From a virus: a stretch of DNA of 40,541 nt. The stretch is from IMG/VR virus record IMGVR_UViG_3300038701_001570, positions 1-40,541 of that record; one strand, written 5' to 3'. Under the pieces are notes generated by a model. It had not been told where the DNA came from. It saw nothing but the letters and a program-made list of their open reading frames with translations, and made no database searches. The position numbers and the translations under genes are program-made. This document shows positions 1-40,541 of the stretch, piece by piece. Each line of letters begins with the position of its first letter. Position 1 is the first letter of the stretch.

Positions 1-94
1 AATGAACAATCTTAATTCCTTTAGTTGCTTTTCTTGACCATGGTTCAAATCGAAGTGACTCAATTCCTGGAACGGGGGATAGCATCTTTCCCAT
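1..94 (-). CDS. partial hypothetical protein, runs off left edge
   Basis: An open frame starts at the ATG at 94 and continues without a stop to position 1 (31 codons, beginning MGKMLSPVPGIES). It lies 10 bases downstream of the DNA polymerase stop, in the same direction, so it would be the next gene of the operon. The ribosome binding site is weak. The visible part carries no family motif. It could be a chance open frame, but the tight spacing and absence of any other candidate favour a real gene. Confidence 0.45.
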   Translation of the reverse strand, partial: MGKMLSPVPGIESLRFEPWSRKATKGIKIVH

Positions 95-104
95 ATCGTT
101 ATCC

Positions 105-2090
105 TTATGCAGCGGTAGACCATTTGTCGTCGGTAAGTTTCATATCAACTTCTGTTACAACTCCAACTTCCAAAGCTGAGTCGTTCATCAATTTTTGAAG
201 GGTGTTCAATTGAGAGCGTGCCTTCAAGTGTGTTGCTTCTACCAAGGTCATAGGCATCTTGGATTGAAAAATGATTTCATCATGAATTGTCATTACTGGA
301 TAGAATAAAATTGATGGTTGTTCACAGTATTCATCTGTTTTGTAGATCGCTTCTTTAACCATTTCACCTTCGGTCCCTTGCACGACATAGTTACACGCTT
401 TATACGCTGTAGCCATTTGGACGTGAAGGGGGTATCCACCCATTGTCTGACAGTAACGATGTTGCTTCGCTTCTTGCTCTTTGGCTCGAATGAAGTCTTC
501 GACCAATGGAAATTGCTCACGGAACTCATCGTAAATTCCTGGCATTCCGGTCATTAATTCAATTTTGTTTTTACCAGCACCAAAGATGATTCCAAAGTTA
601 ACACCCTTTGCTGCGGTACGTTGTTTTTTGGTGGGTTCCTTGTTTGGTGCTATTTGGAAAATACGTCGAGCAACCGTATCGTGAATATCGAATCCTTGCT
701 CAAACGAACGGATCAATTGTTGGTCACCACAAGCATACGCAAAGATGCGAAGTTGTAATTGACTGTAATCAATACACGCCCAGATATGTCCAGGGGGAGG
801 ACCAAACATATGACGTAGTGAAAAAGAAATACCAAGGTGCTCGTATCCCTTGGCTTCTTGCACACTAATGTTTTGAGTGTTTGGATTCGATGCAGAATAC
901 CTAACTGTTTTCGTTCCAGTAGGATTCAACGAAGGGTATAGCTTGTTGTCTACCTGATAAATTTTATAGTTTTTCAGATAGCGTTCAGTAGCATTGATTT
1001 TCCGTAAAGACAAAACATCTTTAATTACTCCAAAAGCCAAGTCGTTTGATTTGTACTTTGGATGCTCTTGCAACAACTCTAATGTTGCTTTGTCTGTTGA
1101 AGGGTTTCCCGATTTAGTCATCTTGGGGCAAGGTAACTTCAACTCTTTGTATAGAAGTTCTACCAAGTGAGGACCAGAGTTAGGATTGAATCCGACAACC
1201 TTTGGTTTAGACTTCTGGGGAGGTGGCGTGAAATCCGTTTTCTCTACCTTGCTAAGTAAAGAGACGGTTACGTTTTCACGTACTCTCTTTAACTCTTTAA
1301 GAGTGCTCGGAACTTGGTCTCCCTTCAATTGGAAACCTCTGTCTGTCATTCGATACGTTGGCATCAAACAACGAAGGTTCTTCTCATACGCCTTCATTTG
1401 ATTCGTAGTGAACGTACTCTTGAAGTAGTAGTACAAACGAATGGTTCGTTCTGCATCACCAAGAGCGTATCTCTCACAAATGTTAGCGTAGTCTTTTGGA
1501 ACAATACTCGGATGATGAAAAGCAAGATGGCTAGGCAACCACATGTCTGATTTATGCTTGTTCTTATCCAGAGCAGTTAAGTGAGGATGAGTAGGTTCTG
1601 CTGTAGCCCAGCCCAGTCGATTAGCTAGTGTCCTACTTTTCTTTACTGCGTTATCTAGTTCTTTCTCATCGTCTTCTGGGTAGTTTAAGTAATAAAAAGA
1701 ACAAGGTTTCAGAGCATTGGATAAGAGCGAGTTTTCTACATGACACATGAGCATAGTATCATGAATTGTTTTTGTTTTATACAAATCGCTCCATGCTAAT
1801 CGATCTTTTGGGAGATGTTTTGAACTTTGATCTTTGTCGAGTAGAAGAAACGACATACCCAACAGATCAAAGAGTCCATTATGAAACACCCATGTATCAC
1901 AAGAGTTAATAACATTAAAACAATCTTCCAGAATATCTTTGTCATACCAGACTTCGCGAGTAAAAGGATCAACTTCAAACTCCCACGCCCATTGTCGTCC
2001 TATGTCATCTGCTGCTGAAAGCATGAATGCACGACAACCATGGCGAATTTGCAGCCCTGTAGATTCAATGTCAATCGCCAACGATTCCAT
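105..2090 (-). CDS. family A DNA polymerase with 3'-5' proofreading exonuclease
   Basis: Replicative DNA polymerase of the Pol I/T7 type, 661 aa. The N-terminal half carries the exonuclease motifs: D7-I-E9 (Exo I), N71-x3-D75 (Exo II) and Y208-x3-D212 (Exo III). The polymerase half shows motif A (DYSQLQLRIFA, catalytic D441), motif B (R491-x3-K495-x3-F499-G) and motif C (H603-D604-E605). There is no 5'-nuclease domain, as in T7-type enzymes. The residue matching E. coli F762 is Phe (F499). The motif A glutamate of Pol I (E710, the ribonucleotide steric gate) is Gln here (Q446), which is unusual. The gene closes the DNA-metabolism operon. AAAGGAA precedes the ATG at 2090, 11 bases after the previous stop. 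Confidence 0.95.
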   Translation of the reverse strand: MESLAIDIESTGLQIRHGCRAFMLSAADDIGRQWAWEFEVDPFTREVWYDKDILEDCFNVINSCDTWVFHNGLFDLLGMSFLLLDKDQSSKHLPKDRLAWSDLYKTKTIHDTMLMCHVENSLLSNALKPCSFYYLNYPEDDEKELDNAVKKSRTLANRLGWATAEPTHPHLTALDKNKHKSDMWLPSHLAFHHPSIVPKDYANICERYALGDAERTIRLYYYFKSTFTTNQMKAYEKNLRCLMPTYRMTDRGFQLKGDQVPSTLKELKRVRENVTVSLLSKVEKTDFTPPPQKSKPKVVGFNPNSGPHLVELLYKELKLPCPKMTKSGNPSTDKATLELLQEHPKYKSNDLAFGVIKDVLSLRKINATERYLKNYKIYQVDNKLYPSLNPTGTKTVRYSASNPNTQNISVQEAKGYEHLGISFSLRHMFGPPPGHIWACIDYSQLQLRIFAYACGDQQLIRSFEQGFDIHDTVARRIFQIAPNKEPTKKQRTAAKGVNFGIIFGAGKNKIELMTGMPGIYDEFREQFPLVEDFIRAKEQEAKQHRYCQTMGGYPLHVQMATAYKACNYVVQGTEGEMVKEAIYKTDEYCEQPSILFYPVMTIHDEIIFQSKMPMTLVEATHLKARSQLNTLQKLMNDSALEVGVVTEVDMKLTDDKWSTAA

Positions 2091-2101
2091 TCAAGATTCC
2101 T

Positions 2102-2317
2102 TTAACTATTCCTGGGAGGCGTGTTTCCATGAGGTCTTTGTTGTTGTGAGAACTTCTTTTCTAGTTCGTGTCTTTCCGATGCAACTAAATAAGCATTAGC
2201 TACTCGGTAACACTCGTCCATGTACTCTTGATCTTCGTATTCATTGGGTATGTCCGTTTGAGCAATTCTAGCAAGAAGAATCTTTAAAGCTATCTCGTCA
2301 ACAATTCGTGGTCCCAT
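2102..2317 (-). CDS. small hypothetical protein, 71 aa
   Basis: A short, charged, probably helical protein (MGPRIVDEIALKILLARIAQ at its start) with a Pro/Arg-rich C-terminus. No family recognised. It lies between the 60-nt tRNA-like element and the DNA polymerase gene, 11 bases from the latter. Its last codons (ACG CCT CCC AGG) carry one copy of the dispersed CTGGGAGG motif, read as Pro-Pro-Arg. Coding is supported by position, direction and lack of a better frame. Confidence 0.6.
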   Translation of the reverse strand: MGPRIVDEIALKILLARIAQTDIPNEYEDQEYMDECYRVANAYLVASERHELEKKFSQQQRPHGNTPPRNS

Positions 2318-2352
2318 CGTCTATTCCAAGTAAAAGAAAAGAGAAACAACAT

Positions 2353-2412
2353 TGGACGAGGATGGGATTCGAACCCATCTACCCCTAACCTTGGCATTCA
2401 GTTAGCTCGTCC
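2353..2412 (-). other. 60-nt tRNA-like element with complete acceptor and T-arm, no D-arm
   Basis: On the minus strand a perfect 7-bp acceptor-like stem (2406-2412 with 2354-2360) closes around a 6-bp T-arm-like stem (2361-2366 with 2374-2379) with the canonical T-loop TTCGAAT. Position 2353 gives an A where the discriminator would be. No CCA is encoded. The 26 nt between 5' acceptor strand and T-arm form one hairpin (2400-2405 with 2385-2390, 9-nt loop) and leave no room for a D-arm. No plausible anticodon loop with U33 can be placed. It sits between the exported-protein gene and the 71-aa gene. It could be a degenerate tRNA, a mini-tRNA, or an RNase P/Z processing site. Confidence 0.65.
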
Positions 2413-2426
2413 ACACCAGCATGATG

Positions 2427-2771
2427 TTAGCGATTGCGTGGCAACAGCTTGATGCGACTCTGATTCCAGCTCCTCAGAGGCGACAGGAGACGACTTCGGA
2501 GGTTGTTTGACACAGAACCAGTCGAACCTCCTGAAGTGCTCACAGTGGAGCCTGTGGAGCCTCCAGAGACAGTGACAGTGGAACCACCACTAACACCTCC
2601 AGTTGAGCCATTTGACTCCGCACTGTAGTAGACCGACGAAGCTGGAGTGTAGTATCCGTCCGAAGTATTCGGAACGTAGACAACACCGTCAGCAGTAGCG
2701 ACGGATGACAGACAGAATGCAGTGATGCAGAGAAGCACCGCAGCCATCAAAAACAATAGTTTACCCTTCAT
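2427..2771 (-). CDS. exported Gly/Ser/Thr-rich small protein
   Basis: 114 aa. Residues 1-27 form a clear Sec signal peptide (Lys at 2 and 4, hydrophobic core, likely cleavage after SVATA). The mature part has Tyr/Pro-rich sequence, then a low-complexity GSTG/SGGST repeat tract at about residues 54-88, and a basic C-terminus (SRIKLLPRNR). The start is well supported by AAAGGAAAGAAC just before the ATG. The gene stands between two tRNA-like elements inside a DNA-replication operon, which is odd for an exported protein. It resembles small host secreted proteins in style, but no family is recognised. Confidence 0.75.
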   Translation of the reverse strand: MKGKLLFLMAAVLLCITAFCLSSVATADGVVYVPNTSDGYYTPASSVYYSAESNGSTGGVSGGSTVTVSGGSTGSTVSTSGGSTGSVSNNLRSRLLSPLRSWNQSRIKLLPRNR

Positions 2772-2800
2772 GTTCTTTCCTTTCGAAAAAAGTATTTAAA

Positions 2801-2824
2801 GTTTATCTGGACGATCCAGTAAAC
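2801..2824. repeat. inverted repeat just 3' of the 147-nt tRNA-like element
   Basis: GTTTA(T)CTGGA-CGA-TCCAGTAAAC forms a hairpin with a 3-nt loop and one bulge. It begins 2 nt after the 3' end of the tRNA-like element on the minus strand and precedes the exported-protein gene. No T-run follows directly. Together with the hairpin at 2980-3007 it brackets the tRNA-like element with stem-loops. Confidence 0.5.
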
Positions 2825-2825
2825 A

Positions 2826-2972
2826 TAAGCAAGGCAGGGATTCGCACCCTGCATGAGTCTATTCGTTGACCTACTTTGTCTCGTAGGGACATTCAGAACT
2901 AACGTTAGTTCTTCGACAACCTGGGTTAGACTCTATCCACTATTCAGCGTCTACCTATTCCGCCACTTGCTT
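2826..2972 (-). other. 147-nt tRNA(Leu)-like element with expanded interior
   Basis: The 5' end, after the acceptor strand AAGCAAG, reads TGGCGGAATAGGTAGACGC, matching the bacterial tRNA-Leu D-arm. The 3' end has a 6-bp T-arm (2834-2839 with 2847-2852, loop TGCGAAT) and the matching acceptor strand (2827-2833 pairing 2966-2972). Between D-arm and T-arm lie about 94 nt instead of about 31. They contain nested helices: 2855-2861/2927-2933 (7 bp, perfect), GTTG/CAAC (2865-2868/2917-2920), CCTAC/GTAGG (2870-2874/2883-2887) and an 18-bp perfect palindrome (2895-2912). No anticodon loop can be assigned with confidence. It is too short for a group I intron or a normal tmRNA. Confidence 0.65.
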
Positions 2973-2979
2973 ACAGTGA

Positions 2980-3007
2980 TCTATCTCGCCTAGCCTAACG
3001 AGATAGA
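2980..3007 (-). other. hairpin between DUF669-like gene and tRNA-like element
   Basis: TCTATCTCG (2980-2988) pairs perfectly with CGAGATAGA (2999-3007), a 9-bp stem with a 10-nt loop. It lies between the stop of the acidic-tailed gene at 3015 and the 5' end of the tRNA-like element at 2972. No T-run follows on the minus strand, so an RNA-processing or stability role is more likely than termination. Confidence 0.5.
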
Positions 3008-3014
3008 CCTATCA

Positions 3015-3992
3015 TCATTCGAAGCTAACAGTTGTTGCTTCTACGTTGTAAATCGTACCGTCGTCACCTTCCATGGTGAGGGTATGAGTTTCACGGTCAT
3101 AAGCATTGCAAGTGGCCGTCATATCATCGCCACCTTCATCAACGAAGGAACCAGGATAGCCTACGCATGACTCGTAGTATTCTGCGTCTTCATCCGAGAC
3201 TTCAACGACTTCGTCGTAATCTTCTGGAACTTCCGTTTCTTCCACTTCTTCTTCAGCTTCTTCTTCAGCTTCTTCTTCTTCAGCTTCGCCGGTTTGAGCG
3301 TTGTACGCTTCAACACCTTCTGCCCAAGTCGGATAATCATTAACATCCAATCCAGCATCAGCCAGAAGTTGCGTCAATGTTTCTTGAGCGTCGGCATCTT
3401 CTTCATCGGCCAATGCTCCCAATGCTTCCAAATCGATGTCTTCTTCATCTCCGTCTTCCGGCTCACCAACAGAATTGTCATTGGTCATCGAGACGATTCG
3501 AATGTTGACACCATGCGTTTCGTCTTTCTTAGCGTAAGCTTGAAGACTCAACAAAACGGAAGGCTTTTCAGAAGTAACTTCGTCCGCAGCATCCATCATG
3601 GCATCATTGATTTTTGCTTGCGTCACTCCTTCCAAATCGTAACCAAGACGATCAAAGAAGATCATCGCGGACTTCAAATTCCGTTCCCGTTGGTCTTTAC
3701 CTTTTTCCCCAGTAGGGAAACCCAAGTATTCTTGGATTGGCAGACCAGCATTTTCGCCAGTCAATACAAAGTCAAACGAGAAGTAACCGGCTTTGTTTTT
3801 ATCGACCCCGTATCGAATCTTCGATACCTTTGCTGGGAAGGATGAGCGTTCTTCCGTTGACAGTTCAAGGATTTTGACCACTTCATCACCAGAAGTGAAT
3901 CCAGCTACCTTTTCTTTCGAAGCGGCAACAGCTTCTTTGGCGAAAGGCTTGACTGCTTTAAGGAATTCTGCTCGTGCGTTGTTAACTGCCAT
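3015..3992 (-). CDS. putative phage ssDNA-binding protein (DUF669-like) with acidic tail
   Basis: 325 aa. Residues about 1-175 are a compact domain including LPIQEYLGFPTGEKGKDQRE, with no enzymatic motif. Residues about 180-285 are a very acidic linker rich in Asp and Glu (runs such as EEEEAEEEAEEEVEETE), followed by a short C-terminal domain. DUF669-type proteins commonly sit beside a Sak4/RecA-like ATPase and a RecB/Cas4-like nuclease, as here, and acidic tails are typical of ssDNA-binding proteins. The assignment rests on context and style rather than a sharp motif. The ATG at 3992 is preceded by a GGTAAACATTAAG-type leader with a weak ribosome binding site. Confidence 0.55.
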   Translation of the reverse strand: MAVNNARAEFLKAVKPFAKEAVAASKEKVAGFTSGDEVVKILELSTEERSSFPAKVSKIRYGVDKNKAGYFSFDFVLTGENAGLPIQEYLGFPTGEKGKDQRERNLKSAMIFFDRLGYDLEGVTQAKINDAMMDAADEVTSEKPSVLLSLQAYAKKDETHGVNIRIVSMTNDNSVGEPEDGDEEDIDLEALGALADEEDADAQETLTQLLADAGLDVNDYPTWAEGVEAYNAQTGEAEEEEAEEEAEEEVEETEVPEDYDEVVEVSDEDAEYYESCVGYPGSFVDEGGDDMTATCNAYDRETHTLTMEGDDGTIYNVEATTVSFE

Positions 3993-4057
3993 CTTAATGT
4001 TTACCTAAAGGGTAACAGAGAAATTGAAAAACAAAAGAATCTTTTTTTACTCGCCTA

Positions 4058-5062
4058 TCAGCGAGCTTTGCGTTTTACAGTTTTCTTAACTGCTTTCTTT
4101 ACAGTTCGTTTAACTGGTTTCTTTGCGGTGGGGTTCATGCCGCGTTCAATGTCGAATGCACCATTCAAAGTTGAGTAGAACTTTGATGCATCATTTGGAA
4201 TTTGAAGTTTTTCCATTTGCGTACCATCTTCATTTCTGAATCCGATACCAGAAGCAACTTCCAATTCCCGAGACGGATCGTGCATATACAAGCAACGATT
4301 ACCGTCATCCCATCCATAGTAAAACCAGAAGTCACAAACTTGCTTCATGATCTTGCCACATGCTGGAGGGCATGAAGGACCAATCATTGTAAGGGCTTGA
4401 GTGCCTTCCATCAGTTCCATCTCACGTTCTTTGGCGTGAGATAAAAACAATACTCCGATTTTGTTTTGACGAAGATACTGAATGTATTTCGTAAAAGTAA
4501 TTCGAAGTTCGTCCCACAAGTTGACGTTGGGGACTTTAGCGAAACATGACTTCACACCATAGCGAGCACAGATATGCTCTTGGCAGGCAGAGTATGCCAC
4601 GTCTACAGAATCAAAAGTGATACCATCAGTATCACCACGTTCAACTGCTTCATATCCCAAGTAAACCATTTGACTCCATGGATCATGTTCGATCATTGAG
4701 TCAGGATCGTTGTAGTCAACTAGCTCTTGTAGTTCTTCCGATTCTTTAAACACAAAATCCTGTTTACGAATTTTAATGTTTTCTCGGAAAGGCTCTAAGC
4801 AGAAGTTAACATAGTTTGGAAAGGATGATGATGCAGAAGTTTTACCAATACCCTTTTGACCATAGATCAAAATGCAGTATTCCAACAACCGTTTAGGAGG
4901 TTGCGAAATGTCTGCGACTCCTGGGAGGGTGAGGGAGAACGTTCCGCTCTTTTCTCCACGAGCACCAACTGATGATGCTTTCTTCTTAACAGCTTTTTTG
5001 ACTGCTTTCTTCACAGACTTCTTGACAGCCTTTTTGGCTCGAATGTCTTTTAGCTTTGCCAT
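4058..5062 (-). CDS. RecA-like/AAA P-loop ATPase (Sak4-like) with KKAVKK tails at both ends
   Basis: 334 aa from the ATG at 5062, chosen because AGGAAC lies 5 nt upstream; an in-frame ATG at 5095 would overlap the previous stop. Walker A is at residues 68-75 (GQKGIGKT) and Walker B at 149-152 (TFDS). A VLFLSHAKE segment follows, as in phage nucleotide-binding proteins (AAA_24/Sak4 group), which promote recombination or annealing with a partner ssDNA-binding protein. Unusually, both termini carry histone-H1-like lysine repeats (KKAVKK at residues 10-28 and again in the last 25 residues). The same repeat dominates the gene at 6213-6629. The neighbours (nuclease upstream, ssDNA-binding protein downstream) define a recombination module. 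Confidence 0.85.
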   Translation of the reverse strand: MAKLKDIRAKKAVKKSVKKAVKKAVKKKASSVGARGEKSGTFSLTLPGVADISQPPKRLLEYCILIYGQKGIGKTSASSSFPNYVNFCLEPFRENIKIRKQDFVFKESEELQELVDYNDPDSMIEHDPWSQMVYLGYEAVERGDTDGITFDSVDVAYSACQEHICARYGVKSCFAKVPNVNLWDELRITFTKYIQYLRQNKIGVLFLSHAKEREMELMEGTQALTMIGPSCPPACGKIMKQVCDFWFYYGWDDGNRCLYMHDPSRELEVASGIGFRNEDGTQMEKLQIPNDASKFYSTLNGAFDIERGMNPTAKKPVKRTVKKAVKKTVKRKAR

Positions 5063-5087
5063 GTTGTTCCTATTAACAAAAGAATGA

Positions 5088-6209
5088 TTAATCAACGAGT
5101 TCTTGAAATGGCACCTCTCCAGTTACAATTGAGTGCTTGTTGTGAAGAACCAGCAAGTCGTAATACTCGCCTTTACCGAAAGTGAGTGCGTCGAATACGC
5201 CGTGTGGCCTTTGCCAATGATGTGGATTTGGCTTGAAAACCTTTTTTCTTGTTATTGGATCGAGCACGGTTATTCTTTTTCCGTCTTTGGTTCGCTCGAC
5301 CCATGGTGAAAAAGGATCATGCTTCACCGACTCCCACCATTGAATAACCGAAGTTAACAATGGGTCAAAAGTATGACGACGCCAGTGATCCAATCGTTCT
5401 TGCGAAAGTGGGTACTCCGCACGAAAGTAAAAGTGACTTGGATTTTCTTCAATTAATGAAGCGATACGATCCAAGAACTCTTCTTCTGTTTCGTCACGTT
5501 GCTTTGCTTTCGACTTGGGGTTAGCCAATTTGTAAGCTGCCAACTCTTCTTCTGACATTGCTGTCTTCGAAGGCTTGAACTTAGGTTTTCGAATAACGTT
5601 GTAGACAATCCCAGAAACTCTTTTCTTGTATTTAATCTGAGCTGCAACAGCGTACATCATTGTTTGAAGGTTGTGAGGAATGGAAGCGATAATGTGATCG
5701 CGGTCAATCCTTTCCTTCGTCTTGTTTTCTTGAATCCAAATAGTTCCGTCAGGACGTTCGATGATTTCATCAAACCTACCACGAAGAAATAACTTGCGTT
5801 GTCCTAGTGGAGTGTAAGGAACTTTGAAAACGTCTTCTTGATGAATGTATCTGTAGTTGCATTCTTCGAAGTTCCAAAGGTACCAATCGAATACAACATC
5901 AGCTACTTTTACGTCTAGGTCGGAAAGAGTGGAGTACACTCGTTTCTTACGTTTGACTTTTGCAATGATTGCTTCTGCATCTAAGTCTGGATACTTAGCG
6001 TGCGTTTCCAATAACTCATGAAAGTACGAACCAAAATCCATATTGTTTTTGGAGTGTGGTTCTCTTGCACCTTCAACAGCGTAGAGACGGAAACGTTCTC
6101 TGCAACCAATAAACTTAGCGAGAAGAGTTTGAGAAATACCATCATCCAACGTCCACATAGGTGAAGGTGCAATGGCTTTTGGGCTTCTGTTAGTCGCTTT
6201 CTTTGCCAT
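5088..6209 (-). CDS. PD-(D/E)XK exonuclease, RecB/Cas4-like
   Basis: 373 aa. The nuclease signature is clear: motif I with GSYFHELLE (H64), the active-site pair GRFDEII (D147) and IQENKTK (E161, K163), and motif QTMMYAV (Q182, Y186), in the order and spacing of RecB-type exonucleases. Such phage enzymes resect DNA ends for recombination with a ssDNA-binding or annealing partner. No helicase domain and no clear Fe-S cysteine set are present. The gene precedes the ATPase and follows the KKAVKK protein by 3 bases, so the genes are likely co-translated. Confidence 0.85.
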   Translation of the reverse strand: MAKKATNRSPKAIAPSPMWTLDDGISQTLLAKFIGCRERFRLYAVEGAREPHSKNNMDFGSYFHELLETHAKYPDLDAEAIIAKVKRKKRVYSTLSDLDVKVADVVFDWYLWNFEECNYRYIHQEDVFKVPYTPLGQRKLFLRGRFDEIIERPDGTIWIQENKTKERIDRDHIIASIPHNLQTMMYAVAAQIKYKKRVSGIVYNVIRKPKFKPSKTAMSEEELAAYKLANPKSKAKQRDETEEEFLDRIASLIEENPSHFYFRAEYPLSQERLDHWRRHTFDPLLTSVIQWWESVKHDPFSPWVERTKDGKRITVLDPITRKKVFKPNPHHWQRPHGVFDALTFGKGEYYDLLVLHNKHSIVTGEVPFQELVD

Positions 6210-6212
6210 ACC

Positions 6213-6629
6213 TTAAACCAGTGAGAGATGATCTTCTTGGGCGTACAAACAATTCGATAATCGGTATCGCATCATGTTTTTCCCAGCAGAGTCATTGCCT
6301 ACATAGACGCCTTGAATAAACGCTTTGTACGGTTTTGCTTCTGGGGGAGAATGGAGGACGCGAGCACCGACTTTGAATTTGATTGGTACTTGCATTGAGT
6401 CGTCAAGAACTAGATAGACTTCATAGCGAAGCTTTCGCTCTGCTTTCTTTTTCTTGACGTTCTTTTTAACAGTTTTCTTAGCAGTACGTTTCACTGCTTT
6501 TTTAACTGTTTTCTTCACAGCTTTCTTTGCTGCTTTTTTAACTGTTTTCTTGACAGCTCTTTTTGTCGGACGTTTAACAGTCTTCTTGAATTTCTTCGAT
6601 TGCTTTTTCGCCTTTTTCTTAGTAGGCAT
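6213..6629 (-). CDS. KKAVKK-repeat histone-H1-like protein fused to a small C-terminal domain
   Basis: 138 aa. Residues 1-65 are almost pure Lys/Ala/Val/Thr repeats (KKAVKK, KKTVKK), a pattern shared with bacterial histone-H1-like proteins that bind DNA without sequence preference. Residues 66-138 form a separate small domain (RYEVYLVLDDSMQVPIKFKV at its start), possibly a beta-barrel. No family recognised for it. The ATPase at 4058-5062 has the same repeats at both ends. The likely job is DNA binding or compaction during recombination or replication. Confidence 0.75.
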   Translation of the reverse strand: MPTKKKAKKQSKKFKKTVKRPTKRAVKKTVKKAAKKAVKKTVKKAVKRTAKKTVKKNVKKKKAERKLRYEVYLVLDDSMQVPIKFKVGARVLHSPPEAKPYKAFIQGVYVGNDSAGKNMMRYRLSNCLYAQEDHLSLV

Positions 6630-6633
6630 AAAG

Positions 6634-7212
6634 TTACCTTAATTCTAAGATGTGGTTAGACACCTTAAGTAATGTTCTTTTGAATCGAGTTAACTCAATC
6701 AGTCCCGCCTCTTGCTTTTGTAAAAGTATTCCTGGGGAGGGAAGGGGGAAAACGATGTCTCCGCTCTGAGTAAGTTCCTCGGGTAGTTTTTGCACAGTCG
6801 CTTTAGCAATGGCTCCTAACGGACAAATAGCTTTTGGTTTAATTGTTTTAATTAGTCTAGCCAAATTGCTTCGGCAAGCAGTCAACTGCCCCTTCTTCGC
6901 AGGAAGATTCTTCGAGCTAGGATCAGGGGAAGTAGGACATAAAACACTTAAAGTAAAAGCGACACCAATTGAAGGGTCCATTACTTCGCGGACGTATTGT
7001 TCGGTTATTAGTCCATACCTTCCAGACACCGGACTTCGTGTCGCGATGTCTTCATCAGAAGGAATGTCACCGACAAACAAAACATCAAGAGAATCTTTAA
7101 CTTGATACTCTCGATAAATGCTTCTTCTGTTTCGGTGCTTAGTTAATGCAACTTTTCCCAGTGGGCATTGCAGACACATTTTGCACTTCTTCACATGCTG
7201 GCTCAGTTCCAT
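6634..7212 (-). CDS. family 4-type (Fe-S) uracil-DNA glycosylase-like protein
   Basis: 192 aa from the ATG at 7212; an upstream TTG at 7263 would extend it but lies deeper in the preceding gene. The N-terminus has C10-x2-C13-x2-C16, and further cysteines lie at 92 and 113, matching the 4Fe-4S ligand layout of family 4 UDGs. VLFVGDIPSDEDIATRSPVS corresponds to the GEAPGxxED uracil-binding motif. The late motif reads LPSPG where family 4 enzymes usually have His-Pro-Ser/Ala, so the usual histidine is missing. It may remove uracil from DNA or have another specificity. The gene overlaps the MazG-like gene by 74 bases, which suggests translational coupling. Confidence 0.75.
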   Translation of the reverse strand: MELSQHVKKCKMCLQCPLGKVALTKHRNRRSIYREYQVKDSLDVLFVGDIPSDEDIATRSPVSGRYGLITEQYVREVMDPSIGVAFTLSVLCPTSPDPSSKNLPAKKGQLTACRSNLARLIKTIKPKAICPLGAIAKATVQKLPEELTQSGDIVFPLPSPGILLQKQEAGLIELTRFKRTLLKVSNHILELR

Positions 7213-8032
7213 TTGATTGAACTTTATCCTTTCGATCAATCGAATCTTGCGAGGAAAAAACAAGGTTGGGGAATCGTTGACTCAGTTTGTTCATGTTTGC
7301 TCGAACGATAGAAGCAAACTTGCAGCAGACGTTGTAAAGGTCTTGAGTGGAAGCACCACGAGTCCCATAAAGAAACATTGTTTTAAAGTGCATCCAGAAG
7401 TTCAAATCTTCAACATCTTTTTGTTTGTAGAAGAAATTCTTCTTTAACAAATCAACACCGTTATCAACGGTACTCAATAGCAACGTGGTACTGAAAGCAT
7501 CGGTCTTGTACATACCCTCCCCAGGGAAAGGTAATGTACCAAGGGTTTCCATGTTAATGCCATAGGCCAAGTGGCAAGCGATGGCATAGAACAATAAATC
7601 CCCTTGTTCTTCTAAAATGTTTTCTGTTGAATCACCGAGACTGTACTCTGCTACTTCGCCAGCAAACCCCATTACTGCATGAAATTGTGTAAGTTGTTTC
7701 CGCATCTTAGCTAAGGTGTTTTGATGCAACATGTACTCCGCGGTATTCATCGCAGGAGGGTTCTTCTCTTCCAAACAATTTATTAGGAATTGTGAAAGAG
7801 CGTCTAGGTGATCCACTGGAGCAAACAATTCATTAACCATTGTTGAATATGGCATAAAGAATCGTTGGAGTGCTCCAAAGAATTCTGTTTCTGTCAGCAT
7901 CGAAGGAGCACTGTGATGTTCTTCGATAAGTTCCGTTATTGCTTCTGGGGTATAGGAGGCTTTCAAGCCTTCCCAGGTGTATCCAGTGTGGCTAGGAGCA
8001 ATCATTGGAAAACTGCCGCGATTCAAAATCAT
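7139..8032 (-). CDS. MazG-like NTP pyrophosphohydrolase domain protein
   Basis: 297 aa. Residues about 115-160 match the all-alpha NTP-pyrophosphatase signature: GFAGEVAEY (E126, E129) followed by ILEEQGDLLFYAIACHLAYG (E141, E142, D145), the metal-binding residues. Phage MazG-like enzymes hydrolyse (d)NTPs or alarmones and tune nucleotide pools. The protein is longer than a simple MazG (about 100-120 aa). The flanking 110-residue N-terminal and 130-residue C-terminal parts are unrecognised. It is the second gene of the DNA-metabolism operon. Confidence 0.75.
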   Translation of the reverse strand: MILNRGSFPMIAPSHTGYTWEGLKASYTPEAITELIEEHHSAPSMLTETEFFGALQRFFMPYSTMVNELFAPVDHLDALSQFLINCLEEKNPPAMNTAEYMLHQNTLAKMRKQLTQFHAVMGFAGEVAEYSLGDSTENILEEQGDLLFYAIACHLAYGINMETLGTLPFPGEGMYKTDAFSTTLLLSTVDNGVDLLKKNFFYKQKDVEDLNFWMHFKTMFLYGTRGASTQDLYNVCCKFASIVRANMNKLSQRFPNLVFSSQDSIDRKDKVQSNGTEPACEEVQNVSAMPTGKSCIN

Positions 8033-8061
8033 TTTAATGTCTTTCTTAGGAGGGAGAAACT

Positions 8062-8754
8062 TCAGACGATCTTTTCAATGTCAGGCCCATACCCTTCGGC
8101 AAAAACAATTGTCTTAAACAGTGTGTCAAGTTTTAGGTGTGCTTTGATATGTGACAAATCAGCAAGCGATGGAAGATGCCATTGTGCTGCTTTTAGGTCA
8201 CCATCAAGTTTGCGTTGACGCATGTTTTCGATTTCTGTTTCTGAAAAGAAACGTGGGTCCATAAACTTTTGTTGTCGTAGCTCATTCCTACAATCTTGAA
8301 ACGTCATCATGACTTGTCGATATGAGGGATGGTAAATAAACCCGTGGTCATTGTAGAGCCAAGCATACAAAGGTTGTTGAACCATGTTTGCATACATAAC
8401 ACCTTGATTGTACTCACGACGTTTATACGACAGTTTTTCAAAGTAACCATAAATGGTTGTTCTTTGTTTCGGTGAGGTATATTCCTTTAAAAGTATTTTC
8501 CTCATTTGCTTGCGTGTCATTGGAGTACCCTTCGTGGCACTCATTTCATTCTGAAGAATTACCGACGCTAGAAAGTGAACAATGGTTACGTTTGTTGAAC
8601 GTCCCCGTTGCAAGTGAATTGATCGTGTCGGTTTCTTCTTTGAAGGTAACGGGTCATAGCGAGTAGGAACCTCATAATAGGAACGTCGCAAGACTCGTGA
8701 AGTTGGGTTCAGCGAAACTTCTTCGATGACCGCTGTTGTTAGCGTGTAAGACAT
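8062..8754 (-). CDS. hypothetical protein, first gene of the DNA-metabolism operon
   Basis: 230 aa, not recognised. It is basic in the first half (RVLRRSYYEV, KKKPTRSIHL) with a helical MTRKQMRKILLKEYTSPKQR segment that could be a DNA-binding helix pair, though no confident HTH can be called. The start at 8754 lies 23 bases downstream of one copy of the composite promoter/operator element, so it is the first product of this operon and a candidate regulator or replication protein. Confidence 0.7.
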   Translation of the reverse strand: MSYTLTTAVIEEVSLNPTSRVLRRSYYEVPTRYDPLPSKKKPTRSIHLQRGRSTNVTIVHFLASVILQNEMSATKGTPMTRKQMRKILLKEYTSPKQRTTIYGYFEKLSYKRREYNQGVMYANMVQQPLYAWLYNDHGFIYHPSYRQVMMTFQDCRNELRQQKFMDPRFFSETEIENMRQRKLDGDLKAAQWHLPSLADLSHIKAHLKLDTLFKTIVFAEGYGPDIEKIV

Positions 8755-8776
8755 AAAACAAATAAATCATTAAAAG

Positions 8777-8807
8777 AAGTATGATACTTTTCCCATTCCG
8801 GTCGGAG
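8777..8807 (-). promoter_or_regulatory. composite promoter/operator element, copy 1
   Basis: A perfect 13-bp palindrome AAGTATGATACTT (8777-8789), 8-nt spacer, then CCGGTCGGAG (8798-8807). On the minus strand the order is CTCCGACCGG, spacer, AAGTATCATACTT, then the gene start at 8754 after 22 bases. The palindrome contains a TATSAT hexamer that could serve as a -10 box. CCGGT/ACCGG (8798-8802 with 8811-8815) can also form a small hairpin. Two other copies occur at 8883-8914 and 21990-22021 with nearly the same spacing. Confidence 0.6.
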
Positions 8808-8832
8808 AAAACCGGCGAGCAATAACAATCCC

Positions 8833-8861
8833 AAAAACCCCCGATAGTGTCAACGGGGGTT
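8833..8861 (-). terminator. rho-independent terminator between copies 1 and 2 of the promoter element
   Basis: A 7-bp GC-rich stem (8837-8843 ACCCCCG with 8854-8860 CGGGGGT), 10-nt loop, followed on the minus strand by five T. It follows the gene at 8916-9335 and would end the late/structural transcript. Because promoter copy 2 lies upstream of it and copy 1 downstream, it may also act as an attenuator for transcripts from copy 2. The loop includes TTGACA, which could be coincidental. Confidence 0.8.
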
Positions 8862-8882
8862 CCAAGAAAATTTTGAAAAAAC

Positions 8883-8914
8883 AAGTATCATACTTCTTAG
8901 GAATCCGATCGGTG
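8883..8914 (-). promoter_or_regulatory. composite promoter/operator element, copy 2
   Basis: AAGTATCATACTT (8883-8895), 9-nt spacer, CCGATCGGTG (8905-8914). It starts immediately after the stop of the gene at 8916 and lies upstream of the terminator on the minus strand. The spacer sequence differs from the other copies while both boxes are conserved, as expected for a protein-binding or promoter element. Confidence 0.6.
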
Positions 8915-8915
8915 T

Positions 8916-9335
8916 TTAATCGTTAATATCAATTAAATCCATTGGCTGACTTTGAGCAATTTCAATCCCTTTCTCCATTGTTTTAAATGAAGGTTTAGGA
9001 GCGGTCATCTCTTTTCGGATTTGACATAGCAATTGAAAGGTTGGAACTTTTGATAAATTGAATTTGTTCAGCCTGTAAAAGAAATCCTCGTTAACTTGAG
9101 GAAACAAACTTTTGAGTTTAACTATTTGCTCGGTAAAGTATGCAGGCCAAAAGTCTTTAGGACATTTCATTCTAAGGTTCGGCACGCCCATAGGATGATG
9201 CAAAGCTCCGCGTTTTGTTGGGTGTCTTTTAATTGTTATTGCAAGACACTGTTCATACCCATTTTCGTTTGTGTAGTGTTCGCAGTTGCGACAGATGGAT
9301 AATCGAGTAGCTATGATTTTTTCTTTGTCAATCAT
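8916..9335 (-). CDS. putative zinc-binding small protein
   Basis: 139 aa. The N-terminus has C15-x2-C18 followed by C30 (SICRNCEHYTNENGYEQC) and a further Cys-Pro near residue 59, consistent with a zinc site. The C-terminus is acidic (PMDLIDIND). No family recognised. Its ATG overlaps the stop of the 658-aa structural gene (ATGA), so it is translationally coupled to it. It is the last gene before the terminator at 8833-8861, so it ends the structural operon. An assembly or tail-completion role is possible but unproven. Confidence 0.65.
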   Translation of the reverse strand: MIDKEKIIATRLSICRNCEHYTNENGYEQCLAITIKRHPTKRGALHHPMGVPNLRMKCPKDFWPAYFTEQIVKLKSLFPQVNEDFFYRLNKFNLSKVPTFQLLCQIRKEMTAPKPSFKTMEKGIEIAQSQPMDLIDIND

Positions 9336-11308
9336 TCTAGTACACCAGTCAAAGTGTGAGTAAACGAATTAAAGTAATTTGCAATGTAGGTAGCCCATGC
9401 AGTTGCATACGATTCTTTTGTTGTATTTTGAATTGTCAAAGAAGGTTTCGGGGTAACTCCTGTTCCAGCGGTTACGACTCCAGCAAGCAATCCAGATACC
9501 GAATCTAATTCATAAGGTAGAAAGAATCGATTAGGAGAAGAGGAATACTCTTTATTGTTAAACGTAAGTTTATTGTTAACAATCGCGTAGGGGACTTTAA
9601 TTTGTAAGGTACTGTAGTAATCTTTAAAGAACCCTATCAACAGAGCATGGTAGTCCGGGTTATCCGCAGAGTTATATGATGTTCCCGTATAGAGAGTATC
9701 AATATACGAGCCAATTTCTGCATCCGTACTTGTCATCGTTAAATTAAAAGTAATAGCTTCGGGCAAATTATCTCCAGTATAACTGGGATCAGGATTAACA
9801 CCTTTTCTGTAAGCTCCTGCACTTGGAACAGAGTACACGTATAAAGGTTGATCGTATCCATCAGACACAAAGTAAGAATACTTAATATTTCCATTGTGAA
9901 ATAAGTCAGATGGAAGAGGGTTTGGAATTGCCCGTTCAAACTTTAAGTATTCTAACGGATCACCTTCAAAGGTCATTTGTCTTGCAAGAGGTGTTCGAGA
10001 CTCCACTGTTTCTACGCTAACACGTCCAGTTGGTGCTACAGATATTTCAACAATGGATGGAACTTGTTTTGTTAAATCCAAATTGAAAGAACCACTTAAG
10101 TTATCAGTATCGACTAAAAGAGAATCGGTTATGGATTCTCCATCTGCTCTAATTACGTCAACAAGATGCATATAGTCATCTGTCATTGATTCGACATACC
10201 CTCGCATCTTTACCACGTAGTAGTTTTGATCGTAATCCAAAGCAACTTTAGGGTACTGCATCTTCCGATCAAAATGCTGAACAACGTATTTTAAATCTCC
10301 TCCAGAAAAAACAATTGAAAGTTTACTCCATTGTCCTTCGTAAAAGTATTCTGGGGGAAGGTAGTGGGTTTCGAAAGACGCATTACAGTAAATGTTGATT
10401 CTGGCTGCATCCAGAATTTCTTGTACTTGGGAATCTACGATGTTCACATACGAACCGTAGTACGGAGAAAGCACTACGACTTCTTCTTCTTTCTGAATGT
10501 ACATCTCATCCATGATAGGCCAAAGTAATTTCTCGTATCGAATCTCATCCCATTTTCGAATCCGAGTTCTTTTCTTAAAAAGAATTTCATTCTTTATTGT
10601 TGTTACAGTCTCACCTTCAATTTCTTCTGAAATACGAACAGGCTTAATCAAAACTCGATAGCCCATTGCGTAACAAAATTCATGAATGCAATCCAACTTA
10701 GTTCGCTGATACCATCTTAGTTCTTCTGGACATAATGCCGGAAATGGTTGAACTGTTTCGTCATCAAAGAAGAACTTATTGTTAGTAAATAGCTCTTTGA
10801 ATGCATCCCAAGTGATGATGTCATAAGCTACTTCAAAAATTTGATCTAATGCTGCGGACACTCCTGGGAGGCGAAAGAGTGACTTTTCGACAAACTGTCG
10901 GTCCATCACATACTTAATCTCACGAATCTCTAGTACAACAACTGTCGGCATCGGAGCATTGTCTTCATAAACAATTTCATCGTCGTCGTCATAAATGATT
11001 TCTCCGAACTCGTCTCTTTGAGGTACAAGTGGTCGTTCGTGTGTGTACTTGTTCTCTACAACAAACATCTGTTCATAGACGTAGAAGGGGAACCCTTCAG
11101 CTTCGTTGTCTGGTCCTGCTGGGTCTTCTTCAACTTCTTTTTGATAGTTGAGGTTCCGAACTTGCAATAATACTTCTTCATTAATTGAAGGAGCTTGTTC
11201 ATAGTACATTGCAATAATTGATTTCCAGCAGTTTCCTGAATCAGAAAGATGAAGCTCATTTCTAAAGCCTGGGAGATCAACTAAAGGAAAGCCATTAATG
11301 TAAATCAT
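9332..11308 (-). CDS. large hypothetical structural protein, 658 aa
   Basis: No family recognised. It opens with a short domain (MIYINGFPLVDLPGFRNELH), has an acidic loop near residue 107-121 (GEIIYDDDDEIVYEDN), and its second half is rich in beta-strand-forming Tyr, Val, Thr and Ser residues (VYSVPSAG, NNKLTFNNKEYSSS). It overlaps the next upstream gene by one base (TAATG). Position behind portal and tail genes and composition suggest a virion component, perhaps a baseplate, tail-tip or neck protein. Two copies of the CTGGG-purine motif lie within it (exact at 10864-10871, variant near 10351). Confidence 0.65.
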   Translation of the reverse strand: MIYINGFPLVDLPGFRNELHLSDSGNCWKSIIAMYYEQAPSINEEVLLQVRNLNYQKEVEEDPAGPDNEAEGFPFYVYEQMFVVENKYTHERPLVPQRDEFGEIIYDDDDEIVYEDNAPMPTVVVLEIREIKYVMDRQFVEKSLFRLPGVSAALDQIFEVAYDIITWDAFKELFTNNKFFFDDETVQPFPALCPEELRWYQRTKLDCIHEFCYAMGYRVLIKPVRISEEIEGETVTTIKNEILFKKRTRIRKWDEIRYEKLLWPIMDEMYIQKEEEVVVLSPYYGSYVNIVDSQVQEILDAARINIYCNASFETHYLPPEYFYEGQWSKLSIVFSGGDLKYVVQHFDRKMQYPKVALDYDQNYYVVKMRGYVESMTDDYMHLVDVIRADGESITDSLLVDTDNLSGSFNLDLTKQVPSIVEISVAPTGRVSVETVESRTPLARQMTFEGDPLEYLKFERAIPNPLPSDLFHNGNIKYSYFVSDGYDQPLYVYSVPSAGAYRKGVNPDPSYTGDNLPEAITFNLTMTSTDAEIGSYIDTLYTGTSYNSADNPDYHALLIGFFKDYYSTLQIKVPYAIVNNKLTFNNKEYSSSPNRFFLPYELDSVSGLLAGVVTAGTGVTPKPSLTIQNTTKESYATAWATYIANYFNSFTHTLTGVLE

Positions 11309-12876
11309 TATAGTTCGCTCATTTGAGGAGAGATTAAGGTTGGGAAGTCGTAAACTTTACATTCAATGTCATATGCTGCTTGAGGCGGGATTCCTGTTGA
11401 GCCGTATCCTTTTTGTGCATTAAGAGCATTGCAGTATGTAGTTGATAAGGTAGAGTCAACGTTAACGCCATGTCCATTCATTGTTATCGGGTAATCTAGC
11501 AAATCACCAAAATCAAGAACGTTTGGAAACTTCTTCAGAGGCAAACAGATTGGTGTAAAGCAATCGGAATAAAATACTTGAAGAGTCATTGCATGAGACC
11601 CTACAAACCAAACAAGATAATCATTGAAAGTGATTGTTGGCAACCGATTAGCAGGTATCCTCAAAGTTAGATTAAAAAGATTTAAATCTTTTCCTACATT
11701 GCTTGTGAAAAAATTTGAAACTCTATCTAAGTATGTACGATACACATGACGTGTTCGCGTTATCAAATTAGAAGCTGGTTGAAAAGGTATTCCTTTAATT
11801 GCGTCTGTTAGAACAGAACTAAAAACCGGAGGATTAGTGTATGCTGGTTCTGGAAAAATAGGTGACCCAACATCTCGAAACATATAAAAACGTTTATCGA
11901 GGTGTTCTATCATGTGAGGGTTAGAAGCATCTGCTCGATACATATCATCTTTTATGTATGAACGCGATGTTTCGTAATACGGTATTCGTGGGGCCGAATA
12001 TAAATACAAAACCGACGAAGGAACTTCTGCTTCTACTTCGTCTTCTTTTCCTTCAAGTTTGAAACTTTTAGTAGTTAAACTATTTGTTGTGTACGCCGTT
12101 TCGTCAGAAGAATTGTTAATAGTAAACGATCCCGCCATTTCTCGATAGAAGATGGTGTCGTCTTGTCCTGATGCTCCCGCAGCCAATACCGTCCCATTTC
12201 TGGGATTAAAGGTTCTGATTGGTGAGTTCGATGATCCTACAACTGGCAATCGATAAGGGTTTAACCATCCATAGTCATAAATGCTGCTTAAGTTAACCCC
12301 TGTGTATACGTTTGATTTAACACTAAAAACATTATTACTTTCTGTGTAGGTCGGTGAGGCAGGTAACGTTGAAAGTTTTGCAGGCCAATCGGAATCTCGT
12401 GCTGTTATCAAATCATCTCGAAACAACGTTGCAAAATTTACCTTCTGTAACAAAAAGTAATACGCGAAAGTACCGATAGGTTCTGCTTCAAAAATCGGAG
12501 TTATATCGTCCAAATGTTCATTGATCTCATCAACCCAAGTATCTGCTAAATCAATTAATTGAGTTAACCGAAGTTTCACTAGCTCATCCCGATACGAAGG
12601 ATAAATCATGAAGTTAGCCACCATTGGAATTGGTGGTTCTTTAGTTAACTTCAATACTCTTCTATAGTAAGCAGGACTTGCATCAGAACTATACGCCCAA
12701 GGAGGTAAATTAATAAAATAAAGCTTATCTCTTCCAAGAGTGTTTACTTCGTTAACTCCGATTGTTTCTGGGAGGGTAGCGGCTAGCCCTTTCGTAACTG
12801 GCGTACTGAAATTGACAATTTGTCTATTCCGCCCCTCGATGTCACCCAGATCAGGCAAGTCATAATTAATTGGCAT
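11308..12876 (-). CDS. large hypothetical structural protein, 522 aa
   Basis: No family recognised. The protein is rich in Tyr, Pro, Asn and Ser with alternating hydrophobic residues typical of beta-rich virion proteins (for example RLPVVGSSNSPIRTFNPRNG). It has no signal peptide or membrane segment. Its neighbours are the portal gene upstream, separated by a terminator, and the 658-aa gene downstream with a one-base overlap. It probably forms part of the portal/neck or tail tip together with the 658-aa protein. Confidence 0.65.
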   Translation of the reverse strand: MPINYDLPDLGDIEGRNRQIVNFSTPVTKGLAATLPETIGVNEVNTLGRDKLYFINLPPWAYSSDASPAYYRRVLKLTKEPPIPMVANFMIYPSYRDELVKLRLTQLIDLADTWVDEINEHLDDITPIFEAEPIGTFAYYFLLQKVNFATLFRDDLITARDSDWPAKLSTLPASPTYTESNNVFSVKSNVYTGVNLSSIYDYGWLNPYRLPVVGSSNSPIRTFNPRNGTVLAAGASGQDDTIFYREMAGSFTINNSSDETAYTTNSLTTKSFKLEGKEDEVEAEVPSSVLYLYSAPRIPYYETSRSYIKDDMYRADASNPHMIEHLDKRFYMFRDVGSPIFPEPAYTNPPVFSSVLTDAIKGIPFQPASNLITRTRHVYRTYLDRVSNFFTSNVGKDLNLFNLTLRIPANRLPTITFNDYLVWFVGSHAMTLQVFYSDCFTPICLPLKKFPNVLDFGDLLDYPITMNGHGVNVDSTLSTTYCNALNAQKGYGSTGIPPQAAYDIECKVYDFPTLISPQMSEL

Positions 12877-12891
12877 TCTGTAACTCCATAG

Positions 12892-12928
12892 AAAAACCCC
12901 AGATTAATGATAACATCAATCCGGGGTT
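12892..12928 (-). terminator. rho-independent terminator downstream of the portal gene
   Basis: AACCCCAGATT (12895-12905) pairs with AATCCGGGGTT (12918-12928) with one mismatch, an 11-position stem with a 12-nt loop. On the minus strand it is followed by five T. It lies 6 bases after the portal stop and separates it from the 522-aa gene, so portal and downstream genes may be expressed at different levels. Confidence 0.85.
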
Positions 12929-12933
12929 AATGA

Positions 12934-14172
12934 TTAAGCTGAGGTTTCGGTTTGGCTGTCACGCGAAGATAAAGGATCAGGAATTTCTTGTTCCTCTTCT
13001 TCTCCATCTTCAGGAATGATCTGCTCGATTGAATATTCGTCGGACAGATTATTACATGGAAGTTCAACCAATGTTCGTAGAATTTGATTGTCTACGTCTG
13101 TTAGCACTTCGCTAACCATTGGAGCAAGAGAAGCTAGGAACGCTAAGAAAGGAACCTTTCGCCCTGTGCTGCTTCCCATTCCTCCTGAAGAGTCTGCTTC
13201 CACAACTTCTGGTGGGATTCCCATCCCTTCGAAGTATTCATTCTTAAGATCGTCACCATATACGTCCAGGCCGTCAGGTGAGCGACGGGAGGTTGGTTCT
13301 TCAAACTGCCAAAGACGCCCATCCTTTCCAGGTACAGTATCGGAGCATGGAAGCACACGGTACGATCCAGAAACCGTTGCGTGCATGATTTCCAACGCGA
13401 TATCCATATTGTTTCGTGCTTCTCCTGTTTCTTTGTCAATTGATTCCCCAGTGGGAAAATACAAAGTTCCAGAATCATAACTGCAACGATAAAACCAGTT
13501 CCGTCGTACATCGCGTGCTCCGCCACGAGTCCAATTTTCGTGCCAAGGTAGATGAGCATCTCGCAAACGGGAACAACCCAAAAAAGGATCAATGTCTCTT
13601 TGATGGATATGAATAAAGGCTTTGGGAAACCTGACTCGTTTGTGTTGCCGTTCAACATAAAACCCTGTTAACTTTCCGTGTTTGCTCATCGGGTTACAAG
13701 TCATTGGGTCGTAGGTTGATAATGACTTATAAACAATTTTTCCATCCTTGTCTCGCTCATAAATAATCTGGTTTGGCGAGAACCCCCATTCAATTGCTCG
13801 AAGGGCTTTGAATAATCCGTCTACCCAAAAACGTTTTAATGTCTTTAACACGAAGTCCGCAGTTTCTTTGCTTTCGGACTTAACAACGTAGCTAAAGTAA
13901 TAATCGTTGTTTTGGATAGCTCGTTGAATTCCTGGTTTTGCTGCTTCTTCTTCTGAAAAGAATTTGGTGAAAGCAAACATTGGTCCCTTCAATAAGCGAA
14001 GTGCATATTTAATGCGAGCATCACGTAGCATCAAGGGAATTGTGTTATAAGCAAAGAAAGGTATTTGGTGAGCATACCTCTCATCACCATGGACGTATCC
14101 AAGGTTATAGTTTCGTTGGGGACGATAATGCTCCAACAAGTTAATCGCATTAGCGGCTGGATTTCGACTCAT
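12934..14172 (-). CDS. portal protein, DUF935/Mu gp29-like
   Basis: 412 aa. Features of the DUF935 portal family are visible: ALRAIEWGFSPNQIIYE in the middle, a FIHIHQRDIDPFLGCSRLRD segment, a MGIPPEVVEADSS region followed by GMGSSTGRKVP, and DVDNQILRTLVELPCN near the end. Twelve copies would form the DNA-entry ring at the capsid vertex. The last 35 residues are acidic. The location is abnormal: about 22 kb from the terminase and on the far side of the tape-measure gene, instead of between terminase and protease. The start overlaps the previous 70-aa gene by 23 bases. Confidence 0.8.
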   Translation of the reverse strand: MSRNPAANAINLLEHYRPQRNYNLGYVHGDERYAHQIPFFAYNTIPLMLRDARIKYALRLLKGPMFAFTKFFSEEEAAKPGIQRAIQNNDYYFSYVVKSESKETADFVLKTLKRFWVDGLFKALRAIEWGFSPNQIIYERDKDGKIVYKSLSTYDPMTCNPMSKHGKLTGFYVERQHKRVRFPKAFIHIHQRDIDPFLGCSRLRDAHLPWHENWTRGGARDVRRNWFYRCSYDSGTLYFPTGESIDKETGEARNNMDIALEIMHATVSGSYRVLPCSDTVPGKDGRLWQFEEPTSRRSPDGLDVYGDDLKNEYFEGMGIPPEVVEADSSGGMGSSTGRKVPFLAFLASLAPMVSEVLTDVDNQILRTLVELPCNNLSDEYSIEQIIPEDGEEEEQEIPDPLSSRDSQTETSA

Positions 14173-14362
14173 TTTTGGATACTGCCATAGCTAGACGTGA
14201 GGCTTGAAGTTCCCCATAGGCTAGGACGCCTAGTTTGTATGCGGAGTTTGCATCAAGTTTAGGGGTGAATGCTTTTTCTAATGTTTGTTCAGCTCGAATG
14301 TGAGGTAGAGCCAGGGCTAGATAACGAAAGTCACTAGCCCTAGACACTACTAAACAATTCAT
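14150..14362 (-). CDS. small hypothetical protein, 70 aa
   Basis: A small, mostly helical protein (ASDFRYLALALPHIRAEQTL) with a Ser/Lys-rich C-terminus, not recognised. It starts in an ATGA overlap with the upstream 97-aa gene and overlaps the portal start by 23 bases, so the three genes are translationally coupled. Two adjacent small genes between tail and portal genes could be assembly factors. Confidence 0.6.
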   Translation of the reverse strand: MNCLVVSRASDFRYLALALPHIRAEQTLEKAFTPKLDANSAYKLGVLAYGELQASRLAMAVSKNESKSSR

Positions 14363-14652
14363 TCTGTGGAGGGTGCGGATTCTTGTGATAATTTTTTTTT
14401 GATTTCAGCAATCATATCTGATACTGCATCAAACAAGAAAGCCGCCTGAGTCGAAGAAATATCTTTATTGTATTTCTTCTTAAACTTGGAAGGAAACAAT
14501 GTTTTCCATTCTACACCTTGAGGCTTAGCTTCTTCGATGGTTTTGAAGACAAGGTCTTCAAGTTCGAGAATATCCACGTCAAGGGTATCGTTACCAAGAG
14601 TAACGGTAACAGTGGTTTCAGATTCATCTGGGAGAAAGATGGAGCGAGTCAT
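14359..14652 (-). CDS. small hypothetical protein, 97 aa, possible tail-assembly factor
   Basis: Start chosen at the ATG at 14652, which has AGGA 6 nt upstream; a TTG at 14709 would extend it but has no good site. The N-terminus is beta-rich (LPDESETTVTVTL, DVDILELEDL) and the C-terminus helical and charged (AFLFDAVSDMIAEIKKKL). No family is recognised. Small acidic proteins like this near tail genes are often assembly chaperones, but no frameshift signal typical of gpG/gpGT chaperones was seen. Confidence 0.6.
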   Translation of the reverse strand: MTRSIFLPDESETTVTVTLGNDTLDVDILELEDLVFKTIEEAKPQGVEWKTLFPSKFKKKYNKDISSTQAAFLFDAVSDMIAEIKKKLSQESAPSTE

Positions 14653-14705
14653 ATCTGGTCCTATGGAAAGGGAAAAGGTTGATTGTAAAACGTTTTTCGT
14701 CTTCG

Positions 14706-17096
14706 TCAAGTGTAGATGTTTTCCGCACCTGTTGTTTCAATCTGGGAAAGTAGATCGTCTTTCGACAAATCACCATCAAAGGCGTACCACTGTTCCCATG
14801 CTGCTACGTATGTAGGAAAGTCGCCTCCAGTACCTTTTGGCATCATCATTGTTCTGTGCTTGCCAATCTTGATTGCTCGTTTCCCTGCAATGGAGAGTAC
14901 CGAAGGAATTGGAATCTTGTAACGAGCACGCATTGCATGACCCTTTACTTGCAGATACACCCGTGAGTTTCCTGCTGCGAATATGCGGCGAGGATACTGT
15001 GTAGGAGTGCTGCTAGCAAGCATTGCATCAATGTTACCACCTCGAATTTCTCGTCGAACATTTGGCAGCGGAGAAGGAACAACAGTTTCATCTTCATCAT
15101 TTACTGTACGAACATAATTGTCATACATTTCTTTGGATGAAAAGTCTTCTGCGGTAAATTCTGTAGCCGTTGTTGTTTGAACGGTAGGAAACGATTCATG
15201 AAAAAAGTATTTTTGTTCATACTCAATCCAAGAGTGTTCGGGGTGAATGTCAAAAGTATCCCGAGCATACACTTCCGCACTTCCCTGGGAAGGGTAAGGC
15301 GAATCCCAAGTTAGCTTTTCATTTCCAATGTCTGCTTCTGATTGTGCATATCTCTGTCTACCCATTGGAAACGAATAACGTTTTCTTGCTTGATAAGCTG
15401 GGTCTTCTTCGTTCGGGTCAACAACCATTGAAATGAGTTGGGCCTTTTGCATTTGCTGCGTATGGTCCCCATCTCTTGTTTTGTAGGTGTTGAAGCTATG
15501 CCCTGAATTAACAATTTCGTGACCTGCGTTATCGCGATGCGGTCTATTGTTGTTTGCTAGGCTTGAAGGAATAATCCCATCTTCTGAAGTCGGGCTATAC
15601 CCGAATGCAGGATCAGTAGAAATATTCCAATCGTACCATTGTTCTGAAACAGTTCGAGGAACGTATTGTCCAGTGTATACCGATGACGATGCAAGATTTA
15701 ATGCTTGCTGGTAATCATTGTTCAATCGATCAAAGAAACACGTTGCGGTGAATACTTCGCTGAATGGAGCAATGGTTACAAATCCAGCAGAAACGTTGAT
15801 TACCCGATTAAAGTTATTATGTTTTATTCGGAACATCATCGGAATAGATCGAGTAGACGCTGTGTCTTTCTTCGATACTGTGCCTACGTCTTTTGTTGGC
15901 TCTAGCGTTGTTGTTGGCGAGTCTCCGTCTCCAATGTTAATTAGTTTTTGAAGATTCGCTAAGTTCGGCATACCAATACTAGCGTTTCGCATTTTCTGCA
16001 AAATCATCAAGTGCAACACGTACCAACCGTAATCGGCAGGCATTCGGTGAGGAACTTTGATACGAGCGTTGATAATGTTTTTCCATGTGATGAATCCTTT
16101 ACCCTCCATTGGTGAAGCGGCGAACAAAGAGGATTCAAGTTCTTGTTCAAATTCAATATCTCTAATGCCGTAAGGGTATGCTGAATTACTCTTCACTTGC
16201 GTGTAAGTAATACTGAACTTTGCAGCCCTTCCAGTCTTATCAATATTAAATTGTTTTTTCTCATGAAACCCATTCACTTGTGCATACAGTGAACCCTCGC
16301 CTGCAAGAATTTGATCTCGACTTAAGGTTGAAGGGTTCTGAAATTGACTAGGAGTCATTTCCAAAGACAACCAATCCCGAGCAGCGTAAATAGACTCTAG
16401 AGTTTCTCCATAGATCGTTCCAGCATAGATCACCATCAAGTAACCTTCTTCATCGATGTCTAGTCGAAGTTCAGAAGAAATCTTTGGTGGTCCTGGGAGG
16501 TTGTATTCTCGATCTTCAAAGTTTTCCGCAGTACGAAAAGTCACAGTCCAGTTTGCGATAACTTTGTCAGAACAAAGCACTTTATCAAAAGTTAATGATT
16601 TAGTGATAGGTCCGTTGAAGTTGTCGTAAACGTTTCCTGAAATCGGCGGTTGTTGATAGACAGGATTTTCTGTTGTTCCTCCAGTGATGAAGTTTGGATG
16701 ATCTCGATAGTTGCTCGAAATGATTTTTCGGAACATCGTAGGATACGCACCAAAGTTGAGTCCCAACCCTTGACGGGTCAGGACTCGTCGGACTGCATCT
16801 AGCTTGGCAGTGAAATCATCCGTTTTATTGATTGTATTAAGATCAACTGTATCCGAGATGAAAGGCCCAAAGTCAGAGTCATCGCCCAACAAAAATTTAA
16901 TTTCAAGTGTGGTTTCGTGATAGATAACTCTGACTCCACCCTCATCAAGAACGGGAGTGATGTCCGGTTTGACTGAAAGAACATTTTGCAATCGAACGTA
17001 AAAATCAAATGCGTCAGTATCTTCAATATCCGGCAGTGCCGTTAGGTTGTCTGTGTTTTCGTTCAATCCAAAAACAATGATATCAGTACAAGCCAT
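14706..17096 (-). CDS. large putative tail protein, 796 aa
   Basis: Not recognised by motif. It follows the tape-measure gene with a 2-base gap, the normal place for distal tail or baseplate hub proteins. Beta-rich segments (KLTWDSPYPSQGS, RVYLQVKGHAMRARYKIP) and an acidic N-terminus (NENTDNLTALPDIEDTD) fit a structural protein. The residue 440-470 region (HNNFNRVINVSAGFVTIAPF) is hydrophobic but not a membrane span. It contains an exact CTGGGAGG motif at 16493-16500 and a variant near 15285. Confidence 0.65.
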   Translation of the reverse strand: MACTDIIVFGLNENTDNLTALPDIEDTDAFDFYVRLQNVLSVKPDITPVLDEGGVRVIYHETTLEIKFLLGDDSDFGPFISDTVDLNTINKTDDFTAKLDAVRRVLTRQGLGLNFGAYPTMFRKIISSNYRDHPNFITGGTTENPVYQQPPISGNVYDNFNGPITKSLTFDKVLCSDKVIANWTVTFRTAENFEDREYNLPGPPKISSELRLDIDEEGYLMVIYAGTIYGETLESIYAARDWLSLEMTPSQFQNPSTLSRDQILAGEGSLYAQVNGFHEKKQFNIDKTGRAAKFSITYTQVKSNSAYPYGIRDIEFEQELESSLFAASPMEGKGFITWKNIINARIKVPHRMPADYGWYVLHLMILQKMRNASIGMPNLANLQKLINIGDGDSPTTTLEPTKDVGTVSKKDTASTRSIPMMFRIKHNNFNRVINVSAGFVTIAPFSEVFTATCFFDRLNNDYQQALNLASSSVYTGQYVPRTVSEQWYDWNISTDPAFGYSPTSEDGIIPSSLANNNRPHRDNAGHEIVNSGHSFNTYKTRDGDHTQQMQKAQLISMVVDPNEEDPAYQARKRYSFPMGRQRYAQSEADIGNEKLTWDSPYPSQGSAEVYARDTFDIHPEHSWIEYEQKYFFHESFPTVQTTTATEFTAEDFSSKEMYDNYVRTVNDEDETVVPSPLPNVRREIRGGNIDAMLASSTPTQYPRRIFAAGNSRVYLQVKGHAMRARYKIPIPSVLSIAGKRAIKIGKHRTMMMPKGTGGDFPTYVAAWEQWYAFDGDLSKDDLLSQIETTGAENIYT

Positions 17097-17098
17097 GA

Positions 17099-20000
17099 TT
17101 AGAATCCGTTTGGTGTGTTAAACTTCAGTTCGCCAGGGTTACTCTCATCCGAAAATTGATCTTGAGAGTTGAAGAAATTATTAATCTCTGCCAACGCTCC
17201 ATCATCAAATTTCTGCTCTTTATTGTTTTTCTGATCTTCCCGTAAGCTATCGAGCAATGTGTTTGTTGCTTCACCAAGTGATGACAGACCGTTCAATGAA
17301 TTGAGCATAGGTCCGAGAACTGGTAGGTGACTAGCAACTGGTACTACGATTTTATTACTTACAGTTAGAATCAGATTCAATACACGAAGCATTGCAATAA
17401 GGAGAGGACCAAAGTATTGCATGATCTTCTCGGCAGATTCCCGAATGGTTAATGTTAACTCTGTCGTTGCTTCTTGATACGAAGCTGTCATGTCATCCAT
17501 GCGAAGGCTTCGTTCTAATTCATCCATCGTCAATATCAAATCTTTTTCAATTGACGATTCAAGGGTACTACCACCGATTGACTTTTGTGAAAGTTTTTCG
17601 AGATAGCTAACCCCTGCATCCATGCCTGCCATTAATGGTTGAATTACTGCATCGGCCAAAACCTTTCCAATAACCAAACCAACTCCAGCAGTAGCTAAAC
17701 CACTGGCACCAGCAATAGCCCCACTTCCAAGTTTAGCCATGCCTCCTGCAACACCGGCCATTCCTGTTCGACCCGCATTCTTAGCTGCAAAAGAATTCAA
17801 TCCGCGTACCATCTTCCGTGAGTTCTTCTTGAAAGCATACGCAGCATCGCCAACTCTTCCGTTGCCTCGATTCCTTCCCGAAGCTTGGTCAGCCGCATCT
17901 TCTTCATCCGATCCAGGATTAGCAAAGACTTGTTGAATTCCATAACCTGAAGCGGCACCGGCAATTCCTGCTCCAACCGCTGCAAAGTTATTTGCAACCT
18001 TTCCTGTTTCATTAACAGTAGTTCTTGTGTCTTCAGGATTCGTGAGAACCTTTCCAGCACTTTCAACAGTTTTAACTGCAATGCCTGTCGCCATAGCGAA
18101 GGCTTCTACAATTGCTGTAGCACCAACAAGAACTTTTGTTGTGTCAGAGAGTCCTTCTCCAAATTCCTCAATCTTAGAAGAAATACCATTATTGTTATTT
18201 CCTCCATCACCGCTTCCATCACTTCCAGACGGTACACCCCCCGTTGGTGGTGTAGTCCCAGAAGCTCCTGAGCCGCTCCCTGAGCCACTTCCAGTTGCAG
18301 GCGTCCCAGAAGGGGTTCCAACTGGTTGCGTGCTCTGAGCGGGGCCAGGAGAAGCTGACGAAGCTACTTGGTTTCGCTTGACTTTGTAGCGGTCTCGTAC
18401 TGCTGCAATGTCGTCTTCTAACGATTCAGAGGTTGAGTAGTCATCATTCTCCAAATCGAATCTAGCTTGTCGTGTTAGCTTGTCGATCTCTCCCTTCTCT
18501 TGGTCCTTCAAGACACGAAGTTCAAGATTTTGTTTTTCAGCTACTCCCTTCGTTTGCAACTTGCGTTGACGAAGTTCTTCAATCTTCTCGTCACGTTCTT
18601 TCTTTGCTGCTCGTTCTTCTGGTTGGAAAATCCCCAACTCGGATACCGCAGCAAATAAACGACCACCACCACCTAAACGAGAGCCAAGGCTGAATGTGCT
18701 TAGTCGTCGAACGATTCTGTCAGTTGTTCCTAACTCGTCTTTCTTTCGTGCTTCTAGTTCTTCTTCACGAAGACGTTGCATCTCATCAAGACGAGACGAA
18801 CGCAATGCTGCTTGTTCTCGCAACACGTCTTCGTTGCCGCCGATACGATCACGGGCAATAGTATCCCGTAATTGTTTTTTAGCAGCACGCTTTCGTTTTG
18901 CTTTGCGAGAACTTTCGTAACTTTTAATTGTTTTAGAAGTAACATCTGGTGGTGGTACCAAATCTTCTTCTGTAGCAACTTCAAGCCCATCTGGTACTGG
19001 CCCAGGGTCCATAGGATCAACAGCAGCAGGTTCCTTTAATTGTTTATTAGGAACAACAGGCTGATTGAATAATGGTTGGTCATCTTCTGGTTCTGGTGCC
19101 GCAGGTGGAGCCGGGGGCTTCTTTGGAGGCTTTGGCGGTTCCCCATTGTTCTGGGGAGGTAGATCGAACAAGTCAGGTTGAGCAGATTCAGGTGATTCAA
19201 CCTTTGGAGGTTCAACAGAAGTAGGCTCTACAGAAGGAGTCTCTATTGCAGTGGATTCGTCCTCTGGTTGTTTTAATTGTTTTTTCACTCGATCCTTGAG
19301 TGACAGCCCTTTCTTCTTTTCCGTGATCTGTTTTGGTGCAACGAATTCAGGTTGAGCCAATCGCCGTTTAGGAGGCTCTCGACTAATTGAATAAGTTTGA
19401 GGTTGGTACTTTTCTTTCCACAAGTCAACCTCATCGACCAATCGATCTAATGCTGATTCATCTTGTGAAGGTAGCATTACTTCAACAAAGTCAGCATTGT
19501 AATTTTTAATCGGGAAGTCTTTAGCCTCCAGATGTTTAATCAATGCTGGTGATTCATCAGCAGTACGTGTATCGATCTGATAGACCGGATTGTCGCCAAT
19601 GCTTCCAGTTCGACGTAGATTGACCCCATCACCTAATCGACGAGTAGTCTCGCGTTCTTTCTCCCGCTCTAAGAATTGAGCTTCGAAAGTTTGATGATAC
19701 GACTTCTTCGAACTTCCAGTCTTTTCCATTTCACGAGGAACGTACTCGCCAGAAGTATCGTCGAGTTTCCCCTGACCAGTTGACAAGAAGTCTTCAAAGT
19801 CGGATTCAGCAACATCAAGTTCGTCTTCGCGTGCAATAGGTTCAGGACGATTCAAAGAAACTTCAAGTTCCTTTTTTTGCCTGATCTCTTTTAATCGTTT
19901 TAACGCACCTTCGTAGTCATCGTATTCCCCGTTAGGGTCAGAAAGAATCTTTTTATCTTCTTCTGTTGGGACATATCCCGTTGGCTTTTCTGGGGGGGAA

Positions 20001-20536
20001 GACGAGATTGGTTTCTTCGTGGTTCGAGAGGCTAGAAGGTCAGAAAACCCAAGTTTTCTTTGTCCCGGTGAAGGACTCTTCTTTTTCGTTCTCTTCGACG
20101 CAAAAGGACCGACCTTCATTTCTCTCAATACGTCCAGAGCTTCGCTTGCTTCTTCTGGGGAAGAATAGGCGAAGGATGGGGCATTAGGATCACTAGGGAT
20201 GTAATACTTATTGCCCTTCTTAACAATCTCTGGAGGTAAATTCTTTTGTTGTTTTTTCTTTGGCGCTTCTTCTTCGGGTTGAATGTCATCCCAATCCGAA
20301 GGGTACCCCTTGTCAGATGTTTTATTACTTCCAAGCAGATGCTTAGCAATAGCCTCTACCAATTCCTCTTTGTTCATTTTTGAACGGCCAGGAATGTTTT
20401 CTTTGGAGGCGAGCTTGCGTAGTTCAGCAAGTGTCGAATCACGAATACTTGTTTCATCGGAAAAAGAAGAAGACTCCAACTCGTCAAAGCTGGAGTCCTC
20501 GCCCATCCCGAAGTCATTTTCACGGCGAGTAGCCAT
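17099..20536 (-). CDS. tail tape-measure protein with Rho_N/SAP-like N-terminus
   Basis: 1145 aa. Residues about 33-67 (STLAELRKLASKENIPGRSK and the following MNKEELVEAIAK) match the Rho_N/SAP-type helix-extended-helix fold. A long charged and Pro-rich middle follows (KPPKKPPAPPAAPEPE), then a coiled-coil segment, a Gly/Ser linker (ATGSGSGSGSGASG) and a C-terminal part with glycine-zipper hydrophobic stretches (GAGIAGAASGYG, AGVGLVIGKVLADAVI) typical of tape-measure proteins. It scaffolds tail-tube polymerisation and exits during DNA delivery. The position directly after the tail-tube gene supports this. The DNA- or RNA-binding-like N-terminal domain is unusual for this role. Confidence 0.8.
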   Translation of the reverse strand: MATRRENDFGMGEDSSFDELESSSFSDETSIRDSTLAELRKLASKENIPGRSKMNKEELVEAIAKHLLGSNKTSDKGYPSDWDDIQPEEEAPKKKQQKNLPPEIVKKGNKYYIPSDPNAPSFAYSSPEEASEALDVLREMKVGPFASKRTKKKSPSPGQRKLGFSDLLASRTTKKPISSSPPEKPTGYVPTEEDKKILSDPNGEYDDYEGALKRLKEIRQKKELEVSLNRPEPIAREDELDVAESDFEDFLSTGQGKLDDTSGEYVPREMEKTGSSKKSYHQTFEAQFLEREKERETTRRLGDGVNLRRTGSIGDNPVYQIDTRTADESPALIKHLEAKDFPIKNYNADFVEVMLPSQDESALDRLVDEVDLWKEKYQPQTYSISREPPKRRLAQPEFVAPKQITEKKKGLSLKDRVKKQLKQPEDESTAIETPSVEPTSVEPPKVESPESAQPDLFDLPPQNNGEPPKPPKKPPAPPAAPEPEDDQPLFNQPVVPNKQLKEPAAVDPMDPGPVPDGLEVATEEDLVPPPDVTSKTIKSYESSRKAKRKRAAKKQLRDTIARDRIGGNEDVLREQAALRSSRLDEMQRLREEELEARKKDELGTTDRIVRRLSTFSLGSRLGGGGRLFAAVSELGIFQPEERAAKKERDEKIEELRQRKLQTKGVAEKQNLELRVLKDQEKGEIDKLTRQARFDLENDDYSTSESLEDDIAAVRDRYKVKRNQVASSASPGPAQSTQPVGTPSGTPATGSGSGSGSGASGTTPPTGGVPSGSDGSGDGGNNNNGISSKIEEFGEGLSDTTKVLVGATAIVEAFAMATGIAVKTVESAGKVLTNPEDTRTTVNETGKVANNFAAVGAGIAGAASGYGIQQVFANPGSDEEDAADQASGRNRGNGRVGDAAYAFKKNSRKMVRGLNSFAAKNAGRTGMAGVAGGMAKLGSGAIAGASGLATAGVGLVIGKVLADAVIQPLMAGMDAGVSYLEKLSQKSIGGSTLESSIEKDLILTMDELERSLRMDDMTASYQEATTELTLTIRESAEKIMQYFGPLLIAMLRVLNLILTVSNKIVVPVASHLPVLGPMLNSLNGLSSLGEATNTLLDSLREDQKNNKEQKFDDGALAEINNFFNSQDQFSDESNPGELKFNTPNGF

Positions 20537-20568
20537 TACTAGGTTCTTTCAAGGAATGAGAATAAAAA

Positions 20569-21228
20569 TCAAACTTCGGCTGCAATTGCATCCGGGGTAG
20601 GTTGGATAGCGTTTCGAGTCGCGTCAAAGAACACGATGTCGGAACAACCAGCGGGACGGGAGGCATCCGCAGGGTCAAGGTAAGTTTCGCCAGACTCCGT
20701 AGGAGCAACAGGGAAAATTTCCATTGTGATTGGAATGTAGCGTGGGCGAGAACCCGCCATCAACATACGAACCGCTTGGTCATTGGACAACAACGCTTTG
20801 GGGAACGTGATATCCAATGGGTCAATGGTTTGGTTTGCTGCTGTTGCAGGCAACGCACCCATATCATCCAGAGCACACGACTCCAACAACAATGGTTTTG
20901 CTGCGTCCCAGTGTCGAAGACCCGCACCACCAACAGTACCGAATTTGTAACCAGCGGGATCACCTTGGTTACCCATCCACCAAATGATTTGCTCGACTGC
21001 TCGGGCATTCCAATGTTGGATGGTGAATGAAAGCGAGAGCGACATACCTTGGTAGATCGAGTCTAGCTTTGTTGCTTCACCGTATGCGTCCGAGTAGATA
21101 TCGAACGATGCGGGTTGCCATGACAGCTCATAGCCATCAGGCGTAATATCGCCAATGTCAAGTCCGTTCCAAGATGCTTTGTATGCACCCGCAACGACTG
21201 ACGATTCACCAGCAGCAAGAATAGGCAT
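20569..21228 (-). CDS. major tail (tube) protein
   Basis: 219 aa. Beta-rich protein with the pattern of tail-tube subunits: MPILAAGESSVVAGAYKASW, then DIGDITPDGYELSWQPASFD, LSLSFTIQHWN, and a C-terminal beta pair (RYIPITMEIFPV). It sits directly upstream of the tape-measure gene with a 32-base gap, as usual. No sheath-like gene is adjacent, which points to a non-contractile tail. No internal domain duplication or Ig-like extension is seen. Confidence 0.75.
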   Translation of the reverse strand: MPILAAGESSVVAGAYKASWNGLDIGDITPDGYELSWQPASFDIYSDAYGEATKLDSIYQGMSLSLSFTIQHWNARAVEQIIWWMGNQGDPAGYKFGTVGGAGLRHWDAAKPLLLESCALDDMGALPATAANQTIDPLDITFPKALLSNDQAVRMLMAGSRPRYIPITMEIFPVAPTESGETYLDPADASRPAGCSDIVFFDATRNAIQPTPDAIAAEV

Positions 21229-21236
21229 GGTAGTCC

Positions 21237-21782
21237 TTACTTGTAAAGATCAAGAATAGTTTTTTTACCGACTGGTCCGATTCCGTTAATCGTCGTTAAA
21301 TCATTACCCGCGTCGATCCAAGCTTTCAAGCCGGAGGGAGTTTTCAACGTAGGGTCATTGATACTATCTGCAAATGCTTCAATGTCTTTCACGTCCTTTG
21401 CAGGAACACCGAATTGACTCAAAGTCTTTGCGATTTCTGAAGGAGCAGGCGTTTGCTCCTCTTCTTCTTGTTGAGGGGGTGAGACCTCGGGAGTTTTATT
21501 CTTATTTTGTTTTTGTTCTTTGATCTTCGCAATTTCATCTTTGCGACGATTACGAACTACTTCAATGCACTTAGGACAGGTGGTCGAATGAATCGATCCT
21601 GACATTCGCACTTTCGTTACTGGCAACTCACCTGTGCATGTTAGCGGACGTTGCCCATTCTTCATAGGGGCAAGGTGAATCAAAGTCACTTGACGTGGTG
21701 AAAAGCCAGTGCAGTTTTCTTTGCAATTGGGTTCATCCAAATCAAGAGCGTATTCACGACAAGTGACACATTGGTACGACAT
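21237..21782 (-). CDS. zinc-ribbon-like protein with C-terminal HhH motif
   Basis: 181 aa. The N-terminal 80 residues contain CVTC, CKENC and TTCPKC pairs, suggesting one or two zinc sites. Then comes a charged Gln/Glu/Lys linker. The C-terminus ends with LTTINGIGPVGKKTILDLYK, a helix-hairpin-helix pattern seen in DNA-binding proteins. Such a protein between neck and tail-tube genes is unexpected. It has an excellent ribosome binding site (AAGGAGAG) and its own leader and promoter element (copy 3), so its expression is probably set separately. It could be a regulator, an assembly factor or a structural adaptor. Confidence 0.65.
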   Translation of the reverse strand: MSYQCVTCREYALDLDEPNCKENCTGFSPRQVTLIHLAPMKNGQRPLTCTGELPVTKVRMSGSIHSTTCPKCIEVVRNRRKDEIAKIKEQKQNKNKTPEVSPPQQEEEEQTPAPSEIAKTLSQFGVPAKDVKDIEAFADSINDPTLKTPSGLKAWIDAGNDLTTINGIGPVGKKTILDLYK

Positions 21783-21858
21783 AGTCTCTCCTTAAGAGAT
21801 AAAGTAATTAATCATTAAACCAAAGAAATAGTTAAATCAAAGGAATCAAAGTAGTCAG

Positions 21859-21895
21859 CCCACCCGCCCTACCATCTATGGTAGGAAGGGTAGGG
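21859..21895 (-). other. strong leader hairpin
   Basis: CCTACCA (21868-21874) pairs perfectly with TGGTAGG (21879-21885) around a 4-nt loop. The stem continues after a small internal loop with CCC/GGG, A/T and CCC/GGG pairs (21859-21865 with 21888-21895, one bulge). It is about 77 bases upstream of the start at 21782. There is no T-run on the minus strand. Confidence 0.55.
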
Positions 21896-21989
21896 AGTCT
21901 TTGCAATACCCTAGAAAATGAACATTCTTTATAGGGTTTCTGCGTTTCTTCAAATTTTCTTGAAAAAATTTTGCGGTCGGAAACCTTTA

Positions 21990-22021
21990 AAGTATGATAC
22001 TTTCTACTTCCCCGATCGGTG
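21990..22021 (-). promoter_or_regulatory. composite promoter/operator element, copy 3
   Basis: AAGTATGATACTT (21990-22002), 9-nt spacer, CCGATCGGTG (22012-22021): the same boxes and spacing as copy 2, 13 kb away. On the minus strand it would drive the zinc/HhH gene and the tail operon. A sequence GCGGTCGGAAACC lies nearby (21973-21985), echoing the CGGTCGG box of copy 1. Confidence 0.6.
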
Positions 22022-22078
22022 AGAAATAAGGTTTACGATCGAAATAACAATAAAGCCTTTTTGACTCCATTCATATAA

Positions 22079-22144
22079 GGTGCGAAAAGTAATGCGACGA
22101 TTTTGAGCTAAGAACCTTGAAAACGCGATATTACTTTTTGCACC
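22079..22144 (-). repeat. 15-bp inverted repeat after the neck gene
   Basis: GGTGCGAAAAGTAAT (22079-22093) and ATTACTTTTTGCACC (22130-22144) are inverted copies with one mismatch, separated by 36 nt. The interior can pair further (GCG/CGC and TTTT/AAAA). It abuts the stop codon of the gene at 22145. No T-run follows, so it may be an RNase III-type processing site, a 3'-end stabiliser or a protein-binding site. Confidence 0.65.
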
Positions 22145-22669
22145 CTATAATGTTTCTAGTCCATCTGGGAGAACCCCGCATGAAACAGGAATTTGAATTA
22201 AAGGTGCGGTGAAGTCGGTTTGTAACTCAATCCCTACTGGCCTACGTTCAGCATTCTCTGTGGAACTGTAATCTTCAGGAAAAAGTTTTCTTGGTTTTAA
22301 TGGTATATGAGCAGAGGTGAAGTGACCGATCATTGACGCACGATCTGGTAACTCTGCTTTGATTGCAGAAATAATTGTTGCATCTGTCATCACATGCGTG
22401 AATACTTTTTCAGCAAAGTGAATTAAATCCAAATAAGGTTTTGGGTTTTCGTGGTTTACTTGTCGCATCCGAACGGAGGGAGCGATAGTGACACCGATCG
22501 CAACTTTAAGAGTGTTGTCTTCTCGCATCAATGTAGTTCTAGCACCACTAACACGAACAAAGTTAACTCCACTAGTTGGGAATACTTCTTCAAACGCCAA
22601 GATATGCGAAAAAGACAATTTAGTTTTTAAATTCTCTTGAATCGCTTTAACAACAACATCGCCGTACAT
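22145..22669 (-). CDS. putative neck/tail-terminator protein
   Basis: 174 aa from the ATG at 22669, which overlaps the upstream stop (TGATG). No sharp motif is present. Size, an N-terminal helix followed by beta segments (KVAIGVTIAPSVRMRQ), and the place between the gpG-like gene and the tail genes fit a head-tail joining or tail-terminator protein. Assignment is by position. Confidence 0.5.
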   Translation of the reverse strand: MYGDVVVKAIQENLKTKLSFSHILAFEEVFPTSGVNFVRVSGARTTLMREDNTLKVAIGVTIAPSVRMRQVNHENPKPYLDLIHFAEKVFTHVMTDATIISAIKAELPDRASMIGHFTSAHIPLKPRKLFPEDYSSTENAERRPVGIELQTDFTAPLIQIPVSCGVLPDGLETL

Positions 22670-23472
22670 CACATTCCCCTTATCAATTCGATTTCGTCAT
22701 AAATAATCTGTGCTTTGAGGATGGCATGACGTAAAGCATCCATTTCAAGTCGTTCAACGTTCTTTGGAATGATGGGTCTATCTTTGTCTACTTCTTCTGC
22801 GTATGGAACAACTGCCACATCAACTACGCAAGTCATCATTCCACCAGTAGACTCATCCCAAGTAATAGTTTTCCCTGCATTTGTATACACACGTCCGCGT
22901 GATACCGTTTCTGGGGAAAGGGAAGCGGCTAACTCTCCTGTTCGAACATTAATTAATTCAGCAGGGTCGTTGTAGTGATCTCCTTGTTGAGATGCTAATG
23001 CCCTTCTTGCTGCCGTGGTCCTGTTCACCCCTCCAGAAACAGACGAAGAAATATCTTTCTTGTATTTTTCGTACTGACTAGCTGGGAGGTACTTTCGATG
23101 CTCTAAGCGTCCTTGTGCATATCGTTGACGAACTACTTCGTATTCGATGACTGGTCCTTGGCCTTTCCCTTTAATCTTTCTGTTGTAATAAGGGATGGCG
23201 TATTGCTGAAGACTACCAACTTCTTCACCTAGCATTTTTCTTTTAATAGCAATGGTAACTTCGTTGAGAGGTTTCCATACATTACCATAGTCGTCGGCGT
23301 TTCCCTCTGCTCTATCCCAGAAAGATTTATGAAGTAATACCATGTACTTCTTTGCGTACTCAGTTTTGAACTCAGTTCGAACCCTAGTGTATCCCCTGGG
23401 AGGTGAGAGGATAAAACCAGGGTGCAAACCTAGTTCTCGACTGACACGTTGTAGGTCGTATCTAGTCGCCAT
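22669..23472 (-). CDS. head-tail joining/virion morphogenesis protein, Mu gpG- or HK97 gp10-like
   Basis: 267 aa. The central VRTGELAASLSPETV segment and the later VVPYAEEVDKDRPIIPK segment fit the gpG/gp10-like pattern, in which 'R-T-G-x-L' is followed by 'Y-A..H..G' and a 'P-R-P' turn. These proteins complete the tail or join it to the head. The protein is longer than usual (typically 120-160 aa). It overlaps the preceding gp36-like gene by 11 bases. It contains two exact CTGGGAGG motifs, at 23082 and 23396, in different frames. Confidence 0.6.
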   Translation of the reverse strand: MATRYDLQRVSRELGLHPGFILSPPRGYTRVRTEFKTEYAKKYMVLLHKSFWDRAEGNADDYGNVWKPLNEVTIAIKRKMLGEEVGSLQQYAIPYYNRKIKGKGQGPVIEYEVVRQRYAQGRLEHRKYLPASQYEKYKKDISSSVSGGVNRTTAARRALASQQGDHYNDPAELINVRTGELAASLSPETVSRGRVYTNAGKTITWDESTGGMMTCVVDVAVVPYAEEVDKDRPIIPKNVERLEMDALRHAILKAQIIYDEIELIRGM

Positions 23473-23932
23473 AAATTTGACCCGTACGAGGACGTTCCAA
23501 TCGTCTTTGATTAGGAGTTACGTGTGTAGAAGTTTTATCATCAACACGTACTGGATAAAAGAAACGTTGATCTGTGTTAGGTGTTTGAACAGCAACATTA
23601 ACACGCGACGGAATTCCAAGTAGAAAGAGTCCTTCTTTCATTAAAGCCAAATCAGTCATTGCTTGTTCGTACTGTGTACTGTAGAGGCTTGGTTGCCCTC
23701 TTCGTACTGACAGTGTGTATAAAGCAATGTAAGTGGCGATTTCTCGGATAACTGGATGAGTCTCCAGTTGTTCTTCGGAATACTGACTTCTTAAATGCAT
23801 TAAAACTCGCTCTGAAGCGACGTCGATGCATTTTTGAATATGGTATTCGGGTGCATTTAAATCTTCCGTATGATTATCTACACCGCTAATGGAAAATAAT
23901 TCTTCCATTTCTTCTTGGGATGTTAAAGACAT
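23462..23932 (-). CDS. head-tail connector, Mu gp36-like (DUF1320-type)
   Basis: 156 aa from the ATG at 23932, chosen for the AAGGA 9 nt upstream; a longer frame would run through the terminator/tRNA-like hairpin. The helical core (YHIQKCIDVASERVLMHLRS and VIREIATYIALYTLSVRRGQ) matches the DUF1320/gp36 pattern of a substrate-like helix pair followed by 'DIAxYxL'. It forms the adaptor ring under the portal in related phages. It is followed closely by the gpG-like gene. Confidence 0.65.
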   Translation of the reverse strand: MSLTSQEEMEELFSISGVDNHTEDLNAPEYHIQKCIDVASERVLMHLRSQYSEEQLETHPVIREIATYIALYTLSVRRGQPSLYSTQYEQAMTDLALMKEGLFLLGIPSRVNVAVQTPNTDQRFFYPVRVDDKTSTHVTPNQRRLERPRTGQIYGD

Positions 23933-23958
23933 TATTGTTTTTCCTTGTGTAAGTACAG

Positions 23959-24003
23959 AAAAAAAGGGAGAGCGAGGAATCGAACCACGAAACCCACTCT
24001 CCC
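23959..24003 (-). terminator. terminator behind the capsid gene shaped like a tRNA acceptor/T-arm minihelix
   Basis: On the minus strand GGGAGAG (23997-24003) pairs perfectly with CTCTCCC (23966-23972). Inside is CGTGG-TTCGATT-CCTCG, a T-arm-like hairpin with a canonical T-loop and one T-T mismatch, directly abutting the 3' strand as in a tRNA. Seven T follow, so it is a convincing rho-independent terminator 41 bases after the capsid stop. D-arm and anticodon arm are missing (38 nt in all). It may be a reduced tRNA kept as a terminator, or a processing signal for the abundant capsid mRNA. Confidence 0.75.
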
Positions 24004-24043
24004 AATTCATCCCTCCCAAGATGAGTCACTCACCCCGATACTA

Positions 24044-25216
24044 TCACTCGAAGATGACAGTCGGGTTATACACAGCGTTATACTGCGTGATAATTGGAGC
24101 GTAGTTTTCCAAGAATCGGAGGTCAACTCGTGGAGGGTCGTACGCTTCGCTTCGTCCCATGTGGAAACCTGAAACATATTGAACAGGCTCGTGGGCATTG
24201 TGTCGCATTGGTTCAGTACCAGCGATCTTCTCACACCAATCGCCAGGATGAGGAGTGATAATTGCCTCACCATCTGGGATGTAATATTTAATGTTCGAAG
24301 CGTCAGTTTGAGCCGCGAAAGATTCGCTAACTAAGCCAGGAATATAAGCTTGGTTGTAAACGTGGAATCGAATTTGAGGCAATGCCTTGAAGACGATATC
24401 GTAACCAGTATCTTCGTAGGTTTGACCCTCTGTCTTTGGACGATTGCTCATCAACTCATAAAGAAGATAAGCGTCACCAGCAACGCTACGAAGCTGAGTG
24501 TTTTCCATCAAGTATGACGCAGTGGTGCCATTCAACCAGATATGGCGAAGGGGAGCACCGTGACGAACAGCATGGATTTTATCCAATCGCATCAATTGTT
24601 GAATGATTGGTGCGGCTGGGTCATCCCAAGAAACATCTATGACATCGGTGTCTCCTGCGTCAACAGCAAGCTGTCCTTGGTGTTCTGAAGGAACCAGTGA
24701 GTCAACGGTAACGACTGCTTCCGAGTCACCCTTAAGCACTGGATACAAATCTTCGCCACCATTGTAAGCACGCAAAGACCAACCGCCACGCATCATTTGG
24801 AATGCGAGGAATTCATGCAAGTTGCCGAACTTGTCCAGCTCATGCTGAATTTGACGTTTAATGTAAGAACGCCCATGTTCGTCAACAGTTCCAATTTGCC
24901 CGCCAATAGGACGAGTGTGGAACACGTCTTCGAAGTTGATTTCCAATGCTTCGAAGAATCGCGAAGTATGGACGGCCATTTGACCAACAGGCTTACGAGC
25001 AACCCGTGCTGGACCCGTCATGTTCATACGAGCCGTTGGCATCGTACGAGTTGGGTTAAAAATGTCATACAAGCCAGAACGCTTATGCAACACTTGCTTG
25101 GGTGCTGCTTTCAAGTCCAAACCGTAGAAGCGGGAGAACTCAGTACCGGGTGCGTTGTACTGCCGAATAACACCCATGACCACAGGAACTTGGGTCAGTT
25201 GTTGCAGGGTATACAT
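24044..25216 (-). CDS. major capsid protein, lambda gpE-like
   Basis: 390 aa. An N-terminal stretch (SRFYGLDLKAAPKQVLHKRS) with a Pro/Arg-rich loop (NPTRTMPTARMNMTGPARVA) is followed by an E-loop-like and spine-helix region (YIKRQIQHELDKFGNLHEFL) and late beta strands (NIKYYIPDGEAIITPHPGDW), the order seen in gpE-type capsid proteins. It follows protease/scaffold and gpD-like decoration genes, as in lambda. It is followed by the minihelix terminator, consistent with high-level separate expression. It carries no CTGGGAGG motif. Confidence 0.8.
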   Translation of the reverse strand: MYTLQQLTQVPVVMGVIRQYNAPGTEFSRFYGLDLKAAPKQVLHKRSGLYDIFNPTRTMPTARMNMTGPARVARKPVGQMAVHTSRFFEALEINFEDVFHTRPIGGQIGTVDEHGRSYIKRQIQHELDKFGNLHEFLAFQMMRGGWSLRAYNGGEDLYPVLKGDSEAVVTVDSLVPSEHQGQLAVDAGDTDVIDVSWDDPAAPIIQQLMRLDKIHAVRHGAPLRHIWLNGTTASYLMENTQLRSVAGDAYLLYELMSNRPKTEGQTYEDTGYDIVFKALPQIRFHVYNQAYIPGLVSESFAAQTDASNIKYYIPDGEAIITPHPGDWCEKIAGTEPMRHNAHEPVQYVSGFHMGRSEAYDPPRVDLRFLENYAPIITQYNAVYNPTVIFE

Positions 25217-25219
25217 CTG

Positions 25220-25537
25220 CTAATCCTTAAATTCAAGAGAGTGAGAGGTTGGCGAGGTAACCAACCATTTTCCAAACTGTTCAGTGATGACAACCTTTGT
25301 TCCTGGTACCCCTGGAATTAATAAAGTTGTTTTTTCGGTTCCCCAGAATTCAGCTTCGGGGTTATTTAGTTTTACTTCTACTTCGTGCGGTTCAGCAATG
25401 AAGAAAGCAAATCGTTTACAAGAGGTAGGCCGCGGAAGATAAACTACACACGACCTACCAAGTGACGAATTGTGATAGTAAAGATTATTATCGTTTTGAT
25501 CGATAAATACTTCACTATGCAAATGCGTCTTCATCAT
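25220..25537 (-). CDS. small hypothetical protein between decoration and capsid genes
   Basis: 105 aa, not recognised. A beta-rich pattern (GRSCVVYLPRPTSCKRFAFF, TTLLIPGVPGTKVVITEQF) suggests a small compact domain, perhaps a second decoration protein or capsid cement. It begins in an ATGA overlap with the upstream gene and ends 3 bases before the capsid start, so it is translated with them. Confidence 0.65.
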   Translation of the reverse strand: MMKTHLHSEVFIDQNDNNLYYHNSSLGRSCVVYLPRPTSCKRFAFFIAEPHEVEVKLNNPEAEFWGTEKTTLLIPGVPGTKVVITEQFGKWLVTSPTSHSLEFKD

Positions 25538-26043
25538 ACGGCTTCAGCCGCTGCAATGGCCTTGTGACCAAACGGGTCGTCTTCCCATTTGAACGCAAGG
25601 CGAGTTTGCTCGCGAATTGCATCTTCGTCGTCATCACCAACAAGACCAGCAGATGCATTGCCAGGAACGATGATACCATCGACCTTGGGATATCCACCGA
25701 TGAGGATGTGACCAACAACGCGATTGCGGTTGCTGCCGTTTGCAGTGACCTTAAGGTTAATCAACAAGATACCTTCGATCTTGTCAGTATCCTTATCGAC
25801 CACTCCACCCCAGTGAGTGAACGCTTTCCCGTCTGCTGTCTTGGTCAACAAAAGACCTTGACGAAGAACAGTTGGGTCGGAGTTACCCGCGTCACGAGCT
25901 GAACCAAGAATAGGTCGGTTTCGACCAACAGCGTTCAGCATCAATGGTTGATACATGACTGCGGTAAGTTCTTGTTCGAAAGCTTCGATTGGAGCCAATT
26001 GGCCCGGTGCCATATGCTGGCCGTCCCATGTCAAATACGACAT
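25534..26043 (-). CDS. head decoration protein, lambda gpD-like
   Basis: 169 aa. It shows the gpD-type pattern: PILGSARDAGNSDPTVLRQG followed by LLLTKTADGKAFTHWG and a beta region (GILLINLKVTANGSNRNRVV) with a final helix. gpD trimers stabilise the expanded capsid. The position between protease/scaffold and capsid genes is that of lambda gpD. The start at 26043 has AAGGA-type sequence upstream (TTAAAAGGAAAAAC). Confidence 0.75.
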   Translation of the reverse strand: MSYLTWDGQHMAPGQLAPIEAFEQELTAVMYQPLMLNAVGRNRPILGSARDAGNSDPTVLRQGLLLTKTADGKAFTHWGGVVDKDTDKIEGILLINLKVTANGSNRNRVVGHILIGGYPKVDGIIVPGNASAGLVGDDDEDAIREQTRLAFKWEDDPFGHKAIAAAEAV

Positions 26044-26099
26044 TTGTTTTTCCTTTTAAGAAAAGATTTAGATGTTTTAAAACAGAGTGAGTTACTTAC

Positions 26100-27311
26100 T
26101 CAGTCTGCCAACAAAGCGTTAATGGCACCGTCCAATTCTTCGCCTGACAAGAGAGACGATTCTTTTGGTGGTTTGTGAAGAACCTCATCGTTTCCGCTAG
26201 AAGACAACAAAGATTCTTCCAGTTTTTCTTTGTCATCACCTTCAGTTTTGGTTTTGCCCATCTTGCTAGCCATCTTTTCGATGGTGTTCAGAGAACGTTC
26301 AATTGCAGTTTGAGCAACCTTCCCATCTTTAATTGAAAGTTCGTATTGTTCCAAATCTGCGTAGAATTCAGATTCGGCATATTCTTGGTCGATGACTTCT
26401 GCTTCAACCAATTTCTCAACGCGACTTTTAATTGCGTCTTTTCGTTCTTCTTTGATGATGTTAACCAAACTCAGGTTAACTGCTTTCATCGGGTCTTCTT
26501 GTACTGGCAACCCTTCAAGAGTTACTGGTTGCTTGGTGTTTGGGTCGATCAAACCAAGCTTTACGATTTCGTTGGCTGCTTCTGGGGTGAGTGTCACTGT
26601 AGGAACTCCAGTGGTAGAGAGGAAAACGCTTCGAGGCTCGACAAATTCTTCATCCGAATCCGCCGAATTTTTAACCATGTTAAGTTGACGCACTGAAATG
26701 GTCAACACTTTAATCAAGTCTTTTGGAGTGGTCTGCTTAGGCAAGAAGACTCCAATCTTTTCGAGTTCACTGGACAACTCAGTAACATCTGCTTCCATGC
26801 TCTCATCTGTTTCCATCCCAGAAATGGAAAGAGCAATGGATTCTTCCGCAATTTCAAATTCGTTTTGTCCAGCGACAACAGGATGCAGAACAGCAGCACC
26901 ATGCAACATACATGGTCCCCATTTCTGTCCTCGTCCATCTTCCCAGGACTTTCGAATACATGCGGAAACTTCTTTGACTGTGTTTTTGAGTTTTCCTGCA
27001 TTCGTATTTGAATCAGAAATATCACCATCACAATCGATTTCGCCGCATAGAACGCCATCCTTCATCCACAACTTAGACCAATAGCCAGAGTTGTTGTAAG
27101 CGTCAGAAGAAATTTCTTCTGTAACTGGAACAGCTTCTTTGACGTGCTGATATGGGGCAGGAATGCGTAGTCCTGATTCAATCATTTTATTTGTATTTTC
27201 CGCAATTGTGGAAAGATACGTTTCATCAAATTCTTGAAAGACACGTTTACCTGTACTTGTAGAAACTAGGTAACGTCCCTTTGGCAAAATGTCTTTTTGA
27301 AGTTTCGGCAT
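26100..27311 (-). CDS. capsid maturation protease/scaffold fusion (Mu gpI-like)
   Basis: 403 aa. The N-terminal part (GYWSKLWMKDGVLCGEIDCD, then MLHGAAVLHPVVAGQNEFE near residue 160-175) resembles phage I-like prohead proteases. Catalytic Ser/His cannot be fixed with certainty; CMLHGAAVLHP is the best candidate region. The C-terminal 200 residues are helical and charged, typical of an internal scaffold. It precedes decoration and capsid genes, as expected. The stop lies just upstream of a T-rich spacer. Confidence 0.65.
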   Translation of the reverse strand: MPKLQKDILPKGRYLVSTSTGKRVFQEFDETYLSTIAENTNKMIESGLRIPAPYQHVKEAVPVTEEISSDAYNNSGYWSKLWMKDGVLCGEIDCDGDISDSNTNAGKLKNTVKEVSACIRKSWEDGRGQKWGPCMLHGAAVLHPVVAGQNEFEIAEESIALSISGMETDESMEADVTELSSELEKIGVFLPKQTTPKDLIKVLTISVRQLNMVKNSADSDEEFVEPRSVFLSTTGVPTVTLTPEAANEIVKLGLIDPNTKQPVTLEGLPVQEDPMKAVNLSLVNIIKEERKDAIKSRVEKLVEAEVIDQEYAESEFYADLEQYELSIKDGKVAQTAIERSLNTIEKMASKMGKTKTEGDDKEKLEESLLSSSGNDEVLHKPPKESSLLSGEELDGAINALLAD

Positions 27312-27313
27312 GA

Positions 27314-27775
27314 TTAATCCTCATGAGGAGCGTATTTAACAGTTAGGGAACCTCCCCCAAAATAGGAGTTGGTAGTTTCTTCTCGAACTCCAAGATTATA
27401 TATACCCGTGTTATCTGTCAATGAGTCTGGCAAAGTTACAAGAATATAATCTTCAAACTTTTCAATAGCTGCATCATCAGAAGAAATAACAATAATGTCT
27501 ATTTTTCGAGGAGTTTCGATAATAACATTAAAAGATATTTCCGAGAGGTCTTCAGAGGTCGTTACTTTAATTACTCTTTGTTTTTCTTTGATAAAAAGAG
27601 TTCCAGAGTATTCAGTATCGATAGAAAGCTCTACATGAAATATCCCACTGTCACCAGTAGCTACTAACGATCCTTCTTTTGGGTCGTAGTCAGAACCATA
27701 AAAAAACCCTTCTTCTACCTTTGATTCAGGCGGAAGAAGGGTTCCGAACAGTTCCGCAAAAGTTGTTGCGGTCAT
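27314..27775 (-). CDS. fibre-end domain protein, paralog of the C-terminus at 31799-32797
   Basis: 153 aa. Its last 100 residues match the last 100 residues of the 332-aa protein: both end in a Tyr-rich GGGS strand and the identical final residues YAPHED (SYFGGGSLTVKYAPHED versus RYYGGGSIVITYAPHED). The domain is beta-rich and resembles the small domains at the base of baseplate/fibre proteins. It overlaps the next upstream gene by 4 bases. The pair of paralogs flanks the acquired adhesin gene. Composition is AT-rich, like the phage backbone. Confidence 0.65.
   Translation of the reverse strand: MTATTFAELFGTLLPPESKVEEGFFYGSDYDPKEGSLVATGDSGIFHVELSIDTEYSGTLFIKEKQRVIKVTTSEDLSEISFNVIIETPRKIDIIVISSDDAAIEKFEDYILVTLPDSLTDNTGIYNLGVREETTNSYFGGGSLTVKYAPHED
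27395..27421 (-). promoter_or_regulatory. candidate sigma70-type promoter inside the fibre gene
   Basis: On the minus strand TTGACA (27416-27421) and TATAAT (27395-27400) are both perfect consensus hexamers, but the spacer is only 15 nt, shorter than the preferred 17. It lies 84 bases upstream of the protease/scaffold start and could drive the head genes. It also encodes the peptide LTDNTGIYNLG, so it may be coincidental. Confidence 0.3.
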
Positions 27776-28269
27776 GTTATTTCGTCTCCATAGGTAACAT
27801 TAGCTGATTCGCCATTTTCAATGGTCATACTGAAAGGTTCGTTTTTCTTTGGGATTTTTGCAATGTCTTCATCGAGTGCTGCTTTTGCAGCGGCACCGTT
27901 CTCAACCGCACTAGGCACATTGAGTAGTGCGACTTTTTCGACAATCAGGTAGACCAAGTCATCGGCCTCTACCGACAGCGTCACTTCGCCGCCTTCATTG
28001 GCCGCAGCGAAAAACGAGTCTGCTATATCGACTTCGTGCTTTCCGTCGCCAACGTGAGTGATCGCAGAGTCTTTGTGTGTCCCAGCAACGTCGCGAGTCG
28101 TCAGCGTCAGGGCTGTCTCGGTGCCTTCGCGGCCATCCGAATCAACTCTTGCACTGATCGCGATCCCGTCGCTTGACGGCCCGAGAACAAGCGGTTCATA
28201 GCTTGCGTCCCTCGCCCAGAAGACGATTGTTTGGTCAGTCGACCCCGGTGCTACGCTTCGATTGCTCAT
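27772..28269 (-). CDS. fibre accessory protein with composition breakpoint
   Basis: 165 aa, beta-rich, no signal peptide. The first about 130 residues (STDQTIVFWARDASYEPLVL, LTLTTRDVAGTHKDSAITHV) match in style the small domains found next to planctomycete and phage fibre proteins. Most of the gene is GC-rich like its upstream neighbour, but the last 100 bases (encoding KIPKKNEPFSMTIENGESAN onwards) switch to the AT-rich phage composition. This looks like a recombination junction near 27870. It overlaps both neighbours by 4 bases. Confidence 0.65.
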   Translation of the reverse strand: MSNRSVAPGSTDQTIVFWARDASYEPLVLGPSSDGIAISARVDSDGREGTETALTLTTRDVAGTHKDSAITHVGDGKHEVDIADSFFAAANEGGEVTLSVEADDLVYLIVEKVALLNVPSAVENGAAAKAALDEDIAKIPKKNEPFSMTIENGESANVTYGDEIT

Positions 28270-31200
28270 CCAACCACCTCTAAACCTGCCATAACTGCGA
28301 TCTGCCGAATGAATTGGCGTTGAGCTTTGATCACGTCCAGCACATCCGAAACCAAAAGCGTTGAATTGTTGGTCACTGCCACGCCCGAAACGTCTGCCAA
28401 AGCGTTACCCGCCGCGTCTTCAATGTCGGCGGAAGCGTAGGCCAATGTCACCAGTTCGCTGCTGTAGACGACCCGATCAAGCGAGTAGACCAACCCGTCA
28501 CTGCCGCTCCCGCCTGTGTACGTTGCGACAATGGAATCGATCGACAGTGTCGGAATCGAAGTGCCAGTCACGTCCTCGTCAAAAGTGACGGTCAGCGTAT
28601 CGCCTGCGGTGTTGATTGCGGCTGACTCGATTGTCGGTGCAACTTCGTCAACCGGGATGATCGTCAACGTGACTTCTGCCGGATCGCTGACGTTGCCTTC
28701 GTTGTCGGCAATCGTGTACTCAAACGAGTCGCTTGTGGTTTCAGAATCGTCGTGTGTGTAGTCAACGGTCCCGTTGTCATTGACAACGATACTGCCGTTC
28801 TGCGGAGCAGTTGTGATCGTGATGCTTGTTAAATCCAAACCACTTCCGCCATCAGAATCGTTTGTTGCGAGATTAAGATTGAGTGTTCCACCTTCAAGCA
28901 GAGCGAATGCGTCTTGCACGGCATCAGGCGGCACTTCATCAACGTCAGTAACCGTGACCGACAACGCCTTAGCAAAATCGTCGGTCCCGTCATTGACGTT
29001 GACGCGAATCGAATAGCTCGACTGCGTCTCGTAGTCGAAGACTTCAGCGGCTTTCAGGCTCGTGCCGTCAATCGTAAACGAAGCGTTGTCTGTGTCGCCC
29101 GTGCCGCTAACCAATGTGAATGTGTGAGTGTCGCCTTCGTCTGCGTCGGTTGCAGAAAGTGTGCCGATTGCGTCACCGATTGAGTTGCCTTCGGTGATTG
29201 TCGACGACGAAAGCGTAATGTCGGTGGGTGCGTTGTTCGGAGTCGCGTCGACCACCGAACCAGTGATCCAGGGATCGCTATTGATATTCGCGATTGAACC
29301 CAACGCGTCAACGCTAATCTCTTTGTGCAACGTCCGAACTGACGAAGTTGTTAGCCAAACTTTGAAATACTCAAATTCCGAATCGCTCGGCATTGTCACC
29401 GGGGCGAATTGCAGCTTGCGATTCGTTTGTGCCGTGCCGGAACTTGATGACATGTCACCGTCCACAACAAGCACATTGTCAACAGTCAATTGGACCTTGC
29501 TGTTGTCGAAGTCCACCAGCATGTTGATTGTGTAAACACGATCAGTTTCGTAATCGAATCGGGTTTCGCCGCCCGTGTAGACAATTGATGCTGTGCTGTC
29601 CTCGATGGCCGAAGGATAAATCTCCGACGCACTTGTAAAAATCAATTGCCCTGCCGAAAGCTGACGAAAAAGGATCGAACTGTTTGGTGGGGCAGACGGC
29701 AACTTTGTTTTGACTTCGTACTCGATAACGCTTGTGCTTGCCGGTACGTTTGCCGTGTCTTCGAAAGTCGCACCGTTGAGAGCAAACGGGTCCGCCAACG
29801 TCTGTACCGTTGTGATTGTTGGCGACACCTCAAATCCGTTGATTGTGATGGTCGCCGAAACCGACGTGCCACCCGATGACGACGATGTCTTGCGAATTTG
29901 AATCTTTTCGAGATGGTCAATCGTGCCCGACGAGGTTGTCCAGGCTTGCACTTCCGTCGTCCCGTCTGACTCGGTGGATCGCCACTCAACTCCGGTCCCC
30001 GGCACAACCGTTTGGCTGTCGCGTCGGTTTGTCACTGTTCGCAGCGGAAACGTGACGACTGTGTCCAGATCGACTTGCGATTGATCTTGCCAAGCGACAC
30101 CAGAATCGACATTTTCCCACTTAACGACTTGCGTGTAATCAGTCGTCACCCAGTCGATTGCATTGGTTGTGCCAACCGCCCCGAGTCCTTCCGCTTCGGC
30201 TGCGGATGTCAACGCAGATTCGACTTCTGAGACCGTTGTTGCCGTTGCAAGGTCGTCAATATCTGGAAATAGCAGATCCGCATCGGCAGCATCGGAAACA
30301 AGCAACGAATCATTGAATCCAACCTCGCCGTCATCGACTATCAAACGTTGGTAAACCGTCTTGCTGATTGATGCCGAACTGTCGTCGGTAGCAAGCCGAA
30401 TCGCTGAATCGGTAGAATCAACGTTCTGAGCGTTAAGGACAGTCGCACCGAAAATATGTGTGTCCCGTGCTGGGTAGTCATTCGAATCAGTTTTTTCGCC
30501 AACCACCAAACCGACGTCTGACCCACCGATCCAAGTATCGCTGATCGATTGGAAACGGACGTAGCTCGGCGTATAGTCGTTGTCAGAAATCAACGCTCCT
30601 TGTCCGGTAGATCCTGTTCGGACAGGCTGCCGGATTGTTCGGAAACCTGCGGACAACACGTCGGAAATTGAACCAGCACCGTTGGCGAACATCTGGAACT
30701 GATCGCCATGCGGATCGCGAGCATCGCCATCTTCGTCTTGCGCTCTACCACTTCGCGAAAACGGCACTTGCGTCAGATTGCGAAGTACGTGGACCTCGCA
30801 CGAGGTGCCGACACTGAGCGAGACAATGTCCTCGTATATCTGTTCGAATTCGTTGTTGAAAATAACAATCTTATTCTGAGGTATCCCAAAACCTTTCGCA
30901 CCTGATCGCAACGCTTTCAGTTTGCTGTTTTGTAAGGTCACTTCGTTTACTGTCGCTGATCCAGACGCGGCGAAAGCAGAAGAAAGATATTGAGGCAGTC
31001 CGATCTCAGTCCGTGCATTAACCGACACAGAACCAGATGCGGACAAGATCGCAATATGCGTAACTGACTGCGGATCGAAGCTGTCAGTGCGAACTTGAGC
31101 GGCACCGCTGGCAGCAAGGGTATCACCCGAAGTTGCCACGACTGTGTTGTCGCCAAGTTTGAAGTAAACATCCTCCGCACCGTTGTTGAAAAATTCGATC

Positions 31201-31664
31201 CAAGCTGACGTTGCTGATCCGTCCTTGAACGTCAGTGCGTACCGGGTGCTCGTTGTGGTCGCTGTCAGATCGTTGTCGATTCGCTCATATTCTGCCAGAT
31301 CCGCCGTCATATCAAAATCAACAAGGCTTGCTCCGTACCCGTGACGGAACAAACAATCGTTGAAGATAAGGTTGTTAAACGTTCCTGATCCAAAATTAAC
31401 CAAGGACTGGTTGGTGTAAGGCCAGCCGGTACCAACCACTCGCAAGCCGTCGCAAATAACGCCGTCAATCGTTCCTGTGTAGTCCAGACCGGCGACAGAA
31501 CTTGATGCGTCGGCACTCTGAATCGTGATCCCTGACCCGCTGAATGATCGATTGATTTCTGGACGCCCCGTGACCACTCCGTCAGCCTCTAGCACATCGC
31601 CATCGGTCGCAGCCGCAAGCTCGATTGCAAATTCAGCAGCAGTAGTGAAAGTTCGGGTTGCCAT
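28266..31664 (-). CDS. large host-like adhesin/tail fibre with beta-helix and cadherin-like domains
   Basis: 1132 aa. The N-terminal half is a repetitive parallel beta-helix style region (starting with GDVLEADGVVTGRPEINRSF). A concanavalin/LamG-like segment follows (FDYETDRVYTINMLVDFDNS). Then come a cadherin-like domain (about 811-910, SATDADEGDTHTFTLVSGTG), a second Ig/cadherin-like domain with an NDSDGG loop (about 911-1007), a SwmB/SbsA-type domain (about 1008-1102, LTVTFDEDVTG), and a C-terminal helix. The order is that of exported bacterial adhesins, notably in planctomycetes, but there is no signal peptide. The GC-rich, GC-ending codon use differs sharply from flanking genes. It probably binds or degrades the host surface. 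Confidence 0.75.
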   Translation of the reverse strand: MATRTFTTAAEFAIELAAATDGDVLEADGVVTGRPEINRSFSGSGITIQSADASSSVAGLDYTGTIDGVICDGLRVVGTGWPYTNQSLVNFGSGTFNNLIFNDCLFRHGYGASLVDFDMTADLAEYERIDNDLTATTTSTRYALTFKDGSATSAWIEFFNNGAEDVYFKLGDNTVVATSGDTLAASGAAQVRTDSFDPQSVTHIAILSASGSVSVNARTEIGLPQYLSSAFAASGSATVNEVTLQNSKLKALRSGAKGFGIPQNKIVIFNNEFEQIYEDIVSLSVGTSCEVHVLRNLTQVPFSRSGRAQDEDGDARDPHGDQFQMFANGAGSISDVLSAGFRTIRQPVRTGSTGQGALISDNDYTPSYVRFQSISDTWIGGSDVGLVVGEKTDSNDYPARDTHIFGATVLNAQNVDSTDSAIRLATDDSSASISKTVYQRLIVDDGEVGFNDSLLVSDAADADLLFPDIDDLATATTVSEVESALTSAAEAEGLGAVGTTNAIDWVTTDYTQVVKWENVDSGVAWQDQSQVDLDTVVTFPLRTVTNRRDSQTVVPGTGVEWRSTESDGTTEVQAWTTSSGTIDHLEKIQIRKTSSSSGGTSVSATITINGFEVSPTITTVQTLADPFALNGATFEDTANVPASTSVIEYEVKTKLPSAPPNSSILFRQLSAGQLIFTSASEIYPSAIEDSTASIVYTGGETRFDYETDRVYTINMLVDFDNSKVQLTVDNVLVVDGDMSSSSGTAQTNRKLQFAPVTMPSDSEFEYFKVWLTTSSVRTLHKEISVDALGSIANINSDPWITGSVVDATPNNAPTDITLSSSTITEGNSIGDAIGTLSATDADEGDTHTFTLVSGTGDTDNASFTIDGTSLKAAEVFDYETQSSYSIRVNVNDGTDDFAKALSVTVTDVDEVPPDAVQDAFALLEGGTLNLNLATNDSDGGSGLDLTSITITTAPQNGSIVVNDNGTVDYTHDDSETTSDSFEYTIADNEGNVSDPAEVTLTIIPVDEVAPTIESAAINTAGDTLTVTFDEDVTGTSIPTLSIDSIVATYTGGSGSDGLVYSLDRVVYSSELVTLAYASADIEDAAGNALADVSGVAVTNNSTLLVSDVLDVIKAQRQFIRQIAVMAGLEVVG

Positions 31665-31747
31665 TATCGGAAAATCACGATTCGGAGTCGGACTAGGTTA
31701 GTGACCTAACGTGGTTAGATCAAAGAAGAAACCTCACAATAGCAATA

Positions 31748-31778
31748 CCTTTCCCCCCAAACAAGTAGAAGGGAAAGG
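31748..31778. other. hairpin between the two fibre genes
   Basis: CCTTTCCC (31748-31755) pairs with GGGAAAGG (31771-31778) with a 15-nt loop. It sits 20 bases after the stop of the 332-aa fibre gene. On the minus strand it is not followed by a T-run; on the plus strand a ten-T run follows after about 8 bases. Whether it terminates transcription in either direction is unclear. The remaining bases of this 134-bp gap hold nothing recognised. Confidence 0.4.
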
Positions 31779-31798
31779 AAATTCCGATTTTTTTTTTG

Positions 31799-32797
31799 CT
31801 AGTCCTCATGGGGGGCGTAAGTAATAACAATTGAACCTCCGCCATAATATCGAAAAGTTGATGAGTCTCTAAATCCAACAACGTAACTTCCAAGATTATT
31901 GTAAACTTCTGCTGGAAGATCAAAAGAAATTGAATTACTTGTTTTATTTAAATCAGCGTTAGCAATAATAGCTACATCAGTTTTTGAAGAAGACTCGATA
32001 ATACAAGTAATATCAATCGCAGTTAGATCATCTTCTACTGCAAATTCTGCGGTATTGTTGTTTTGTTTGACAATAAAAGACAATCTTGTTTTTATTTCAG
32101 CCACGGAGCCATATCCAGGTAAGTTGTAAGCAAGTTCAGTTGAAGGAACAAAAGTACCAACTGTGTCATCTACTTGAACATTTAATTTCACATGTTCTGG
32201 AAGAGGAACATAGCAACTGCCGGTTTCCCCATTTCCCATATCAACGTCGTAACGAACATCTTCGGGGTCAACATTAATACCAGAAGGTTCACCTTCAAGT
32301 GTACCTTCAAACTCTGTTCCTCCAGCACCATAAAAAACACCGTCTTCAACTTCTCCTACTTCTGGGAGAGTGACTGTTCCTGTTGTGGCATCTACATTGA
32401 CACCGTTGAGCACTTCACTAGCTAAAGGAACATAACAAGTTCCGGTGCTCCCGTCTCCTCTATCCACTCCAAATCTAACATCGGAAACATCCGCGTAAGT
32501 AACGCTACCTCCAGGAGGGTCAGGAACCGACGCAGAATAATCACCCATTGGAGGGTTATTAATCTTTTTAAATTCAATTGGATTGTTGAAATGAAAAACA
32601 ATATTGGAGTCACTATTGGTGATATCCAAAGCATCATACTCTTCAGAAAGATCAGTAGCTAATACTACAATGTAAGCATCCTCCAAATATAAAGCATTTA
32701 CATAGGTCAAAGCTTTTCCGAGTGTAGCCCATCCTGTTCCTTCTGTCAGACCATCATTGGAGTCATCACCATCGTCTGTGATGTATCGAACGTTCAT
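31799..32797 (-). CDS. modular tail fibre protein with tandem DVR-CYVPL repeats
   Basis: 332 aa. The N-terminus (MNVRYITDDGDDSNDGLTEG, then WATLGKAL) resembles the start of parallel beta-helix surface proteins. Two repeats follow at residues 106-142 and 180-216, sharing DVR(F/Y)xVDxGxGxTGxCYVPL and VxVDxTxGT. Residues about 232-332 form the fibre-end domain duplicated in the 153-aa protein at 27314-27775. It probably forms a trimeric side fibre. Composition is the AT-rich phage type, unlike the adhesin gene next to it. Confidence 0.65.
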   Translation of the reverse strand: MNVRYITDDGDDSNDGLTEGTGWATLGKALTYVNALYLEDAYIVVLATDLSEEYDALDITNSDSNIVFHFNNPIEFKKINNPPMGDYSASVPDPPGGSVTYADVSDVRFGVDRGDGSTGTCYVPLASEVLNGVNVDATTGTVTLPEVGEVEDGVFYGAGGTEFEGTLEGEPSGINVDPEDVRYDVDMGNGETGSCYVPLPEHVKLNVQVDDTVGTFVPSTELAYNLPGYGSVAEIKTRLSFIVKQNNNTAEFAVEDDLTAIDITCIIESSSKTDVAIIANADLNKTSNSISFDLPAEVYNNLGSYVVGFRDSSTFRYYGGGSIVITYAPHED

Positions 32798-32814
32798 TGT
32801 TGTTGTACCTATGT

Positions 32815-32842
32815 AGAAAAGCCCCTAGCGAACTAAGGGCTA
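32815..32842 (-). terminator. rho-independent terminator with UUCG loop
   Basis: On the minus strand AGCCCTTAG-TTCG-CTAGGGGCT (32820-32841) is a 9-bp stem (one T-G pair) capped by the very stable UUCG tetraloop, followed by TTTTC. It lies 16 bases after the stop of the holin-like gene and separates the lysis/envelope cassette from the fibre genes. Confidence 0.9.
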
Positions 32843-32857
32843 AAAACAAATAAATGT

Positions 32858-33268
32858 TTACTCGTCTCTTAACTCGAACTGTGCTTTTTGCAAGTGAGTT
32901 GCGTCAGATTCACCTTTATTAATCGAATGAATAGCATTGATTGTATGAAGGAGAACCCTACCATGTTTAGTTTGTCTGTCTCGAACATCTTTAATGGTTT
33001 CGCATAAATTTTCAAGTATGCCTGCCATTTTATTGTTCGACTCTGCGATTAACCGAAGTTGCTCGCTATCTGTTAAATCTTTGGTGCGTTGAAATTCATC
33101 TCGTTTGTCTTGGCGTTCATCTTCTTTGTTCTGGCGTACTTCCCATCTCCAGATAACAAAGGCAACTAACCCTAACCCTACAAGAATAACAACTAAAGAT
33201 TCGCTCCGTCCTTCGGTAGCTTTTGTCAGTGCCTCGACACCTTGAACGGGATCAATCGATGAGAGCAT
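32858..33268 (-). CDS. holin-like membrane protein with charged C-terminus
   Basis: 136 aa from the ATG at 33268; a GTG at 33271 would add one residue. One membrane segment is at about residues 25-41 (SLVVILVGLGLVAFVIW), followed by a highly charged helix (RWEVRQNKEDERQDKRDEFQ) and coiled-coil-like C-terminus, the layout of one-segment holins and spanin-like proteins. It ends the membrane-protein cassette before a strong terminator. A holin role is inferred from form and context only. Confidence 0.55.
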   Translation of the reverse strand: MLSSIDPVQGVEALTKATEGRSESLVVILVGLGLVAFVIWRWEVRQNKEDERQDKRDEFQRTKDLTDSEQLRLIAESNNKMAGILENLCETIKDVRDRQTKHGRVLLHTINAIHSINKGESDATHLQKAQFELRDE

Positions 33269-33584
33269 CACTTACCCTTGTTGTTTTCATGTCGAAATCT
33301 TCACTGATTGGCAACTCCAAAATTAGAAAACGTTCTTCGACTAAACTCATCCACTTCTGTCGAGCGAAAAAAACGGTGTGTTGTTTTTCGATCATTGTTT
33401 CTAATCTGTCCTCCATTAAATGAAGGTCAGCAGTAGTCTGTTGGAGTTTACTCGTTTGTTCGATTAGTAATCGTCGTTGCTTTTTATCTTCTTGATAGAT
33501 GTAAACGAAGACAAAAAAGAAAACCCCTAGAACCAAATAGTTAAGGGGCTTTCTCTGAGCCTTTCGCCTTTGGCTAGAGGTCAT
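33252..33584 (-). CDS. single-span membrane protein with coiled coil (inner-membrane spanin-like)
   Basis: 110 aa. A short basic N-terminus, membrane segment at about residues 15-29 (NYLVLGVFFFVFVYIY), then a long helical coiled-coil stretch (LLIEQTSKLQQTTADLHLME). This N-in, C-out type II form with periplasmic coiled coil is that of inner-membrane spanins, but holin accessory proteins also look like this. It starts in an ATGA overlap with the thioredoxin-like gene. A terminator-like hairpin is embedded in codons about 12-22. Confidence 0.55.
   Translation of the reverse strand: MTSSQRRKAQRKPLNYLVLGVFFFVFVYIYQEDKKQRRLLIEQTSKLQQTTADLHLMEDRLETMIEKQHTVFFARQKWMSLVEERFLILELPISEDFDMKTTRVSDALID
33514..33548 (-). 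terminator. terminator-like hairpin inside the start of the spanin-like gene
   Basis: CCCCT (33524-33528) pairs with AGGGG (33544-33548), extended inside by AAC/GTT, and on the minus strand is followed by TTTTCTTTTTT. It encodes residues KPLNYLVLGVFFFV. If active it would end most transcripts of the upstream genes and reduce expression of the two downstream membrane proteins. Confidence 0.45.
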
Positions 33585-34210
33585 TTGGCTAACCGTGCAA
33601 GAGACTCAGCGGAAGTAGCAGTGGTGTACCCAGTCATTGGTTGAAGACAGGTACCATCCACTTTACACACAATGAAGTAAGGAACCGTAGAGCCTCCCGA
33701 GCTTGGAACGATTTCTACATCAACACCCATAGCAAGCAATTTGGGCATCTCAACCGCTTTCCATCTTTCACATGGTGGGCAAACTCTCCCTGCGGGCATT
33801 GTATACATTGTAACCTTCGGCTTAACTGAAACAGTATCAGGAACAATAACTGTTTTGTTTTTTGTCTCAGCCTTTGGTGCTTCATTCAGCATTTCTTTCA
33901 TCTTGCCCAATAAAACTTTATTGTTTTGTTCGAGCATTTCTTGAATACTGTCATGAATCTTTGCCATGGTTACTTCTGACTTCGTTTCCCATGACCCTTC
34001 CAATCCTTCCCTGGGGGGTGAAGCGTTTTTCTCAAGCTGGTCAGCCATAGCCAACAGCTTAGCATTGATTTCCCGCATTTCATTGAATAGTTGTTCAATG
34101 TCTTGGGATGGCGAGTTTGATGTTTTCTTCTCCCATTGTGCGTAAGTTGGTGATGACAACATTATCACGAGAAAGAAAAACAATAACCCTTTTCTTAAAT
34201 AACCAAACAT
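33581..34210 (-). CDS. exported thioredoxin-like protein with CPPC motif
   Basis: 209 aa. A signal peptide ends at about residue 24 (SSPTYA). A helical region (about 35-115) precedes a thioredoxin-like domain with C144-P-P-C147 (MPAGRVCPPCERW) and the cis-proline loop STVPYFIV (P177). Two further cysteines (182, 188) may form another disulfide. It should act in the periplasm as a disulfide reductase or oxidase. In this cassette it could control a disulfide-regulated lysis protein or the cysteine protease at 34608. A CCTCCCAG-like variant occurs as SPPREG near 34010. Confidence 0.75.
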   Translation of the reverse strand: MFGYLRKGLLFFFLVIMLSSPTYAQWEKKTSNSPSQDIEQLFNEMREINAKLLAMADQLEKNASPPREGLEGSWETKSEVTMAKIHDSIQEMLEQNNKVLLGKMKEMLNEAPKAETKNKTVIVPDTVSVKPKVTMYTMPAGRVCPPCERWKAVEMPKLLAMGVDVEIVPSSGGSTVPYFIVCKVDGTCLQPMTGYTTATSAESLARLAK

Positions 34211-34222
34211 GTGAGTCTCCTT

Positions 34223-34606
34223 TTACTCAGCGGTGATTGCTCGAAGTCGTCGTTTAAGATCAACGAGTTCATAAAGCTTCTTTTGGTTCTCTTGGGAACC
34301 TGAAGTAGTTTCTTGGACATGCTCTAGACGAACAATCATTGCATCGATGATAGGATCAACGCTGTTGTCCCCTGGTGCCCAATTAATTGTAAAAGAGTCG
34401 TAATAGGCACTCCCACCTAAGTCCTCTCCCTTTACGTTCTTTAGGTTAGTAGACCCAAAGTTATCGGTAGGAGGGAGAGGATTGTAAGGCGATGGGCCTA
34501 AACCTCCAAGTCCTTCTTTCTCCATCGTTTTCTCCTGACATCCAAGGATGAGTACAAGAATTGTGACGATGATTGAAAAAATAAATAAAGGTTTTAGAGC
34601 CTTCAT
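34223..34606 (-). CDS. lipoprotein, possible outer-membrane spanin
   Basis: 127 aa from the ATG at 34606, one base after the previous stop; a longer in-frame start lies inside the upstream gene. The signal peptide ends with the lipobox I-L-G-C23. The mature part has Gly/Pro-rich sequence (GLGGLGPSPYNPLPP), an acidic beta-like middle and a helical C-terminus (QKKLYELVDLKRRLRAI). Size and location beside single-span coiled-coil proteins would fit an o-spanin, though it is longer than most. Confidence 0.65.
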   Translation of the reverse strand: MKALKPLFIFSIIVTILVLILGCQEKTMEKEGLGGLGPSPYNPLPPTDNFGSTNLKNVKGEDLGGSAYYDSFTINWAPGDNSVDPIIDAMIVRLEHVQETTSGSQENQKKLYELVDLKRRLRAITAE

Positions 34607-34607
34607 A

Positions 34608-35426
34608 TCATGCAGCCGTAGCAAGAGTTGCAGATTCGAGAGAGAATGCTTCGTGAGCGGTAGCACGATCCAAAGACAACAAGCCTAGACCATTCTCGCC
34701 CCACCCTTCTCCCCAGGAGTTTGCGATCAAGATCATGATTTCGCCATTGCGAAGAACCACGTCAAGAGCGTAGACCAAGTGCCCCCACCACATCAAACCC
34801 AAGGTAACTGGGTTGTTGTAGAAGAGAGAAGAAACAATGGCATCAATGTTTTGACGCGGTAGTTCTTCTACCTTGGTCAGTTTGTGAAGCATAGCGAACT
34901 TTCGCTGTTCTTCAGTATCGTGACTTCGCGAGTTGGATGCTTCAGGCCAACGGTCAACGGAACTACACCCGTATTTCGCAAACCCTTTAATGGCTTCTTC
35001 TGCCCAACCACCAACATCACGATAATTCTTAATCTTTGCCGCAGTAGATGCAGCAGAGAATTTAATTGTATTTAAGTTCATCCGTGCTCGCACGGTCATG
35101 AACCCTCCAATTGTTCCATAACACCAGCACCAAGGACGACGCTGTTGATTCAAGATAGGAACATTCTTGGCTTTCCAAATATGGTACAAGCCATTTTTGT
35201 TTCGTTCACGTTCTTCGATTCGCTCTTTCCATTCGGAACGAGGAACCATGGGAAGCGAGAACAATTGAGCAAAACCACCTACAGGGTTCTTTTCAAAATC
35301 ACGTCCATCAATGTATCCGCGAAGGTCATTGGTAGAAGAATCATTTTGAAAAGTCTTGTAGTTGAGGCTATTGATAACCTCCAACTTAGGCATTTGCTTT
35401 ACGCATTCGCTAGTTTGCATCGTCAT
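34608..35426 (-). CDS. papain-like (C1-type) cysteine protease
   Basis: 272 aa. The papain catalytic pattern is complete: N93-Q94-x5-C100-W101 (NQQRRPWCWCYG; papain NQGSCGSCWAF), a later W-G-H216-L-V-Y-A-L catalytic histidine, and N236-S-W-G-E-G-W-G with the catalytic asparagine. No signal peptide or prodomain-like inhibitor is evident; the first 85 residues could play that role. Phage C1 proteases are uncommon. It lies inside the membrane/lysis cassette, next to an exported redox protein and a lipoprotein, so it may attack envelope or host proteins. A head-maturation role is unlikely given the separate protease gene. Confidence 0.8.
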   Translation of the reverse strand: MTMQTSECVKQMPKLEVINSLNYKTFQNDSSTNDLRGYIDGRDFEKNPVGGFAQLFSLPMVPRSEWKERIEERERNKNGLYHIWKAKNVPILNQQRRPWCWCYGTIGGFMTVRARMNLNTIKFSAASTAAKIKNYRDVGGWAEEAIKGFAKYGCSSVDRWPEASNSRSHDTEEQRKFAMLHKLTKVEELPRQNIDAIVSSLFYNNPVTLGLMWWGHLVYALDVVLRNGEIMILIANSWGEGWGENGLGLLSLDRATAHEAFSLESATLATAA

Positions 35427-35953
35427 TTGTTTTCTTCCAAAAATTGAATGGTTCGGTCAACGTCTTCGCCAAGGCGAGAGGTTTGATAACCATCAGGGGT
35501 AACAATGCCAATGGCAGGTAAAGTAGGAACTTCTGATCGAATCCTTTCTTTAAGTTCCGAGAAGGGCGGAGGAATCATAAACTCTCCGGTATCTGGATGC
35601 GTTTGCGTCAAATCTTCTTCATGATCGATTTTCAACAAAGCTGCTCCACCTTCATACTTTGCACAATTTTTCTCTGCCCATTCAACTAATTTCGGTGAAG
35701 TGAAAATAGCTTGCTGGGAGGTAGAAAGTGTTTCTCGCTGTGCTGCGTTTTCCAGAATCAAGACATACGTTCCATCAACGTCTGGATTCGGGGGAGGAGA
35801 TGGACCCGGCGTAATGTCGCATCCAGGCCACAGTAAAAACAATAAAAGTAATCCCATTAGCAGGGCAACAATCCACCCTCCATAAGATTTTTCTTTTGGT
35901 GTTGGCGTCGTCAACCGTGGTAACGGCTGATACTGCTCAGTCAAATCATTCAT
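35423..35953 (-). CDS. single-span membrane protein with periplasmic thioredoxin-fold-like domain
   Basis: 176 aa. A short cytoplasmic N-terminus, one membrane segment at about 27-43 (IVALLMGLLLLFLLWPG), a Pro-rich linker (DITPGPSPPPNPDVDG), then a domain whose end (TLPAIGIVTPDGYQTSRLGE) resembles a thioredoxin fold with a cis-Pro loop but with no CxxC. It could be a partner of the CPPC protein two genes downstream. It is coupled to neighbours by overlaps of 4 and 8 bases. It contains an exact CTGGGAGG site (35714), coding Thr-Ser-Gln. Confidence 0.6.
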   Translation of the reverse strand: MNDLTEQYQPLPRLTTPTPKEKSYGGWIVALLMGLLLLFLLWPGCDITPGPSPPPNPDVDGTYVLILENAAQRETLSTSQQAIFTSPKLVEWAEKNCAKYEGGAALLKIDHEEDLTQTHPDTGEFMIPPPFSELKERIRSEVPTLPAIGIVTPDGYQTSRLGEDVDRTIQFLEENK

Positions 35954-36674
35954 TTGTAGTTACCTTCTTAACGGGAGTTTTCCGACGACGTGTAGCAGGC
36001 TTCTTTGTTGCTGCCAATTCTTTTTGGAGTTCAAGAATAGTATTTTGCATCTTCTCCATCGTCATTGGTTCTAGGGGAGTAGGGGGAACAAATCCTACGT
36101 GATCTGCAAGTTCATTGATTTTATCGTTAAGCAAGGTTAATTCTTTTTTAACCCTTTCCCCGCTTGCTGCTCGACTGATCCTTGCATTCAATTCTTGAAG
36201 CTGACCTTCCAATGTAGTCGGCTGAGCTTTCTGAACCCTAGCTACTTCAGAAGCAACTTGGGAACCAATCTGTTCCTCCATGTTCTTTTGAACTAAAGCA
36301 ATTTGCTCGTTCTCTACTCTTCTTGTTTGTGACCAATCAGCGATTAACTGATAAACCATTGTTAAGATAGAGATAATCCCAGAGTAGAACGCTAGGACCA
36401 CAGAACCAACAAGCCAACTCAATCCAGAGACAACTTGAAAAAACAAATAAACCCCGGACTCCATTCCTCCCGATTGGCATTCACCACGGGAAACGTTTGG
36501 ATTCATTGAACAATACTTATTCAACATGATGTCTCGGAGAGCACCAGTAAAAAACAAGTAAGTCAAAAGAATAATGGTTCCAAGACCAATGAGAGTTTTC
36601 AGCGAGTCCTTTCGCGAAACTGTAATTTCAACACCACCACGATAAGTGTTAATGTTTTCAGTAGTGACTGTCAT
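35946..36674 (-). CDS. two-span membrane protein with coiled coil and basic tail
   Basis: 242 aa. Two membrane segments are at about residues 27-45 (LIGLGTIILLTYLFFTGAL) and 76-110 (VYLFFQVVSGLSWLVGSVVL and onward), with a Cys-containing periplasmic loop between them (C56, C66). The C-terminus is a long coiled coil ending in a basic Lys/Arg/Thr-rich tail (KKPATRRRKTPVKKVT). It follows the terminase gene with a 4-base overlap. A holin or other envelope function is possible. No family recognised. Confidence 0.6.
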   Translation of the reverse strand: MTVTTENINTYRGGVEITVSRKDSLKTLIGLGTIILLTYLFFTGALRDIMLNKYCSMNPNVSRGECQSGGMESGVYLFFQVVSGLSWLVGSVVLAFYSGIISILTMVYQLIADWSQTRRVENEQIALVQKNMEEQIGSQVASEVARVQKAQPTTLEGQLQELNARISRAASGERVKKELTLLNDKINELADHVGFVPPTPLEPMTMEKMQNTILELQKELAATKKPATRRRKTPVKKVTTNE

Positions 36675-38293
36675 GCGTAACCTCGATACCCGCTTAGAGG
36701 GCTGTATAGGGGGGAGTGACGTATCGACTGATACGGTAATATTGGAGATGGCACCGACATAACCGTCAAGGTCTTTTCTCGATGCTCCATAGCATTTTCG
36801 CCTAGAACTTCATCCAAAGGACCAATTTCTGTCGCTGCATCCGACAAAGTGTCGATGATATCATCGGTTTCATTTGGCATCCCTGTCCATCCGAATACCT
36901 CATCTTCGGCTTCATTGATCCACGGAGCGTTATGCGGGAAGTAAACTTTCCCTGCGTCCATCAAGAGTTGAGCCGCGATGCTGTTCTCTAGCTTGTCTGT
37001 TCCTTTCTTGTTCGCTTTAACTGGAACACCCAAGTCTCGAACATACTGAGAAGGACCAAGCCCAACTCCATTTGTCTCCATCTTAAAATAGATACTGGGA
37101 AAAGGCTCGACCCATTTGGTGTACATCGCTACCACTTCAGTAACCACCTTTGGTATCTCTTCTCGGAATCGTTTCATATCCAACCAGAATAAATCTTTAT
37201 TCTCTGTTACACCCCAGATAGAGATGACAGTGTAAGACGGAGAACGATTAGCGACTTTTTGATCGATGATACCTTTTTTAGTTGTTCCCGCAGGGTCAAC
37301 AGTAGCAAAAACCTTTTTAAAGTTACTAAGTGGATAAACGACTGGTCCCAATTTATAACTGGTCGGGAACAAGTCGTAGTAGCGGACGTTCTGTCGCTTG
37401 AACCTCGTATCAATTCGTGCTTCCCAGTTACCATCACGCAGAGCTGATTTCATTTCAGGTGCGAGGTTGGTCAACAACTGGTCATAATCCTTTTGATCCA
37501 AGTACGGGTTATCTTCCAAGAAGCTAGGAATAAATTCCCGTGTTGGGTGCGTAGACACGAAGGGAACTTTAATTCCTTTCATGATTGCATCAATTGCATC
37601 TCGCTTATCTGGATACAATTTAGGGTCTGGAACAATAGAGAAATACTTTTTAATCCATGATCCGCCTTGTCCCCCAGGGTTGCTAGCTGCAAGCATTCGA
37701 ACAGGAGTTCTCTTCTTTAATTGACATTCTTGGCAATCATCTAAATAAATAGCGTTACCTTGTTTGTCTTTCCCATGCGTAGAACAAACCGTTTTTCGAA
37801 GTCGAGTCAGCAACCATTCGTAATCATTAGATCGTTCCCAGTGAGATAGCTCATCAAAACATACCGTTTGATACTCTGCCGACTGGTATCGATCAGAAGC
37901 GTTTGCATCCCCAGAATAACCAAAGCAAAGCTTGGCATCATTGCCTCGACTTCCATCAGGATTAAACGTTTTAAAGTGATAGGCATGTTCACTAGGAACA
38001 TACCGGACAGGCCCGCCACGTACTGTGTATTTACGCAGCCATGCACGGGCACGGTCCAGCAATGCACCCGGTTGCTTCAAGTCAGACAGTTGGCGACGAA
38101 AAATGATACTGGCATACCCAGGAACATCCATGTACTGCAAACCTGCCATTAAAAGCAAGTCCGATTTCCCCCCTCCCAGAGCACCACCGAAGAAAACTTC
38201 TTTTGTTGTTTCTGCGGCTTTCAACGCAGCAAGCTGACGCTGTGTAGGTTTGTGAGGAATGAACGGATGCCATTTAATTTTTGTCTTCGCCAT
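36671..38293 (-). CDS. terminase large subunit
   Basis: 540 aa from the ATG at 38293; an upstream TTG would extend into the preceding gene. The ATPase half has Walker A GGALGGGKS (36-44), Walker B VCFDE (D147, E148) and the ASNPGG coupling motif (203-208). The nuclease half shows the RNase H-fold acids D333 (VDPAG), E406 (METNG) and a late D in TDDIIDTLSDA. A CxxC pair (187/190) is unusual. It powers DNA packaging into the prohead. The Walker A codons contain the only reverse-orientation copy of CTGGGAGG, explained by GGGK. A small-subunit gene was not recognised. Confidence 0.92.
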   Translation of the reverse strand: MAKTKIKWHPFIPHKPTQRQLAALKAAETTKEVFFGGALGGGKSDLLLMAGLQYMDVPGYASIIFRRQLSDLKQPGALLDRARAWLRKYTVRGGPVRYVPSEHAYHFKTFNPDGSRGNDAKLCFGYSGDANASDRYQSAEYQTVCFDELSHWERSNDYEWLLTRLRKTVCSTHGKDKQGNAIYLDDCQECQLKKRTPVRMLAASNPGGQGGSWIKKYFSIVPDPKLYPDKRDAIDAIMKGIKVPFVSTHPTREFIPSFLEDNPYLDQKDYDQLLTNLAPEMKSALRDGNWEARIDTRFKRQNVRYYDLFPTSYKLGPVVYPLSNFKKVFATVDPAGTTKKGIIDQKVANRSPSYTVISIWGVTENKDLFWLDMKRFREEIPKVVTEVVAMYTKWVEPFPSIYFKMETNGVGLGPSQYVRDLGVPVKANKKGTDKLENSIAAQLLMDAGKVYFPHNAPWINEAEDEVFGWTGMPNETDDIIDTLSDAATEIGPLDEVLGENAMEHREKTLTVMSVPSPILPYQSIRHSPLYSPLSGYRGYA

Positions 38294-38297
38294 GATC

Positions 38298-38642
38298 TTA
38301 TCCAAGGTAACCGGGAGTCGTAGGTACGAACGCTTTTGGTGATCGCACGTAATTATTAACAAACCATTCCCAAGCAAGCTTCAATGCCCACTTAATCAAA
38401 ATGCTGAGCATGATAGAAAGTATGATACTTTTGTATCCAGCATCTTGCAGATACTTAGTGTACTTGGGGACAAGACGACGTTTCAATGCAGTACGCATAT
38501 CCTTCCAGTAATTTGCTTTTACCTTTTTAGCAATTTTGCCAAGAGATTCAGCGTGAAAGAAATTTGCACTGTGCATCAAATTGTCGTATTCGCCTTGCAG
38601 GATACTACGAGCACCCCGTTTTGTTTCAAGAGAAATAACCAT
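38298..38642 (-). CDS. hypothetical protein with C-terminal hydrophobic helix
   Basis: 114 aa. The N-terminal 70 residues are helical and basic (LGKIAKKVKANYWKDMRTAL). Residues about 74-96 are hydrophobic (ILSIMLSILIKWALKLAWEW), so it may be membrane-anchored. Not recognised. It is one base from the exported gene upstream and 4 bases from the terminase start. A 13-bp palindrome identical to the promoter element's first box occurs at 38418-38430, within codons for KSIILSI. Confidence 0.6.
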   Translation of the reverse strand: MVISLETKRGARSILQGEYDNLMHSANFFHAESLGKIAKKVKANYWKDMRTALKRRLVPKYTKYLQDAGYKSIILSIMLSILIKWALKLAWEWFVNNYVRSPKAFVPTTPGYLG

Positions 38643-39049
38643 TATCCACCATTTCCAATAAAGGGACCATCTTGTGATTTTAAATACTCTTCTTGTGCTT
38701 CTACCAATGGGTCTTTGTGGTAGTGCTCCTTCTCCCGCATCTTTTGATGGTACAGGTGATCGTCAGGATACGTGTAACCCTGTGGGTGTCCGTCCATAGG
38801 CCAGTTTGGAATAGGATCAGGTACCGGAAGCATCTGAGATAGAGGATCATCTGCAATTGCGTCAGGTTCCTCGCATGTTACTGCTTGGCGGATTGCCCGA
38901 ACCTCCTTTAATATTTCTTTCAGAATCTCTTTCTTGGACTCTGCGTCAGTATGCAACGTGGTTGCAGTGACATTTTCTGGGAGGGTAAGCGTTGCCAACC
39001 CTATCAACATCCCCAGCACGAACAGTGCGAACTTTTGTTTGTAATTCAT
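38642..39049 (-). CDS. exported acidic protein with EPDAIADDP motif
   Basis: 135 aa. A signal peptide or N-terminal anchor (KFALFVLGMLIGLATLTLPE), a helical stretch (EILKEILKEVRAIRQAV), then C-E-EPDAIADDP followed by a Pro/His/Tyr-rich tail (NWPMDGHPQGYTYPDDHLYH). The nine-residue EPDAIADDP string recurs at the end of the neighbouring 128-aa protein, though the rest is unrelated. It has an exact CTGGGAGG site at 38977-38984, in LPEN. Function unknown. Confidence 0.65.
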   Translation of the reverse strand: MNYKQKFALFVLGMLIGLATLTLPENVTATTLHTDAESKKEILKEILKEVRAIRQAVTCEEPDAIADDPLSQMLPVPDPIPNWPMDGHPQGYTYPDDHLYHQKMREKEHYHKDPLVEAQEEYLKSQDGPFIGNGG

Positions 39050-39432
39050 TCTGGTATTACTTTCATTGAAGGGTCGTCTGCAATCGCATCTGGCTCAAAC
39101 CCGGCGATTCGAGTATTGAGGATGCCAAGATATGCGGTCATGTAATACCGCTGGTTCCAAAGAAGGGTTTTTTCTTTCTGGGAGAGGGAGGTGAACGTTT
39201 CATTGTTCTTGATGAACTCATCTAAGGCTTTCACGCGAGGACTAAGTTCGTCACGTTCTTTGATTACTCGTTCTTGAAACGTAGTTTCCTCTGGAGCGTT
39301 AATCTCCCTAGCAATGTGAACAGAGAGGTCATTTTGAATTGGGGTTCCTTCAAGCAGCTTTACCCACTTGGCGTTGTGCTCTAGTGATGCCCAATTTCGC
39401 CAACCTTTTAATACTTTTTGATAAGTCTTCAT
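39046..39432 (-). CDS. crAss001_48-like helical protein with EPDAIADDP tail
   Basis: 128 aa. Residues about 60-112 match the helical pair pattern of the crAss001_48-related family: ERDELSPRVKALDEFIKNNE, then F-x2-L, LL-W-NQ and YLGILNTRIAGF. This family is common in phages; its role is unknown to me. The C-terminus ends with FEPDAIADDPSMKVIPE, sharing EPDAIADDP with the next gene. It overlaps both neighbours by 4 bases. Confidence 0.65.
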   Translation of the reverse strand: MKTYQKVLKGWRNWASLEHNAKWVKLLEGTPIQNDLSVHIAREINAPEETTFQERVIKERDELSPRVKALDEFIKNNETFTSLSQKEKTLLWNQRYYMTAYLGILNTRIAGFEPDAIADDPSMKVIPE

Positions 39433-39842
39433 TCGATCTCCAAATCGTTAAAAGTAATTAAATCATTTTCGATGGTAACAATCTTTACGCGAGGAGTCCA
39501 TCGAACCGCTTTACCTCCGCGTTTCACCTTTAGCTTTCTCCATCCCCAGAGATGAGCGGAACCGCCACTGGATAACCAGCAACGTACCATCTCTTCATTC
39601 TCCAGGAACTTTTCTTCATGTTCTCGCCATGCCGTAGTGAAGCATTGCACGCCAGCAATACCTGACATTAGCCCGTCACCAATGGGGCCGCAAGTGATGA
39701 TGTCGAAAAGATTGAAAAGGTCTACGCGGTTACCGAAGGCTCTATTTGCTCCAGCAGTAATGTATCTTTCAACAATGCCTGCTTGGATACCTTGCTTACG
39801 GAACCATTCTAGGGTTCTACGTGTGGGGCTAGTTCCTGCCAT
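39429..39842 (-). CDS. PD-(D/E)XK-like putative endonuclease
   Basis: 137 aa. It follows a recurring phage pattern: TRRTLEWFRKQG start, VERYI (E25), a DLFNLFDIITC strand (D41/D47), GVQCFTT (Q66) and a C-terminal LSSGGSAHLWGWRK, matching the 'VDLFGFID...VQxT...W-L..GG..E/H-GWRK' layout of small restriction-like endonuclease-fold proteins. A glutamine replaces the usual second acid, so activity is uncertain. It could be a Holliday-junction or DNA-end nuclease. It is the second gene after the right-end non-coding region. Confidence 0.6.
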   Translation of the reverse strand: MAGTSPTRRTLEWFRKQGIQAGIVERYITAGANRAFGNRVDLFNLFDIITCGPIGDGLMSGIAGVQCFTTAWREHEEKFLENEEMVRCWLSSGGSAHLWGWRKLKVKRGGKAVRWTPRVKIVTIENDLITFNDLEIE

Positions 39843-39865
39843 TTTCTTCTCTCAGGAGGGACATA

Positions 39866-39901
39866 AAGAAACCCCCTAAAAACAATTAAGTCTTTAGAGG
39901 G
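39866..39901 (-). terminator. weak rho-independent terminator after the first gene
   Basis: On the minus strand CCCTCTAAA pairs with TTTAGGGGG (39893-39901 with 39872-39880, one G-U pair) around a 12-nt loop, followed by TTTCTTT. It lies between the stop at 39910 and the start at 39842 and may partly terminate the first transcript. Confidence 0.6.
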
Positions 39902-39909
39902 TCTTGAAA

Positions 39910-40203
39910 TCAGTTGGCGGCATCAGACATTATTTGAGCAAAATCCAAGATAGCTTTTGCTTTCGCATTTTGTCGCTTCTCATTTGCGTGGGTCATACCA
40001 CCGTTGGTCATTGCGACGATGCATCCAGCTTTGACTGCTTCTTGGAAGATGGGACAGTCTTTCGAGTAACCTTTTTTCGGTTGTGCTGGAGTTTTTTGAA
40101 CTTGGGTTTGTTCTTCCTTGGTGGGGGTAGATACTCCTGCATCTTGGGACTCCGGTTGTTTTGGTGCTTGGGAAGGATTGTTGTTTCTACGACGAGTAGC
40201 CAT
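39910..40203 (-). CDS. small basic/Pro-Gln-rich hypothetical protein
   Basis: 97 aa. The first half is disordered and rich in Asn, Pro, Gln and Lys (SQAPKQPESQDAGVSTPTKE). The second half is a small helical domain (KDCPIFQEAVKAGCIVAMTN, then HANEKRQNAKAKAILDFAQI). Not recognised. It is the first clear gene after the non-coding right end and is followed by a terminator-like hairpin, which suggests separate expression. Confidence 0.6.
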   Translation of the reverse strand: MATRRRNNNPSQAPKQPESQDAGVSTPTKEEQTQVQKTPAQPKKGYSKDCPIFQEAVKAGCIVAMTNGGMTHANEKRQNAKAKAILDFAQIMSDAAN

Positions 40204-40541
40204 GGTAAATCTTTAAATGTAATTAGTGGAACGGGACTCCTAGACGACTTACCAGGATAAGAGGAAACGGGACTCCTGGTCAAGTGGCGTAGTTGTGGGG
40301 AGAGAAAGGGTTCCTTTTGTCGTCCTTAATTGTTTCGGGAAAGAAGGAACCCTCCGCTTTGGCTTAATTGTTTAGAGAAGAGATGAGGCTCCTGGATCGG
40401 CTTAAGAGAACGCACCGGGACTCCGAAACTTAGTCTCGCGGTTGCTCAAATTATTTTGAAATAAAACAATAAAACAATTTAACTTTTTAGGGAAAGAGGG
40501 GGTTGACAAGAAATTTCCCGATCGGGCATCCTCTCCCCCTC
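40204..40541 (-). promoter_or_regulatory. right-end non-coding region with repeats and hairpin
   Basis: 338 bp without a convincing gene. It holds three copies of GGGACTCC (40233-40240, 40269-40276, 40417-40424), a 9-bp inverted repeat GGGTTCCTT/AAGGAACCC (40308-40316 with 40344-40352), an AT-rich stretch with a possible weak minus-strand promoter (TTGTTT to TAATTT, 40450-40480), and the palindrome CCCGATCGGG (40518-40527), related to the CCGATCGG box of the promoter elements. A 16-codon frame (40479-40529) with a GGGGGAG site could be a leader peptide. It probably contains the start of the early/right operon. Confidence 0.5.

Follow-up and report, generated by a model that had tools for sequence, protein, structure and literature searches.

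Primase start sites are usually viewed as words of 3-5 bases, too common to need selection. In phage T7 the sites used by gp4, 5'-(G/T)2GTC-3', consist of a 5-nt core with a 10-nt 3' flank, and approximately 26 active sites are arranged in groups 1-6 kb apart (PMC12839067). The initiation trinucleotide is 5'-CTG-3' for Escherichia coli DnaG and 5'-CTA-3' for the Staphylococcus aureus enzyme (PMC11109968). Arabidopsis Twinkle, which is T7-gp4-like, reads two untemplated (cryptic) purines beside the start site (PMC10557236). A second class of oriented word is represented by the Chi sites of RecBCD, GCTGGTGG in E. coli and GCTGGAGG elsewhere among the Proteobacteria, which are G-rich, polar and over-represented (PMC8022716).

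The window, which here means the whole stretch of 40,541 nt analysed (IMG/VR record IMGVR_UViG_3300038701_001570, positions 1 to 40,541), contains the octamer CTGGGAGG nine times on the plus strand and once on the minus strand; a first-pass annotation had listed these ten copies, and each was found where it had been placed. In 100 dinucleotide shuffles, with both strands pooled, the mean count was 0.65 and the maximum 3. Counted against a second-order Markov model, the word ranked first among all octamers with 9 occurrences versus 0.29 expected (p = 3e-11 before correction for 65,536 words), and it remained the top octamer once corrected. Eight copies lie inside genes, as had been proposed for all, the exception being that at 2112, approximately 22 bases upstream of the start of a PolA-type polymerase gene. 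Synonymous-codon shuffling, which preserves each protein and its codon usage, yielded 0.30 genic copies against the 8 observed (maximum 4 in 2000 shuffles); Leu-Pro and Pro-Pro codon-pair use, which the annotation had named as a possible cause, therefore does not account for the word. The same shuffles in related phages and in a second group of phages of ~50 kb likewise rule out a codon-pair or dipeptide cause. The octamer is indeed read in three ways, although not evenly: six of the eight genic copies share one frame (CTC CCA, Leu-Pro), with one copy read as Pro-Pro-Arg and one as Thr-Ser-Gln. Since the word was picked out by eye from 65,536, a chance, compositional or codon artefact deserves consideration. 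It is vanishingly improbable, given that the octamer stays at the top after correction, the motif reappears in relatives and in the second phage group, controls with the reversed pattern are flat, and both the codon shuffles and the conservation of positions refute it. The repeated one-strand word is real and under selection, and the earlier view that DNA or RNA, not protein, is the target of selection is borne out by those shuffles and by position conservation.

The octamer represents the form that a broader motif takes in the window. On the coding (minus) strand this motif is a pyrimidine tract followed by CC(C)AG-(A/G)A, with a short core, an extended tract on one side and an A-rich flank on the other, a geometry that priming sites would be expected to have. 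The sites in the window, read on the strand given, are as follows.

1215..1223 (-): variant CCTCCCCAG then AA, within the PolA gene
2112..2119 (-): exact copy, CTGGGAGG on the plus strand and CCTCCCAG then GA on the coding strand, upstream of PolA
4921..4929 (-): exact copy CCCTCCCAG then GA, within the Sak4-like gene
6341..6351 (-): variant TTCTCCCCCAG then AA
6732..6752 (-): variant with a long tract, TTTTCCCCCTTCCCTCCCCAG then GA
10351..10361 (-): variant CCTTCCCCCAG then AA
10864..10871 (-): exact copy CCTCCCAG then GA
11269..11276 (-): variant TCTCCCAG then GC
11850..11858 (-): variant TTTTTCCAG then AA
12768..12776 (-): exact copy CCCTCCCAG then AA
14628..14639 (-): variant TCTTTCTCCCAG then AT
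14742..14750 (-): variant CTTTCCCAG then AT
15285..15294 (-): variant CCCTTCCCAG then GG
16493..16500 (-): exact copy CCTCCCAG then GA
19151..19159 (-): variant CCTCCCCAG then AA
19990..20002 (-): variant TCTTCCCCCCCAG then AA
20155..20165 (-): variant TTCTTCCCCAG then AA
22165..22173 (-): variant TTCTCCCAG then AT
22911..22925 (-): variant CTTCCCTTTCCCCAG then AA
23082..23089 (-): exact octamer with a weak flank, CCTCCCAG then CT
23396..23403 (-): exact copy CCTCCCAG then GG
32197..32208 (-): variant TTCCTCTTCCAG then AA
32362..32370 (-): variant CTCTCCCAG then AA
34011..34018 (-): variant CCCCCCAG then GG
34709..34718 (+): motif copy in the opposite orientation, CTCCCCAGGA, one of eight YYYYCCAGRA on the plus strand
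35714..35721 (-): exact octamer with a weak flank, CCTCCCAG then CA
38172..38179 (+): lone opposite-strand octamer, imposed by terminase codons
38977..38985 (-): exact copy CCCTCCCAG then AA
39178..39191 (-): variant CCTCCCTCTCCCAG then AA

The variant formerly placed near 34008 thus begins at 34011. The octamer at 38172 encodes the Walker A residues LGGGK of the terminase, as had been recognised, and is probably not a member of the motif. Spacing within the window had a coefficient of variation (CV) of 0.82 and was not significantly even. The purine-rich run closing with GCG or ACG that the annotation described proved a weak feature, a CG being found within 14 nt at 18 of 26 sites versus 38% of shuffled sites and 50% in the background. 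An adhesin-type gene with Cadherin/Big_9 domains (28266-31664) contains no forward copy, in agreement with the annotation; the capsid genes flanking it, between 23.4 and 32.2 kb, likewise have none, and the gap thus extends beyond the adhesin.

Single-protein searches with the terminase, polymerase or capsid protein of the window found no relatives, which were recovered only once alignments served as queries. The closest have none or two copies of the exact octamer, which is thereby ruled out as the conserved unit, and in relatives at approximately 50% protein identity the octamer is mostly absent while the motif is present; absence from related phages, which the annotation held would count against the signal, thus applies to the word and not to the motif beneath it. 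A tract of eight pyrimidines followed by CCAG was enriched 9-21 fold in the relatives. Y8CCAG occurred 5-9 times per genome, versus 0.3-0.6 expected, in the window and in four relatives, and none of 300 shuffles of each genome reached the observed count. Relatives found only through the terminase, such as G004, gave no comparable signal, which speaks against conservation of the motif with the terminase/capsid lineage.

The second motif-bearing group, the ~50-kb phages, has capsid and packaging genes unrelated to those of the window. CCCAGRA was found 33-79 times in eight of these genomes versus 6-15 expected (z 12-24; 79 versus 12 in the top genome). Homologues of PolA, a primase-helicase, a Sak4-like protein and an exonuclease are common to this group and the window clade (BLAST or family matches), and the terminase, capsid and tail genes of the two have no recognisable kinship. 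Those of the shared genes that lie in the window are the following.

105..2090 (-): PolA-family DNA polymerase (phrog_17, E 1.5e-85)
4058..5095 (-): Sak4-like recombination protein (phrog_124)
5088..6209 (-): phage exonuclease (phrog_1218)

In relatives, a DnaG-type primase-helicase gene directly follows PolA; the contig of the window ends 104 bases after PolA, so that the corresponding place falls beyond its left end. The primase-helicases of relatives possess a CPFC..C..C zinc finger, a Toprim domain and a Walker A motif, and G023, G024, G025, G541 and the ~50-kb group encode a primase that has both a zinc finger and a Toprim domain; the gene lies at L127:4958-7060 (minus strand) in G024 and at L171:16379-18406 (minus strand) in one ~50-kb phage. 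A search of cultured phages with the primase-helicases gave no match. This distribution bears on whether the motif might be another kind of oriented DNA signal, be it FtsK/KOPS-like translocation polarity, packaging, or a one-orientation site related to restriction or defence. Signals of this class typically have oriented sites, and GGGAAGGG and similar purine-rich cores are reminiscent of KOPS, which is GGGNAGGG. A signal of this kind is nevertheless rather improbable, as the motif tracks replication and recombination genes and not those for terminase or capsid, its conserved part is CCAG-RA and not the purine tract, and restriction would favour avoidance, not enrichment.

In the motif-bearing phages nearly all genes lie on one strand and the motif has one prevailing orientation genome-wide, so that the directions of transcription and of the motif coincide. 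Most copies are consequently on the mRNA-like strand, and the form of the motif is strikingly like a polypyrimidine-tract-CAG acceptor, which would fit a signal in transcripts, where a C/U-tract-CCAG-RA resembling a 3' splice site binds a regulator, Rho or an RNase. Reading frames stay open through the motif, however, and none of the Rfam families matched the window. In the ~50-kb group, the structural half contained 25 reverse copies (TYCTGGGRR when read on the coding strand) versus 5.8 expected, whereas the other half showed no enrichment, with 4 versus 5.4, a split picked after the positions had been viewed and in genomes that are related and not independent. Enrichment of antisense copies in one half only argues against a sense-only mRNA signal, which we regard as improbable, and favours a DNA signal linked to the direction of replication or recombination. 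Site spacing in the ~50-kb genomes had a CV below 0.9 in 8/8 versus approximately 1.0 for permuted patterns, and in five of the eight no more than approximately 6% of controls were equally even. Strong sites had a mean gap of 0.8-3.2 kb, which would suit the spacing of Okazaki fragments (in T7, about 1-6 kb). Conservation of position in related phages, a check that the annotation had proposed, was partial: 0.33-0.72 of sites were at homologous positions versus 0.16-0.37 for control patterns, approximately 2-3 times above. The annotation had likened the octamer to Chi, packaging or replication signals; a role in DNA replication is favoured, since replication and recombination genes are shared without capsid genes and reverse copies are confined to one genome half; the conserved unit is the motif and not the exact octamer.

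A tentative interpretation, a little short of an even chance, is that the motif provides lagging-strand priming sites for the phage's own DnaG-type primase-helicase. The primase as reader, the template strand and the mode of replication are inferred. The primase would start Okazaki fragments efficiently only at the motif, and for that reason one prevailing orientation would be kept. On the simplest version, forks would move with transcription and their lagging-strand template would be the coding strand; A-G-R-A may be the untemplated 3' portion recognised by the zinc finger, and the C/T tract would be the template for a purine-only RNA primer beginning pppGG. In a mirror reading, a pppAG(A/G)A primer would be made at 5'-TYCTG-3' of the opposite strand, a core similar to the one used by E. 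coli DnaG. Reverse copies in the structural half would be expected if only that half were copied by forks of both directions. It is possible, though rather less than evenly so, that these sites form a selected genome-wide grid, oriented and fairly even, of 12-16 nt priming sites for a stringent primase, in which reverse copies mark the region of two-direction forks.

As in T7, the motif combines a short core with flanking context, in phages with a PolA-type polymerase and a zinc-finger/Toprim primase-helicase, and active T7 sites are likewise spread along the lagging template. It differs in its core, CC(C)AG-RA or the complement TYCTGG, in being far more enriched and in its one prevailing orientation; in the same enrichment test the T7 sites TGGTC, GTGTC and GGGTC ranked 15, 18 and 384 of 1024 pentamers, a mild enrichment. 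The complement 5'-TYCTGG-3' contains the CTG of E. coli DnaG, from which a primer would start pppAG, whereas E. coli uses bare CTG and no selected genomic motif of 12-16 nt is known to result from its primase. The A-G beside CC would match the untemplated purines of Twinkle; the core of that enzyme is (G/C)GGA (PMC10557236), and it is not known to be accompanied by a genome-wide selected motif. Given that known primases need only 3-5 core bases, a selected signal of 12-16 nt would be unusual, and neither this motif nor an over-representation of priming sites in phages was found described in the open-access literature. Homologous primase-helicases (28-30%) occur in G529, G003, G530 and G531, where the motif is weak or absent, which indicates that primase specificity differs or that another factor reads the motif. 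Moreover, Sak4 and the exonuclease are also shared, so the association of the motif is not with the primase alone.

The main rival to priming is a Chi-like signal, in which a helicase-nuclease, either of the host RecBCD/AddAB type or the phage exonuclease together with Sak4, would, on recognising 5'-TYCTGG(R)n-3', stop degrading DNA and turn to recombination. Like the Chi of RecBCD, the motif is a G-rich, polar, over-represented word of approximately 8 nt containing CTGG; exonuclease and Sak4-like genes occur in both phage groups, and recombination-dependent replication would likewise lead to a DNA signal with one orientation and could produce reverse copies over part of the genome. The motif matches none of the five Proteobacterial Chi motifs (PMC8022716), however, and is specific to certain phages. 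While the equivalent of TYCTGGR9 reaches 98-274 per Mb in the window clade, none of 493 sampled genomes (246 Planctomycetota and 247 Bacteroidota) was enriched or had a matching density, with at most approximately 41 per Mb and typically fewer than 10. Crocinitomicaceae, suggested as host by a bin holding the relative contig L113, was rejected as that genome lacks enrichment, and the bin may be wrong. The exact word also differs among related phages (CCTCCCAG, CCTTCCAG or CCCCAGRA), and the even spacing of sites is not, to our knowledge, a property of Chi. A Chi-like role is accordingly possible but unlikely.

If the motif does serve priming, selection would maintain hundreds of bases for the sake of a longer priming word and the genome would bear a readable imprint of lagging-strand synthesis; for uncultured phages, the sequence by itself would then reveal the direction, origin and mode of replication. 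Were the motif a recombination signal instead, it would constitute a Chi-like element outside the five Proteobacterial motifs, tied to phage replication and recombination genes. On either reading, the motif connects two groups of phages with unrelated capsid genes.

Essentially every gene of the 40,541-base window lies on the minus strand. The features referred to here are as follows.

Left end, minus strand: PolA-type polymerase
Further genes: terminase (phrog_979), capsid protein, portal, Sak4-like protein, exonuclease and MazG-like protein
17099-20536: 1145-aa protein with a Rho_N-like domain at the N-terminus
28266-31664: 1132-aa Cadherin/Big_9 adhesin-like protein (local GC 0.49-0.54 vs about 0.43), likely acquired
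8777-8788; 8884-8895 (minus strand); 21990-22001; 38418-38429: near-palindromic 12-mer AAGTATGATACT
39850-40541, right contig end: GGGACTCC-type repeats (ACGGGACTCCTAG, ACGGGACTCCTGG, CCGGGACTCC) and a possible promoter with a CCCGATCGGG palindrome

The positions of CTGGGAGG listed in the first-pass annotation were all correct, and under a second-order Markov null it was the most over-represented octamer of the window (9 vs 0.29 expected). On the coding strand CCTCCCAG occurred 8 times against 0.30 expected, with a maximum of 4 in 2000 synonymous-codon shuffles that retained all proteins and the codon pool. The enrichment is therefore not due to Leu-Pro/Pro-Pro usage, in agreement with the suggestion that selection does not act through protein, and chance and codon artefacts were excluded as its cause. 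No forward copy lies within the adhesin-like gene, as had been noted. The four copies of AAGTATGATACT compare with an expectation of about 0; two are near CCGATCGG-type palindromes, and the 12-mer may be an operator or another control site specific to the phage.

Close relatives were found through protein alignments: G001 (terminase 56%) and G023, G024 and G025 (portal 47-50%, polymerase 41-43%). The expectation that related phages carry the motif failed for the exact octamer, absent from G001, G023 and G024 and present twice in G025, but held for the underlying sequence, as each coding strand carried a pyrimidine tract ending in CCAG, then mostly A or G. Sites in G024 were of TTCCTCCTTCTCCAG type; in G025, CCCTTCCAG is an example and CCTTCCAG occurred 8 times (0.39 expected). 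Y8CCAG (Y, C or T; R, A or G) was observed 5 times in the window (0.58 expected), 5 in G001 (0.34), 5 in G023 (0.29), 7 in G024 (0.41) and 9 in G025 (0.43), numbers matched in none of 300 shuffles. Pooled k-mer tables gave the consensus (C/T)10-CC-A-G-(A/G)-A. Among approximately 110 loci, mostly found by terminase, the leading signals all fell within this clade. Contig L113, which had been placed in a Crocinitomicaceae MED692 bin, is closely related to the window phage (terminase 59%) and probably a phage contig caught in that bin. Other words, possibly promoters or intergenic control sites, were AAAAACAAT in the window (9 on plus, 7 on minus) and, over-represented on both strands, TTTAGCTA/GTAATTA in G023 (L125, L126) and GGAATTAA in G025 (L129, L130).

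PolA is followed in G023-G025 by the gene of a DnaG-type primase-helicase of 700 aa, in which a CPFC zinc finger, Toprim and Walker A are present. Using it and PolA as queries retrieved a group of ~50-kb phages that, by BLAST, share both proteins and, in some, the exonuclease with the window clade; family matches place a Sak4-like protein in both groups. Their terminase, capsid and tail genes have no recognisable kinship with those of the clade. Their top strand-biased octamers were CCCCAGGA and CCCCAGAA. CCCAGRA occurred 33-79 times on the coding strand of eight genomes against 6-15 expected (z 12-24), and in one phage TYCTGGGRR was found 50 times forward and 4 times reverse (reversed control pattern, 0 and 1). 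The main weakness is that G003, G529, G530 and G531 encode homologous primases but showed no clear motif in the codon-shuffle test. A subtilisin-like protease gene (e.g. L171:12015-12995), similar to those of Bacillus phages SP-15 and vB_BcoS-136, is common to G001 and the ~50-kb phages (45% identity), most other genes being unrelated.

Between ~50-kb phage pairs at roughly 70-80% nucleotide identity, plus G023/G024, 0.33-0.72 of YYCCAGR sites were kept at homologous positions, compared with 0.16-0.37 for permuted patterns. Spacing in the ~50-kb group was more even than random (CV 0.54-0.88 vs about 0.97), and in five of eight genomes no more than about 6% of the permuted patterns were equally even; evenness was not significant in the window alone. 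Nearly all genes of the ~50-kb phages and relatives lie on one strand, so that motif orientation and transcription coincide, as an mRNA signal would also have it. That explanation is weakened by the antisense copies: reverse TYCTGGGRR on the coding strand was enriched in the structural half of ~50-kb genomes (25 vs 5.8 expected) and not in the other (4 vs 5.4), whereas forward copies were enriched in both and reversed-pattern controls were flat. This argues for a DNA signal dependent on fork or enzyme direction. The split was chosen after positions were inspected and the genomes are mutually related; the contrast needs repeating on new genomes.

Chi, KOPS and the words recognised by primases are oriented signals of known kinds. 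The open-access literature yielded no description of this motif, or of phage priming sites over-represented or strand-biased genome-wide. The first-pass annotation had likened the motif to Chi-type and replication signals. A Chi-like role is possible, given the exonuclease and Sak4-like genes common to both groups, but the word matches none of five Proteobacterial Chi motifs (PMC8022716) and reached comparable density in none of 493 genomes sampled from two phyla, among which the host may not figure. The replication likeness fared better: a priming signal, with the phage primase-helicase as candidate reader, is the best-supported reading, and the motif's shape fits known primase sites. In the T7 site, 5'-(G/T)2GTC-3', the 3' C is untemplated and a flank of 10 nt extends on the 3' side, with about 26 active sites in groups 1-6 kb apart (PMC12839067); E. 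coli primase starts at CTG (PMC11109968), and plant Twinkle relies on a pair of untemplated bases (PMC10557236). When T7 was put through the same coding-strand shuffle test, two of three tested priming pentamers ranked 15th and 18th of 1024 and GGGTC did not stand out, which is compatible with priming, not compelling.

Under the priming reading, a primer of purines only, starting pppGG, would be copied from the C/T tract beside untemplated AGRA if the coding strand is the lagging template; with the other strand as template, 5'-TYCTG-3' would yield a pppAG(A/G)A primer. Forward sites throughout the genome, with reverse sites limited to the structural half, would be expected if replication ran in both directions early on, from an origin close to where the replication half starts, and in one direction later.
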